Source: Agelas oroides
Taxonomy: Eukaryota; Porifera; Demospongiae; Agelasida; Agelasidae
Assembly: GCA_949130485.1 (NCBI GenBank)
Contig: OX422187.1
Coordinates: 372,001-436,000 of the forward strand
DNA: 64,000 bases
Direction of reading: 5' to 3'
The notes beneath the pieces are model-generated. The model searched no databases. It worked only from the letters and a program-made list of their open reading frames with translations, and was not told where the DNA came from. Within the stretch, counting starts at the first letter, position 1; each line of letters starts with the position of its first letter. Below are positions 1 to 64,000 of this stretch, piece by piece. The position numbers and the translations under genes were made by a program.

Positions 1-2029
1 AGAGTAGGCGAAATGAGAGTAGCCAAAATGAGAGTAGGCGAAATGAGAGTAGGCGAAATGAGAGTAGGCAAAATGAGAGTAGGCTAAATGAGAGTAGGTG
101 ATATGAGAGTAGGCAAAATGAGAGTAGGTGAAATGAGAGAGTAGGTGATATGAGAGTAGGTGAAATCAGAGTAGGCAAAATGAGAGTAGGCAAAATGAGA
201 GTAGGTAAAATGAGAGTAGGCAAAATGAGAGCAGGAGAAATGAGAGTAGGCGAAATGAGAGTAGGCGAAATGAGAGTAGGCAAAATGAGAGTAGGCAAAA
301 TGAGAGTAGGGAAAATGAGAGTAGGTGATATGAGAGTAGGTGAAATGACAGTAGGTGAAATGAGAGTAGGTGAAATGAGAGTAGGGAAAATGACAGTAGG
401 TGAAATGAGAGTAGGCGAAATAAGAGTAGGCAAAATGAGAGTAGGCAAAATGAGAGTAGGTGAAATGAGAGTAGGTGATATGAAAGTAGGCAAAATGAGA
501 GTAGGCAAAATGAGAGTAGGCAAAATGAGAGTAGGTGATATGAGAGTAGGTGAAATGAGAGTAGGTAAAATGAGAGTAGGTGAAATGAGAGTAGGCAAAA
601 TGAGAGTAGGTGAAATGAGAGTAGGCAAAATGAGAGTAGGCAAAATGAGAGTAGGTGATATGAGAGTAGGCAAAATGAGAGTAGGTGAAATGAGAGAGTA
701 GGTGATATGAGAGTAGGTGAAATCAGAGTAGGCAAAATGAGAGTAGGCAAAATGAGAGTAGGTAAAATGAGAGTAGGCAAAATGAGAGCAGGAGAAATGA
801 GAGTAGGCGAAATGAGAGTAGGCGAAATGAGAGTAGGCAAAATGAGAGTAGGCAAAATGAGAGTAGGGAAAATGAGAGTAGGTGATATGAGAGTAGGTGA
901 AATGACAGTAGGTGAAATGAGAGTAGGTGAAATGAGAGTAGGGAAAATGACAGTAGGTGAAATGAGAGTAGGCGAAATAAGAGTAGGCAAAATGAGAGTA
1001 GGCAAAATGAGAGTAGGTGAAATGAGAGTAGGTGATATGAAAGTAGGCAAAATGAGAGTAGGCAAAAGAGAGTAGGCAAAATGAGAGTAGGTGATATGAG
1101 AGTAGGCAAAATGAGAGTAGGTTAAATGAGAGCAGGTGAAATGAGAGTAGGTAAAATGAGAGTAGGCAAAATGAGAGTTGGCAAAATGAGAGTAGGCAAA
1201 ATGAGAGTAGGTGATATGAGAGTAGGCAAAATGAGAGTAGGCAAAATGAGAGTAGGTGATATGAGAGTAGGCAAAATGAGAGTAGGCAAAATGAGAGTAG
1301 GCAAAATGAGAGTAGGTGAAATGAGAGTGGTGATATGAGAGTAGGCAAAATGAGAGTAGGCAAAATGAGAGTAGGCAAAATGAGAGTAGGCAAAATGACA
1401 GTAGGTAAAATGAGAGTAGGTGAAATGAGAGTAGGCAAAATGAGAGTAGGCAAAATGAGAGTAGGCGAAATGAGAGTAGGTGAAATAAGAGTAGGTGATA
1501 TGAGAGTAGGCAAAATGAGAGTAGGTGAAATGACAGTAGGTGAAATGAGAGAAGGTGAAATGAGAGTAGGCAAAATGAGAGTAGGCGAAATGAGAGTAGG
1601 TGAAATTAGAGTAGGTGATATGAGAGTAGGCAAAATGAGAGTAGGCAAAATGAGAGTAGGTGATATTAGAGTAGGCAAAATGAGAGTAGGCAAAATGAGA
1701 GTAGGCGAAATGAGAGTAGGTGAAATAAGAGTAGGTGATATGAGAGTAGGCAAAATGAGAGTAGGTGAAATGACAGTAGGTGAAATGAGAGAAGGTGAAA
1801 TGAGAGTAGGCAAAATGAGAGTAGGCGAAATGAGAGTAGGTGAAATGAGAGTAGGTGATATGAGAGTAGGCAAAATGAGAGTAGGCAAAATGAGAGTAGG
1901 TGATATTAGAGTAGGCAAAATGAGAGTAGGCAAAATGAGAGTGGGCAAAATGAGAGTAGGTAAAATGAGAGTAGGTGATATGAGAGTAGGTGAAATGAGA
2001 GTAGGCAAAATGAGAGTAGGTGAAATGAG
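1..2029. repeat. 15-bp minisatellite array, unit ATGAGAGTAGGCAAA
   Basis: About 135 tandem copies of a 15-bp unit, varying mainly at the GGC/GGT and AAA/GAA/GATA positions. Because 15 is a multiple of three, both strands stay open for hundreds of bases (MRVGK-type pentapeptides on plus; an LSFCL/ILPTL pattern on minus). I regard these as by-products and not genes. Higher-order structure is visible: the block beginning near 150 recurs from about 707 (offset 557 bp), and a block near 1484 recurs near 1724 (offset 240 bp). This indicates recent unequal exchange. The array begins at or before the window edge and ends directly beside the KMT2-like exons, probably inside an intron of that gene. Confidence 0.97.
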
Positions 2030-2060
2030 CAGCTGAGGTCTGGAGCTACCACCGTGGTAC

Positions 2061-3307
2061 CCTCCACTGAGGGGGCGTGGCTGGCCCACCAGTCCTCCTC
2101 CTCAGGAGCACTAAGTGTGAGAGTGTAGGTACACGGGACAGAGGGACAACGCACACTCCACAAGTCACAGCGACACCTGCAGAGATGGCACACAACCAAA
2201 TCATGGAGATGAACTTGAACTCAAATCTGCCACAGTATTTCTCAGTCTCTCTCCTCTATAATGGGGCAAAGAGCTGGGAGACACACCCTTTCTCCCCAAC
2301 TTACAGATGGAGTGAACTGCATTATTTACTTTAGTACACTCCCCCACCCCCACCTCACACTCAAAAAGTTCCAAGAATGAATGCACCCTCCCCAGCCAAC
2401 ATTATGTGGCTATGTGCCTGGGAATGAGGAGGGAACTTCACACTGTATGCCTACACTCTCTTCTCTCATCCCCACACCATGAGAGTTACAGCAGTACCTG
2501 TACTGGTCTGGTAGCAGAAGGCTTGGCGTCTCTGACAGTTCTGTGAGTAAGCCCAGGCCCTGCACACACAGTAACCCTGGAACAAACACATGAGCAGATG
2601 AACAAGGTCACTAAACTCACAGTGCTAAGATCGTACCAATTTGAATGCTTGTCTTGGCCGGTTGAAGGGAGCGTGGGATCTTGCGACTGGTTCTGTCTAG
2701 ATGAACCTCCACTATCACACACCGTAACACAGCAATATCGGCATCAGCCAAGACAGCCTGCAGAAGGGAGTGGAGGAAGGGAGGAGGGAAGGGGGGGAAG
2801 AGGAGAAAGAGAGGAGTAGAGGAATGGAGGCATGGAGGAAGGGAGGAGGGGGGAAAGAGAGGAGAGAGGAGTAGAGGGGGAAGAGAGGAGGAGGGGGGGA
2901 AGAGAGGAGGGGGGGAAGGGAGGGAGAAGGGGGGAGTGGAGGAGGGGGGGGGGGGGGGGGAAGAGAGGAGGGAGGGAAGAGAGGAGGAGGAAAGAGAGAA
3001 GGGGGAGAAGAAAGAAGTAAGGAGGGGGAGAGGGAAAAAGAGTGAAGGGTTGTGAGTGGCTGCAACTTCATTGCTACTGGGTGAATCGACAATCCCGCAG
3101 GAAGGGATGTAACAAGAAAGGGAAGGAACTAGTGACCATCAAAAGCAGTACCTTTCCCTCTGCAAGGCTGTGTTGCTCGCAGTAGACCTCCTTGTTCTCC
3201 AGGAAGAGACATTTGGCCTTGCGGGCACACTGGAAGTGGTAGTTGGCAGTGCACCAACTTGCACAACACCCCACGGTCGCACCCACCTCACGACACACAT
3301 CACAACG
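2061..3307 (-). CDS. KMT2A/B (trithorax/MLL)-like histone methyltransferase, internal exons: end of extended PHD plus FYRN region
   Basis: Four exons join in phase on the minus strand: 3152-3307 (52 codons), 2637-2757, 2498-2576 and 2176 to about 2061. The first encodes the C-terminal half of an extended PHD finger, with CDVC, GATVGCC, NYHFQCARKAKC and VYCEQH. Known MLL/KMT2A has the same order and spacing here. The next exons read IAVLRCVIVEV, then SIQI-G-LLCVQGLGLLTELSE, then PDQYRCRCDLWS. These align position by position with the MLL segment that leads into the FYRN motif. KMT2A/B proteins methylate H3K4 in COMPASS-like nuclear complexes; extended PHD and FYRN modules contact chromatin and assemble the processed protein. 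Upstream exons (zinc fingers, first half of the PHD) and downstream exons (FYRC, SET) were not found; the minisatellite follows immediately. One intron is only 60 bp. The family is secure; the 3' end of the last exon (donor at 2060) is a guess. Confidence 0.85.
2762..3045. repeat. Purine-rich (GGA)n intronic tract
   Basis: Almost pure G/A on the plus strand, with G runs up to about 18 bases near 2945. It forms most of the intron between KMT2-like exons 3152-3307 and 2637-2757, so on the coding (minus) strand it is a very long polypyrimidine tract in front of the acceptor at 2758. Apparent ORFs through it are low-complexity artefacts. Confidence 0.9.
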
Positions 3308-4049
3308 CTGGAGGGGAAGAGACCAGCTTGGCTTAAAGAAGCATGTGTAACTACAATAATAACAGGAAGAATGTGTAATGGATGTACATGCACACTATGA
3401 TCAAGAAGCTCTGTATCCAACACATCACAAGATCAAATGACAATCTCGGATATAACAGCTATATAATATCTCATATGCTTCGTAGATGCACAAGCTACTA
3501 TGAGCCTCACCCTCAATTGAAATTTGAACAAGTGATGGAATGTTCATGGATGTCTACATGAAAGCGCACAAGAACTGGCGACTTGAGTATAAGAGCATGT
3601 AACTTCATCGTAGTCCAGTCAAAATTATTGAACTCTACTTAAAATAGAACACACACTGGATGCAGTTTTCCTTGCGTTCGTCTGCGTACATCCATGTGCA
3701 TCTGCCTTCCCACTCCTCTTCCCAACCCCTCAGGCTTCCCTCCCCACCCTCAGTCTCCCTTATTGGTTACATAATGACAGACCGAAACTTGGGTAAGTAA
3801 TACAGACATTTCCACTCAACCAATCAAAAGGCTGCAGGAAAGGGGCCTAGTCAGCTTGGTGGGCTAACAGACTGAAAGTTAATTGGGAGGCACATGAGAA
3901 CGAGATTAGTCAGTTTGTCAAAACGTACAATATAGCAACTCGTATGATGACAAACACTCAACCAATCAAAATGCTGCAATACTAGTAGTCGCTTGTCTGT
4001 ACAATATGACACACATTGACCTCTGACCCTCGAGGTTGTTGCTATCCTC
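3308..4049. other. No gene recognised
   Basis: Expected to be an intron of the KMT2-like gene. I searched the minus strand for the first half of the extended PHD finger (a CxxC pair and a WVHxNCALW-like stretch) and did not find it. No repeat structure is evident. Confidence 0.5.
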
Positions 4050-4140
4050 ATGCTGGAGAAAATCCAAAGATGGGCGACCAAATTCATACTAAACGACTTC
4101 TGACTATAAATCATGTCTAGTTTCACTCCAACCTTTGTTT
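4050..4140 (+). mobile_element. Fragment of a non-LTR retrotransposon reverse transcriptase
   Basis: Plus-strand translation gives LEKIQRWATKFILND and then, after a one-base frame change, SDYKSCLVSLQPLF. This is the signature at the C-terminal end of reverse transcriptases in CR1/L2-like LINEs (LEKxQRRATKFILxDY.SDYKxRL). Only about 30 codons remain, with a frameshift, so this is a dead scrap. Clade assignment is uncertain. Confidence 0.6.
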
Positions 4141-5247
4141 ATAATAATGGTTTCCATGTTGGCAGTCATATGTCCTGGTTTGTATTGGGCGGAATGGTAT
4201 TCCATCAAATTCCACATTTGTGTTTCCAAATGACTGCTTCCAGAATATTTTCACATCAACCTAATGAAAAGAGTGTAGGTACCTGAAATAGACTTTCATG
4301 GGAGAAAAATTTGTGGACCTGTTCATCAATGGAAATTACTTTAACAGCTACATTTAGCAGAGTAGTGTGAGAAAACACCGCCACACATTCTGTACAGCTG
4401 TGGTTGGATGGGACGAAGAGACTCAGAGGGCAGCAGTAGTAAAGCAATCAGTGCAGCCCAAGTTCTTATTCTTGTATTTACCTATGTTCTTAAAAACTGC
4501 ACGAATCCTACACATGCCTTTACGTGCCTTTAGGGACAAAACATAATCGGTATGTCATATACTGTTAGCCTCAATCCAACCTTAACTACACACTAAGGCC
4601 ACCATTTGTCGCACATTAGTGTGTCAACTGGGACTATTATATCATTATTCCTTGGTTGCAAAAAGTGAGGCTCCTGGACTTGTAGGGGTTCACATTCCCT
4701 ACTGAGGGAAAAGCACTCAGAAAGATATTGTTTTTCAGTAAGCATTATTGTGTGGTTTCTTCGTCTCGTGCTCTGTACACATCAATATTGCTAATTTACT
4801 TGTCAATTTGTAATTGCCAGAGAAGTGAGTCCCCAAAATGATGCAGCTGGGGGGACTAAGACCCCAATTCATTATTAGTTTCTCATCGACAACCTGCATG
4901 GACTTGTCTCCGATAAAATTTATATTTGCACATACCAGTGACGTTAAACAAACGAATGATTGGTGTCATAAGCATAGCGATCAACCCTTCGATAATGAGT
5001 GATGATGCACAGAGCTACAAGCTTCATAGTTCGATATTCCTTCGTACAGGTGAGTTGAACTTGTCCACTGACCCCACTCCACTCTCCGAGTTGGATGTCA
5101 ACCGACCTCGACTTTCTGGAATTGATACTGGTATGTTCATGCCTATGTGTGGCAAGACATCGAATGCAGCACATTAACAGATAAACCCTGTGATTTTACG
5201 TAACTATTTGGCATCAGATGTAACTGAATCAACAGTGTAAATGACTA
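4141..5247. other. No gene recognised
   Basis: AT-rich sequence with only short open frames on both strands. None has a recognisable motif or a consistent splice pattern. Confidence 0.5.
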
Positions 5248-5544
5248 CAGTGGAACACCGCTTAACGGACAACCCTCAACAGCGGACACCCATGCTAATT
5301 CTAAGTCCCGACTGTCCTTCCATTTATTTCAATACTTAAGCAACCCCTGAATAGCGGACACCCCACTACTCCGTATAATGGACAGTTTTCGCAGTCCTAA
5401 TTGTACGCAAACAGTGCTCAACAGCCCGATTACGCAGTGCCACGCCTATCTGAAATATACCGGAAGCCCCTGAGTTAGGGACACCTCACTATAAGGGACA
5501 AAATGTTGGTTCCCAATGGTGTCCATTATAGAGGGGCTCCACTG
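5248..5544. mobile_element. pogo/Tigger-like MITE with TA target duplication
   Basis: It begins CAGTGGAACACC and ends GGGGCTCCACTG, an inverted pair, and is flanked on both sides by TA. Inside are repeated 'cggacacc' words on both strands. The CAGTGGA tip plus TA duplication is typical of non-autonomous Tc1/mariner-pogo elements. Related partial copies begin near 28109 and end near 45721 in the opposite orientation. Confidence 0.8.
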
Positions 5545-5827
5545 TATGTTCCAATTGAGGGATACCTAATGTGTTACCTAGGCAACACCTATAGGGACAT
5601 CTATAGTCTTTTGGAAGCCATCAAATGACCGTATAGGAGATATGTTAAACAACATGGACGACCTTCATGATTTTTTAAAAACACTGCCTGATCTATATTA
5701 GGGGAGGGTACATCAACACAAGCAGATGTCACCGAGAAGGAACCACCTCAGTCTGTGAAGGTTAGTTAACTGGATAATTTGCCGAGAAAGTACATACCAA
5801 ATAGTTAACACTATGCATACCTTTCAG

Positions 5828-8313
5828 GTAACTGTGAGCACACACCATATAGCACTGAGGTTGATACATCTTTAGTGAGACTTGGGCGAGCACTGGCAGG
5901 TGGTCACCTTCCAACTATTGTCCGTGCCATCTTTAGTCACAAGGAGCTGCGACAATTGGTAGAGTTGAAGATGCTGGATATCCTCAACAGTGAGTGCTCA
6001 ACACTGTGCAGGAGAAAGGTGGATCCACCATCTCCGTTCCGAAAAATCGAAGTCAGTCAGCTAGCAGAATTCAAGTGGAGTAACTTTATCCAGGATCTGG
6101 AAGTGAATGCACCCACTCTTCTGCAAGTTTTTTCCACAATTGTCAGTCACAACGACCATCGAAATGATCACAAGCTGGGTGAAAGACACGTTCCTGGTAT
6201 CTGCATGGCGATCAGCACACTCCTGAAGGAAAGAAATAGGGAGATGTGTGGAATTCAAACCATGCTCTCCCTAATTCTTTTTACATCTAGAGCGCAAAGC
6301 AGGTATTAACAGGCTATTTATTTATTTATCTATGTAGGTTGTTAAACATACTTGGGTTTGTTGTAATCATAGGTGTATGCTCGGCTGAATCATGTTGGTG
6401 TCACCCTGAGCTACACCGGCACTCTCAATGCTGTTGGAGCCATCAGCAAGCTGCACCAAGTACCTATCCGTAGGTGGATTTCAGATGATATCCCCTTCAA
6501 ATTTGTTGGCGACAATGTTGACAAGAAGAGGGGAGTCCGAGACCTTCGCTCTGATCACCATGGTGAAATGATGCACATGTTCAGTGTGCTCGCTGTCAGG
6601 AGTCGTGTATCATCCTCTGGCCTCTCAAAATCAAGCAGGATTGACGACCTCAATTCACTTCAGCCATCATCCTTCATGCCATCTAAGGTGGACATAGCAC
6701 ATATACAACGTAATCTGGTGATACTGGTAAGCCGCATACTTTGCAAATACATCAAGGCCTTAGCACCACTTTCTAACACACCCCCAGACCACATTCTCCA
6801 TAAATATTCCCAACAAATGGCTCAAAAGTCAGAGGCGCATGTCATAGATGTACTCATGAAAAATGAGGCAAAAGGAGCAGATATGCTGGATATCATGGAA
6901 TCACTGCAAAGCTACCTCAAGGATGGTGCTGAATTCCCAGAATCTCTCAAAGTGTTATCAGGGGGTGACCAACTAACCTGTGAGAGAGAAACGGGTGCAC
7001 AACGCCACGTCATGGATGGTGACACTCCTCATGATCGATTGCAGCTGCTAGAGCCACAGAGTGAAGATTGGCACACTCTCATGTGCTTTCTTGGTGTAAG
7101 TGACAAGTGTAAACTGACCTGTATGGTGGTAGAGAAATAAACAATTAGTTTGTGGACAAAACTTGTTTCAGTTAAAATCTTAATTCCACTCCTCTCTGTC
7201 TGCAAATAAGATTAGTTAGGCTGGAACATGGGTTGCAATTAACAAAAAAAATGCTTCACTTACAGGTAATTTGGAGGCAGCTTTTCGCACCTTCGTCAAG
7301 AGACCATGGCACTTTGAGCCAGTTCTGCAGTCTACTTGGAATGCTTCCAGCAGCAAAAGATCCCAAAAAAGACATGAATGCCTGCACAGATATCTTGATG
7401 ACCGTGCTGAAGGGCCATTACATTGCAGCAGCATCCAATATGCTTGGGATCAGTAGCCTGGACGAAATTCCAAAATCACTGCCAGACTTCAAGAAGGCAT
7501 CAGTTGAGGAGAGGAAAGCATTTCTCTATGACTTGGCTGATCGTGTTGTTCAGTGTTGCTCTTTAATAGAAGAACCTTTTCTTGGAAAGGAAATAGCAGA
7601 TGCTGGAGATGGTGTCTACAACTATGCACGAGTGTTGTCACTTTGCATCACTGGTGTTAGAATTTCTGGACAGTTGGGCTGAGGGAGATGGAGAACGGAT
7701 TATTCGGTGTTGGAGAGTGCTCCTGTTGCACTTCTATACAGGTGGCAGAACAAAATACTCTTGGGAGGCACTTCGGCTTCAGTTTCAGATGGTATTTCTC
7801 CCTCCAGCAATTTCACACCAACTGAAATGGAACCGCTTTATTAACACTCATGGGGGACTAGGCAGGAACATCCCCTGTGACTTGCACAACGCACACATGA
7901 ACAAGTTGTTCAAGGAGATTGTGAAGAATATGGGTCCCAATCTCACAGAACAGTCAGTGATGCGAGCTGCAAGATCTGTTACCGCATTGCAAGATATGTC
8001 TGCAGCTTTTGATAAACAGTGTAATGTACCCGTTGGTACTAGCGCTCATTCACGGAAAAGTGATGAGCATGATGTTGGTCAGGTGGCATCTGTTGTCCAA
8101 AGGATGGAGGCACTGCATGTGAAACCAGGAAGGAACGATTCATGTTTCAGAAAGATGAAATTAAACCCTCTCTCAAAATTCAAGGAAAAAGAGTTCCTAC
8201 AGTGGGTTACTAAAAAGAAAAAACAGATGGTAAAGTTTCGGGTAGTGAGAGGGGAGGGAAACACAAGTGACTCAGATGCAACTGATGATGAAGAGGACAG
8301 TGATGAGCACTAA
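5828..8313 (+). pseudogene. DUF6589-family protein, multi-exon, frameshifted
   Basis: Exons 5828-6302, 6373-7095 and 7266-8313. Successive blocks match the uncharacterised DUF6589 family of sponges, cnidarians and fungi: VYARLNHVGVTLS, FVGDNVDKK followed by RSDHHGEMMHMF, GGDQLTCERETGAQR, SEDWHTLMCFLG, DGVYNYARV, EGDGERIIRCWRVLLLHF, KWNRFINTHGG and CDLHNAHMNKLFKE. The conserved aspartates in GDNVD and GGDQLT would suit an RNase H-like nuclease, but that is inference. The intron at 7096-7265 joins cleanly in phase. The exon 1/2 junction is off by one and reads through a TAG if aligned to SAKQ-VYARLN. A second frame change lies near 7635-7660. The C-terminus is basic, then Asp/Ser-rich. It ends about 750 bp from the convergent RecQ gene. 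Either a decaying mobile-element gene or a copy with sequencing indels. Confidence 0.75.
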
Positions 8314-9060
8314 CATACTTTATAAACTACCAAGGGGGCACACAGACATTTGAGAACACTATTTTTAACAATTCACATGATGATATGACCCTAAGATCAC
8401 ATATAGCTATGTTCCTCAGGAAACTGGTATTCCTTGACACCCCCCAGGGAGTAATGTTAAACAAATTTTCAAGTAATTAGGTAAAACACAGGTACTTACG
8501 TAACATCCCATCCAATGATAGTGATTAACCCATTAACCACTGATGATGCTTTTTGGCGTCGCCTGACTTTGGCCACGTTATCAGTTGGCGCAATCCGTTT
8601 TGAAGATAGGTTCTGCACTAGCAGAAAGGGTGGGGCAAGGGGAGGTGGGTGGGTGCACTACTCTGGATGACAGTGCATGGCAGTTGTTGTAGCTGGCTGT
8701 AGAAAAGCCCTGGTCAGTGCCGGGTGGGCCATTTGTCTGCTTTCTTGCACATACGGGCGTAGAAAACGCTCCCTTCACCTTGTAGGGTATCCATTTCTGA
8801 CATTTTAGGCAGCTTTTAGTCCAGAGGACCGTTCTCTGGTCGGATGCCCTGACTATTAAATACTCGCTAATGAGTGGGTGTGGCTAAGGTCATGAACCCA
8901 CAGAGAATGTGTCAATAAAGCTTTGACTCAAGTTTCCAGTGCTAGCTCCAAGCGGAAGTGGAAATACGGACCAAGGAAGGTATCCATAGCCTAATAAAGA
9001 CTTCCAGTAAATAGCTAAATCAACAGCCCAAATTCTGTGGTTTATATTCAATTTTAGTGT
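8314..9060. other. Intergenic spacer between convergent DUF6589 and RecQ genes
   Basis: No coding sequence recognised. It would contain both 3' ends. AATAAA-like words occur near 8912 and 8994. No terminal inverted repeat is visible here. Confidence 0.5.
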
Positions 9061-10840
9061 TCAGCTAGTAGAAGTGGTGACAGATCTGGCACAGACATCA
9101 CAACAGAGCGTAAGATCTCGCGGTGGTAATAAGGCAACCAACTCAGGATCAAAGTAGTGCAAAAGTTGGCAACGTTGACATTCTTCTGTGTTCTCCAAGT
9201 ATCTCCTGACAGCCGCCAATTCAGCATGCCTAGGCTTACTGGTGTCTTTGTAATTAGGTGCATCTGATGGCTTCCAAAAGACAATTGATATCCCTTGCTC
9301 CCCTGACCGTCCCACACGTCCACTTTCTTGAAAATAATCCTCAATGGTTGATGGAGCACCATAGTGTATGGTCGTGTCGAGTGATGCAAAGTTAATTCCC
9401 ATTCCCAGAGCTACTGTGGCGAACACAACTCTCACTACACCATCAGGTTTCTGCATGCTGTGAAAGATGACATCCTTATTATGTGATGGTGTATTAGCAT
9501 GATACATGGCAATCAGGCGATTGTCACTCACATGTGGAGCACCAGAGGGATAATAGCAACTATCCCCAAGCGAAAACAGGAAGTGCTCATACAGATCTGC
9601 ACACATGTTATAGGATCGACAATACACAATAACTCTTTTGGCCTTGTTGAAGTTGCACTGTAAATCGCTCACCAATGGTGCAAAATCAGTTTCAATGTCG
9701 GTACGAGGACGAACCTCATAATACATATTGGGACGATTTGGTGAAGTATACACTGATTTACAACCTTGCATTTCCAACTTTGTAATCACATCATCTCTCA
9801 CTGCTTTAGTCACAGTGGCTGTTGCTGCAATCATAGGAACACCGGGAGGAACCAACGCACGAAGCTCATTTAGACGGCTATATACTGGTCTGAACTCCTA
9901 TAAGAGAGTGAAGGAAAGGAGTAACAGTAAGATGTATCAATATTAGACCCCACAACCTCTCCATAGCAAAACAAAAACGAAACAGTGGGGGCAACTAACT
10001 GTGAGCAATTCTTGAGAAAAAAGCTTGCAGTAAAAAAAGCATTGTCACCCTTGAACTCTTTCTGGTCCATTTTCTATAGACAATCCCACACACAACAAAA
10101 TGCCCGTTGGTCCAGGAGTCAAACAGTTGATTGCAGAAGATGGGTCAAGGTTCAAGGTTCAAGTAAGGGTACAGGATTCAGACAACCAATAAATATAAGC
10201 TGTGGATTTGAGCTAGTGCCGAGCTATTCATCTCTGAACACTATAGAAATGCCTGGGAACCGAACCAACATGCTATAGCATAAACAATTGTTACTACTGG
10301 ACTAATAGCTAAGTCATACTAGATTGTACATCACTAATATTAACACAAGTTGTAGTATCTCCTTACCACTTGCTAACGCAATGAGCTTCATCAATGGCTA
10401 TAGCTACAACTCTTGATGACAAAGGTGGGGTCAGCAACTTCTGTCTCCACTTCTCAGCAACAGCAATGGCTTCAGGTGAACTGAAAAGGAGACTGAAATC
10501 ACAGCTGTGTAACTCCCTGTCCGTAACCTGCAATTCCTTGGCGACACCAGCATGGCCACTAAGTATTAACACCTCGCTTCCGCAGACTCGAGACCTGATC
10601 AGCCATCAAGGACACCAGGGGAGAAACAACAATTACTACGCTGCTGCTAGCAGTGCCGCTTACTCGTTCGAGCTTGTAGTCGAACACAAACGGGAGCGTC
10701 TCATAACATATACTCTTTCCAAAGCCCGTAGGCAGCCACAAAAACACGTCTTTCCCGTCATAAATATGGTGAATAGCCTGCAGCTGCTCTGTCTTGAACA
10801 CTATGCGTTCCTTTCCAACAGCACGGAGGGCATAAGATGA
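9061..10840 (-). pseudogene. RecQ-like ATP-dependent DNA helicase (small, transposon-type copy), frameshifted
   Basis: Exon 1 is about 10840-10367 and exon 2 is 9897-9061. The protein has the RecQ motif 0/I region (TEQLQAI, LPTGFGKSICYE, a Walker A), VVSPLVSLMADQV, IDEAHCVSKW (motif II), FRPVYSRLNELRALVP, AATATVT (motif III), VFATVALGMGIN, QESGRVGRSGEQ (motif VI), and a C-terminal zinc-binding cysteine cluster (CQRCQLLHYF...CCDVC). RecQ helicases unwind DNA 3' to 5'. Two faults are visible: RKRGV and LILSGHAGV lie in different frames near 10560-10570, and the exon 1/exon 2 join after SKW is out of phase by one base. No convincing start codon was found; an in-frame GTG lies at 10801. Short RecQ genes of this kind are highly multiplied in sponge and cnidarian genomes, which with the DUF6589 neighbour suggests a mobile origin. 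Confidence 0.8.
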
Positions 10841-11087
10841 TAAGTCACCGCTTCATCGAAACCTTGCAAAAAAGTCACCGCCATCTTCGATTGTAGTACA
10901 ACGAACAAAAAATACGATGATGGACGGTATAGTGTACGGCGTAATATCCGCTAGTTTCCGAATTCCCAGAAATCCTGGTGGAACTGAGCATGCGCAAACA
11001 GTATGTACCAGGCTCTTTTCTCCCCGCCCACGCACGAGCCTGGGAACGAGGCTGGGAACGAGGCTACACAAGCACCAAAGCTTCCGA

Positions 11088-12696
11088 GAAAAGCAGCCAG
11101 TGGTGAAATGGATTTTGTTGATGGCTAGCCTTGTGAACGTCTGAAGTTTGCAACTGAGAACTACTCTCATTCTACTGGTGATTGTACTCCCATTCTGGGG
11201 ATTTGAATCATCAATAGAATGCGAATAGAATGGGAGGTGAATCATCAGTAGAGTGGGAGTAGAAATCATCAGTAGAATGCGAGTAGAATGGGAGTTGAAT
11301 CATCAGTAGAATGGGAGTAGAATCATCAGTAGAATGGGAGTAGAATCATCAGTAGAATGGAAGAAGAATCATTAGTGGAATGCAAGTAGAATGGGATGAT
11401 TCTTCCATTCTAATCTACTTGTGATTCTACCTGGTGATTCTACTCCCTTTCAAATGATTGTACACCTATTCTACTGATGATTCGATCCACATTCTACTCA
11501 CATTCTAGTGATGATTCTACTCCCATTCCGCTTCCATTCTACTGATGATTCTACTCCCATTCTGCTCGCATTCTACTGATGATTCTACTCCCATTCTACT
11601 CGCATTCTGACATGATTCTACTAGCTTTCTAGTGATGATTCTACTCCCATTTTACTCGCATTCAACTACTGATAGCTTTCTACTGATGATTCTACTACTA
11701 TTCTACTTGCATTCTACTGATGATTCTACTCCCATTCTACTTGCATTCTACTGATGATTCTACTCCCACTCTACTGATGATTCACCTCCCATTCTATTCG
11801 CATTCTATTGATGATTCTACTCCCATTCTACTAGCTTTCTACTAATGATTCTAATCCCATTCGACTCGCATTCTACTCAGGATTGTACTCCCATTCTATG
11901 CATACCTTGTCCCCAACAACAACATGGTTCCACTCCCATTCTACTGACCTTTCTACTCCCATTCTACTCGCATTCTACTGATGATTCTACTCCCATTCTA
12001 CTGGTAATTCTACTCCCTTCCAAGCGCACTGATCATTCTACTCTATTTCTACTGATCATTCTACAGTAGAATGTTATACTGATGATTCTATCCCCATCCT
12101 ATACTGACAGTTCTACTCCCATTCTACTGATCATTCTACTCTCAATCTACTGATAATTCTGCTCCCACTCTACTGAGCATTCTACTACCATTCTACTGGA
12201 GGATCTACTGCCATTCTTCTGATGATTGTACTCCCAAACTGATGTTTATTCAATTCACCCTATAGTCCATATTCCTTCTGTAGTGCGCGCAAAAGTTCGA
12301 AGAGGTTCGGTAGGAGTGAACTACCCCAAACTCATGCGAAATTACCCTATCCTCCTTGTTCCCTCCGTAGTACAGTGGTTGGATAATGTTCGATCAGTAG
12401 ATTGAGAGTAGAATGATCAGTAGAATGGGAGTAGAACTGTCAGTAGAATGGGGAGAGAATCATCAGTAGAATGCGAGTAGAATGGGAGTAGAATCATTAG
12501 TTTAGTAGAATGCGAGTAGAATGGGAGTTGAATCATCAGTAGAATGCAAATAGAATCGGATTAGAATCATCAGTAGAATAGGTGTACAATCAGTAGAAAG
12601 GGAGTAGAATCACCAGTAGAATGAGAGTAGTTCTCAGTTGCAAACTTCTCAGCAGAAGTTCGCAAACAAAACCCATTTCACCACTGGCTGCTTTTC
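11088..12696. mobile_element. TIR element filled with 'attctact' satellite
   Basis: The left end GAAAAGCAGCCAGTGGTGAA (11088) recurs inverted at the right end (12696), matching over about 33 bases with one or two changes. Just inside both ends is a second inverted pair based on 'tttgcaactgagaactactc'. The interior is a degenerate 11-12 bp satellite (ATTCTACTCCC / ATTCTACTGATG / ATTCTACTCGC) in both orientations: reverse at about 11210-11400 and 12390-12640, forward at about 11400-12230. The whole element can fold on itself. No coding capacity and no clear target duplication. Confidence 0.75.
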
Positions 12697-12900
12697 AAAT
12701 TCTACTGATGATTCTACTCCCATTCTACTCGCATTCTACTGATGATTCTACTCCCATTCTACGGATTCTACTCCCTTCCTTGTGCACTGCTGGGACCTGT
12801 GGATCAATTTTACTGACGAGCAGAATAGGTGTACAAACAGTAGAAAGGAGAATCACCAGTTAGTTCTCATTTCTAAACCTGCGCATGCGCGGCGCATGCG

Positions 12901-12978
12901 CACGTTTTTCTCCTGCATGTTTTTCTCCTGCATGTTTTTCTCCTGCACGTTTTTCTCCTGCACGTTTTTCTCCTCGAA
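12901..12978. repeat. 15-bp tandem repeat, unit CAYGTTTTTCTCCTG, five copies
   Basis: Five consecutive near-perfect copies follow a short GCGCATGCGC-type palindrome. The encoded FFSCM/FFSCT repeat in the plus-strand frame is a by-product. Confidence 0.9.
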
Positions 12979-13971
<993 letters not shown>

Positions 13972-14000
13972 AATGTCAATTGTCATGATTTCAACGAATT

Positions 14001-14120
14001 GAAGTAATAGTTATATCCCTCCCGGGGGGTGGTCGTTTACACATTTGTGTCGGGCGTAGCCCGACACAAATGTGAAATGAGCAACATTCTTATATGTTGC
14101 CTAGGTAATGGATTATATTT
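14001..14120. mobile_element. Foldback MITE fragment ('gttatatccctccc' family)
   Basis: Starts TAATAGTTATATCCCTCCC, then a hairpin with GTGTCGGGC / GCCCGACAC arms around 14047-14072, then a GTTGCCTAGGTAA module. The same modules occur at 28351-28775 and 30225-30420. Confidence 0.7.
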
Positions 14121-14216
14121 ATTAAAAACACTTTGCATGCAATGCCGGCGACAATAATGACATCATAATGAAGCAACTTTCCAGGTCATGTATGGTAAGA
14201 AGAGTCGTTTCTGAGC

Positions 14217-15005
14217 TTCTGATCACTCTACTCCCATTCTACTGATGATTCTACCTATCATTCTATCTTCTATCTATCAATCTGCTCCCATTCTGATGAT
14301 TGAGTACCATGGCAGTGCATTCTAATGCATTCTGCAGAATGGGAATAGACTCATCAGTAGAATGAGAGTAGAATGGGAGTAGAATCATCAGTAGAATGAG
14401 AGTAGAATGGGAGTAGAATCATCAGTAGAATGCAAGCAGAATGACAGTAATCTTCTGATGATTCCCATTCTACTGACCAGTATTCTACTGATCACTCTAC
14501 TCTAATTCTACTGATCATTCTGCTGATCCTGTAAGATTTCGATTATGATTCTGGACTTTAGTGGTTCGAGGAGGTTAGGTAGGGTTTAACCACCCCATAC
14601 TCATCTCAAGCTCCACCACAGGTCTGGTTTGCTGTGTTGTGCTGTGGTTTGCGAGGGTTAGGAGACAACGATCATGCGAAGAGTTGAACCAACCCGAACT
14701 CATGTAAATAATAATGAACAGTTTGCAACTGAGAACTACTCTCATTCCACTTGTGATTCTACTCCCTTTCTATTGATTGTACACCTATTCTACTGATGAT
14801 TCTACTCCCATTCTATTTGGATTTTGCAACTGAGAACTACTATCATTCTACTGGTGATTCTACTCCCTTTCTACTGATTGTACACCTATTCTACTGATGA
14901 TTCTACTCCCATTCTACTCGCTTTCTACTGATTGTACACCTATTCTACTTATGATTCTACTCTCATTCTGCTCGCATTCTACTGATGATTCTATTCCCAT
15001 TCTAC
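14217..15005. repeat. 'attctact' satellite island 2
   Basis: Degenerate 11-12 bp monomers as in the 11.1-12.7 kb element, in both orientations, including two copies of the border word TTTGCAACTGAGAACTACT (about 14723 and 14826). About 150 bp near 14530-14720 is non-satellite sequence, part of which recurs near 15536-15620. Confidence 0.85.
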
Positions 15006-15124
15006 TCGAATAATGTGAGACGTAAATAGAAAATAGAAGAGGAAAAAGTGAGACGTAAATAGTAGATAGTAGAAAGAGGAAATATAGAATGTGATAATAA
15101 TTTGATAAATATATAACAGTTCTT

Positions 15125-15325
15125 TTTTTTTTTTCTGCAATCTTCAGCCAGCCACACCGAACATCCTCCTTTCTCAACTTTCTACGGATAATCAGGATGT
15201 TCCATGTCATAATTCACTTTCATTACCTGAACTTTAAGTTCAGTATCCCTCAGGAGTATTCCGTGGACACACTTTGTTTTTTCAACGATTTTTCCCACAC
15301 CAATTGCTGTGCCGCCAATCAGGAG
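15125..15325 (-). pseudogene. Broken copy of the terminal exon of the 25.5-27.2 kb gene
   Basis: Minus-strand translation gives LLIGGTAIGVGKIVEKT, KCVHGILLRDTELKVQVM, EHPDYP, then a TAG, then KVEKGG and WLAEDCRKK. This parallels the intact exon at 25690-25919 (ILIGNSSIGEGKVVERTPC and so on), including the downstream 'agtagatagtagaaagagg' tail. The in-frame stop and lack of the upstream exons mark it as a duplicated fragment. Confidence 0.75.
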
Positions 15326-15530
15326 TTGTAGAATGATCCAAAGAAATCGGAGTAAAATCATTAGTAGAATGCCAAGAGCATAGAATGATCAGTGCGCTTG
15401 GAAGGGAGTAGAATTACCAGTAGATTCATCAGTAGAATGGGAGTAGAATCATCAGTAGAACGGGAGTAGAATGCGAGTAGAATGCGAGTAGAATCACCAG
15501 TAGAATGCCAGTAGAATGGGTTGAACCACC
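15326..15530. repeat. 'attctact' satellite, reverse orientation
   Basis: Continuation of the satellite in the 'gtagaatcatcag' orientation on the far side of the pseudo-exon. Confidence 0.85.
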
Positions 15531-15693
15531 CCGTACTCATGTCAAGCTCCACCACAGGTCTGGTTTGCTGTGTTGTGCTATGGTCCGCGAGGGTTAGGAG
15601 ACAACGATCATACGATAGTTTCTCAATAATAACAGCAAGATAACTACAAACTCAACAGAATGCACTCTATACTGTACTACAAGGTGGAGTTGT

Positions 15694-15910
15694 TCATAGT
15701 TTCCTCTTTCTCTTTTTTGTTGGTGGGGCATCCAAATATTCCAAAGGCAGGAAAGAGTTTCTTATAGACCTTTCCTCCTTGATGGCATCCCAGTTCAGGC
15801 ATTTTTTTCTAAGATTAGTATAGTCTTGAATGCAACCATAACCTTCCAATTTTGACCTAAATCCCGCAGGGTATTTAAGAACATGTTCAGGTATTTCTTG
15901 AAGGAAGCGC
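15694..15910 (-). CDS. Terminal exon of an unrecognised gene, basic C-terminus
   Basis: A CTACTCAG acceptor precedes an open exon of about 70 residues (RFLQEIPEHVLKYPAGF, LEGYGCIQDYTNLRKKC, ERSIRNSFLPLEYLD) that ends with the nuclear-localisation-like PPTKKRKRKL and a stop. I do not recognise the family. The residue composition is protein-like and the acceptor and stop are clean. Upstream exons were not identified, so it may be an orphan fragment of a mobile or duplicated gene. Confidence 0.45.
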
Positions 15911-16112
15911 CTGAGTAGACAAAGCATACGAGGAGGATAATTAACAATACAATGTTACAAGCTGTTGGCTGTTGTCAGCTATTACATAGTAACAGAAGGC
16001 ATGGCAGAGCCACCAATGTCTGGGACTATAACTGTTTTGTAGTCTGTTGCCCCACTACCACTATCGTGCAACCAAGTGCATATAAGTGAAAATGTCAAAA
16101 TTTCAATTATCA

Positions 16113-16183
16113 GGTGCCATGTACCTGGTTGTTCCAACCTGTTGCCTCACAACAGTGGAATGTTGGGTTCAATCCTGGCACCA
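16113..16183 (+). repeat. tRNA-like sequence (SINE head or tRNA relic)
   Basis: Seven-base ends GGTGCCA and TGGCACC can pair perfectly as an acceptor stem. CTGTT and AACAG flank a seven-base anticodon-like loop, and GGTTCAATCC fits the Pol III B box. The D arm is poor, and a T-run follows. A genuine functional tRNA is unlikely. Confidence 0.4.
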
Positions 16184-16246
16184 AACCACTTTTTTTTTTC
16201 CTATCCTTTCTTTTAACTAGAACCACTTTTTTTCCTATCCTATATA

Positions 16247-16636
16247 TATAGAGGTTCTGCAGTGATGTCATCACCAATTTAAAATTCCTAATTAGCCATT
16301 CCAAACATTTGCACGTAATACTAATGGTCCAGCTAACTCAAATCTATAATATGAAGGCCTAACTCCTTTCCATTGATTTTATATAAATTCTTAAAGTCAA
16401 ACATTTTGCATAGGATTTGTACAGCGAGTGGCAAAATTTGCCACTCGCCATACAAGCTAATGCTAAAAGATCAAACTTTGACAATTTATATAAAATCAAC
16501 TATCATTAATTTAGAATTTTCACTTGAGATTTAAGCTATTTAGACCTTCCTTATTGCCTAGAAAAATTGGCAAGACTATTAAATTAAAATTAATAAATTT
16601 AACCCTTTTGATGACATCACATGCAGAACCTCTATA
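16247..16636. mobile_element. MITE with TATA-flanked inverted ends and a perfect central palindrome
   Basis: Left end TATAGAGGTTCTGC and right end GCAGAACCTCTATA are perfect inverses, with ATGACATCA-type words next to both. The centre, GCGAGTGGCAAAATTTGCCA and onward near 16424-16449, is itself a perfect palindrome, and AT-rich arms around it also pair. No ORF. Confidence 0.8.
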
Positions 16637-17066
16637 GCTAGCTGGCTTACCCCCCGGTGCCTGGGGGGGAAGACAGACATGAACAATCAACGAACCACAT
16701 CTCCCTTATAAAACAGGCCTAGATGTTATGCAAAGTCACCCACTGCGCAGGACGCGTTTCGGCCAATACCAGGCCTCATCAGCTGCGCTGGGGTGACCGG
16801 GAGATGGGGACTGCTATCTCATGCACAGAATGCAGTCAGGTGGCTGGCCTTATTCAAAAGTCGGTAGAGACTCCTCGAAAGCACCGTCTCTTCGTGCAGC
16901 TGTTCTTCGTGCAGCTGTCTTTCGTTCGAAGGTCTTACGTAGCGATTGATCGTCACGTGTTATCGACGTGTGCGTGCGCGCGCGCGCATACAGAGGCACT
17001 GGAGGTACTGGAAGTATTGTTAATAAGGCACAAGGCAAACAGTGCAAGGCAAACAGTGCGTGTTAA
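16637..17066. other. Left flank of the 685-bp satellite
   Basis: No gene recognised. A segment at about 16679-16745 (GGCCTAGATGTTATGCAAAG) recurs near 33075-33145. A (GC)n tract at 16976-16986 and a short duplicated 'aaggcaaacagtgc' near 17030-17058 precede the array. Confidence 0.5.
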
Positions 17067-17751
17067 GATGCTACACATAACTTATTTAACATGTCACATT
17101 TGTCAAGTCAACCCAATCCAGTGCTACCACAGAACAAACACGACACCACTAATCATATTCTTGAGGACCAATGAACGGAATGTTGCCTAGGGGTGCCACA
17201 CAGAGCTAGCTAAATTCAACCTATTAATATGCATGAGGGGAGAGATTGCCTGACTTCCACCCAGAATTACACGCCTTTAATGAGATTCATTGATCTCAAT
17301 TCGGACATTAACAACATCCACAAGTATCCGCAGAGGGTTAATGAGATTCATAGCCCTGTTCTGTTCAGGTTTGGGTCCATGAAAGGCTTAGGTCATACTC
17401 ATGAATATTCAACATCATTTACCCATTCCTTTCAACCCCAAGCCAAGCTGCCAATGCTTCAACAGAAGTTCAATAATGAGGTTCATGAGAGTCAACATAC
17501 TCTAACCCTCCCATTGGACAGCTGACTGAACCCAGGGTTGTTCATGGGTAATGCTGAGGTCTAGTTAAAGCCAACTCATTAATATTCATGAGGTGGACAG
17601 AAACACCCCAGATTGTAGAGCTCTGTCGGGCTTTAATTAGATTCATAGGCTCAATTAGGGTTAGGGGGGTTCGGGTTAATGAGATTAGGGTTAGGGATTT
17701 TAGGGTTAAGGCAAACTAGGGTTAGGGCTAGGGCTAGGCTTAGGGTTTTAA

Positions 17752-18474
17752 GGTGGCACGGTCGTCCCTCAGCGGAGGTTAACGAAAACATAAACTTGGG
17801 TTACAGTCAGGACCAGGGTTACTCCTAGTTTCAGGGTTAGGGTTTGGTTTAGGGCAATCTTGCTTTGCCTAATTTTAAAAAGGGTTTTAGTAGCTCATTA
17901 ATATATTCATGAACCCCAAATTGCCACTCGATGGACGCATCTACACGCTGACTGTAGGTAGCGTCCCAACCACCAATGTATCTCAAATCAATCTATGCCA
18001 GCTTTTGTTCAAAGCTACTCTCAAAGTCAGGCTAGACTCATGTTTGTCACTACTCTTGGAATGGACAACTTTGACTGCACCAAAATGAATGCACATTTCG
18101 AAAAATTCACAGCTTGTCTACGGGAGGGGCTCATTCACGAGTGGAAGCAAGCATTACTAGCCCCACCTCTCCCCCTTATGTCGCTAAACAACTCACGGCT
18201 CTGTTCCACACACAGCCACCGTTCAGCTCCCTTGTCTGTCAGACTGTAGCACAAACGATAAATTGCGTATTCTAGTTAAAGCCCAGCCCAGCACTCGAAG
18301 CACCTGGCCACGGTCACCAACTAGACTAGGCATACGGCCGCGAGACCTGGGCCTACTCAACAAATACAGTCTTGGCCACTGTGGCCTTTCTGCTGCTTCT
18401 AGACACAAGCTTGCTTTCACAAGCAGGCATCACGCACTACTCACAGCTACTGACACTACAGCACTCTACTAAAC

Positions 18475-18511
<37 letters not shown>

Positions 18512-18767
18512 TCGATCTAAGCTTATCTTCAAAGTTCCGAGCACCACATGAAGGGTGCCGCCAGGCCACATCTTAACTAACTTAATTATAAACTGATTAT
18601 TGGATGGCAATGCCGACAGGAAATGGGGAAAATCCCCAATTTTACGGACCGTGAACGGTTTGAGACTCCCAAAACGGACTGTGCGCTAAAATTTTAACAA
18701 GACAAAGAAGACTATCAACTTGGATTCCAGGTTTGTTGACCTTGAAAATACAGGGTACCGTGCCACC
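17752..18767. mobile_element. T1: TTAA-flanked element in the satellite
   Basis: Ends GGTGGCACGGT and ACCGTGCCACC are perfect inverses, flanked by TTAA (17748-17751 and 18768-18771). Deleting it restores exactly the S-S junction seen elsewhere (GGGTTTTAAGATGCT), which proves insertion at TTAA. TTAA duplications are characteristic of piggyBac and Kolobok superfamilies; I cannot choose between them. Non-autonomous: only short frames, plus a T-run of about 29 bases near 18480. Confidence 0.9.
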
Positions 18768-20141
18768 TTAAGATGCTACACATAACTTATTTAACATGTC
18801 ACATTTGTCAAGTCAACCCAATCCAGTGCTACCACAGAACAAACACGACACCACTAATCATATTCTTGAGGACCAATGAACGGAATGTTGCCTAGGGGTG
18901 CCACACAGAGCTAGCTAAATTCAACCTATTAATATGCATGAGGGGAGAGATTGCCTGACTTCCACCCAGAATTACACGCCTTTAATGAGATTCATTGATC
19001 TCAATTCGGACATTAACAACATCCACAAGTATCCGCAGAGGGTTAATGAGATTCATAGCCCTGTTCTGTTCAGGTTTGGGTCCATGAAAGGCTTAGGTCA
19101 TACTCATGAATATTCAACATCATTTACCCATTCCTTTCAACCCCAAGCCAAGCTGCCAATGCTTCAACAGAAGTTCAATAATGAGGTTCATGAGAGTCAA
19201 CATACTCTAACCCTCCCATTGGACAGCTGACTGAACCCAGGGTTGTTCATGGGTAATGCTGAGGTCTAGTTAAAGCCAACTCATTAATATTCATGAGGTG
19301 GACAGAAACACCCCAGATTGTAGAGCTCTGTCGGGCTTTAATTAGATTCATAGGCTCAATTAGGGTTAGGGGGGTTCGGGTTAATGAGATTAGGGTTAGG
19401 GATTTTAGGGTTAAGGCAAACTAGGGTTAGGGCTAGGGCTAGGCTTAGGGTTTTAAGATGCTACACATAACTTATTTAACATGTCACATTTGTCAAGTCA
19501 ACCCAATCCAGTGCTACCACAGAACAAACACGACACCACTAATCATATTCTTGAGGACCAATGAACGGAATGTTGCCTAGGGGTGCCACACAGAGCTAGC
19601 TAAATTCAACCTATTAATATGCATGAGGGGAGAGATTGCCTGACTTCCACCCAGAATTACACGCCTTTAATGAGATTCATTGATCTCAATTCGGACATTA
19701 ACAACATCCACAAGTATCCGCAGAGGGTTAATGAGATTCATAGCCCTGTTCTGTTCAGGTTTGGGTCCATGAAAGGCTTAGGTCATACTCATGAATATTC
19801 AACATCATTTACCCATTCCTTTCAACCCCAAGCCAAGCTGCCAATGCTTCAACAGAAGTTCAATAATGAGGTTCATGAGAGTCAACATACTCTAACCCTC
19901 CCATTGGACAGCTGACTGAACCCAGGGTTGTTCATGGGTAATGCTGAGGTCTAGTTAAAGCCAACTCATTAATATTCATGAGGTGGACAGAAACACCCCA
20001 GATTGTAGAGCTCTGTCGGGCTTTAATTAGATTCATAGGCTCAATTAGGGTTAGGGGGGTTCGGGTTAATGAGATTAGGGTTAGGGATTTTAGGGTTAAG
20101 GCAAACTAGGGTTAGGGCTAGGGCTAGGCTTAGGGTTTTAA

Positions 20142-20867
20142 GGTGGCACGGTCGTCCCTCAGCGGAGGTTAACGAAAACATAAACTTGGGTTACAGTCAG
20201 GACCAGGGTTACTCCTAGTTTCAGGGTTAGGGTTTGGTTTAGGGCAATCTTGCTTTGCCTAATTTTAAAAAGGGTTTTAGTAGCTCATTAATATATTCAT
20301 GAACCCCAAATTGCCACTCGATGGACGCATCTACACGCTGACTGTAGGTAGCGTCCCAACCACCAATGTATCTCAAATCAATCTATGCCAGCTTTTGTTC
20401 AAAGCTACTCTCAAAGTCAGGCTAGACTCATGTTTGTCACTACTCTTGGAATGGACAACTTTGACTGCACCAAAATGAATGCACATTTCGAAAAATTCAC
20501 AGCTTGTCTACGGGAGGGGCTCATTCACGAGTGGAAGCAAGCATTACTAGCCCCACCTCTCCCCCTTATGTCGCTAAACAACTCACGGCTCTGTTCCACA
20601 CACAGCCACCGTTCAGCTCCCTTGTCTGTCAGACTGTAGCACAAACGATAAATTGCGTATTCTAGTTAAAGCCCAGCCCAGCACTCGAAGCACCTGGCCA
20701 CGGTCACCAACTAGACTAGGCATACGGCCGCGAGACCTGGGCCTACTCAACAAATACAGTCTTGGCCACTGTGGCCTTTCTGCTGCTTCTAGACACAAGC
20801 TTGCTTTCACAAGCAGGCATCACGCACTACTCACAGCTACTGACACTACAGCACTCTACTAAACTCC

Positions 20868-20904
<37 letters not shown>

Positions 20905-21160
20905 TCGATCTAAGCTTATCTTCAAAGTTCCGAGCACCACATGAAGGGTGCCGCCAGGCCACATCTTAACTAACTTAATTATAAACTGATTATTGGATGG
21001 CAATGCCGACAGGAAATGGGGAAAATCCCCAATTTTACGGACCGTGAACGGTTTGAGACTCCCAAAACGGACTGTGCGCTAAAATTTTAACAAGACAAAG
21101 AAGACTATCAACTTGGATTCCAGGTTTGTTGACCTTGAAAATACAGGGTACCGTGCCACC
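20142..21160. mobile_element. T2: second copy of the TTAA-flanked element
   Basis: Same tips and TTAA flanks (20138-20141, 21161-21164) as T1 and nearly identical throughout. The poly-T tract is slightly longer. It sits at the same site of the S unit as T1, so the copies arose by array amplification and not by separate insertions. Confidence 0.9.
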
Positions 21161-23904
21161 TTAAGATGCTACACATAACTTATTTAACATGTCACATTTG
21201 TCAAGTCAACCCAATCCAGTGCTACCACAGAACAAACACGACACCACTAATCATATTCTTGAGGACCAATGAACGGAATGTTGCCTAGGGGTGCCACACA
21301 GAGCTAGCTAAATTCAACCTATTAATATGCATGAGGGGAGAGATTGCCTGACTTCCACCCAGAATTACACGCCTTTAATGAGATTCATTGATCTCAATTC
21401 GGACATTAACAACATCCACAAGTATCCGCAGAGGGTTAATGAGATTCATAGCCCTGTTCTGTTCAGGTTTGGGTCCATGAAAGGCTTAGGTCATACTCAT
21501 GAATATTCAACATCATTTACCCATTCCTTTCAACCCCAAGCCAAGCTGCCAATGCTTCAACAGAAGTTCAATAATGAGGTTCATGAGAGTCAACATACTC
21601 TAACCCTCCCATTGGACAGCTGACTGAACCCAGGGTTGTTCATGGGTAATGCTGAGGTCTAGTTAAAGCCAACTCATTAATATTCATGAGGTGGACAGAA
21701 ACACCCCAGATTGTAGAGCTCTGTCGGGCTTTAATTAGATTCATAGGCTCAATTAGGGTTAGGGGGGTTCGGGTTAATGAGATTAGGGTTAGGGATTTTA
21801 GGGTTAAGGCAAACTAGGGTTAGGGCTAGGGCTAGGCTTAGGGTTTTAAGATGCTACACATAACTTATTTAACATGTCACATTTGTCAAGTCAACCCAAT
21901 CCAGTGCTACCACAGAACAAACACGACACCACTAATCATATTCTTGAGGACCAATGAACGGAATGTTGCCTAGGGGTGCCACACAGAGCTAGCTAAATTC
22001 AACCTATTAATATGCATGAGGGGAGAGATTGCCTGACTTCCACCCAGAATTACACGCCTTTAATGAGATTCATTGATCTCAATTCGGACATTAACAACAT
22101 CCACAAGTATCCGCAGAGGGTTAATGAGATTCATAGCCCTGTTCTGTTCAGGTTTGGGTCCATGAAAGGCTTAGGTCATACTCATGAATATTCAACATCA
22201 TTTACCCATTCCTTTCAACCCCAAGCCAAGCTGCCAATGCTTCAACAGAAGTTCAATAATGAGGTTCATGAGAGTCAACATACTCTAACCCTCCCATTGG
22301 ACAGCTGACTGAACCCAGGGTTGTTCATGGGTAATGCTGAGGTCTAGTTAAAGCCAACTCATTAATATTCATGAGGTGGACAGAAACACCCCAGATTGTA
22401 GAGCTCTGTCGGGCTTTAATTAGATTCATAGGCTCAATTAGGGTTAGGGGGGTTCAGGTTAATGAGATTAGGGTTAGGGATTTTAGGGTTAAGGCAAACT
22501 AGGGTTAGGGCTAGGGCTAGGCTTAGGGTTTTAAGATGCTACACATAACTTATTTAACATGTCACATTTGTCAAGTCAACCCAATCCAGTGCTACCACAG
22601 AACAAACACGACACCACTAATCATATTCTTGAGGACCAATGAACGGAATGTTGCCTAGGGGTGCCACACAGAGCTAGCTAAATTCAACCTATTAATATGC
22701 ATGAGGGGAGAGATTGCCTGACTTCCACCCAGAATTACACGCCTTTAATGAGATTCATTGATCTCAATTCGGACATTAACAACATCCACAAGTATCCGCA
22801 GAGGGTTAATGAGATTCATAGCCCTGTTCTGTTCAGGTTTGGGTCCATGAAAGGCTTAGGTCATACTCATGAATATTCAACATCATTTACCCATTCCTTT
22901 CAACCCCAAGCCAAGCTGCCAATGCTTCAACAGAAGTTCAATAATGAGGTTCATGAGAGTCAACATACTCTAACCCTCCCATTGGACAGCTGACTGAACC
23001 CAGGGTTGTTCATGGGTAATGCTGAGGTCTAGTTAAAGCCAACTCATTAATATTCATGAGGTGGACAGAAACACCCCAGATTGTAGAGCTCTGTCGGGCT
23101 TTAATTAGATTCATAGGCTCAATTAGGGTTAGGGGGGTTCGGGTTAATGAGATTAGGGTTAGGGATTTTAGGGTTAAGGCAAACTAGGGTTAGGGCTAGG
23201 GCTAGGCTTAGGGTTTTAAGATGCTACACATAACTTATTTAACATGTCACATTTGTCAAGTCAACCCAATCCAGTGCTACCACAGAACAAACACGACACC
23301 ACTAATCATATTCTTGAGGACCAATGAACGGAATGTTGCCTAGGGGTGCCACACAGAGCTAGCTAAATTCAACCTATTAATATGCATGAGGGGAGAGATT
23401 GCCTGACTTCCACCCAGAATTACACGCCTTTAATGAGATTCATTGATCTCAATTCGGACATTAACAACATCCACAAGTATCCGCAGAGGGTTAATGAGAT
23501 TCATAGCCCTGTTCTGTTCAGGTTTGGGTCCATGAAAGGCTTAGGTCATACTCATGAATATTCAACATCATTTACCCATTCCTTTCAACCCCAAGCCAAG
23601 CTGCCAATGCTTCAACAGAAGTTCAATAATGAGGTTCATGAGAGTCAACATACTCTAACCCTCCCATTGGACAGCTGACTGAACCCAGGGTTGTTCATGG
23701 GTAATGCTGAGGTCTAGTTAAAGCCAACTCATTAATATTCATGAGGTGGACAGAAACACCCCAGATTGTAGAGCTCTGTCGGGCTTTAATTAGATTCATA
23801 GGCTCAATTAGGGTTAGGGGGGTTCGGGTTAATGAGATTAGGGTTAGGGATTTTAGGGTTAAGGCAAACTAGGGTTAGGGCTAGGGCTAGGCTTAGGGTT
23901 TTAA

Positions 23905-24655
23905 GGTGGCACGGTCGTCCCTCAGCGGAGGTTAACGAAAACATAAACTTGGGTTACAGTCAGGACCAGGGTTACTCCTAGTTTCAGGGTTAGGGTTTGG
24001 TTTAGGGCAATCTTGCTTTGCCTAATTTTAAAAAGGGTTTTAGTAGCTCATTAATATATTCATGAACCCCAAATTGCCACTCGATGGACGCATCTACACG
24101 CTCACTGTAGGTAGCGTCCCAACCACCAATGTATCTCAAATCAATCTATGCCAGCTTTTGTTCAAAGCTACTCTCAAAGTCAGGCTAGACTCATGTTTGT
24201 CACTACTCTTGGAATGGACAACTTTGACTGCACCAAAATGAATGCACATTTCGAAAAATTCACAGCTTGTCTACGGGAGGGGTTCATTCACGAGTGGAAG
24301 CAAGCATTACTAGCCCCACCTCTCCCCCTTATGTCGCTAAACAACTCACGGCTCTGTTCCACACACAGCCACCGTTCAGCTCCCTTGTCTGTCAGACTGT
24401 AGCACAAACGATAAATTGCGTATTCTAGTTAAAGCCCAGCCCAGCACTCGAAGCACCTGGCCACGGTCACCAACTAGACTAGGCATACGGCCGCGAGACC
24501 TGGGCCTACTCAACAAATACAGTCTTGGCCACTGTGGCCTTTCTGCTGCTTCTAGACACAAGCTTGCTTTCACAAGCAGGCATCACGCACTACTCACAGC
24601 TACTGACACTACAGCACTCTACTAAACTCCTTCTCTCTTTTTTTTTTTTTTTTTC
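23905..24655. mobile_element. T3: third copy, truncated in its poly-T tract
   Basis: The left tip follows TTAA at 23901-23904. A few substitutions distinguish it from T1/T2 (for example at about 24103 and 24283). It breaks off within the T-run near 24638-24655, where unrelated sequence starts. This could be a true rearrangement end or an assembly join. Confidence 0.85.
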
Positions 24656-24727
24656 TTGATGATATCTACTGGGAAACAATTGACAGAATTGTAGCCTTCA
24701 TTGTGTTCTCGGGGTCATATTCAGTAA

Positions 24728-25540
24728 GCATGCTGTAGAATCATCAGTAGAATGCGATCAGAATGGGAGTAGAATCATCAGTAGAATGCGAGTAGAATGG
24801 GAGTTGAATAATCAGTAGAATGTGAGCAGAATGGGAGTAGAATCATCAGTAGAATGCGAGTTGAATGGGAGTTGAATCATCAGTAGAATGCGAGCAGAAT
24901 GGGAGTAGAATCATCCCTTTCTACTGATTGTACATTTATTCTAATGGTGATTCGATCCCCATTCTACTGACAGTATTCCCAATCTATGTATCATTCTACT
25001 TTCATTCTACTGATCATTCTACTCAAAATCTACTGACAATCTACTTGCATGCTACTGATGATTCTACTTCCATTCTACCGAAGCAAACATACATCCATAT
25101 ATGGCCAGCGCCGGCCTCGTTCGTGTGCAAAAGCCCAAGAAAGGCGCACAATGTTCACACGCACGTGCGCAATGCAGTTCCACTAGTGTGGGGCTCACAA
25201 CTTAACATGCTTCCGAACCTGATCGAACCACTCAGGTCTGTCGATGAGTGTAACATAAGTTCGGGGTGGTTCAACCGCCAGTTCGCCAACAACAACATGG
25301 TTCCACTCCCATTCTGATCATTCTACTGAGCATTCTACTACCAATCTACTGGAGATTCTACTCCCATTCTTCTGATGATTGTACTCCCATTCTACTTGCA
25401 ATCTACTGATGATTTCTACTCCCATTCTAGCTCTCATCAGTAGAATAGGTGTACAATATGTGATTATACTCCCACTGTTCTGTATCTACACCCATTCTAC
25501 TGATTATCACTTTCCCATTCGATTCCACTCTATATAACAG
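24728..25540. repeat. 'attctact' satellite island 3
   Basis: Same degenerate 11-12 bp monomers, reverse orientation at about 24735-24915 and forward from about 24916, broken by a unique stretch at about 25085-25310. Small remnants also occur near 26820 and 27230-27300. Confidence 0.85.
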
Positions 25541-27213
25541 TTCTCAGTAGTAGAAAGAGGAAAAAGTGAGACAGTGAATGTAAATATATATAACTCAGTA
25601 GTAGAAGAGAAAGTGAGAAGACGTAAATAGATAGTAGATAGTAGAACGAGGAAATATAGAATGTAATAAAAATTTGATAAAAATACAGTTCCTTTTTCTT
25701 TTTTTTTCCACTTTTTTTTCATGCAATCATCTGCGAGCCACGCCAAAAACCCCCCTTTTTCAAGTTTGTAGTCATAATCGGGATGATCGATGCCATCATA
25801 TTTCAGATTCATTATCTGAAGTTTAAGCTCTGTATCCTTCAAAATTTTTCCGTGCACACATGGCGTTCTCTCAACGACTTTGCCCTCTCCAATTGATGAA
25901 TTGCCAATCAGGATTTGGACTGAAAAGGAATGAACGACAGTAAAATGTTCAGCCAAATGCATAGCAGAACACACAAATACTGTAAAAATACTCTACACAT
26001 ACCAAAATTGTACTACACTCGTGCGTTCTATACCTGTATCACCAGTAGAAATTTCTACTATATCGTCCTCTTCCTCATCATTCTCCTCTTCCTTATCTTC
26101 CTCTTCCTCATCATTCTCCTCTTCTTCCTCTTCTTCCTCTTCCTTCTCCTTCTCCTTTTTCCCTTTGACCTTCTTGTAGTAGTAGCTATACTCAATTGGA
26201 AGGGGTGGCACACCTGCTGAGCTCACCTCTCTGTATGGCATCCAAAGCCATCATGTGACCTGAAAGCCTTCATGCAATTAAAACACGTAGCGACACCAGA
26301 ATCTTTTTGAACATGCATTGCATAAGTAGCCGGCTGGAGCTGTGAGACGGGAGCGTTATATAATAATGTGTTATATAATTGGGACGAGCCTGAGCGAGCC
26401 CACACTAGCGTGACTGCATTGCGCATGTGTGTGTGTATCTATGCTTGCTTGGACTGACCACTTACTGTTAAATATTTATTATCTCTGGTGAGGACTTAGT
26501 GACAAATCCTGCGCCATTAGAAAATAGTGAATCAGCAGTTTGCTGCTTGCTCAGGCTCGCCCCTGCCCCCACAATGTTCTACTACATTTTCTAGTAATGA
26601 GTTGGTAACTCACTTTTGTTTCCTCAAAATTTTGCAAGAGCCTGAGTCTTAGCCTTTCCTTGGCCTTGGCCTTCTTCACCCGCTGCAAGAGCATTGAGAA
26701 TAGTTGTGCTCTAGTTATTGACGATTGCAACCGTAAGTGAGTGGAAGGACATAAATTTTCAAGATTACGGCTTACCTGTACGTCCTCCACCCTTGCATGC
26801 TGAAATAGAAAACAAAATTGTACTCTGATTCTACTACTCCCATCCATTTGCTAATTTGCCTACACATTGGAGTGCATACTCTCATTTCTACTCCCTTTCT
26901 GCATCAAAATTCATGATTATAGCTTGCCTTTGGGTCTTTCTCATTGCTCTCCTCGTTCTTGTCCTCGTCCTCCTTGTCCCTTGCCCGCTGCAAGAGCAAG
27001 AGCATTGAGAATAGTAAAATCATCAGTGAATTTTCAGTAACCAATAAGATTTCTGCAATGCTTGCCTTCCTCATGTTTTCCTTCACCTCCAGCAAGTTAT
27101 CAATCTTTCTTTCCATTAGTTTTAGCTGTGTGGTAACTTCATTGAGTCTTTCGAGAATCAGCTCTATCCTTTCCATCTGCAGCTGTGTGGGTGGCTTGAG
27201 ATAATCCCACATC
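25507..27213 (-). CDS. Unrecognised coiled-coil / zinc-finger / acidic protein, seven exons
   Basis: Exons 27213-27066, 26987-26928, 26799-26776 (24 bp), 26682-26614, 26339-26227, 26185-26034 and 25919 to about 25507 join in phase throughout. Likely start: ATG at 27212. Order of features: a leucine/glutamate coiled coil (MERIELILERLNEVTTQLKL), a charged linker, a basic segment (RVKKAKAKERLRLRLLQ), a C2H2-like finger start (CFNCMKAFRSHDGFGCH), a long poly-Glu/Asp stretch, and a C-terminal module (ILIGNSSIGEGKVVERTPCV, HGKILKDTELKLQIM, HPDYDYKLEKGGFLAWLADD). The last part resembles a small domain found beside plant transposases (DUF8039-like), a weak match. Exons 1 and 2 both end AAG|GCAAGC, so their introns are GC-AG. 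The 26186-26226 intron is about 41 bp. A broken copy of the last exon lies at 15125-15325. Possibly domesticated or mobile; function unknown. Confidence 0.6.
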
Positions 27214-27317
27214 CTGTAGCATCTTTGCTGATTTTACTGTCATTCTACTGCTGATTCTATGGCCATTCTACTACTGATTGTACTTCATTACTTCTACGAA
27301 ATTGTGACGTCTGTTAC

Positions 27318-27440
27318 CTTGTCGTCCTTTTCTTCTGCTTTCTCTTCCTGCTTTTGCTCTTCCACCTGTTTCTCCACTTCCACTTTCTTTTCCATCAGCT
27401 CCTTTTCCTCTTCCTCCATCTCCTGTTCCTGCTCTTCTTC
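27318..27440 (-). CDS. Possible extra 5' acidic coiled-coil exon
   Basis: 41 open codons rich in Glu/Lys (EEEQEQEMEEEEKELMEKK) between an AAG acceptor and a GACAAG|GTAACA donor. The composition suits the adjacent gene, but joining it to exon 27213-27066 is out of phase by one base. It may be a 5' untranslated or alternative exon, or chance. Confidence 0.3.
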
Positions 27441-27560
27441 CTTCAAATAATTTCGTTACAGAGGGAATATTTCACACGATTTCTTTGCTGCATTATACCA
27501 AGTGAATGCATGATGGAAGGAAGGAATCTTGCCTTGGCTAGCCATGTAAACTTGACCTAG

Positions 27561-28260
27561 GTTTCCTGGACCCCATTTCTGGCAGCATTCAGTGTTGCTC
27601 TCCGATGACCCAGAAGTGGTAGTGTCGTGCCTGATGCATAAATGGAAAAGGTTTCTGTTTCCAGAATCAGAGAAATTTTGACTAAATGCTGCAGTGATCA
27701 TCAAGGTGAAAGTAAAATCGTAGTGTTGTTTTACAAAATGCACTAGTAATCCTGATTTTGTTAATTAGTTGTTATTTACTAAAACTAGCTGTATTTATCT
27801 TAGAATTAATTAATACCAAGAAACAAATTTGGGTTAATTAGTTTTGTAAGGTTTTTGGGCATGTTTGCAGTGTACTTGTCTATCAGGCTATGTAGCCACT
27901 ACTTATTTGTATTCATCTATCAGTAACTATTATTGTCATATTCTTATCTGTTACATACGAAGTACTTGTTCTTGCTTCCACATTCTACTCTGCGATTTCA
28001 TTGGTCTATTCCGAAGTATTTTGCACTAATCCTATTGGTTAATATAGCATACATGACAGCATGCGCATATCTGCCGTTGCCCTAACAACACTTTAACTTA
28101 AACTACTACAGGGGAACCTCCCTTAACGGACATTCTCTATAGCAGACACCTCATTATACAGGACAAAATGTCGTGGTCCAGATTGAATTTGTATTTACAC
28201 CTAATACTTTACAGCTCTCCGAAATGCGGACACGTCGCTATTCAGTAAAGCAGACAGTGA
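27561..28260. repeat. Arm A of an inverted segmental duplication (partner 45570-47340) with a half pogo-like MITE
   Basis: The words GGTTTCCTGGACCCCATTTC (27561), GCAGCATTCAGTGTTGCTCT, CTAGCTGTATTTATCTTAGA and TCATTGGTCTATTCCGAAGT recur in reverse order and orientation at 47340 to 45570. From 28109 the sequence is a pogo-like element (CAGGGGAACCTCCCTTAACG) cut off near 28260. Confidence 0.85.
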
Positions 28261-28350
28261 TCACATGACTATTATCATTTTTGAGCCACCTACCAACCCT
28301 CTTTGAAAAGTCATCCAGTCTAAGTAACAATGGCCTAAGACAACCTTCTT

Positions 28351-28602
28351 CAAGTAATAGTTATATCCCTCCCTGGGAGGTGGTCGTTTCTTCAAATAAT
28401 AGTTATATCCCTCCCTGGGAGGTGGTCGTTTCTTCAAGTAATAGTTATATCCCTCCCTGGGAGGTGGTCGTTTCTTCAAGTAATAGTTATATCCCTCCCT
28501 GGGGGGTGGTCGTTTCTTCAAGTAATAGTTATATCCCTCCCTGGGGGGTGGTCGTTTCTTCAAGTAATAGTTATATCCCTCCCTGGGGAGTGGTCGTTTT
28601 AC
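28351..28602. repeat. 42-bp tandem repeat, six copies
   Basis: Unit CAAGTAATAGTTATATCCCT plus 22 bases ending GGTCGTTTCTT. The unit is the terminal segment of the foldback MITE that follows, amplified in tandem. The minus-strand frame it opens (KKRPPPREGYNYYL repeated) is a by-product of a 42-bp period. Confidence 0.95.
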
Positions 28603-28775
28603 ACATTGGTGTCGGGCGTTGACATTTGGTGTAGCCCGACACCAATGTGCAAGACCACACCCCAGGAGGGATATAACTATTATATAACCTGTTACCTAGG
28701 CAACATCACTGTACAAGAGATATGGGCAACATTCTTAGATGTTGCCTGGGTAACGGGTTATATCAGTTCTTGTTC
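28560..28775. mobile_element. Composite foldback element: two adjacent palindromes
   Basis: First palindrome about 28566-28682: AGTTATATCCCTCCCTGGGG opposite CCCCAGGAGGGATATAACT, with ACACATTGGTGTCGGGC opposite GCCCGACACCAATGTG. Second palindrome about 28684-28772: TATAACCTGTTACCTAGGCA opposite TGCCTGGGTAACGGGTTATA. The two modules travel together (14001 and 30225 copies). Confidence 0.85.
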
Positions 28776-28871
28776 CCAAGCTGCCTCTCCATTCATATTA
28801 AATGGTGGTTAGACATAACAATGGAAGTGATACAAAAGTATGCAGTTATGATTGCATGCTTGGGTACTAAC

Positions 28872-29109
28872 CACGAAACCATTCAAGTTCACCAGTGTCT
28901 GTAATCACTGGACTGGACTCAGCCACCCCACAGAATAGCAATTCAATAGACGGCTTAGTCTCAGAGCCAGACTGTGTGTGAGGGTCTGGTTCCGAGACTA
29001 TAGACGGCTCAGTGTGAATCTCTGGGTCTTTTCTGTTGCGCATCAGGTAAATGCAAGATAGTTCTGATTGCTTCTGATTCCTGGGACAACATTCCCTGAG
29101 AGTTTCCAT
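28872..29109 (-). CDS. Hypothetical first exon, 79 codons
   Basis: ATG at 29109 opens a frame (METLRECCPRNQKQ, ELSCIYLMRNRKDPEIHTEP, ELLFCGVAESSPVITDTG) ending at a possible donor CGTG|GTTAGT. No family recognised and no partner exons found. The composition is protein-like but chance is possible. Confidence 0.25.
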
Positions 29110-29639
29110 GTTGCTGGAATGCCTTACTGGCTAGAATGGACTATATAACACACTATCATGATTGTCTTTGGCAAATTATTTCTAGAGGAGACAACAGAGA
29201 TTGAACAGTGGCGAGACACTTTCCAGTCTTGTTCACAGTTCACTGAAAGTTATAGGTTGAGATTTTTGTTGCTACAAATCACCTGAGGAATAGTTCTCTT
29301 TTTAACTGAGTCTTTTTGACGGTCATTTTGCTCGATATGTTCAACACCCCCTTCTCAAAAGTCCAAGTATACAGAAAGTGCATGCGAGCCTTCACAATGA
29401 TGTTATTCCAAAATGATTATTACTTAATTTCAAGAACTATTATTACATCATCAACATGGATCGTGGTGAACTTAGCCTCTCCTGTACATTCAGCGGCTCT
29501 GCATGCAGTCATTATCTTACGCTAAATTGGATCAACGTAAATAAATTAAGACTCCGGCTTACGTAGAATTAGATTCATAATAAATTACTAAAATTGAATT
29601 TCTTACGTTAAATTGGATCATAGTAGAATTCAAATAATT
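29110..29639. other. No gene recognised
   Basis: Only short frames. TACGTAGAATTAGATTCATA-type and TTACGTTAAATTGGATCA-type words repeat loosely near 29510-29620. Confidence 0.45.
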
Positions 29640-29779
29640 ATGGTATGTGTGTTGTGTGTGGATATGTTGTGTTGTGTGTGTGTTGTGTGTGTTTGTGTGT
29701 GTGTGTGTGTATGTGTGTGTGTGCGTGTGTGTGTGTGTGTGTGGATATGTGCGTGTTGTGTGTGTGTTGTGTGTGTTTG

Positions 29780-29812
<33 letters not shown>

Positions 29813-29897
29813 GTGTGTGTGTGTGTGTGCATATGTGTGTGGATGTGTGTGTGTGGATGTGTGTGTGGATGTGGATGTGGATGTGGATGTGGATGTG
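29640..29897. repeat. (TG)n microsatellite with (GGATGT)n end
   Basis: Long TG/GT repeat with scattered A and C interruptions, two large internal duplications, and a GGATGT hexamer run at 29858-29895. Open frames in all registers are low-complexity artefacts. Confidence 0.97.
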
Positions 29898-30224
29898 TGA
29901 AATAGTGTATCAGTAGAGGGACATCAATGCTAACCACTTTCACATAGCCACATATCTCTCCATTTCTCCCATGTGCAGGTGGCTGAGTGATTTGTAAAAC
30001 CCCTCAGACAAGAGGCCAGTACAGGAAGAACTTGCGAGATCCAGCTGCTTCAATACCAAGAACAACTCTATGGCTGCAAAGAAAATCACTCCAAGGCACA
30101 GTGCTATCAAGGTATGAATATTTGTATGCATGGCTCTGCAAGATCCTCCCAACTACAAGACAGCTGACCTGCAATCATGACAAGTGCTTACCATAATTGC
30201 TTTGGCCCTTGTAGAGGTACATGG
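29898..30224. other. Spacer with one possible exon
   Basis: A stretch at about 30009-30112, between CCCCTCAG and AAG|GTATGA, is open in all three plus frames (one reads IQLLQYQEQLYGCKE). It could be a small exon of an unknown gene but nothing supports a particular frame. Confidence 0.3.
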
Positions 30225-30420
30225 CTTAAATATAACCCGTTACCTAGGCAACATATAAGAATGTTGCTCATATCTCTCTTCTACAGTGATGTTGCCTAGG
30301 TAACAGGTTATATAACAGTTATATCCCTCCCTGGGGTGTGGTCTTGCATATTTTACGCCCGACACAAATGTATAAAACGACCACCCCCCAGGGAGGGATA
30401 TAACTACTACTTATCCAATG
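30225..30420. mobile_element. Composite foldback element, second full copy
   Basis: Same two palindromic modules as 28560-28775 in the opposite order: the GTTACCTAGGCAACAT palindrome (about 30236-30316) then the GTTATATCCCTCCCTGGGG palindrome (about 30318-30408) with CCCGACACAAATGT inside. Confidence 0.85.
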
Positions 30421-30587
30421 CACGTGCATTGGATAATTAAGCCATGCACACACTACCAATGTTTACCATTTGTTCATATATGTTCTAATTTTGATCTACA
30501 GATCGCAAACCTTTTTGGATCTAGTGCTAGTGATACCTCCAGCTGTGCAAACGCATCATTTTAAGAACTGCTTGGGAGCAATAACTA

Positions 30588-30900
30588 TGGTGATGGACTT
30601 GGCGATGGCGATAGATACGGCAGTGATGGACTTGGCGATGGTGAATGTGGTGATGGACTTGGCGATGGTGATGGATATAGCGGTGATGGACTCGGCGATG
30701 ATGGACTTGGCGATGGTGATGGATATGGTGGTGATGGATATGGTGGTGATGGACTCGGCAGTGATGGACTTGGCGATGGTGATGGATATGGTGGTGATGG
30801 ACTCAGCGGTGATGGACTTGGCGATGGTGATGGATATGGTGGTGATGGACTCGGCGGTGATGGACTTGGGGCGATGGTGATGGATATGGTGGTGATGGAA
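30588..30900. repeat. Minisatellite based on GGTGATGGACTTGGCGAT
   Basis: Degenerate 9/18-bp repeats. One plus frame reads Gly/Asp-rich (GDGLGDGDGYGGDG) and another reads MVMDLAM repeats. No start, splice or homology evidence singles out a coding frame. Confidence 0.85.
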
Positions 30901-30980
30901 CAAAGCCAACACTATGGCAACACAATGATAGTGGGGAACAAAGCCAACACTATGGCAACATGAAAGGCACTGAAGTGCCA

Positions 30981-31340
30981 AACCCTCGGCGCAGCAGACG
31001 CTCTCATGCTTGCCATAAGCATTCTGTTTTGTTCCTGCCTATGCACAGTTTGCTCAAAGGTTTCAGACTCTCTCATGCTTGCTTTGTGCATTCTGTTTTG
31101 TTCCTGCCTATACAAAGTTCGCTCACGAGTTTCTGACGCTCTTTCACAGACCTTGTGCAACTTATCTTTAGCTTTCCTAGCTGATTTCCCACTATCTGAT
31201 TCTACTGATCTCATAGCTTTCTCTCGCAAATTACACTCTGCTTTTCGTTTGGATCGAAAGACATGATCACAGCGTTCACATGTCTTCCGTCTTACAGGTA
31301 CAGCAGCTTTACACTGCGGGCATACCTTTGTTGGAGGCAT
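30981..31340 (-). CDS. Zinc-ribbon + ASETxEQTxHRQEQNRMHKA repeat protein, Helitron-associated, C-terminally truncated
   Basis: Start chosen at MPPTKVCPQCK (31340). Residues 7-30 hold two CxxC pairs (CPQC, CERC) forming a zinc ribbon, followed by a basic helix (FRSKRKAECNLREKAMRSVE) and three degenerate copies of a roughly 22-residue motif (RASETRERTLYRQEQNRMHK). Repeats of this kind precede the Helitron replication/helicase region in many sponge and cnidarian proteins. Here the protein stops at the element's left border after RASAAPR, running into non-homologous sequence. No Rep or helicase domain is present, so this copy cannot move itself. Confidence 0.6.
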
Positions 31341-31702
31341 ACTTACTGCCAATGGCCAATAATCGAACTCGCAAAGAACGTCTCTCCCAAGAACATAATA
31401 GCCGCTAGCCACGTGGTCCAGATTCATACGCATGCGCGTTTTCCGCGGAGTAAAAAATGGCCGACTTATCATGTAGGCCTAGCCGTACCAACAGGAAACG
31501 CTCTAGCTTCGCAATGAAGCATTTTCAGAGAAAATCGCTTAAAATTTCGACCTTCATCCGCCGCTGAGAAGGTTAGTATCGTTTGTGACATGAATAATTA
31601 CGTATAAAGTGAGATGTTGAGTAACAGACAGACAGACAGATAGACACACAGACACACAGACCAAGTACCGTAACCCTCGCTGCGCATGCGCGCCGAGGGT
31701 TA
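30981..31702. mobile_element. Helentron-like non-autonomous element inserted in a 38-bp satellite
   Basis: Left tip AACCCTCGGCGC (30981) and right tip GCGCGCCGAGGGTT (about 31689-31702) are inverse. The right end also carries a hairpin (AACCCTCG...CGAGGGTT) preceded by a CAGACAGACAGA tract. The element splits an array of a 38-bp repeat (AATGATAGTGGGGAACAAAG...) found on both sides (30899-30960 and 31703-31825). A second copy with the same ends is at 53913-54788. Combined with the ORF inside, Helitron2/Helentron is the best class, but this is inference. Confidence 0.65.
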
Positions 31703-31825
31703 ACAATGATAGTGGGGAACAAAGCCAACACTATGGCAACACAATGATAGTGGGGAACAAAGCCAACACTATGGCAACACAATGATAGTGGGGAACAAAG
31801 CCAACACTATGGCAGCACAATGATG
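31703..31825. repeat. 38-bp tandem repeat, about three copies
   Basis: Unit AATGATAGTGGGGAACAAAG plus CCAACACTATGGCAACAC. The same units lie at 30899-30960 on the other side of the Helentron-like insertion. Confidence 0.9.
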
Positions 31826-32527
31826 GGACTATACTTCTTACTCTACCATACTCTACACAGCACTCACCAGATGAACTACATGTACAACAGTGTTGTAGTA
31901 ATGGTAGTTGTTAATTGTAATTATGCTGTAATGGATTACTTTTTGCATTTAATTGTAAGTAATCTTTGTTAACTCCACAACAGTAATCTTTGTTAACTCC
32001 ACAACAGTAATAATAGCCTGGTACCCGGCGTGCGCCGGGGACGAGGCTACAGTAATAAGTAATCGTTACCTGCTGTTAATTTTTGCTGTAAGCAATTCCA
32101 AATTAGAGGATTACCAGAAATTACGTGACAAAGGTTATGCATCGTGTGTCATGTTGTTCTGAGACCACTGAAGCAGCTGGTGGTCTGAAAACAAGGCTTC
32201 CTCGAAATTTAGAGACTCTATTATATGTGAAGGTGAATTCCACCTTGCTTTGACTGGATTATCTACTGTCTGTTAATTCCAATTGCACCATCTAGTAAGT
32301 AATAATTACAGTTGAAATTGTGTATAGTAATTTACCAAGCAGCTTGTTTTGTTTGCAATTACTTCTAAGTAAGTAATGATTGCAAACCATCTTCCTTGTA
32401 ATTAACTGTTGTAATTCATTGTTTTGAACGAGTTTTACCTTAAGGTTAATGATTACATTAGGCAAGTAATTGACAACAACACTGATGTACAATAGTCATA
32501 GTTTCAGTGTAGACGTATACCCTTATG
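31826..32527. other. AT-rich spacer with repeated 'agtaatNNttac' words
   Basis: No gene recognised. 32050-32500 is rich in GTAAGTAAT/ATTACTT words that could form local hairpins. A 23-bp direct duplication (AGTAATCTTTGTTAACTCC...) lies at 31959-32009. The 36-bp element at 32014 is annotated separately. Confidence 0.5.
32014..32049. mobile_element. 36-bp palindromic element with 9-bp target duplication
   Basis: TAGCCTGGTACCCGGCG opposite CGCCGGGGACGAGGCTA, essentially all stem, flanked by perfect direct repeats CAGTAATAA (32005-32013 and 32050-32058). Its tips match the TAGYCTCG...CGAGRCTA family found throughout the window. Confidence 0.85.
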
Positions 32528-33036
32528 CAGGGCCGTAGCCACCGGTCCGGTTAGTCCGGTTTCAACCGGACCACTTTTTCCCTCACCCATGGCTTGCTTG
32601 GCGTCGCCAAATAGGGCCAATGCTCGGCAAACGCCCATGGCACGCACACAGCGCTAGCGTGGTGACATGTTGCAACATAATACGAGATGGCTGCGAACAG
32701 TGCGAAAGACCGAGTCTTCCAACAATTTTCCGTTCTTCCAACCGAACGATCTGCAAAGGGTGTGGCTTGTGAGATTAGTGAACGATCGGAAAGCCGAAAC
32801 CATGCAGTGCTATATGGCGCAACGGGCAGAAAGGGTAGATGTTCATACATGTAAGACTCTGTCGTCTGGCCTCCGAGAAGCATCGTTTTGGCCCAAAAAT
32901 GGTGTCAGAAGCAACCTCATAGACTCTAAATTCCAAAAATTTTCTGGGGGGGCATGCCCCCAGACCCCCCTAGCTGTTGCGTGCTTACGCACGCACCACT
33001 AACTTGACCACTCCAAATTTGATGGCTACGGCCCTG
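32528..33036. mobile_element. hAT-like non-autonomous element, CAGGGCCGTAGCCA termini
   Basis: Left CAGGGCCGTAGCCA and right TGGCTACGGCCCTG are perfect inverses. Direct repeats TTATG flank it (32523-32527 and 33037-33041). Inside, GGGGGGGCATGCCCCC and CGTGCTTACGCACG are palindromes. CAGGGCCGT-type tips are common in animal hAT elements, though hAT normally makes 8-bp duplications, so superfamily is tentative. Confidence 0.75.
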
Positions 33037-33573
33037 TTATGTATACCAAGTACAAACCAATCAGAAAAATACACATATACATGAACAATCAAAGGACCAC
33101 AATCTCCCTTAAAAGAAAGGCCTAGATGTTATGCAAAGTCACCCACTGTGCACCCACTCAGTTATGTGCTGTGGCTTGGGTCAGCAAGGGTGCTAACTCT
33201 TGGGCTCTGGACTGTGGTTGAACTGATGAACCATTGGGTTTTGACCCATTTCCAGTTGCTTGTACAATAGCATGCTGTCAACCATATGTGATCAACCTAA
33301 TGTGAGCTGAATTTTTCAATCTGATTTGAGATAAAATTGATTCTGTTGTTCCAAATTGTAATATTCCCTTAAACAGGGTGAGGTGAATGCGCTATTCCAA
33401 TAGCAAGTATTGGCTACTTAAACATTCATAATGTGAACATACTTATATGACAACAGCGAAGGAAATAGATAATTATACAAAATAATTACATTTCAAGTTC
33501 AGCAATATGACAAGGTCGTACAGAAACATAAGTGTTAGACATTACATAATATCTGTGGTATACTTCATGTATT
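33037..33573. other. No gene recognised
   Basis: Includes a segment at about 33075-33145 shared with 16679-16745. The remainder is AT-rich with no coding signal; it may include the 3' end of the downstream minus-strand transposase gene. Confidence 0.4.
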
Positions 33574-35829
33574 TTAAGTGATGTTATATCTACCATAGCA
33601 TACTTGTCTGTAAGAGATTATAATACAGTAGGCAAAGTAATGGTGGTAGAAGCATGTAGTCTCACATAATCGAACTAGCAAAATTTTGTTGTCTTCAGAA
33701 TAAATAATGTTCTTAATTTCTCCAAAGACTGGATAGTCATCATGTGATGGTGCCTCCAAGCAAACAAGTGCACCAGGACGGAACTCTACTCCCAGCACTG
33801 AAATACTCAATGTGCTACATGAGGTAAAGGGTATATATACATCATTCACTGATGTCATAACAGTACTAAGAAAGAAGTTTTCAGGTGTATGTGGATAGTA
33901 GATGTATCCAGGTGTCGTATGTACCATTGTACTGCAGTTTCTGTAGAGCTTGGAAACTGTTCTTCAATTACTCTTCTCGCTGCTTGTGGAAATTCAGTGA
34001 GATCTGCTGTGAATCCTGTGATTAGAAAGATAATTATTATACTTGTTCCTTAATTTAAAGACTGAAAAAGCATCCTTTTCCTATTTCATCTCCTTTATAC
34101 AGGAAATTTGACATTTCCACACCAGGAGCAGATTTCAGCTGCAGGCACATGTAGTGTTGGTGCTTGATTGCCACTGTGCATGGCAGGTTCTTAAAATTTT
34201 TGCCACAACAAAGCTTTTGATTTGGGCATTTTTTGCTTCAAAGCACATGCACCACTGGTTTCGGAGAGGTCCAAACCTACGTGAATGGTGGGTATATGTA
34301 CATGTAAGAGCATTACAAGGGAATAACCTGTCGCTATGGCAATGACTTATCAAATCAATAAAGTTTCAAGATATAGTTCATTACATAGCAGAAAATGCAG
34401 GCAGTGAAATGATTACTTACAGTTTGATCTGCTGTGGAAGATGTATCAGATAGTGCAACTTGGGCACTATAGAGCCTGGATACAAGTTTGCATACTGTGT
34501 AAGGTAGGTCTCGATCAGTAGTGTCATCATATGAACAGTAGCCTCGGTCACTTCATAGCTAGTAGCGAGTGTTACTATTCTCAAAAGTTGGATGTAACAC
34601 TTCCACTGCTCATCTCTCTCTGGGACACACTGTCCAACCATCAGTGGTAGCAAACGGCCCAGCAACCACATCTGTGTGGCTGATATGATGCAATACTAAT
34701 TCAAAAAGGAATGTGCTATTTTTTGGGCATGAAAGGAGGTCGTGTAATTGTTGCCCTCCATCCCAATACAAAAGTCATCTGTAGTCTTGCTAGTAAATAT
34801 GAAAATATGAAAGTTTTTTTGTACAAGTAAAACCAATGTGGGGGCTCATACTCTTCAAATTTTACTGAACTTGATGACAAATTAACCTTAGGAATGCAAC
34901 TATTTAATACTCATCTGATTGTCCTAGTTGAGTTATCATCTACCAGACGATCACCATCAATGAGGCTAGGGATTGTCCTTGACTCCGAATAGCCAGATTG
35001 AAAGTTCTTAATTTGGTCATTGAGAAAGCTTAGGGTGAAGTACCCTTTCTTTTTAATACAGTAAGTTAGAAGCCTTCTACAATGGAGCACTAGCACACCC
35101 TCGAAGATGATGCGCATAATGTCATGTGGCAGACACTGGCATACATCAAAGTGAGGTGCCTTGTCAAGGATGCTGGGCCGATTCACTCCATATTTCCTCG
35201 AAAAGTGATCAGACAGCCCTGTGCCCAACAACTGGCAGTGCCGTTTATGGGTTCTGAGACTTCTTAACCGGACTGCAGAGGAATTGAACTATATTGGTTG
35301 GAGAAAAAAAAAAAAAGCACTGCAATATTATCACACCACAAAAACATCAAAGAAATTTTACTAGAACTCTAAAACAAAAAGGTGAAGTCAAAGCATGTTC
35401 TGTTTCAAGGTAACTAATTTGAAGGGTATTGATTGAATAAGTTTAGGCATGTACTCTTGACCATAAAGGTTGTTGCAAATCCCTATGGATAAGTGTGGTG
35501 TAACAGGATATCGAAACATAATCTTCAAATGTGAAACCAGGAGTTTAAAACTGAAGATTTCCTGAACCATTTAAAAGCACGTTTAACAATTGAAGTGAGT
35601 GACCTAACAGTGTACAGCTACATTACAAGAAGTCAGGTGCTAACGATTCTACCTAGATAACTTTAAATTGTATTTCCATGTGATGATTCTAAGTAATGTT
35701 AGTTCGTATTTTTTTTTACTAGTAGAGATAAGAAATACCTTTGTTTGTAGTTCTCCAGGCAAAACCATGCATGACCTGCACTTCCTGTAGGCAGACACAC
35801 TCTCTTTGTCGCCTCCAGCTAGACTACCG
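33574..35829 (-). pseudogene. CACTA (En/Spm)-type transposase-derived gene, Tnp2/DUF4218-like, decayed
   Basis: Recognisable exons on minus: 35829-35740 (GGDKESVSAYRKCRSCMVLP, a CxxC segment), 35272 to about 34911 (GLSDHFSRKYGVNRPSILDK, CQCLPHDIMRIIFEGVL), 34679-34421 (QMWLLGRLLPLMVGQCVPER, LYPGSIVPKLHYLIHLPQQI), an exon opening at about 34278 (FGPLRNQWCMCFEAKNAQIK), and 33927-33574 (GVEFRPGALVCLEAPSHDDY, FGEIKNIIY). This order matches Tnp2/DUF4218 proteins of animal CACTA-like elements. Exon 34679-34421 splices in phase to the next. Defects: at the AAAAATTTT run near 34195 the frame must change to continue as FKNLPCTVAIKHQHY, and no good donor ends the 34911 exon. No element termini were identified. 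Confidence 0.7.
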
Positions 35830-37140
35830 ATACAGTGCAGCTTCACTGAGCTACAAGTTACTTGGACACTTCAGTGAAGTGTGCACTTTGCTACTGGCTA
35901 GTAGGTTAGCTTAATGACTTCTTTATGGCAGGACAAGCTGATTTGTCCACCTGCACTCAAGTCATTGTTTTCTTTCCACTTGGGATGTGGTTAGCCTCAA
36001 AAAATTTAAAAAAATGAAAAGCCTGGTGGCCTGGTCATTTTTGTAAAGTGACTTGTAGGACTAGAAACAGGCAATAAATTTTGTGTGGCCTGTTTACAAT
36101 GGTTTGCTGTGTCCAAAATTTGGAGTGCAACCATCCATAGATTAGTCGTACAGTGGAAAAGTGCATATTCAGTCTGATTGAGACTTTGACCAAGCCCTGC
36201 AGCAACCAGCTCCAGCATTGGAAGCTGCAGAAGCAGGCATGTTGATCCTCGTGTTGATCACTAAGTCATAACCTTCACTGGACTAAATATGTACAACTGT
36301 AAATGTGCTCCATTATGTACAACAGCGCACATTGTGAAAAGATTAGACCAGACATGATTCGCGGTGTTTCTGAACGTAACCAGGGGCATGTACTAAACAC
36401 TAGTCTCGTGCCCAGCCAAATTTTAAGCACGCGGAGGGGAAAAATAGTCTGGTCAACTGCCTATTCGTTCCAAGCGCCACGTTCGTGGCGCTTCAATCAG
36501 ATTGCTTCACGCGAATGACGTCACGTACTGCAATAGATGACGATCAAAGATAGCTAGGCAGTTGAAGTGCTATGCAGGAGACTAAGCCTTGTAGAACCAG
36601 AGAATGACAGGCAAAGGGATGCCAGGACTTCTGTGAACGGGCGGTGTGTTTCTGAGCTTGAAAACTGGCAGTGTGAAGTTCCTGAGGCTTTTAAATGTCG
36701 GTAAGATTGTCTCAGGGCTATCTGAGGTTGACCAGTAGTGGCAAGGTATAAGGACAAAATGCGTATAAAGTTGACGGCGGTAACCGGTTATCATGGTTCC
36801 CAGGGTTCTCACATATAAAAGGTTCATGTTAAACTTCAGATTGATAATGCTACACAAATACCTGGCTCACGTCACCCTTGGAGGCGATGTAGACACTGGG
36901 CAATCCAGTACGAATGCAATAAAATTACTTTGGGGGCGGGGCGATCCCACGAACGGGAACGCGATCGCTTCGAACGCTATCCCGAGCGTTTTCAGTTTCT
37001 CCCCTGGCAATCTTCAAGTGTGGAAATGCTATGACAACTTGTAATCATTTCCTTCTACCTTCTAGCAGTTGAGGTTAGTGTTTGCAACTTAGATGTAGGT
37101 ACTGATACCGTGAATTCGGCGAAACAAATACACACATTAC
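35830..37140. other. No gene recognised; one MULE-like tip
   Basis: At about 36401 a TAGTCTCGTGCCCAGCC tip of the 9-bp-duplication family appears without an obvious partner. 36880-37000 is G+C-richer with GATCGC-type words. Open frames here lack motifs. Confidence 0.45.
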
Positions 37141-37380
37141 AGCGAAACCATTGAGAACCATTGAGAACCACTGAGAACCACTGGTAACCATTGAGAACCA
37201 CTGGTAACCACTGAGAACCACTGGTAACCACTGAGAACCAATGGTAACCACTGAGAACCATTGAGAACCATTGAGAACCACTGAGAACCACTGAGAACCA
37301 CTGAGAACCACTGGTAACCACTGATAACCATTGAGAACCACTGGTAACCACTGAGAACCACTGGTACGCAGTGCGAACCA
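37141..37380. repeat. 10-bp minisatellite, unit CTGAGAACCA / CTGGTAACCA, 24 copies
   Basis: Perfectly phased 10-bp units alternate among TTGAGAACCA, CTGAGAACCA and CTGGTAACCA. Minus-strand frames opened by it (SGSQWLSVV-type) are artefacts of the period. Confidence 0.97.
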
Positions 37381-38904
37381 CCGATAGCCATTGGGAAACG
37401 ATCATCTTCGCTCTCTAGAGGAGGTAAGCTCATAGATCATGTAGCTGCACACTACAGTTATGCTACATGAGAACCATGAGAACCGTGATGACTGGTTACC
37501 GCTCAAAACAAAAACAAATTTTTCATCTTAAACCTTGCCATGTCTAGTTGAACGAGGCTAGGTTCCAGTCAAATCGCCAGCGCTAGCGTACGTAACGCCT
37601 TACGTTGCAGAACGGTAGCCTCGTTCCCAGGCCTTCCCCGGCTCCAGTTTTTGATCGCTTGCAGTATGCAAAAAGGGTCGCGTAAGGTGCCGGGTGAAAG
37701 CCGCATCCGGTGGGTGGAGCTAAGGGCGTGACCTATATCGTGTGACATATGAAGGATACACGTGCACCTGTTTGACATCTTGACATGACTGTTGTACTTT
37801 GACCTCGACTGCTGACTTGCTTGCTTGGCAAGGGCCAAGGCACACAGCCAACTGTTCTACAGCACTTCCTAAGGTATCCAGTAGAGATTTATATGTGTAC
37901 CAATGCATCAGACCTCATAAAAACTCAGCAGGAGTCCAGCGGGTTGCATAAATCATGATCATGGCCTACTCTAGTACTAGGATTAACTAGTTCACTTAGT
38001 ACTTCCAATTTCCAGAGATGATAACAAAACGTGCATGTATTCCTGGTCAAGGGAGTAAATAGTCTCATGTCAAGCCATCTAGGCTCCCCAATGAAGAATA
38101 GCAGGTGCTTTGACTCAAATTCCTTGTCAAGAACGTATATGTCCAGCAAATTAAGAATGGAGCACTGATACAGTTCACTCTTTGTCACTATTGATTATAC
38201 ACTCCTTGATTTTGTTGGCCATCCGATATTCCAAGCATCCTATTGACAAGAATATTGAATTAAACCACCAGACTCAGAGATTGTGGATAAGCGTAATCTG
38301 GGGACTGACATCACTACTTGTAGCCACTTTGATTGATGCTCAAGCCTTGTGCTATCAGTGACAGCTATAAATCATACCCATTTCTCTGTACTACTCCTAA
38401 GAAACGTGTAGTCACATGGTTGTTGGATGCAAACAGTTCGTTGATTTTTAGTTTCTCATCAAGTGTTTTATCTGCACCCAATGCGGGTGGGCAGCTTATT
38501 CTTAGCCGACAGATATTTCTCACCGAAGAACTCAACAAAAATGATGTCAGGAGGATCAATGCTCATTATACGCTGTTGTAGAAGAGCTCTTTCGATGCTG
38601 TGGAGTAGAGAGACACGTTTGTTGGCATTGTGTTCATTGCTACGCTTATCCAGTACGTCGTTAGTATCTTATATGAAAAAAGAAATAACGGTGATATATT
38701 CTATCTCAGAAAACCATGCAGGTGGCTGATGAGAAACTAATAATCTTACATGGCCATAAAAAGCAGTCAGGCAGGTCAGGTTAGGCCTAAGCAATTTTAT
38801 GCAGACCAAACATGCACATGAGCACTTTGATATAAACTAGTAAGAATGACAATTTCTCCATTATTTGACACAAAACTATTTACTTCCTTGATCAGGAATA
38901 CATG

Positions 38905-39210
38905 TTGTCTCACAAGCCACACCCTTCGCAAAGAGAGGAAGGGTCTGGTCACGATACAAGCATTGAGTTGTCAGCGAGGAACGCAATTATCGAATGCATG
39001 CAGCAGTTAAATAATAAGATGCTGACATCTGCTTAGCTAGGAGGAGGCTACTGCTTAACATGCGACATAATTGTGCTCCATGACAATGGATGCGACCTAC
39101 AAAGAGTGCAGATCTGATTGGTCACATCAAGTTTCTGCCATGGCAACAACTCTATGGTTGCAGTGTGACCAGACCCTTCCTCTCTGTGAAGGGTGTGGCT
39201 TGCGAGACTA
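38905..39210. mobile_element. 306-bp member of the TAGYCTC family nested in the larger element
   Basis: Ends GTCTCACAAGCCACACCCTT and AAGGGTGTGGCTTGCGAGAC are inverse. Flanks GAATACATG and GAAGACATG are direct repeats with one mismatch. Related ends occur at 41690-41735 and 60889-61083. Confidence 0.75.
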
Positions 39211-39428
39211 GAAGACATGCACGTTTTTATTTTTATTGTCTCTGAGAAGGTGGAAGTACTTAGTGAATTAGTTAATCCTATCAATATCACCAACCAATAA
39301 AACACAGGCCTGTCGCCCCAGGATGGAGAGCCTCAAGAACTTCAGTAGCTATGTGTACATGTACCAGAGTAGGTCATTATTACTTAATGCAATTCAAATA
39401 GACTCCTGCTGAGTTTTATGTCAACTTA

Positions 39429-39722
39429 TGAATTCTGATGCATTGGTATACTTGTATTAAAATCTCTACTGAATACCTTAGCCTGGCTTAAGAAGAGCTG
39501 CAGAACAGTTGGCTGTGGGCCTTGCCAAGCAAGGAGCAGTCGATGTCAAAGTACAACAGTCATGCAAAGCCAGTACGAAGTGTTATTCTGATGCATTGGT
39601 ACACTTGTAAATCTCTACTGAATACCTTAGCCCGGCTTAAGAAGAGCTGCAGAACAGTTAGCTGTAGGCCTTGCCAAGCAAGCAGCAGTCGATGTCAAAG
39701 TACAACAGTCATGCAAAGCCAG
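39429..39722. repeat. Two tandem copies of a roughly 150-bp segment, also present inverted near 37790-37925
   Basis: ATTCTGATGCATTGGTA through CATGCAAAGCCAGTA is repeated at 39429 and about 39582. The inverse (ACTGTTGTACTTTGACC... ACCAATGCATC) at 37790-37910 makes it part of the inverted structure of the 37616-40462 element. Confidence 0.8.
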
Positions 39723-39759
39723 TAGTCTCGCGTAGCCAGAGTCTGGCTACGCGAGACTA
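39723..39759. mobile_element. 37-bp palindromic element with perfect 9-bp target duplication
   Basis: TAGTCTCGCGTAGCCAGA opposite TCTGGCTACGCGAGACTA, a nearly perfect hairpin. Flanks are CAAAGCCAG at 39714-39722 and 39760-39768. It is inserted into the second copy of the tandem segment. Confidence 0.9.
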
Positions 39760-40609
39760 CAAAGCCAGCGCAATGACACGATGTAACAGCTTAGTCAGCT
39801 ACAGCCCTTCGCTTCACATATCATCATGACGTAATCTAGGTCGCGCCCTTAGCTCCACCCACCGGATGCGGCTTTCACCCGGCACCTTACGCGACCCCAT
39901 GCAAAAACGGACCGGAGGGAGAAGGCCTGGTGAATCTTACCACGTGATCCGCGGCACAGGCGTCACATGTCGTCACGCTTATATGTACAGCCATGCTAGG
40001 GAGAAGACCGATCTTGCGTTCTGTACTAGCTACGAAGACGAGACAAGCGCTGACAGAGAACAACATCAAGCGTAAAAAACATATCTCAGCTAGAAGGAAT
40101 AACTCCGAAGGGTTGCCGAACGACATGTGTGAAATATCTGCAGTGACAAAATTTAGCTAACGTAGCGAAAAAGCAGCCGCTTTTGGATTTGCAACGCTTG
40201 CAGGGGAACCATCCTTCAGCGGTTCTGCTTCAGACTCGGGTATGTTCTAGAGGTAGAACTTGTCTTTCGGCTGGAACTTGTCTTGTTTCTCTAGCTTCTC
40301 TGTAGCTGGAGATATAAATGTGAATATGTCTTCGTGTCTAGAACCTATGACGTCATGTGTGCCGCGGATCACGTGGTAAGATTCACTAGGCCTTCTCCCT
40401 CCGTTTTCGCATACTGCAAGCGATCAAAAACTGGAGCCGGGGAAGGCCTGGGAACGAGGCTAGCAGAACGGTGCCTACGTGCGCAATAATAGCACGGATT
40501 GAGCGACCTAAATAAGCGCTATTTTCAACTCGAATTTTCTTGTGGGAAAGCAGTTTGTGCTAGACGGTAGCTGAAAGTATTGTCTTTCGAACTAATCATG
40601 TTATAAACT

Positions 40610-40951
40610 TCATGTAGTGATGTCAGAGTTTCCAAAAGTATGTAAATATTCTTCTACACAGGCCATTTCTCCACAATGTCTTAATGTATTCACATCAAAT
40701 TTGATATAGAGGTTCTTTAGAGGCTTGGGTATATTTCCTTGCACAGCTTTGTTAAAAATATCTACCTCGATCAAAACTACACACAATTTTTTGTCACATC
40801 TCGCTCCTTTTCTGCAAATTGTTGAAGTATTAAGACATTTTGTGATGCTGCTCACAGTTACTTCAATATGCAACAAAGCACAACCAGTTCTGTATACTAG
40901 AGTAGTTGTCCAATGGGATGGTACAGGTTTTTGATTGGAACCTTGCTCCAA
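40610..40951 (-). CDS. Hypothetical ORF, 113 codons
   Basis: Intronless frame with a protein-like composition (ICRKGARCDKKLCVVLIEVD, PKPLKNLYIKFDVNTLRHCG, VEEYLHTFGNSDITT). No family recognised. It sits between the long-TIR element and the Pumilio gene on the opposite strand. Confidence 0.3.
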   Translation of the reverse strand: MEQGSNQKPVPSHWTTTLVYRTGCALLHIEVTVSSITKCLNTSTICRKGARCDKKLCVVLIEVDIFNKAVQGNIPKPLKNLYIKFDVNTLRHCGEMACVEEYLHTFGNSDITT

Positions 40952-41786
40952 CTTCCCCGGAAATGCAACTATTTATGGCCACAAAATGCCGTTTTTTAAG
41001 CATTTATCAAGCCTAGTGCAAGGATTATACTAGATATCTAAAAGCCACAACCTTCATTGGACTGAATAGGTACAGACTATCCTTCACAGCGAGTTTCATT
41101 CTGATCGGGCTTACAGCGGCTTCCGGAAAGGTAGTGACCGGAATATTGCGCTAAAAGGACGCAGAAAAAATTTGGCAACCGGTTACATTTCGAAGAATGT
41201 ACCGCTTGCTGTATTCACCCAATCTCATTGATATGGGTACAGTTGGAATCGCCATTTTATGCTCTTTTCGAAAATAAAGGTTGTTGTTGTGATAAACGAA
41301 TTTTGATTTTCACCCCGACATCGCTACTTCATGCAGAGAGAAGTGCTGGGTTTAATTTGTCTCGACAGTATATTATAAAGCTTTTAGCAGATCATTAGTT
41401 CTTCTCACCTTCACTTTCCATCTTCACCCTTCCATAGATAATAGAGTCGACTCTATTATCTACGCCCGTTCCCAGTCTCGTGCAGGCATGGATAATATAA
41501 TAGTACTACGTGTACTATATTATCCATGGTGCAGGTTACCAAGGAACCTTGGCGCATACGCTAATGGTGTGTATGTGCAGTCTCTTTTCTCCCCGCCCAC
41601 GCACGAGCCTGAGAACGAGGCTAGTGTGGGTTTCTTAATTGTGTCATCATAATGCGTGGGTGTATAACTCACGCAAACCGGTAGTTGCAGCGTGACCAGA
41701 CCCTTCCTCTCTCTGCGAAGGGTATGGCTTGCGAGACTAGGTTATTATTACGTATTCAATAACTATTCATAATTATTCGAAATTGG
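40952..41786. other. Upstream region of the Pumilio gene with MULE-like tips
   Basis: Contains ends of the TAGYCTCG family at about 41622 (AACGAGGCTAG) and 41735 (GCGAGACTAG), a TCTATTATCTAC/GATAATAGA inverted word near 41440-41460, and a TATTATCCATG palindromic pair near 41480-41530. No exon recognised. Confidence 0.45.
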
Positions 41787-44700
41787 ATGGATCGCGAGAT
41801 GAATCGTGGTTGGGAGAGACTGAGTGTTCCATATGTGAGCCCCATGGATTACATGAGTCAGATGGTCAGTGTCATGCATGATAGATACTCTTTACGCATC
41901 TGTCCACCATAACCGGGAAGAAATACGGTATTTCTTTATGCATTGGCGTTTGCAGATGGCGAATATGCAGCTGGCTGCAGCAGGCACACCATTCGAAGAG
42001 GTAGGTTTCCCTAGGAGCTCCAGAGGTGCATGTCTCGTAATAACCGCTACATGCACCGAATCATAAACTTCACTTTTTTTCCCTACAACTCACGCAAACC
42101 GAACATTTTTGTTACGTTTTGCAGCACTCCTCTTGGAGTATGCTGTGGTGCCCTCCAGTTTCTGCAGCCGACGTGAGTAGTATTCTTGCATTCACTAATT
42201 TTGTGATAATGTAGTGTACTAGTATGGGAGAGGGTTATGAGAACAGATGTTTACTGCCATCACAGCTGTGTTTACCTTTTCCTTTGATGTGTTAATTGTT
42301 ACCCTCACAACACAGTTCGGAGAACCTGCCCCTCCAAACACCAAAAGTCATGGAAGCCCAAAGAGGAGTGTGCCAAAACAGACACCAACTGGCCAATTGA
42401 GAAATAGCTCCAGTAGCAGCAGCAGTGCTGACTCAGGAAACAGCAGGGCTAATCACCTCACCTTAAACAGCATTCCACCTGGCCACTATGTCGAATATTG
42501 TCAAGACCAACATGGCTCACGTTTCATTCAGCAGCAGATTGAGTTGGCCAATGCTGAAGATAACCAAATGCTTTTCAAGGAATTATTACCTGCTGCTCAT
42601 GTACTAATGGAAGATCGTTTTGGAAATTATATTATACAAAAGTTTTTCGACTTTGGTAGTGATGAGCAGAAACTGGCACTTCTACAAAAGTTACAAGGCC
42701 ATGTTCTGTCTCTTTCAACACACACCTATGGCTGCCGTGTGATGCAGAAAGCCATTGAAATGTCACCATCTGCTCACCAGGTAAGCTAGTGTTAAATATG
42801 TAGTAGTGGCATTCCTCATTAAAGTGATAATCTAGAAAGGTTTTTTTAAACTACATTTTCTGAGTGTCTCTTCAAAGCAGACTCCTTTTATGTACGTGGC
42901 TATCTGTCCAATATAGGCCGAGATCCTAGCCGAGCTGGAAGGTGACATCCTCACCTGTGTGAAAGACGCGAATGGAAGCCACGTCATCCAGAAATGCATC
43001 GAGTTTGTTGACCCAATTCTACTGAACTTGGTTATGTTGTCCTTCAAAGAACATGTGAGTACACTCTGAAATAATGTGTGCTAAGAGACAACCAAAGAAG
43101 GCTCTGGTGCTAACAGAACATTAATTTGTGTGTATTATTATAGGTTTTCGAGTTGGCGACCCATAAATATGGCTGCAGAATCATTCAGCGAGTGTTGGAG
43201 TACTGCAATGCAGAGCAGACCAAGCTAGTGTTGCTGGAACTGCTGGACAACACAGAGCAACTTGTGCTGGTGTGTGTGTGAGAGAGAGATGTAGTTTGAA
43301 CCTATGGCTGCATGTGACAGGGCAGGCAACCCTGCTCACCATAATTAACTCTCTACAGACAGAAGCCTTTTCTTCCTAGCTGTTAAGTCTGGGATATACT
43401 GCCCCTTCCTCTAGCCACCACTTTGTAACAAGAAATTATGCGTGCACCATGGCACTAACCAAAACGTACTCAGATTTGCTATTCATTGTTTTCTCTGGTC
43501 TGTGTATGAACTTACGTGAATCCTTTACTAGCATCTTGGAGTGTGATGCCAGTCTTCTGTGAAAAAGTAAAGTGAGTTCTTCTTTGTTTTACAGGACCAG
43601 TATGGCAATTATGTTATCCAGCACATTCTGGAGAGTGGACGTCAAGAGGAACAATTGAAGATTACTGGCAGCCTAAAGGGCAAGATCTGCGTTCTTTCTC
43701 AGCACAAATTTGCAAGGTGAGAGGGCATACAAAAATCTTGCATTTTGCTTTTTGATACCTAGCAATTAGTAGCCCTGATTGATTAATTAGGCATTTTCTT
43801 AGCTGCAGGTCCATTAAACCACGTCTGCTTTGCTTTTGTCTACAGCAATGTGATTGAGAAGTGTCTTAGTCATGCATCTCGGCAAGAGAGACGACAAATC
43901 ATTCAAGAGGTGATACAGCAACAAAAGTAAGACGGGATTACTTTGCTGTGGATTACAATGTTACTTTACTGTTACTTTAGACTGTTCTTGTTCAGTATAC
44001 ACCTAACGCCGTCTGACAAGCCCTTTTACCAGACTAGATACTGTCATTCCCCAATAGACCACATTCTTGAGTGCATGGCTTGTCAGACACTATCCAGATG
44101 CACTGAAATGGCTTGCTATGCCCTAGCCTTGCTCCAAGTGTTTTTTGTATAGGAGAAGAATACAATTTCTTCAGAATTTATAGAAAACGGCTAGGTTCCT
44201 TAAGTTACACCACCATTAGTGAGTTGATCTCTCCGATCTGATAGATGCCTACCAATAACCAGGAAGTGCTCAGTGCATAACACCAGTGACTTTACACATG
44301 CACACAGTGTGTATTAGTCTTTCACAAAATCCTGGAACAAGGCTAAGTGTGCCCACTCTTGAATGAATGAAATTCATCATAGATGAATCCATCACACAGA
44401 AAGTGACTACAATCACTTCCTGTTAGTTATTTCCCACATTCCCATGGTACAAAAAAGCCTGTACTGCTGTTTGCAAAAAAGCTGTGCACGTGGATATAAT
44501 TGTGTGGTAAGCTTCTTTACAGCTAAATAGGAAGCCTGACCACATAATTATATTCATGTGCAAAGCATTTTTGCAAGGTCAACGCCATATGAGAGACACA
44601 TAGAACCCGCTCCAGCTTTTCACTTTGGAGTACTGTCTGGGGGGGGGGGGGGGGGGGGGGAGCATGAACACCTGGTATTCACTTGTAAGTTAATGCACAT

Positions 44701-45188
44701 GGGCTAACAGCAGACATGAGGTGCTTGTTTTTCTCCTACACTGGGCAAAGGGCCAAAAAAATGCTCTACTCTTGGCGCTTTCTTTTGATGCGAAGATTTG
44801 GAAAATTGCTGCACTAGATAGCCATCACTTTTCTCTTGATCTTCTTCATCCCTCGACCCCTTCCCCTCGTCTTACTTCCCTCTCCCATTCATCCCTCCCT
44901 CCCTTTCCCTCATGCCACTCTCTTTGGACTTCTCCTTCCCTCTCCCATTTTATCCTTTCCCATTATCTCACTCTCATCCCTCCTTCTCCCCCCTCCAGTG
45001 CTCTCCTCATTATGATGAAAGACCAGTATGCCAACTATGTCATTCAGAAGGCTATTGACTGTGCAGAACCAAGCCAACGGAAGATACTAGTATACATGAT
45101 CCGTCCCCACTTACACCACATCCGCAAATACATGCATGCAAAACACATTGCAACCAAGGTTGAGAAGCTCATCACGCGGTCGATTTAG
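41787..45188 (+). CDS. PUM: Pumilio (PUF) family RNA-binding protein, nine exons
   Basis: Exons 41787-41864, 41956-42000, 42125-42172, 42316-42780, 42917-43054, 43144-43269, 43595-43716, 43846-43926 and 44999-45188 all join in phase to the stop. The N-terminal part is short and Ser-rich; earlier exons may exist upstream of the first ATG. The C-terminus is a complete eight-repeat Pumilio homology domain with recognition helices SRFIQ, NYIIQ, CRVMQ, SHVIQ, CRIIQ, NYVIQ, SNVIE and NYVIQ, followed by the capping [17 protein letters not shown] region. PUF proteins bind UGUANAUA elements in mRNA 3' UTRs and repress translation or promote decay in the cytoplasm. Repeat 4 has SH..Q where human and fly proteins have NH..Q (see findings). 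Intron 8 (43927-44998) contains a 22-base poly-G run and ends in a long CCCT-rich tract before the acceptor. The frame is intact. Confidence 0.93.
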
Positions 45189-45569
45189 TGGTGACTCTGG
45201 CTCTGACTGTTGGCATCTCCTATACGACTGTACTTGTACACACCCTTGTATTCTGGTATATATCATATGGTAACCTTCTTTATGCACAATCAGCATTTAG
45301 TCCCGCTCAAGGAAAATTTACTGTTACATCTGATCATTATTGAATTTCAGTGTTTTAGTAACGTTTGGAACCTCTATAATGCAGACACCATTGGTGCCAT
45401 CTCAAGTGTCCTGAGTAAAGAGGTGTCCCTACTTCAGAGGCTTCCGGTATATTTCCGGTAGGCGTGGCAATGCGCCAAAGGATAACCAGAGGCTATAGAA
45501 CTATGCGTACCAGTGTTAGTATAATGTCCAGTTGGTGAATCAATCAGCAGTCCCAGACAATCTTGTGCG
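45189..45569. other. 3' flank of the Pumilio gene
   Basis: No further exon. A UTR and polyadenylation signal are expected here but no clear AATAAA is evident. Near 45440-45480 a CTTCCGGTATATTTCCGGTA direct repeat marks the approach to the inverted pogo-like MITE. Confidence 0.4.
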
Positions 45570-46261
45570 AGAGGCCAGCCATTACGGAATAGCGAGGTGT
45601 CTGCATTTCAGAGAGCTGTAAAGTATTAGGTGTAATGCAAATTCAATCCGGACCGCAACATTTTGTCCTGTGTAATGAGGTGTCCGCTATAGAGAATGTC
45701 TGTTAAGGGAGGTTCCACTGTAGTAGTTTAAGTTAGAGTGTTGTTAGGGCAACGGCGGATACGCGCATGTTGTCGTGTATGCTAATTGACCAATAAGATT
45801 AGAGCTTTGAAAAATACTTCGGAATAGACCAATGAAATCGCACAGTGGTGTTTGTTGGAATACAATGTGGAAGTGAGAACAGGTACTTCATATGTAACAG
45901 ATAAGAATATGACACAAAGGACAATAATAGTAATACAAATAAGTAGTGGCTGCATAGCCTGTTATAGCCTGTTGCTAGGTGGTTGCTAAGATTATAGAAG
46001 ACTTATAAATGGCCAACATGCCCACGGAAGAGCTGATTCAGCTATATCAGGTGTGAACTGTGACTATATCAGGTGTGAAGAGTGGCTATATTTGCAACAT
46101 GCTATCCCCCAAAAAGTACAGTACATGTACAACACACAACAAACATTAAACCAGGTCATACATGAACTCATGAAACTCAGTCATGATCAGTTAGACCCAG
46201 CACGGAACTGGAAGGCAAGGTGGTAAGAGGTGAAGGAACACTGTGTGGCTAAGTTTGTTTG

Positions 46262-46870
46262 AGTGTAGCTGCTCTGCTAGTGAAGTGTGTTATGGCAAAA
46301 CAGGGAGCAGAATTGATCTCACCCTCACTTTTGGCAAATACCTCTAAACTCTCCAAGGAATGCCACAAGCGGTTTCGTTTAGACATGGGGGAGTGGACTG
46401 AGTCGAGCAATGAAAGTTCTACAGAGAGTGAGACGCCTAAGCAAACTTAGCCACTTGCTAAGGACAGCAATATCGGTGTTTTCAAGAAGATCCATGGGGA
46501 CTTGCTTCTCAGATTCAATGCAATAATGAGCGTTTCGGCCATCTTGCCACGCAACAAAGTTCGACACAGCCCATTTTGTGCTTGTAGCGGTACTTTTGGG
46601 TACAAACTTTTCTGATGCTTCCTTTGCTTTGTCCATAAATCGCCATCGATTTTCCTTGCCTTCCTTTGGCAGACTCAACTTTTTCTTTGGTGGATTCGAG
46701 TTAGGCACCTCACTCTCTGTATAACTTTCATCGCTCGAATCAGTCCACTCCCTTGTGTCTAAACGAAACCGCTCGTGGCAGTCCTTAGAGCGTTTCGGAA
46801 TATTTGCCAAAAGTGAGGGCGAAATCAATTCTACTCCCCGTTTCGCCATAACACTAGCAGAGCAGCTACA
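46262..46870. repeat. Inverted repeat of a Crypton-type 5' coding segment
   Basis: 46262-46436 (plus) and about 46688-46870 (minus) are diverged inverse copies. Both encode MAK.G.ELISPSLLAN...KRFRLD..EWT.SS.ES.TESE. The plus copy stops soon after (ETPKQT). Confidence 0.8.
46379..46849 (-). pseudogene. Crypton-derived (QRICH1/ZMYM/KCTD1-like) recombinase N-terminal fragment
   Basis: Starting at MAKRGVELISPSLLANIPKR the frame runs through an acidic Ser/Glu stretch, NRWRFMDKAKEASEKFVPKS, KWAVSNFVAWQDGRNAHYC and VPMDLLENTDIAVLSKWLSL. The last three blocks match the start of the Crypton-derived tyrosine-recombinase region seen in animal QRICH1/ZMYM-like proteins (KWAVxxFxxWxxxRN ... PxDLLExxDxxxLxxWLxxF). 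It is then cut off inside the inverted arm at about 46436, so the catalytic region is absent. The truncation and the head-to-head partner make it a pseudogene. Confidence 0.65.
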
Positions 46871-46997
46871 CTCGAGCAGCGAGCAGCGAGCACCCAGTTC
46901 AAATTCGAAAATACGGCAATGCGAATAGAGTATATGGACAGTAATGACGTCATTTCCGTGTTGCCAAAACAACCACCTAGCAACAAGCTATAAATCT

Positions 46998-47106
46998 GTT
47001 AAATCACCCTCCCACTCGGGATGTTGCATTTATAAGCCCTCCCCCTCGGGCGCCCTTGGGTGTCGGGCTTATAAACCGGCAACATCCCTCGTGAGGGTGA
47101 TTTAAC
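46998..47106. repeat. 109-bp palindrome
   Basis: GTTAAATCACCCTCCCACTC... opposite ...GTGAGGGTGATTTAAC, with GGGATGTTGC/GCAACATCCC inside and TTATAAGCCC/GGGCTTATAA near the centre. A MITE-like hairpin with no coding content. Confidence 0.8.
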
Positions 47107-47340
47107 TAATACATATAGACAAGTATAGTATGAGTACCTGCAAACATGCCCAAAAAACTAGTTTTGATACAAAAATAATTAACTCAAAACCTGTTTCTTG
47201 GTATTAATTAATTCTAAGATAAATACAGCTAGTTTTAGTAATTGACAACTAATTTACAAAATCAGGATTACTAGCACTACGAGTCACTGGGTCACCAGAG
47301 AGCAACACTGAATGCTGCCAGAAATGGGGTCCAGGAAACC

Positions 47341-47925
47341 CAGGAAGGGAGAAAGGAAAGGAAGGGAAGAAAATAGAGGGAAGCGAGGGGAGGGGGGAGG
47401 GGAGCAAGGGAAGGGAGGAAAGAAGGAAGGAGGGAGGAGCGAGAGGAGAAACTAGTGTTATTGTTAAACGAAGCTAATATACCTCCCACACTCCCTCCTT
47501 CCTCCATACCTTGAACATTTCCCTAACATGCTCTGCATGAGGGGTAGTGGTGAAGCTGGATGGCTTGTTGCTCATCCCCTCCATGACTGCGAGGACAGAG
47601 GGAAAGAGGGAGAGGAGGGGAGGAGAGGGATGAGGGAGGTGAATTGATAGGTTAGTTGATATAATGAGAAAAGTGATGTACAGTTAAATTAATCATCCAA
47701 TAACAACCCCCCCCCCCCCCACCCCCCCCCCCCCCCCACACACACACACACACACAATACTATTACTGCGCATGTTTATCAAAAATTGCCTCAGGGTCTA
47801 ACAAGAATTGCCAGGGGGAGCATTCCAATGCCTCACTGATTGATTCATTGATTGATTAATTTAATTTCAAACAGGAAATTCCCTTCAGTCAATGGCTGGT
47901 CCACTAGGGAGTCCTGTATATACAA
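47341..47925. other. Low-complexity stretch
   Basis: GGGA-rich purine tracts at 47343-47450 and 47585-47640, a poly-C then (CA)n run at 47707-47757, then unique sequence with no gene recognised. Confidence 0.7.
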
Positions 47926-49160
47926 AGTCACAAAAAAGTTTTCTGAATGAAAACAAGCGCATGTAGGGATGGAACCCTCAAAAACCAACCAAACTAGATG
48001 GGAATGACACCACAATACTTATTCACACCATCCCTACATCTTGTGCCATTTTGCCAACTATGCTTTATGTTTGTTAGTTGTGTGCATAGAGAAGTTGTGG
48101 AAGGCAGTGTGGTATAGGTAGTGCTGGGTGTGGAGTCCATGTTGATGTGCATGGGGAGTGGGTTACGTTGTGGGTGGCGGCAATGTAGTTGCTATACTGA
48201 GCATGGCAGATATGGTCTGTCTTGAATGTAGAAGCTGTGGAGTGCATGAGCTGGGTTAGCCTCGTCCCCGGCGCGTGCGAAAAACGGAGAAGCGCCTGGT
48301 ACACACTGTTTGCGCATGCGTTTAATCTCCCCAAGATGTGGGGACTCCGGGCTATTTTCTGATTCTTCCGTGTCATGTGACGTCAGTGTTCGGACTCGAT
48401 ATAGTAAACTTGTCAGGATAGTGTAATGGTGCGTAATGAAAGTTCGGATCTTCCAGCAAGCGATTTCTCAAGTCCTTCAGCGACTTGTGACCCCAAGTGT
48501 ATGGTTCTCTAAACTTTCAACTCTCCGCTTTCACTTCGCACACATGAGATTCGGTAAGCCGTCGTCATCGTTCAACGTTATATCCAACAGAGCGCTTATC
48601 CTTGATGCTAGTCTTTCCTGGCTAGTTTTTTTTTACCAAACAATGCTACTCTATGGTGGCTATAAGCCACAGGGGATCCGCAAAGGCGGCACAACAATGC
48701 CACTATCGCTAACTGGGCCACGACGGGATCTTTACTACTTAAATTTCGTCAGAGCACACGCCCCTAAACAGTGTGAACGTCATAAACGTGAGCAACGCCA
48801 TTTTTAATTAACCGGAAGCGATCAGTGTGTACCAGGCGCTCTTCCTCCGCGCCGGGTACCAGGCTAGAGCTGGGTCTGTATAGAGTAAGTTATGAATTTT
48901 ATTGCTGCTGAACATGGATTGTCCTTTATGTAGAAGGCTGTGGAGTGAGCAGTGCTGAGCACAGTGTTCAATTAGTGGGTGGGAATAGGCTAAGTGCATG
49001 TAGAGAGTTTTGTGGTGTGCATAGTTGGCAAAATGGCACAAGATGTAGGGATGGTGTGAATAAGTATTGTGGTGTCGTTCCCATCTAGTTTGGTTGGTTT
49101 TTGAGGGTTCCATCCCTACATGCGCTTGTTTTCATTCAGAAAACTTTTTTGTGACTTGTT
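47926..49160. mobile_element. Foldback element D, copy 1, carrying a nested 600-bp insertion
   Basis: About 140-bp inverted ends: 47931-48065 (CACAAAAAAGTTTTCTGAAT, CATGTAGGGATGGAACCCTC, CTTGTGCCATTTTGCCAACT) and the inverse at 49022-49160. Removing the 48257-48856 insertion and one 9-bp duplication leaves about 625 bp, the same size as copy 2 (60565-61385) after removal of its own insertion. No coding capacity. A solo right half lies at about 52960-53095. Confidence 0.8.
48257..48856. mobile_element. 600-bp TAGYCTCG-family element carrying a zinc-finger-like coding segment
   Basis: Perfect 9-bp duplication GAGCTGGGT (48248-48256, 48857-48865). Tips are TAGCCTCGTCCCCGGCGCG and GCGCCGGGTACCAGGCTA. 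On the minus strand about 48620-48260 encodes a segment related to 55225-55560: [22 protein letters not shown], which resembles the CxxC...LE core of ZAD-like zinc-finger modules of animal transposon/THAP-type proteins. Mutator-like elements that carry gene pieces are known (Pack-MULEs); whether this was captured or is the element's own relic is open. Confidence 0.75.
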
Positions 49161-49889
49161 CCTGCTATTTTTTTTTTGTATTGTTTTTTAGGAATGGTAA
49201 GAAAGAAGAGACGTTGGAGGGTAGGACGAGCATGCTGTGTACAGTATGATAGTATAGAACTTTTTTGTTCACAAACAACTAAGAATCGTCATAAATTCAA
49301 ACGCTTCTAAGTGAAATTGTAAATCCAAACATCAAACTCCTTTATCTGCAGGGTTTAGAAGCCCAAGCAAAGCCACATAAAGCACATGGGTTTAATGAGG
49401 CTTTGCACACGAGCTTGTAATTCCCGCGCTCACTTCATGTGGACTGCTAATGGGTTCACCAAGAAACTCTCCATAGACTGTCACCACAGAGTATTGAGTC
49501 ATAAGACCCCATTACAGGAACAGTTTGATGGTGAGTAGCTATAGTCTAAATCGGTTTGCATAGTGATCAATGGAGCTGAACAACCGCCACTTTCTGTGGC
49601 CGCCTCCTCTAGTGCGGAAGTTTATGAATGAAGCCATGCACTGTTGACTCGGTGCTACTAGCTGCACTAGAGGAGTTCGAATACCAAGCTATATCAATAG
49701 GCTGCTACTTGCTGCATTGGAGGAATATGAAGACTCAGGCCCAACACAAAAGGAAGATGTTACCATCAACTCAAAGTAAACATTGTATGTGTACAGTTGT
49801 AAATGACTACTGCGCTTTGCAGGTAGGTTGTCAGAAGGAAACGGACAGCGTGTATCTGTGGTTGATTAAAGTCCTTTGAAGAAACCATA
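49161..49889 (+). pseudogene. Fragments of a dispersed gene-like repeat (copy 1)
   Basis: About 49390-49529 is an open stretch (MRLCTRACNSRAHFMWTANG, SIDCHHRVLSHKTPLQEQFD) ending at a donor GATG|GTGAGT. About 49628-49770 encodes MKPCTVDSVLLAALEEFEYQ and HWRNMKTQAQHKRKM. Both pieces recur at 53220-53362 and, inverted, at 59895-60335. I do not recognise the protein. It behaves as the coding part of a repeated element, with stops between the pieces. Confidence 0.5.
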
Positions 49890-50436
49890 AAACGTGACTC
49901 AGTCTTTGTAGCCTCTGAAGCCATTGATTGACCTGGTAAACCACAAGTTTACTTTACTCTTGTAACTGCTGACAACCTACCTGTACAACAAGAAATGTGA
50001 AGTTGAAAATAAAAACAATGGCTATAGTGTTCTAAGTCATTTAACCCATGCACCTAGATACAAACTACTTGTAATAACTTGATGGTTAAAACACTAGCTG
50101 GCAAATTTAGAACACTATAGCTGGCAAGTACCAGCTGGTGTTTTAACCATCAAGTATACCTCGTATATAGGTGGGTTATATGACAGCAACTGACAAGATT
50201 ACAAAATGACTTCGCTACGGTCTAATGGAAGTCGAAACTGCTGCACTTGCAAACTACATGTGCTCAGTGTGGGAGTCCTCACATACACTTTCATTTACAG
50301 CAGCTCTAGCAATATATACCTTAGCTATAACACTTCTCCTGGAAACATGCTGCACATCCCCTCTCTATGTTTTGCGTTATACTATACACCTACATGGGCT
50401 GCTGCCATCCGAAGTTCATCTTTCACAGTAAACACG

Positions 50437-50534
50437 TAGCCTCGTTCCCAGGCCCTAGCCCAGCTTCCCGTCGCTTGCAGTACGGCAAGCGCGCTAGCGA
50501 CGGGAAGCTGGGCTAGGGCCTGGGAACGAGGCTA
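50437..50534. mobile_element. 98-bp palindromic element with perfect 9-bp target duplication
   Basis: About 39-base arms (TAGCCTCGTTCCCAGGCCCT... opposite AGGGCCTGGGAACGAGGCTA) around a short loop. Flanked by GTAAACACG at 50428-50436 and 50535-50543. Confidence 0.92.
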
Positions 50535-50539
50535 GTAAA

Positions 50540-51010
50540 CACGTGCTCAGTCGAGCTTCCGGGGGGCGTACTTGCTATGAATAATGATATTCTAGTAAAA
50601 TGGCGTATAGCACTGAGCATTAACATTGGAGTGCTTGAAAATCACTGAAGAATAGTTCGAGTTCTACGATAACAATAAGTAGTGAGTGCAATACCCAGCG
50701 ATTTATGCTGTTCTTTCGCGTTTGAGTTGTTGTAATAGCTGTAGCAGTTATCTTGCTGTCGTGTTGGAAGGTAGCTAGTCAGAAAGTCAGAAGATAGACG
50801 ATTTGCCCGTTTTAGCTTTAGCAATGCTCTCCAGCAAAGTTGACGGTCCCGTTGCTTATGGAAGCACTCGATAATGCCTGATATGGCTCATTGAGGCCTT
50901 TGACTAATCTAACGTAGACATTTCGAGCATGTCATTTGTGCACTTTTAATGTGGCCGCCATTTTTTTTTCGGGGTCATCCCTACATATGGCGTACTACCG
51001 TACGCCATGA
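50540..51010. repeat. Inner part of the left arm of the large inverted duplication
   Basis: 50640-51010 is the inverse of about 58740-59110 (ATAATGCCTGATATGGCTCA, GACTAATCTAACG, GGGGTCATCCCTACATATGG, GGCGTACTACCGTACGCC). Shorter matches continue outward to about 49880. Confidence 0.85.
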
Positions 51011-52292
51011 TACAACAGTAACAACACCAAAGAACAAAGCAAGAAAGGAAACCATACCAGCAAAAGGAAATAATACAAATACATTACTGTGAACAGGAAG
51101 TAGAAATACACTCAGGTACTAATACCACAAAAGTATTGAGTTTTTAATGAATAATTAAATAGAAACCCACAAGTGCTAACTAGAACATTGTGGGGGCGAG
51201 CCTGAGCAAGCCTGAGCTGCTATGGCTACATGCACATGAACAGACTAAGCTTCACGCTGCTAGCGTTTATGAGTGCTGTTTATGCACAACCCTTACCTGA
51301 GTGATCTCAACCTGGCATGTATAATTTGTACAGTCTGCAAGCAGCCTGCCTTTGATGGTTGTAGCTGCTGTGACAAACAAGAAGTAAGGTGCCGTGCGTG
51401 CTTCAACTTAGCTGTCTCAGCTACGGTAGCAAATGCTGCACTCTGGCAGTAGCCCAGCATTGGGGCATTTCTAACATAACCGAGCCAATCAAGTGGCTAT
51501 AACTGTAGTCCTCCTGATGAACACTGTTATAACTTGTGATCAACAGTAGCTGTTCGCGGTCTTTATGCATGCATGGTTCTCACTTTGCTTGTTGATTGGC
51601 AACAAGGGTTACAAGAGCTCCTCCCACTTTTCACCTCACACTCACTTGCTCACACCGTCACACTCCCACGCTCACCAGGATGTCAATGTATACAAGACGT
51701 CATTGTTTATGACCACATGTGTCATTTGACGCATGCTCACATAATTCCATTGTGAGCTCTATGCCGTAATTAAGCACATGCATGAACAGTGGACACCAAG
51801 CCCTTTTCTCTTATTTCTCAAATGGTCCTAGGAACGAGGCTGATACCATGCTAGCATATAATTCAAGTAAAATGGTCGCAACATACAGTATACTGTGACA
51901 TGCAAGACAAACACAATGGCTGACAGGCAGAGAAAATTAGCCTCGTTCCCAGCCCTTCCCTGCCGCAGTCACGATTCAAATGGGCATTAGTTAGAAAGCT
52001 GTAACAAACAACATAATTATGTAAGGTAACTTGCAAGCTACACCAAGGAATCTTTAATTTGAAGTGCAAACACAAAATGTTGGTTAACCCAGTATGCACA
52101 GTATTATACTCATACAGGCTGACATATTCGCCTAAGTTCAAAGGAGAGTACCAGTCTCGTTCCCAATAGTCGGTGATTTTTGGGAATGAGACTATGTGTG
52201 CGCATGCGTACATGGACAGGAAAAACCTGGGAATCCGTTTACGTTTGGAAATTGTCGGTAAAATCAATACATATACGTCCGATATTATATAA
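51011..52292. other. No gene recognised; MULE-like tips
   Basis: Ends of the TAGYCTCG family at about 51834 (GGAACGAGGCTG), 51939 (TAGCCTCGTTCCCAG) and a small inverted pair at 52152-52194 (AGTCTCGTTCCCA/TGGGAATGAGACT). The long minus frame 51863-52393 shows no motif. Confidence 0.45.
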
Positions 52293-52438
52293 TTATCACC
52301 ATAGTACGAAGCTATACCGGAAAATATCACGAGTTTGTTGCCGTCTGTATTGCTACGAGTGCGCAGCACGAGTAACAATGCCAACGGCAACAAACGAGTG
52401 ATGTTTTTTTCCGGTATAGCTTGGTACTATGGTGATAA
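52293..52438. mobile_element. 146-bp hairpin MITE
   Basis: TTATCACCATAGTACGAAGC opposite GCTTGGTACTATGGTGATAA, continuing through TATACCGGA/TCCGGTATA. GTTTGTTGCCG/CGGCAACAAAC and ACTCGTGCTG-type pairs lie inside. Nearly the whole element is stem. Confidence 0.88.
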
Positions 52439-52487
52439 TGATTTTATCATACGAACCTTCGATTTCATTGCACGTTCAGACGCAGCG

Positions 52488-52612
52488 CACGTGACTTGTA
52501 GTACCTGATACGGATTCTCGCGTGACTTGTAGTACCTGATACGGATTCTCGCGTGACTTGTAGTACTGATACGGATTGTCGTGTGACTTGTAGTAAAAAA
52601 TACGGCTTTTTA
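52488..52612. repeat. 31-bp tandem repeat, about four copies
   Basis: Unit CGTGACTTGTAGTACCTGAT plus ACGGATTCTCG. The last copies are degenerate. Confidence 0.9.
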
Positions 52613-53690
52613 TAAACTGCGTGCAGCTGCAAGGCTTCCCCATTGACTCCCATACATTAGCGTGAGTTAGACGTATGATAAATTTCTGTATCATCGAAAG
52701 ATACAGCTGTTTGCCAGTTGAATTACCTTCAACTCCATGATTTTAGTCTCGTGCCCAGAAAATAGTCTGGGAACGAGACTATTCATGAATGTAGAGAGGA
52801 TAATCACCGTGCATAAGAAGGCAAGGATGCTTTCTTGCAGCTACCAACTAGTTTCCGTAAGTCAGTACGCTACAAGGTGCTGTCATTTGCGTGCTTGACT
52901 GTAAACCAAGCAGTAGTCCAGTCCAGTGATTAGGCTAAGTGCATGTAGAGAGATTTTTGGCGTGCATAGTTGGCAAAATGGCACAAGATGTAGGAATGGT
53001 GTGAAATTGTTGTGGTGTCATTCCCATTTAGTTTGGTTGGTTTTTGAGGGTTTCATCCCTACATGCGCTTGCTTTCATTCAGAAAACTTTTAAGGACTAA
53101 GAATCGTCATAAATTCAAATGCTTTGAAGTGAAATTGAAAATGCAAACATCACACTTCTTATCTGGGGGGTTTAGAACTCCAAGCAAAGCCTCATAAAAA
53201 CCAAGTGCAAAGCACATGAGTTTAATGAGGCTTCGCATGCAAGCTTACAAATCCCGTGCTCACTTCATGTGGACTACTAATGGGTTCACCAAAAAACTCT
53301 CCATAGACTATCACCACAGAGCATGGAGTCATAAGACCCCATTACAGGAACAGTTTGACAGTGCAGCATAAACTATAGGGTGAAGTTTGCCAGCAAAACA
53401 AACGGTATGGGGCTCTGGCTAAACTGAAACAGCTTTTCCGCCTCTCCAAGTATCATAACAATAAAATCACATAAACAGTGGCTACTACAGTGGTCAGACA
53501 CGCGCTGAGCAGCGCAAATTTGCAATTATTGTTGGTGCAGCTTCCGTTTCGTTTCGTTTCTCGATTTACTAGCACCCGGCCACTGCCTGAATACATTAGC
53601 ATGGAATAATGGAAGAGGATCTCGGTTCAACTGTAAAGGCACTAGCATTAATTAATAGCCACCAGCCCCCACAATCCTCTATATGTACTG
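52613..53690. other. Repeat fragments
   Basis: TAGTCTCGTGCCCAG/CTGGGAACGAGACTA at 52745-52785 is another short hairpin of the TAGYCTCG family. 52925-53100 is a solo right half of foldback element D. 53101-53365 is a copy of the gene-like repeat (MRLRMQAYKSRAHFMWTTNG, TPLQEQFD). The rest shows no gene. Confidence 0.6.
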
Positions 53691-53691
53691 C

Positions 53692-53772
53692 ATGGGGGGT
53701 GGTGGTCCAGTTGTTGTAGCACACTGGCAGCCCAAACCAGGCATCCCTGGGTTTGATTCCCAGAGAATACCA
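53692..53772 (+). repeat. tRNA-derived SINE head
   Basis: TGGTCCAGTTGTTGTAGC fits the Pol III A box and GGGTTTGATTCCC the B box at tRNA spacing. The sequence ends AATACCA followed by a T-run. Anticodon and acceptor stems are poor, so a SINE or tRNA relic. Confidence 0.6.
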
Positions 53773-53912
53773 ACTTTTTCACTTTCTTCTAATTTACCTT
53801 GTAACGTCTAAACCTTATTACATGTATTTCCAGCATGAAACAAAATGTTCTAAGTATTGTTATTGGTAAAAAGGGATGTAGAGTGGGTTTAACCACATAA
53901 TCCAATGAATAG

Positions 53913-54788
53913 CACTGAAGTGCTTAACCCTCGGCGCATAATATTAATGCAGAGTCACAGGACATAGCTAAGTAGGCGAAGGAAATTCATGCGGTATAAT
54001 GGTACACTAGATAGCTAGCTGAGACTACACAAAGTCGTACAGGATAACAGTGTCCCAAGTTGTCCTACTAGCCCTTTACCTTCCCCCAACAAACCCCTCC
54101 CTAATGTAGTGAGCATGTGTAGTGAGTAGGGAATCTGTGGGATACTCCCTGGTAATCCTGGATATGTACCATGCCTTACATACATATTGTAGCAGTATTG
54201 ACCATGCCTGTACATACATATTGTAGCAGTATTGAGCATGCATGTACATACATATTGTAGCAGTATTGAGCATGCATGTACATACATATTGTAGCAGTAT
54301 TGAGCATGCATGAACGACCTTAATTGCGCGTGGGCGTACCCGAGACTCAGAACAGGAAAAAGAGCGAAGGTAGCGGCCAACTTATTACATGTATCTAGTT
54401 ATCGGGGGTTGAATATCATACACACCGAGCGTTGAACGTATAGTTGGTTGAACAACGCGCAAAACGTTGCCTTTCTGTTTTAGTCCTATTTTGATTACGT
54501 CATGCTTACGTAGAAAATACGATACATATTCGCGTTCCGGGGGAGCCTGGGAACGAGGCTACAACTAGCGCTCGCCGTGGCAAACGAATCGCAGCATAAC
54601 TCTTGAACAAAACGTTGTTGGCGAAATCGGCTCAATTTAAACACATCCTCGTTCGGTTTGAAGCCTATCTGCCTCCAAACTTCAGAGATTTAGCCGCCAG
54701 GTGAGCCAAGCTAGTTGCAACAGACATACAGACAGACAGACAAACGAAGTACTATAACCCTCGCTGCGCATGCGCGCCGAGGGTTAAT
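53913..54788. mobile_element. Helentron-like element, copy 2
   Basis: Left GCACTGAAGTGCTTAACCCT-CGGCGC and right ACCCTCGCTGCGCATGCGCG-CCGAGGGTTAA match the 30981-31702 copy, including the CAGACAGACAGAC tract before the 3' hairpin. The interior differs and contains a 34-bp tandem repeat; no ORF of the zinc-ribbon protein is present. Confidence 0.6.
54168..54315. repeat. 34-bp tandem repeat, about four copies
   Basis: Unit GCATGCATGTACATACATAT plus TGTAGCAGTATTGA. Lies inside the second Helentron-like element. Confidence 0.93.
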
Positions 54789-54916
54789 AACTGCTTTGCA
54801 ACCAAATGTTATACATTTAGTGCTTATAAGACCCCTTCCTTCACCAGTGTTGAAAGCGAACTGCGTTGGGGTTGGCTTTAAACCAAGACTAATCTATATC
54901 AGCCTGCACTACTTAC

Positions 54917-57070
54917 ACTGGATTCCAAAGTTGTCAGAATCGGTGAAGTACTCCTTGGTCAGCCCCGACCACTGCTTTGTGATCTTGCCCACAGGTTGGG
55001 TACCATCAGGGGACAGAATCTAGAATAAAGAGCGGATTGGCACAATATCACTGTGCAAGTAGTCAAAGGAGAATCACTCCTGTACATATAGTTTCAAACA
55101 TCGAGTGAAACAAGTTTATACAATATAGATGGAGGAAAAGATTTGCATGCCTTCTTGTAGCATTGTTTAGTAAAAAAACTAGCCAGGAAAGACTAGCATC
55201 AAGGATAAGCGTTCTGTTGGTATAATGTTGAACGATGATGACGGCTTACCGAATCTCATGTGTGGGAAGTGCAAGCGGAGAGCTGAAAGTTTAGAGAACC
55301 ATACTTGGGGTCGCAAGTCGCTGAAGGACTTGAGAAATCGCTTGCTGAAAATCCAAACTTTCATTACGCGCCATTATATTATCCTGACAAGTTTACTATA
55401 TCGAGTCCGAACTCTGACGTCACATGACATGGAAGAATCAGAAAATAGCCCGGAGTCCCCACATCTTGGGGAGATTAAACGCATGCGCAAACAGTGTGTA
55501 CCAGGCGCTTCTCCGTTTTTGGTGCGCGCCGGGACGAGGCTAGGTGTGAGGTGGAGTGGCTAGCAATGAATAGTCAGTGTAGTGACCGGTAGTGATTTAT
55601 GCTCATGAATAGCATAACCTGACACATTATCACACCCTCCCACACTGTGAATAACACTTCCCACACACTGGTTTGAGCAGAAAAATGAATTTTGTATCTA
55701 GTACATGTAGAAGCACATGTGGCAGTCTCGTGTAGAAATCAAAGGTTATTCCATCGCGTATTTCGATCGCATCGCTGGCTTCGAAGTGCCATATCGCTGA
55801 ACTTCCGTTAAGGGCGGGGCTCATATGCGCTTCGTAGATTCATTAGATATTCATGCATCTACGAAGCATGTATGAGCCCCGCCCTTAACAGAAGTTCTGC
55901 GATATGGCACTTCAAACACAGCAATGCGATTGAAAATACGCGACAGAATAACCTTCGATTTCTACATGGGACTGCCACACATGCCACTGGAATTAGCTTT
56001 AGAACAAATTGCAGCAGATGAATTTGAATGTCTATTCTCATATTTCCTATACTAACTATTCACGTTACCCTAGTCAACAGTCTTGTGTTGTCTCATAGCT
56101 AACATGGTTCTCCAAAACCATGTGGGACAGTTCGGTGTAGACATTGCAAATTATTCCATATTTCAAACACATTGCCACGTTTGAAGCGTTGAATTTCTGC
56201 TGCTAATGGTGGGATCACCATGTTTGGAGCACTGTAATGCTGGGTGGGGTTCATATGCACTTTGTAGATGTATTAGAAGTTTATGTGTCTACAAAGTTCC
56301 TGTGAACCGCACCCTTACCAGAAGGTCAGCATTCAAGGTCTCAGTGATGGGTTAGGGTTCAATAGAGGTGAGTAAGTGAGGGGGAGTAAGGAGTGATGAA
56401 TCTGCATGCTGAGTATCAACACTACATGTCATGCATAACATTACTAAAACTGATCTGTGCTGGGTTGGTTTTGGGTCTGGGCCTGAAACTAGTATTTATT
56501 CATATTGTGCACTAGCTGGTAACAAAACCAATGCTAAAAAACTTGTGATGATGTTTTCCCAGTATCATTATCAGTTGCAATGGTGATAGTTATATAGTAT
56601 GCAGACAGAAGGAAAGAAGGCTCACAATAACTGGATTGTAAACTTTCAAACTTTGCCCTAGTACTATATTGTCCCCAATCAACTTCACTACCACACGTAT
56701 TGATGTGTGTATATGTGCAGACAAAAGCGCATAAGAATGGCGGCTTGAGTAAGAGCGTGTAACTCCAATAGAAGCCAGTAGTCCTGTCAAAATTATTGAA
56801 CCGTACTAAAAATAGAACACCCGGTCACGTGCTTAGCAACAATGGCTTATGGCTACTGCAGCATGCATAGTATGTGTTAGTATTTTATCACTGGCGGTAA
56901 ATTCCAACCAGTTTCAAATTTCATGGAGTTACACACTCTACACATTCTTATGCGATCTTGGTGCAGGGTATACCCAGTATGCATGGACTTACTTTCAGCA
57001 GCAAAGTAGACTTGCTGTCCGAGGGTGTTGTGGATACGATACTTGTTCTCTGTCTCCCAACCAGTCACCA
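54917..57070 (-). CDS. Phospholipid scramblase (PLSCR) family, two recognised exons
   Basis: Exon 57070-56993 encodes [20 protein letters not shown] followed by VYFAAE. Exon 55019-54917 encodes [20 protein letters not shown] followed by [14 protein letters not shown]. In known scramblases these are the start of the beta-barrel core (TGFETxNKYxIxNxxGQxVYFAAE) and the strand pair before the C-terminal membrane helix (VGKIxKxWxGxxxExFTDADNFGIQFP). Both have good splice sites (ACAG-type acceptors, GTAAGT donors). PLSCR proteins are calcium-responsive membrane proteins linked to bilayer lipid scrambling. The cysteine-rich exon between them, the N-terminal exon and the C-terminal membrane exon were not found; the intervening 2 kb is full of inserted repeats (55157-55545, 55716-55985, 56105-56340). 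The gene may have long introns beyond what I could trace, or be broken. Confidence 0.75.
55157..55545. repeat. Truncated inverted copy of the 48257-48856 element
   Basis: The inverse of about 48258-48645. The right tip CGCCGGGACGAGGCTA ends at 55542; the other end stops near 55157 without a tip. Plus-strand frame 55225 onward reads [40 protein letters not shown], longer and better preserved than in the complete element. Confidence 0.8.
55716..55985. mobile_element. 270-bp palindromic MITE
   Basis: GTGGCAGTCTCGTGTAGAAA opposite TTTCTACATGGGACTGCCAC. Inner arms AAGGGCGGGGCTCATATGCG/TGTATGAGCCCCGCCCTTA face each other near the centre. Confidence 0.85.
56105..56340. mobile_element. Diverged copy of the 55716-55985 MITE
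   Basis: Same order of arms in degraded form: GTGGGACAGTTCGGTGTAGA, GCTGGGTGGGGTTCATATGC, then the inverse ...GTGAACCGCACCCTTACCAG. Confidence 0.65.
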
Positions 57071-57225
57071 CTGCAGAAAGTAGAGAGAACAACGACATCA
57101 TAGTCACACCACTCCAATCAGATTACATGCTTCTGGTCAGCTATAGTGGTGGCCAGGGAGGAGTGCCACAGCTGTTATTTTTACCAAGGGTTCTTTCTAG
57201 ATTGCTTCTGATTGTGACTACCGAG

Positions 57226-57511
57226 TGGTCTCGTGCCCAGACCCTCTCGTACATGTGAGAAAGAGGGTCTGGTGTTCTGAGCGACTTTTTTTTTTTTGGC
57301 GCATGAGGCAAAATTGCTCTCCAATCTCAGAGCTTGATTCAGCATACTTTGAACTGTAAATTGGAGGTAGAATAAACTTCTCCCGCAGCTAGTTGTCCCA
57401 AGAGACTTCACTGCTGTCAGAAAGCTCAAGTCCCGGATGTCAAAAGCAATTATCATCCTTTATACATAGGACCCACCCCATGTGACAAGATCAGGGCAGG
57501 GCACGAGACTA
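57226..57511. mobile_element. TAGYCTCG-family element without visible target duplication
   Basis: Left TGGTCTCGTGCCCAGACCCT and right CAGGGCACGAGACTA. A hairpin (ACCCTCTCGTACATGTGAGAA, AGAGGGT) sits at the left end. Flanks do not match. Confidence 0.6.
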
Positions 57512-57601
57512 CCCCTTACAGTTATTCTAACTAAGGGGTCCGCAATCAAATACCTGAAATAACGTGCTAGACTTCATCATCGAGCGCTCTATTGCCAGGC
57601 A

Positions 57602-57866
57602 AGACCCCATACGTTTACAAGATCGTGAGTACTCCGCTTGACCGGTAAGAAACTCGCTCTCAGGTTTATTTTGCCCGTACTTAAATTATGCATGCTACAC
57701 ACATTAGCATGGAGCGCCCATGCCATGCCATTGTGACCCCATACGTTTACAAGATCGTGAGTACTCCGCTTGACCAGTAAGAACTCGCTCTCAGGTTTAT
57801 TTTGCCCGTACTTAAATTATGCATGCTACACACATTAGCATGGAGCGCCCATGCCATGCCATTGTG
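57602..57866. repeat. 133-bp direct duplication
   Basis: Two near-identical copies of GACCCCATACGTTTACAAGA through CATGCCATGCCATTGTG, joined head to tail. Confidence 0.95.
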
Positions 57867-58036
57867 AGTTGCCAAAATTAAAACTGCAAAAATTGCATGT
57901 GGCAAGTATTTTAGACTTTGATAAGACAAGGTTCTAAACAAGGAAAACATGACTTGATTTGACTTAGCTGTAAAGCTAAGTCTTCCAAAAATTGTTTTTC
58001 AATCACCGTTGCAATGGAGGAAGTGCCACAGATCGA

Positions 58037-58682
58037 AGCAAGCAGCTGGCTTTATATACCCAGGCTTGTTCCTAACACTTGTGGGTTTACTTCCGTTTTA
58101 ATTAAAGTATTATTCATTGAGCTATAAATATTGTTAGCTGGTGAATTAAGCTTTGCCAATATGTAGACCTTGTTTGCATACTTTTTGGCATGCCATCCCT
58201 ACATCTTTTTACATTTTTAATGATTTTTTAAGTCTTTTCATATATGTGGCAGTCCTGGGTATTATTCCGTTGCATATTTTGATTGCGTCACCATGCTCAA
58301 AGAGCTGTAGCACGGAACTTCAATTAAGGGCGGAGTTCATTCATTTTGTGTAGACACACAAAAACACGTCTACGCAGCATGTATGAGCCACTGCCCTTAA
58401 TGGAACTTCTGCAGTACAGCACTACGAACGCAGTAATGCGGTCGAAATACACAACTGAATAATGTTTGATTTCTGCCACATGTAGGGAAATATGCAGAAC
58501 ACGATTGTAAAACATAGATGTACAATACTGCAGTGGCCAGGGAACCAGGCTACCATGGTCCACTTTCAGTCTGAACACATTAACCAGCTAACAATATTCA
58601 CAGCACAATGAATAATACTTTAATTAAAACGGAAGTAAACCCACAAGTGTTAGGAACAAGCCTGGGTAAAGCCAGCTGCTTT
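58037..58682. repeat. Inverted repeat with a nested MITE
   Basis: Outer arms about 58040-58146 and 58571-58682 (CAGGCTTGTTCCTAACACTT, CCGTTTTAATTAAAGTATTA and inverses). The interior 58245-58495 is a third copy of the 55716-55985 MITE family (ATGTGGCAGTCCTGGGTATT ... TTCTGCCACAT). Confidence 0.85.
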
Positions 58683-59335
58683 CTAGATTACTACTGCTAG
58701 TACTTCACTCCCAATCCCCCATAAGGGAAATTTTTGTATAGTCATGGCGTACGGTAGTACGCCATATGTAGGGATGACCCCGAAAAAAAATGGCCGCCAC
58801 ATTAAAAGTGCACAAATAACACGCTCGAAATGTCTTCGTTAGATTAGTCAAAGGCCTGTATGAGCCATATCAGGCATTATCGAGTGTTTTCATGAGCAAA
58901 AAGACTGTTAAGTTTGCTGGAAAGTATCGCTAAGCACCAGACCGGCAAGTCGCCAAAACGGACAAATCGTCTATCTTCTGACTTTCTTCTTCTGCCTCTC
59001 ACCGCGATAGCACGATAACGGCTGGAGCTTTTACAACGATTCAAACGCAAAACAACAGGATAAATCACTAGGTATTGCACCTGCCACTTATCGGTCTAAA
59101 AGAAAGAACTCAAACTTATCAGCGATTCTCAGGTAATCTCACACTTACGCTAGCTGCTACACGCCATTTTGCTCGAATTAAATATTACTCATAATTACGT
59201 CACCAGGGTTCAACTGAGCACGTGGTTCAGTACTTCGTAGAGAAGGTGAGAATTGAGCGTTGCAGTTTGCAAATCTGATTTCGTGGCTCAGTTGACGTGG
59301 TTGTGCTGCACTTTACGTCGAACGCAATACGCATA

Positions 59336-59791
59336 ATGTCCGCAAGAAACGAGCGCAGTACAAACAGAACTACCTGCGAAACAAAGGGGAAAAAAAGGCA
59401 AGCGTCCCATAATAATTACTGGAAGGACCCGGAGAAACACAGGGCATCTTCCCAGTCGTCCTCCCATGCCTGTTATTGGAAGGACCCTGAGACGAAAAGG
59501 GCATCCTCCCATACCCGTTATTGGGAGGACCCTGAGACCAAAAGGGCATCTTCCAGGGCATCCTCCCATACCCGTTATTGGGAGGACCCTGAGAAAGGAA
59601 GGGCAGCTTCCCGCATATCCTCCCATACCCGCTATTGGGAGGACCCTGAGAAAGGAAGGGCAGCTTCCTGCGTATCCTCCCATAGTAGATATTGGAGGAA
59701 CCCTGACAAAAAAAGGGCAGCAGCTCGTATGACTAATTTGAAGGCTGCAAAAGCCAAGCTCAAGTGGTATAGACGGTACTATGCCAGCTAG
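59336..59791 (+). CDS. YWxDPExKRAxSxA repeat protein, transposon-associated
   Basis: Start chosen at MSARNERSTNRT; an in-frame ATG also lies at 59297. About 150 residues, strongly basic. After a short basic leader come six copies of a motif such as HTRYWEDPETKRASS (NNYWKDPEKHRASS, ACYWKDPETKRASS, TRYWEDPEKGRAASR, SRYWRNPDKKRAAAR), then a Lys/Arg-rich tail (KAAKAKLKWYRRYYAS). Proteins with YxxDPExKRAxxRA repeats occur upstream of Helitron-type and other transposon genes in sponges and choanoflagellates; a nucleic-acid-binding role is inferred from charge. The frame is intact although it lies within the inverted duplication, and the other arm lacks it. Confidence 0.6.
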   Translation: MSARNERSTNRTTCETKGKKRQASHNNYWKDPEKHRASSQSSSHACYWKDPETKRASSHTRYWEDPETKRASSRASSHTRYWEDPEKGRAASRISSHTRYWEDPEKGRAASCVSSHSRYWRNPDKKRAAARMTNLKAAKAKLKWYRRYYAS

Positions 59792-59879
59792 TGTTTTAAC
59801 CATCAAGTACTTCATATGACTTAGAACACTAGCCACTGATATTCAATTTCAAGTTTTATTGTCAACTTTCACATTTCAA

Positions 59880-60450
59880 ATTTGCTTGTTATAGTCATTT
59901 ACATGCATATAGTACACATACAATGTTTACTGCGAGTTGATGGTAGCACTTTGGCTGGTGTCTTCTTAACATCCTCCTTTTGTGTTGTGCCTGAGTCTTC
60001 ATATTCCTCCAACGAAGCAAGTGGCAGCCTATTGGTAGCTTGGTATACTCAAACTCTAGTAGCACCGAGTCAACAGTGCATGGCTTCATTCCAAACTTCT
60101 GCACTAGAGGTGGCCACAGAACTGGCGGTTGTTCAGCTCCACAGACCCCTATGCATTCGTTTCAAACCGATTTAGACTATAGCTACTCACCATCAAACAG
60201 TTCTGTAATGGGGTCTTACGACTCAATACTCTGGTGACAGTCTATGGAGAGTTTTTCGGTGAACCCATTAGTAGTCCACGTGAAATGAGCACAGGATTTA
60301 TAAGCTTGCATGCAAAGCCTTATTAAACTCATCTGCTTTTCACTTGGTTTTTATGAGGCTTTGCTTGGACTGTACTTCTAAACCCCCCTAAGTTTGATGT
60401 TTGGATTGACGATTTCACTTCAAAGCGTTTGAATTTATGACAATTCTTAG
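59880..60450 (-). pseudogene. Gene-like repeat, inverted copy
   Basis: Minus-strand pieces MQKFGMKPCTVDSVLLEFEY, PIGCHLLRWRNMKTQAQHKR (60104-59895) and the upstream SRAHFMWT-type block (about 60335-60185) mirror 49161-49889. The exon before the GATG|GTGAGT donor contains a frameshift here (CACCAGAGT in place of CACCACAGAGT). Confidence 0.5.
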
Positions 60451-60564
60451 CTCTTTCTACTATCATACTGTACACACCATGCATCTTCCCCTCGGCCTAC
60501 CCTCCCATGTCACTTCTCTCTTACCATTCCTAAAAAGCAATACAAAAAAAAAAAGAGCAGGAAC

Positions 60565-61385
60565 AAGTCACAAAAAGTTTTCCGAATGAAAACAAGTGCA
60601 TGTAGGGATGGAACCCTCAAAAACCAACCAAACTAGATGGGAATGACACCACAACAATTTCACACCATCCCTACATCTTGTGCCATTTTGCCAACTATGC
60701 ACACCAGTAAACTCTCTAGCCTATTCACACCCACTAAATGAATACTATCTATAGTTAGCGCTGCTCACTCCACAGCCTTTTACATAAAGACAATCCATAT
60801 CTGCCATGTTCAGCAGCAATAAAATTTCACAACATAACTTACTCCAACAGACCAAGCTCATGCACTCGACAGTTTCTGCATTCAAGACTAGTCTCACAAG
60901 CCAGACCCTTTCTGTTCCACAATGCAGATCGCTTTCAGTATCGGCACGCAGAGGAAGGCACTAAGAATCGTCATAAATGCTTTGAAGTGAAATTGTAAAT
61001 CCAAACATCAAACTTCTTCCCTCTGTGTGCCGCATACTGAAAGCGATCGGTGCTGCGCAGAAAGGGTCTGGCTTGCAAGACTAATTCAAGACAGACCATA
61101 CCTGCCATTCTCAGCATAGCAACTACATCACAGCCACCCACAACATAACTCACCCCCCATCCACAGCAATATGCACTCCACACCCAGCACTACCCATCCC
61201 ACTGCCTTCCACAACCCTCCTATGAACACAACTAACAAACACAAAGCATAGTTGGCAAAATGGCACAAGATGTAGGGATGGTGTGAAATTGTTGTGGTGT
61301 CATTCCCATCTAGTTTGGTTGGTTTTTGAGGGTTCCATCCCTACATGCACTTGTTTTCATTCAGAAAACTTTTTGTGACTTGTTA
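60565..61385. mobile_element. Foldback element D, copy 2, carrying a nested 195-bp insertion
   Basis: Inverted ends 60573-60707 and 61245-61383 match those of copy 1. The internal sequence is the inverse of copy 1. The two copies have different TAGYCTCG-family insertions at different sites, which dates those insertions after the duplication. Confidence 0.8.
60889..61083. mobile_element. 195-bp TAGYCTCG-family element, perfect 9-bp duplication
   Basis: Flanks ATTCAAGAC at 60880-60888 and 61084-61092. Tips TAGTCTCACAAGCCAGACCC and GGGTCTGGCTTGCAAGACTA. The interior includes about 60 bp (AAGAATCGTCATAAATGCTT...) that also belongs to the dispersed gene-like repeat (about 49282, 53099, 60430), so it has acquired foreign sequence. 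Confidence 0.88.
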
Positions 61386-62334
61386 ATCTCAGTCTACAGT
61401 CAAGTCATATTTAGGGGAAGAGGGGTCAAAGTTTGCAAAACATTCTTTTCTAGTTTGACATAGTCTGCTTGCAAAGTTACTGGGTTCATGAGTACCCAGT
61501 AGCCTTTCAGCCACTGCCACTCTGTTCTATTTCAAGATATGAGCAAGAAAGCTTCATGTGGCCCTGTATTTCTGGCTCTGTTTAAGTCATAAATACACCT
61601 AGTTCCTCCTACTGTCGTAGTAAACTGACATAAAAGTTTGTACTTGTACATCACCGAGCAGCCGCCTACTGTCACTCAACTGTGTATTGTAGCAAAAGTT
61701 AGTGTTACACTGAACTAGAGCCGAATGTCCTCTGTAGCGACTGGTTGTTGTAAAAACCCAGTAGCTTTTTGGTAGGAAATGTTATACAGGAACACAAAGT
61801 TCCTCGCGTCAGGAAGGGCCGACAACCATTCCTGTGTAGGTAGAATGTGCCAGGTAAGCTTGGAGTGTTCACATCTTGTTGACTACAATGTACGAGGGTA
61901 ACACTGCGAACTTGTGCAAAGGCATGTTCTATTTTTAGCACACGCGGGAGATTCTGCCTGTTTCAAAATTTTGCCAGTTCCACGCTCTTCCAGTCATTCC
62001 GCCAGTGACAAGTATACGGGGATTATTGAGGAAGTTAAAACAGCACCTTGTCTTCCGGTGAGTTTTCAAAGTCTCTTGCCAACAAGCAAGAAGCTGTAGG
62101 TGCCTACTTTGTCAGCAGTTTTATAGACCAATGAGTCTACTATCGAGATCTAACGTTTCAAGTTGCAGCTTCTTACCGCTTTGTGTAGGGAAGCCGTTGT
62201 TTACAGATGGTTCAACCGTACCTCGTGCGACAGGGGTGCAGTTTTTGGTGGCACGTTTTTGTTGCCCCCCCCCCCCCCCCCCCCCTGAGCTGCATGAAAC
62301 AGGTACCGTTCGAAAGCACTGGAATAGGGCTACA
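61386..62334. other. No gene recognised
   Basis: A poly-C run at 62266-62285. Open frames at 61705-61941 (minus) and 61914-62099 (plus) have no motif. Confidence 0.45.
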
Positions 62335-63105
62335 TTGCTATGAATACACTAATTACTAAAACCCATAAGTGTTAGCTACCAGAGGCTGAATATAAGGAGC
62401 ACTGCTTAGTTGGAAAGTGAATGTTTTGTTGCATAAATAACTGCTAATTTAATTTTTTTGGCTGTTATAGGCATTCGTTATAGGCAACTTCCAGTAGGCG
62501 TGGTAATGCGTGATTGGCCGGGCTGTTGAATGTGATGAGGTCGCATTTTCGGACCTCCCCGCTTTACGCTACGAGAAAGGCTAGCACGATGAGCAACAGT
62601 GCTAACATAGTGCTCGGTCTTTGAATCTGGCAACGGTGGCGTTACGAAAGCGGTCGACAAGCGTCTGCACTATGTGGATGTAGCTTCACTGTCCGTTTTC
62701 GGAGGTGATTTTGTATTGGCTAAGGTACGTCGGGGACTGATCAGTGTCCATTGTTCGGAGTTGAGAGGTGTCTGCTTCTCGGAGGTTCGAAATGTATTAG
62801 TTCTATGGTAAAATCAATCGGGGGCAAAGTGAGCCATCCGCTGTACAGAGGTTGTCCGGTTTTTGGAGGGTCCGTCATTACAGGTTCTACTCAACTATGT
62901 CAGGCAATGATGATATTGCTGTGTGTGGCTGGTAGTTCAAATTTAGGCTTGCACAAAAAACACAAGCCTTCCAAAAATTCGCATAAAGCAGCTATATATT
63001 TGTGCAACACAAGACATCCACTTTCCAACTAAGCAGTGCTCCTTATATTCAGCCTCTGGTAGCTAACAGTTATGGGTTTTAGTAATTAGTGTATTCATAG
63101 CAATG
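62335..63105. mobile_element. Foldback element with about 88-bp inverted ends
   Basis: TTGCTATGAATACACTAATT opposite AATTAGTGTATTCATAGCAA, continuing through AGAGGCTGAATATAAGGAGC and TAGTTGGAAAGTG. The interior has pogo-like words (GGAGGTTGTCCGG-type, GAGGTGTCTG) suggesting an older nested element. Confidence 0.85.
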
Positions 63106-63298
63106 TAATGATATTCATGAGGCTTGTGACCTGCAAACTCTCTTGGCAAAGACAAGGCCCCCTCTGCCCAGGGGGGGGTAGGAAAAGCTCTAAGAAGCAT
63201 GTGAAAAAATTAAATTCCATTCTTAGGTATTTGGAAAGTTCACAGGATTAAACAAGTAAGCCTTAAGCACTCGAACTCAGCCACTGAGTTGCCGAGTG
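63106..63298. other. No gene recognised
   Basis: Short unique spacer with a G-run at 63172-63178. Confidence 0.4.
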
Positions 63299-63372
63299 AC
63301 TTGGTAGCTCAGTTGGTTAGAGCATGGAAGGCCATTTGCCAGGTCGCGGGTTTGAGTCCCTCCCTGAGCCAC
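63299..63372 (+). repeat. tRNA-like sequence with good A and B boxes
   Basis: TAGCTCAGTTGGTTAGAGC is a canonical D arm/A box and GGGTTTGAGTCCC a canonical B box, with GACTTGG/CTGAGCC as a nearly pairing acceptor stem. The anticodon arm is irregular (no T33) and there is an extra base by the T arm. A T-run follows within 8 bases. A tRNA pseudogene or SINE head is likelier than a working tRNA. Confidence 0.55.
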
Positions 63373-63455
63373 TGTCTTTTTTCCCCTCTTTATTTTCTCG
63401 TCTTTATTTCACACCTTCTTCTCTGACTTTGACTTAGGCCAAGGTCTGACTGTCT

Positions 63456-64000
63456 AACCTCGTTCCCAGGCCTTCCCGGCTCCAGTTTTTGATCGCTTGC
63501 AGTATGCAAAAACGGAGGGAGAAGGCTTGGTGAATCTTACCACGTGATCTGCGGCACAGGCGTCACATGTCGTCACATGTCGTCACACTTGTATGTGTAG
63601 CCATGCTAGGGAGAAGACCGATCTTGCGTGTCTGTACAAGCTACGAAGACGAGACAAGCGCTGACGGAGAACAATATCAAGCGTACAAAACATATCCGAG
63701 CTAGAAGGAATAGTTGCCGAACAACATGACTGTGTGAAATATCTGCAGTGACAAAATTTAGCTTACGTAGCGAAAAAGCAGCCGCTTTTGGATTTGCAAT
63801 GCTTCCAGCGGAACTATCCTTCAGCGGTTCTGTTTCAGACTCGGTTATCTTCTCAAGGTGGGACTTGTCTTTCGACTGGAACTTGTCTTGTTGCTCTAGC
63901 TTCTCTGTAGCTGGAGATATAAATGTGAATATGTCTTCATGTCTAGAATCCGTGACGTCATGTGTGCCACAGATCACGTGGTAAGATTCACCAGGCCTTC
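63456..64000. mobile_element. Long-TIR Mutator-like element, second copy, cut by the window end
   Basis: Starts TAACCTCGTTCCCAGGCCTT and follows the same order as the right half of 37616-40462: CTCCAGTTTTTGATCGCTTG, ACGGAGGGAGAAGGC, GTGAATCTTACCACGTGATC. By the window end it has re-entered the inverse TIR (GATCACGTGGTAAGATTCAC). On minus, 63977 downward, a protein-like frame (EDIFTFISPATEKLEQQDKF, ESETEPLKDSSAGSIANPKA) is shared with the stretch 40380-40150 of the other copy, where it is broken. It may be a captured or ancestral coding piece. Confidence 0.8.

What the first reader, a model, noticed from the sequence alone, without database searches (positions are those of the whole stretch)
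32014..61083. A family of palindromic elements as short as 36 bp, each with a 9-bp target duplication
Elements at 32014-32049 (36 bp), 39723-39759 (37 bp), 50437-50534 (98 bp), 60889-61083 (195 bp), 48257-48856 (600 bp) and 37616-40462 (2847 bp) share tips TAGYCTCG/TAGCCTGG and CGAGRCTA. They are flanked by perfect 9-bp direct repeats CAGTAATAA, CAAAGCCAG, GTAAACACG, ATTCAAGAC, GAGCTGGGT and GCAGAACGG. A seventh (38905-39210) has one mismatch. Direct duplications at six different sites show real transposition. The 36-37 bp members are little more than two tips back to back, which is exceptionally small for a DNA transposon. Long TIRs and 9-bp duplications point to a Mutator-like transposase, not seen here.
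Basis: partly seen in the sequence, partly recalled or inferred. Interest (0 to 1): 0.88.

Follow-up and report, generated by a model that had tools for sequence, protein, structure and literature searches.

The report
Tiny palindromic transposon remnants in sponge
A sponge genome is littered with palindromic pieces of jumping DNA, some only 21 to 60 letters long and still flanked by the 9-letter scar of their own insertion; most of the tiny ones look like larger copies that lost their middles.

Summary
A scan assuming no tip finds the same seven outside tandem repeats. Two insertions have paralogous empty sites. In the 259-Mb genome exact tip pairs 5-30 bp apart occur 1382 times (reversed control 2). 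TSD-flanked copies go down to 21 bp. The same tips and 9-bp TSD occur on a contig from a Poecilosclerida sponge sample. It is a large foldback/MITE-type DNA transposon family, probably in a demosponge. The 2847-bp "element" is a 614-bp one with a 2225-bp insert.

Tiny members are probably centre-deletion remnants: in the lists seen most centres are unique, and recurrent ones (40-mer x12, 46-mer x6, 42-mer x3) are joins at palindromic 8-, 6- and 4-bp words that act as direct repeats between the arms. The window's own 37-mer recurs too and fits this less well, so mobility of palindromic stubs is not excluded.

A Mutator-like source is plausible (9-bp TSD) but unproven: no transposase gene with these tips was found.

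The parts
28956..29000 (.).
32014..32049 (.). 36-bp TAG element, TSD CAGTAATAA; its halves match the two ends of the 610-bp element type (TAGCCTGGTACCCGGCG and TAGCCTCGTCCCCGGCG)
   Evidence: ends compared by eye
37616..40462 (.). 614-bp TAG element, TSD GCAGAACGG, interrupted by a nested 2225-bp element; its arms are identical for the first 54 bp
37674..39898 (.). nested element of another family: 2225 bp, ~64-bp TIR, 8-bp TSD ATGCAAAA; absent from the copy at 63455
38905..39210 (.). decayed 306-bp TAG element, 8/9 TSD, left tip TTGTCTCA; inside the nested element
39723..39759 (.). 37-bp TAG element, palindromic but for its central base, TSD CAAAGCCAG; identical (2) or near-identical (3, with 1-2 changes) 37-mers at five unrelated sites with other perfect TSDs
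48257..48866 (.). 610-bp TAG element, TSD GAGCTGGGT; empty in the paralogous repeat around 60889 (GAGCTTGGT there)
50437..50534 (.). 98-bp TAG element with two identical 39-bp arms, TSD GTAAACACG
52744..52781 (.). 38-bp pair of exact tips without a recognisable TSD
55157..55542 (-). truncated copy of the 610-bp type (93.6% over 393 columns), one TAG end kept
60889..61083 (.). 195-bp TAG element, TSD ATTCAAGAC; empty in the paralogous repeat around 48257
63455..64000 (.). second copy of the 614-bp type, tip TAACCTCG, running off the window, without the nested 2225-bp insert
47925..49157 (.). host repeat with 139-bp inverted arms that received the 610-bp TAG element
60562..61384 (.). paralogous host repeat that received the 195-bp TAG element about 30 bp away from the other insertion point

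Best explanation
A high-copy family of non-autonomous, palindromic (foldback/MITE-type) DNA transposons, probably in a demosponge. They insert with a 9-bp target duplication and end in TAGYCTCG; an end is often itself an imperfect ~19-21 bp palindrome, TAGYCTCG-N3..5-CCAGRC(TA). SHOWN: the tips, the 9-bp TSD, paralogous empty sites for two insertions, the size range down to 21 bp, and one element with the same tips and a 9-bp TSD in a second sponge-associated sample. INFERRED: a transposase acting in trans, perhaps Mutator-class, inserts longer copies (~100-800 bp); because the arms are inverted repeats, their centres are then lost, at or after insertion, by deletion that often joins palindromic words, which are direct repeats between the two arms. 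This leaves TSD-flanked palindromic stubs of 21-60 bp.
For: Family and TSD: in 267 kb, anchors of earlier searches included, perfect TSD pairs of 8, 9 and 10 bp: 1, 30 and 3; 13 of 20 sampled 32-60 bp elements at 20 unrelated sites have TSDs with <=1 mismatch; null 0.085%. Empty sites. Copy number: 1382 exact tip pairs with a 5-30 bp gap against 2 in the reversed control. Second sponge-associated sample. Centre deletion: of the 50 places listed (of 226 in all), 44 have distinct centres (43 entered) and only the 40-mer recurs at unrelated sites; the six other repeated or near-repeated pairs share flanks. In the complete CCG-class list (46 places, 38 centres), among CCGTTA-type centres an overlap of 6 bp goes with 6 copies, 4 bp with 3, and all eight centres with overlap <=2 bp with 1 copy; these nine recurrent copies have unrelated flanks and 7 of 9 have perfect TSDs. 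The 8-bp case (CCACGTGG) has 12 copies, 11 with different perfect TSDs. Asymmetric forms seen at several places share flanks wherever flanks were read.
Against: The window's 37-mer recurs exactly at three unrelated sites (the window's included), and with 1-2 changes at three more with perfect TSDs, though by eye only ~3 bp (AGA) would join its arms: this does not follow the microhomology trend. No site was found where one duplicated host copy has a long and another a short form; the only in-place change seen is 24 to 21 bp in 1 of 40 host copies, and that search could not see inserts over 46 bp. All recurrent forms are also palindromic (the 37-mer but for its central base), so better mobility of palindromes could mimic the trend. 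A 38-mer (CCGCGG) with about 4 bp overlap by inspection is single-copy, and a predicted 32-mer (6-bp AGGCCT) has only 3 copies, none with a perfect TSD. Parent abundance was not controlled. No transposase with these tips was found.
Confidence: 0.67

Rival explanations
1. The palindromic 37-46 bp forms transpose as such: two 18-23 bp ends back to back are enough for the transposase, and the recurrent 40-, 46- and 37-mers are small active subfamilies.
For: Identical 40-mers at 12 unrelated sites, 11 with different perfect TSDs; the window's 37-mer at unrelated sites with perfect TSDs and little microhomology; 46-mer at 6 unrelated sites, 5 with perfect TSDs.
Against: No asymmetric small form was found at unrelated sites where flanks were read; for the C-type forms tested, copy number follows the length of a palindromic microhomology; two back-to-back ends of ~20 bp would be hard to synapse on such short DNA (general knowledge, not tested).
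Confidence: 0.25
2. The shortening happens during transposition: the transposase holds ~17-20 bp at each end while the middle of the excised palindrome is lost before insertion.
For: In the tip-only sample 20 of 21 elements are 36 bp or longer; TSDs of short forms are often perfect, so the shortening need not be late. (The 17-19 bp kept at each end is by construction of the patterns and is no evidence.)
Against: Forms with only 8-9 bp left at one end (21, 24, 29 bp) also carry perfect or one-mismatch TSDs, which points to deletion after insertion; no direct evidence for the idea.
Confidence: 0.2
3. The small palindromes are not transposon-derived but simple hairpins, protein-binding sites or part of a larger unrelated repeat.
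For: Several small forms do lie inside larger repeats (24-, 27-, 39-, 41-, 45- and 46-mers), and the clustered 46-mers and most of the 27-mers have no clear TSD.
Against: 9-bp target duplications at many unrelated sites, empty sites, shared tips with 100-800 bp members.
Confidence: 0.02

Closest known systems
Tm1, Mutator/Foldback elements of root-knot nematodes (PMC3169594; passages seen)
   Same: Foldback-type TIRs, mostly 9-bp TSDs, MITE-like members beside transposase-coding ones
   Different: Tm1 TIRs hold tandem 13-15 bp motifs and end in CGGTTAA/CCTACCC; the passages seen describe no members of 21-60 bp; here no coding member is known
MULE superfamily (PMC6446971; passages seen: TSD 8-11 bp)
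   Same: 9-bp TSD; two MULEs of this genome show 9-bp repeats (L288; L291)
   Different: Tips TAGYCTCG; no MULE gene found inside TAG tips as its own ends
MITEs (internal-deletion derivatives of DNA transposons)
   Same: Short, TIR-bounded, TSD-flanked, high copy
   Different: Usual MITEs are about 100-600 bp (recalled); here a continuum reaches 21 bp, and in the lists seen most small forms have private centres instead of being copies of one founder
Repetitive hairpin-forming elements (RHE) of sponge mitochondrial DNA (PMC2800124; abstract, outline and passages seen)
   Same: Sponges; short hairpin elements, e.g. 10-bp helix with 7-bp loop, or 17 bp
   Different: Mitochondrial; mechanism left open for sponges in the paper; no sequence comparison was made here

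Membership tests
DNA transposon with TSD | Fixed-length target duplication at unrelated sites | tested here: met
   9 bp; perfect pairs of 8, 9, 10 bp: 1, 30, 3; unrelated sites
DNA transposon with TSD | Empty sites without the element | tested here: met
   Two paralogous empty sites
MITE | Short, non-coding, TIR-bounded, high copy | tested here: met
   longest stop-to-stop frame in the window's members is 126 aa, in the 610-bp element; it was not searched against families
MITE | Derived from an autonomous element with the same ends | tested here: inconclusive
   None found among 38 MULE loci and one PF20700 locus; 30 of the MULE loci were seen only to 1.5 kb on each side
Foldback element | Nearly whole element made of long inverted arms | tested here: inconclusive
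   True of the 98-bp member (39-bp identical arms) and the small forms; the 610- and 614-bp members have arms over only part of their length
Mutator-like (MULE) | TSD of 8-11 bp | tested here: met
   9 bp
Mutator-like (MULE) | Encodes, or shares ends with an element encoding, a MULE transposase | tested here: not met
   0 of 38 MULE loci examined (of 119 matches; 30 with 1.5 kb flanks, 8 of 7 kb) have TAG tips as their own ends; L291 is nested inside a TAG element. The search was incomplete
hAT, P, Merlin and other superfamilies | Superfamily transposase between TAG tips | not tested
Mitochondrial RHE | Located in mtDNA, shared sequence | not tested
   Elements here lie on contigs of up to 32.7 Mb; no mtDNA comparison made

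The most novel reading that the evidence does not exclude
The palindromic 37-46 bp forms are themselves mobile: two ~18-23 bp ends back to back, each end a covarying mini-palindrome, would be the shortest cut-and-paste DNA transposon known (as far as I recall), able to move with no interior at all, perhaps as an extruded hairpin.
Probability: 0.25. Interest if true: 0.88.

Novelty: new variant of a known kind. Interest (0 to 1): 0.64.

Why it matters
It shows how small a TSD-marked transposon copy can become (21 bp) and offers a concrete cause: in a palindromic element every palindromic word is also a direct repeat between the arms, so centre deletion is predictable in sequence. More than a thousand such stubs in one genome would be missed by ordinary repeat annotation, which seldom looks below about 80-100 bp (recalled). 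The ladder of deletions makes palindrome-centre deletion in an animal germline testable, and the same elements could be tested as a source of the unexplained hairpin elements of sponge mitochondria.

Tried and rejected
Autonomous partner: the 5330-bp TAG element in L291 first looked like a coding member, but several other copies of that MULE end at positions about 1933 and 6883 of L291, so it is a MULE with its own tips nested in a TAG element of about 380 bp. The PF20700 copy in L371 has a different inverted repeat. Proof of mobility from identical 40-mers: weakened after finding that the 40-mer is the exact join at an 8-bp palindrome of longer forms. The multi-copy asymmetric 39-mer looked like a mobile mini; all 20 copies read (of 43) share flanks. 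Two exact-tip scans of viral contigs gave no TSD-flanked case; three longer TIR patterns gave nothing there. Of the 16 GTDB hits, eight were read at the match: L001 holds the element; L014 shows a hairpin-like match (see noticed); the other six showed none by eye; eight were not read. No paper on such an element was found in the listings (open-licence library only).
Full report
What was checked. The window (64 kb, 43% GC) is G000:C5:372001-436000 of a 259-Mb assembly in 141 contigs. It is probably a demosponge: its GRB2 gene (13336-13968) has, as best hit carrying a source's own name, Em0020g666a at 70% identity (that the Em prefix means Ephydatia muelleri is recalled; unnamed proteins score higher, the best an ENA one at 91%), and the same transposon family lies on L001, a contig binned with a symbiont of a Poecilosclerida sponge. 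That contig is 42% GC and reads like animal DNA (by eye).

The observation. With tips allowed one mismatch, seven pairs in the window have a perfect 9-bp direct repeat and none has a perfect 7-, 8- or 10-bp one. A scan for any 9-bp direct repeat bounding a 10-bp inverted repeat, no tip assumed and five repeat-rich stretches masked, found the same seven and otherwise only hits in one tandem array. Over 267 kb of loci in hand, perfect TSD pairs of 6 to 12 bp number 0, 0, 1, 30, 3, 0, 0 (15 of the 36 elements with <=1 TSD mismatch were anchors of earlier searches). With no tip assumed, 29 of 36 hits at 9 bp are TAG elements (13 of the 29 were anchors) against 1 in a direct-orientation control; at the other lengths hits do not stand clear of the control.

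Nesting and empty sites. The 2847-bp element is a 614-bp element interrupted by a 2225-bp element of another family with an 8-bp TSD; a second copy of the 614-bp type at 63455, cut off by the window end, lacks that insert. The 195-bp and 610-bp elements sit in two paralogous copies of a host repeat, about 30 bp apart, and each site is empty in the other copy.

Sizes. Twenty-one non-anchor elements (15 with perfect TSDs, 6 with one mismatch) in 267 kb measure 21, 36, 37, 45, 50, 50, 62, 71, 75, 92, 95, 98, 110, 195, 370, 384, 394, 610, 831, 2847 and 5330 bp; the last two contain other elements. Scaled up this suggests of the order of 10,000 to 20,000 copies; the sample is biased, because the window was chosen for this family and most other loci surround MULE genes. 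Two 21-bp insertions with perfect TSDs were seen: L270 (GCCTGAGAC) and L369 (AGACTGTGA, 1 of 10 single units tested; the others are not TSD-flanked as units). The 44 distinct TSDs tabulated show only weak base preferences, T being rare at the first position.

Ends. Of 138 distinct 32-mers starting with the exact tip, 63 have CCAGRC inside and 75 do not. In the 63, tip base 4 and that R covary: C-G 38, T-A 23, exceptions 2 (Fisher p = 6e-15, not corrected for shared descent). So many ends are imperfect palindromes, and the inner tip TAGYCTGG serves as an end in 4 of 50 perfect-TSD elements (a few of the 50 are duplicated hosts), as in the 36-bp element.

How the small forms arise. The pattern TAGYCTCG-N5..30-CGAGRCTA occurs 1382 times, reversed control 2. 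TSD tests on small forms: 24 rows, 13 perfect and 6 with one mismatch, many sharing flanks, 12 copies of the 40-mer, 11 perfect, 20 copies of one 39-mer, all in one host repeat, with a 9-bp repeat only if one extra base is allowed, 20 rows, 8 perfect and 4 with one, 9 small forms, 6 perfect (three duplicated pairs) and 1 with one, and 1 of 10 single units, 20 unrelated sites, 9 perfect and 4 with one, 20 rows, 13 perfect and 3 with one, 9 rows in three duplicated hosts, 0 perfect and 2 with one. The null is 54 perfect and 303 with <=1 mismatch of 355,518.

Identity at unrelated sites: the 40-mer at 12 sites, 11 with perfect and different TSDs; the window's 37-mer, with up to 2 mismatches, at five further unrelated sites with perfect TSDs, while 3 of the 11 copies fetched have none, 2 share flanks with each other and have one mismatch, and one shares the window's own flanks. 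I first read this as proof of mobility. But the asymmetric forms seen more than once share their flanks wherever flanks were read (27-, 39-, 41-, 43-, 45-, 46-, 49-, 53-, 55- and 59-mers), and the recurrent C-type forms are what joining at a palindromic word of the longer arms gives: CCACGTGG (8 bp) 12 copies, TAATTA (6 bp) 6 copies, TTAA (4 bp) 3 copies, while the eight other CCGTTA-type centres, with overlaps of 2 bp or less, are single. One search's list is complete for its pattern (46 places, 38 centres); one search's is not (50 of 226 places).

Against this: the 37-mer recurs with only about 3 bp (AGA, by eye) to join its arms; a 38-mer with a 4-bp overlap (by inspection) is single; a predicted 32-mer with a 6-bp word has 3 copies, TSDs with 1, 1 and 4 mismatches; and the recurrent forms are all palindromes, so a mobility advantage of palindromes is not excluded. 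A 24-bp form carried by a host repeat kept its length in 39 of 40 copies found and became 21 bp in one, but that pattern could not show inserts longer than 46 bp.

Transposase. MULE domains are common here (119 matches, 150 of 194 candidates scored). None of 30 loci with 1.5-kb flanks or 8 loci of 7 kb has TAG tips as its own ends. L291 holds a MULE gene with ALS2CR8, CXXC and OTU domains and a sub-threshold SWIM match, whose own ends lie inside a TAG element. Two MULEs show 9-bp repeats with other tips: L288 and L291, where TATGTAAAC lies one base outside the matched ends (read by eye). The PF20700 family (44 matches) was tested at one locus only and has another inverted repeat. Mutator class is therefore an inference from TSD length.

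Literature. Of the papers met, Tm1 of nematodes is the nearest described system (passages). MULE TSDs are 8-11 bp (passages). Sponge mitochondria hold hairpin elements whose mechanism is left open (abstract and passages). I found no report of TSD-flanked transposon copies of 21-60 bp in sponges in the listings.

Noticed in passing
17650-23880: Telomere-like TTAGGG arrays recur at spacings of 685 bp (and about 1705 bp), as if in a tandem array of ~685-bp units inside the chromosome
   Followed up: no
1-2029: Tandem array of a 15-bp unit AGAGTAGGCGAAATG, 135 copies
   Followed up: no
11198-15518, 24735-25437: Dispersed arrays of 11/23/34-bp units built from AGTAGAATCATC-type words, on both strands
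   Followed up: no
6373-8313: Two frames matching DUF6589, likely one interrupted mobile-element gene (inference)
   Followed up: no
9061-9897: Frame with Helicase_C and RecQ zinc-binding domains
   Followed up: no
60955-61018: The loop of the 195-bp TAG element is ~85% identical to parts of the host repeat (60390-60450, 49278-49342, 53092-53160), as if captured
   Followed up: partly
L350, L384, L272 and the 39-mer family (L311-L330): One extra base between TSD and tip on one side, seen several times
   Followed up: partly
L398: A 42-mer whose flanking 9-mers are reverse complements (GTTTAACAT / ATGTTAAAC) instead of direct repeats
   Followed up: no
L291:1658-6987: MULE with ALS2CR8, CXXC and OTU domains nested in a TAG element; several similar copies in the genome
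   Followed up: partly
L001:1-6175: GTDB contig LWTN01000165.1, filed under a Cycloclasticus symbiont, looks like sponge DNA: a contaminant in the bin (by eye)
   Followed up: partly
L014, around 3758-3775: In a Hormoscilla (cyanobacterial) contig the TIR pattern continues into a hairpin-like stretch (TAGCCTCGTTCCCAGGCCACGTCTGGGAACGGGCTG), resembling a damaged stub; chance or a bacterial repeat not excluded
   Followed up: no
30647-30899, 28346-28599, 59389-59721: Minisatellite-like tandem repeats with open frames
   Followed up: no
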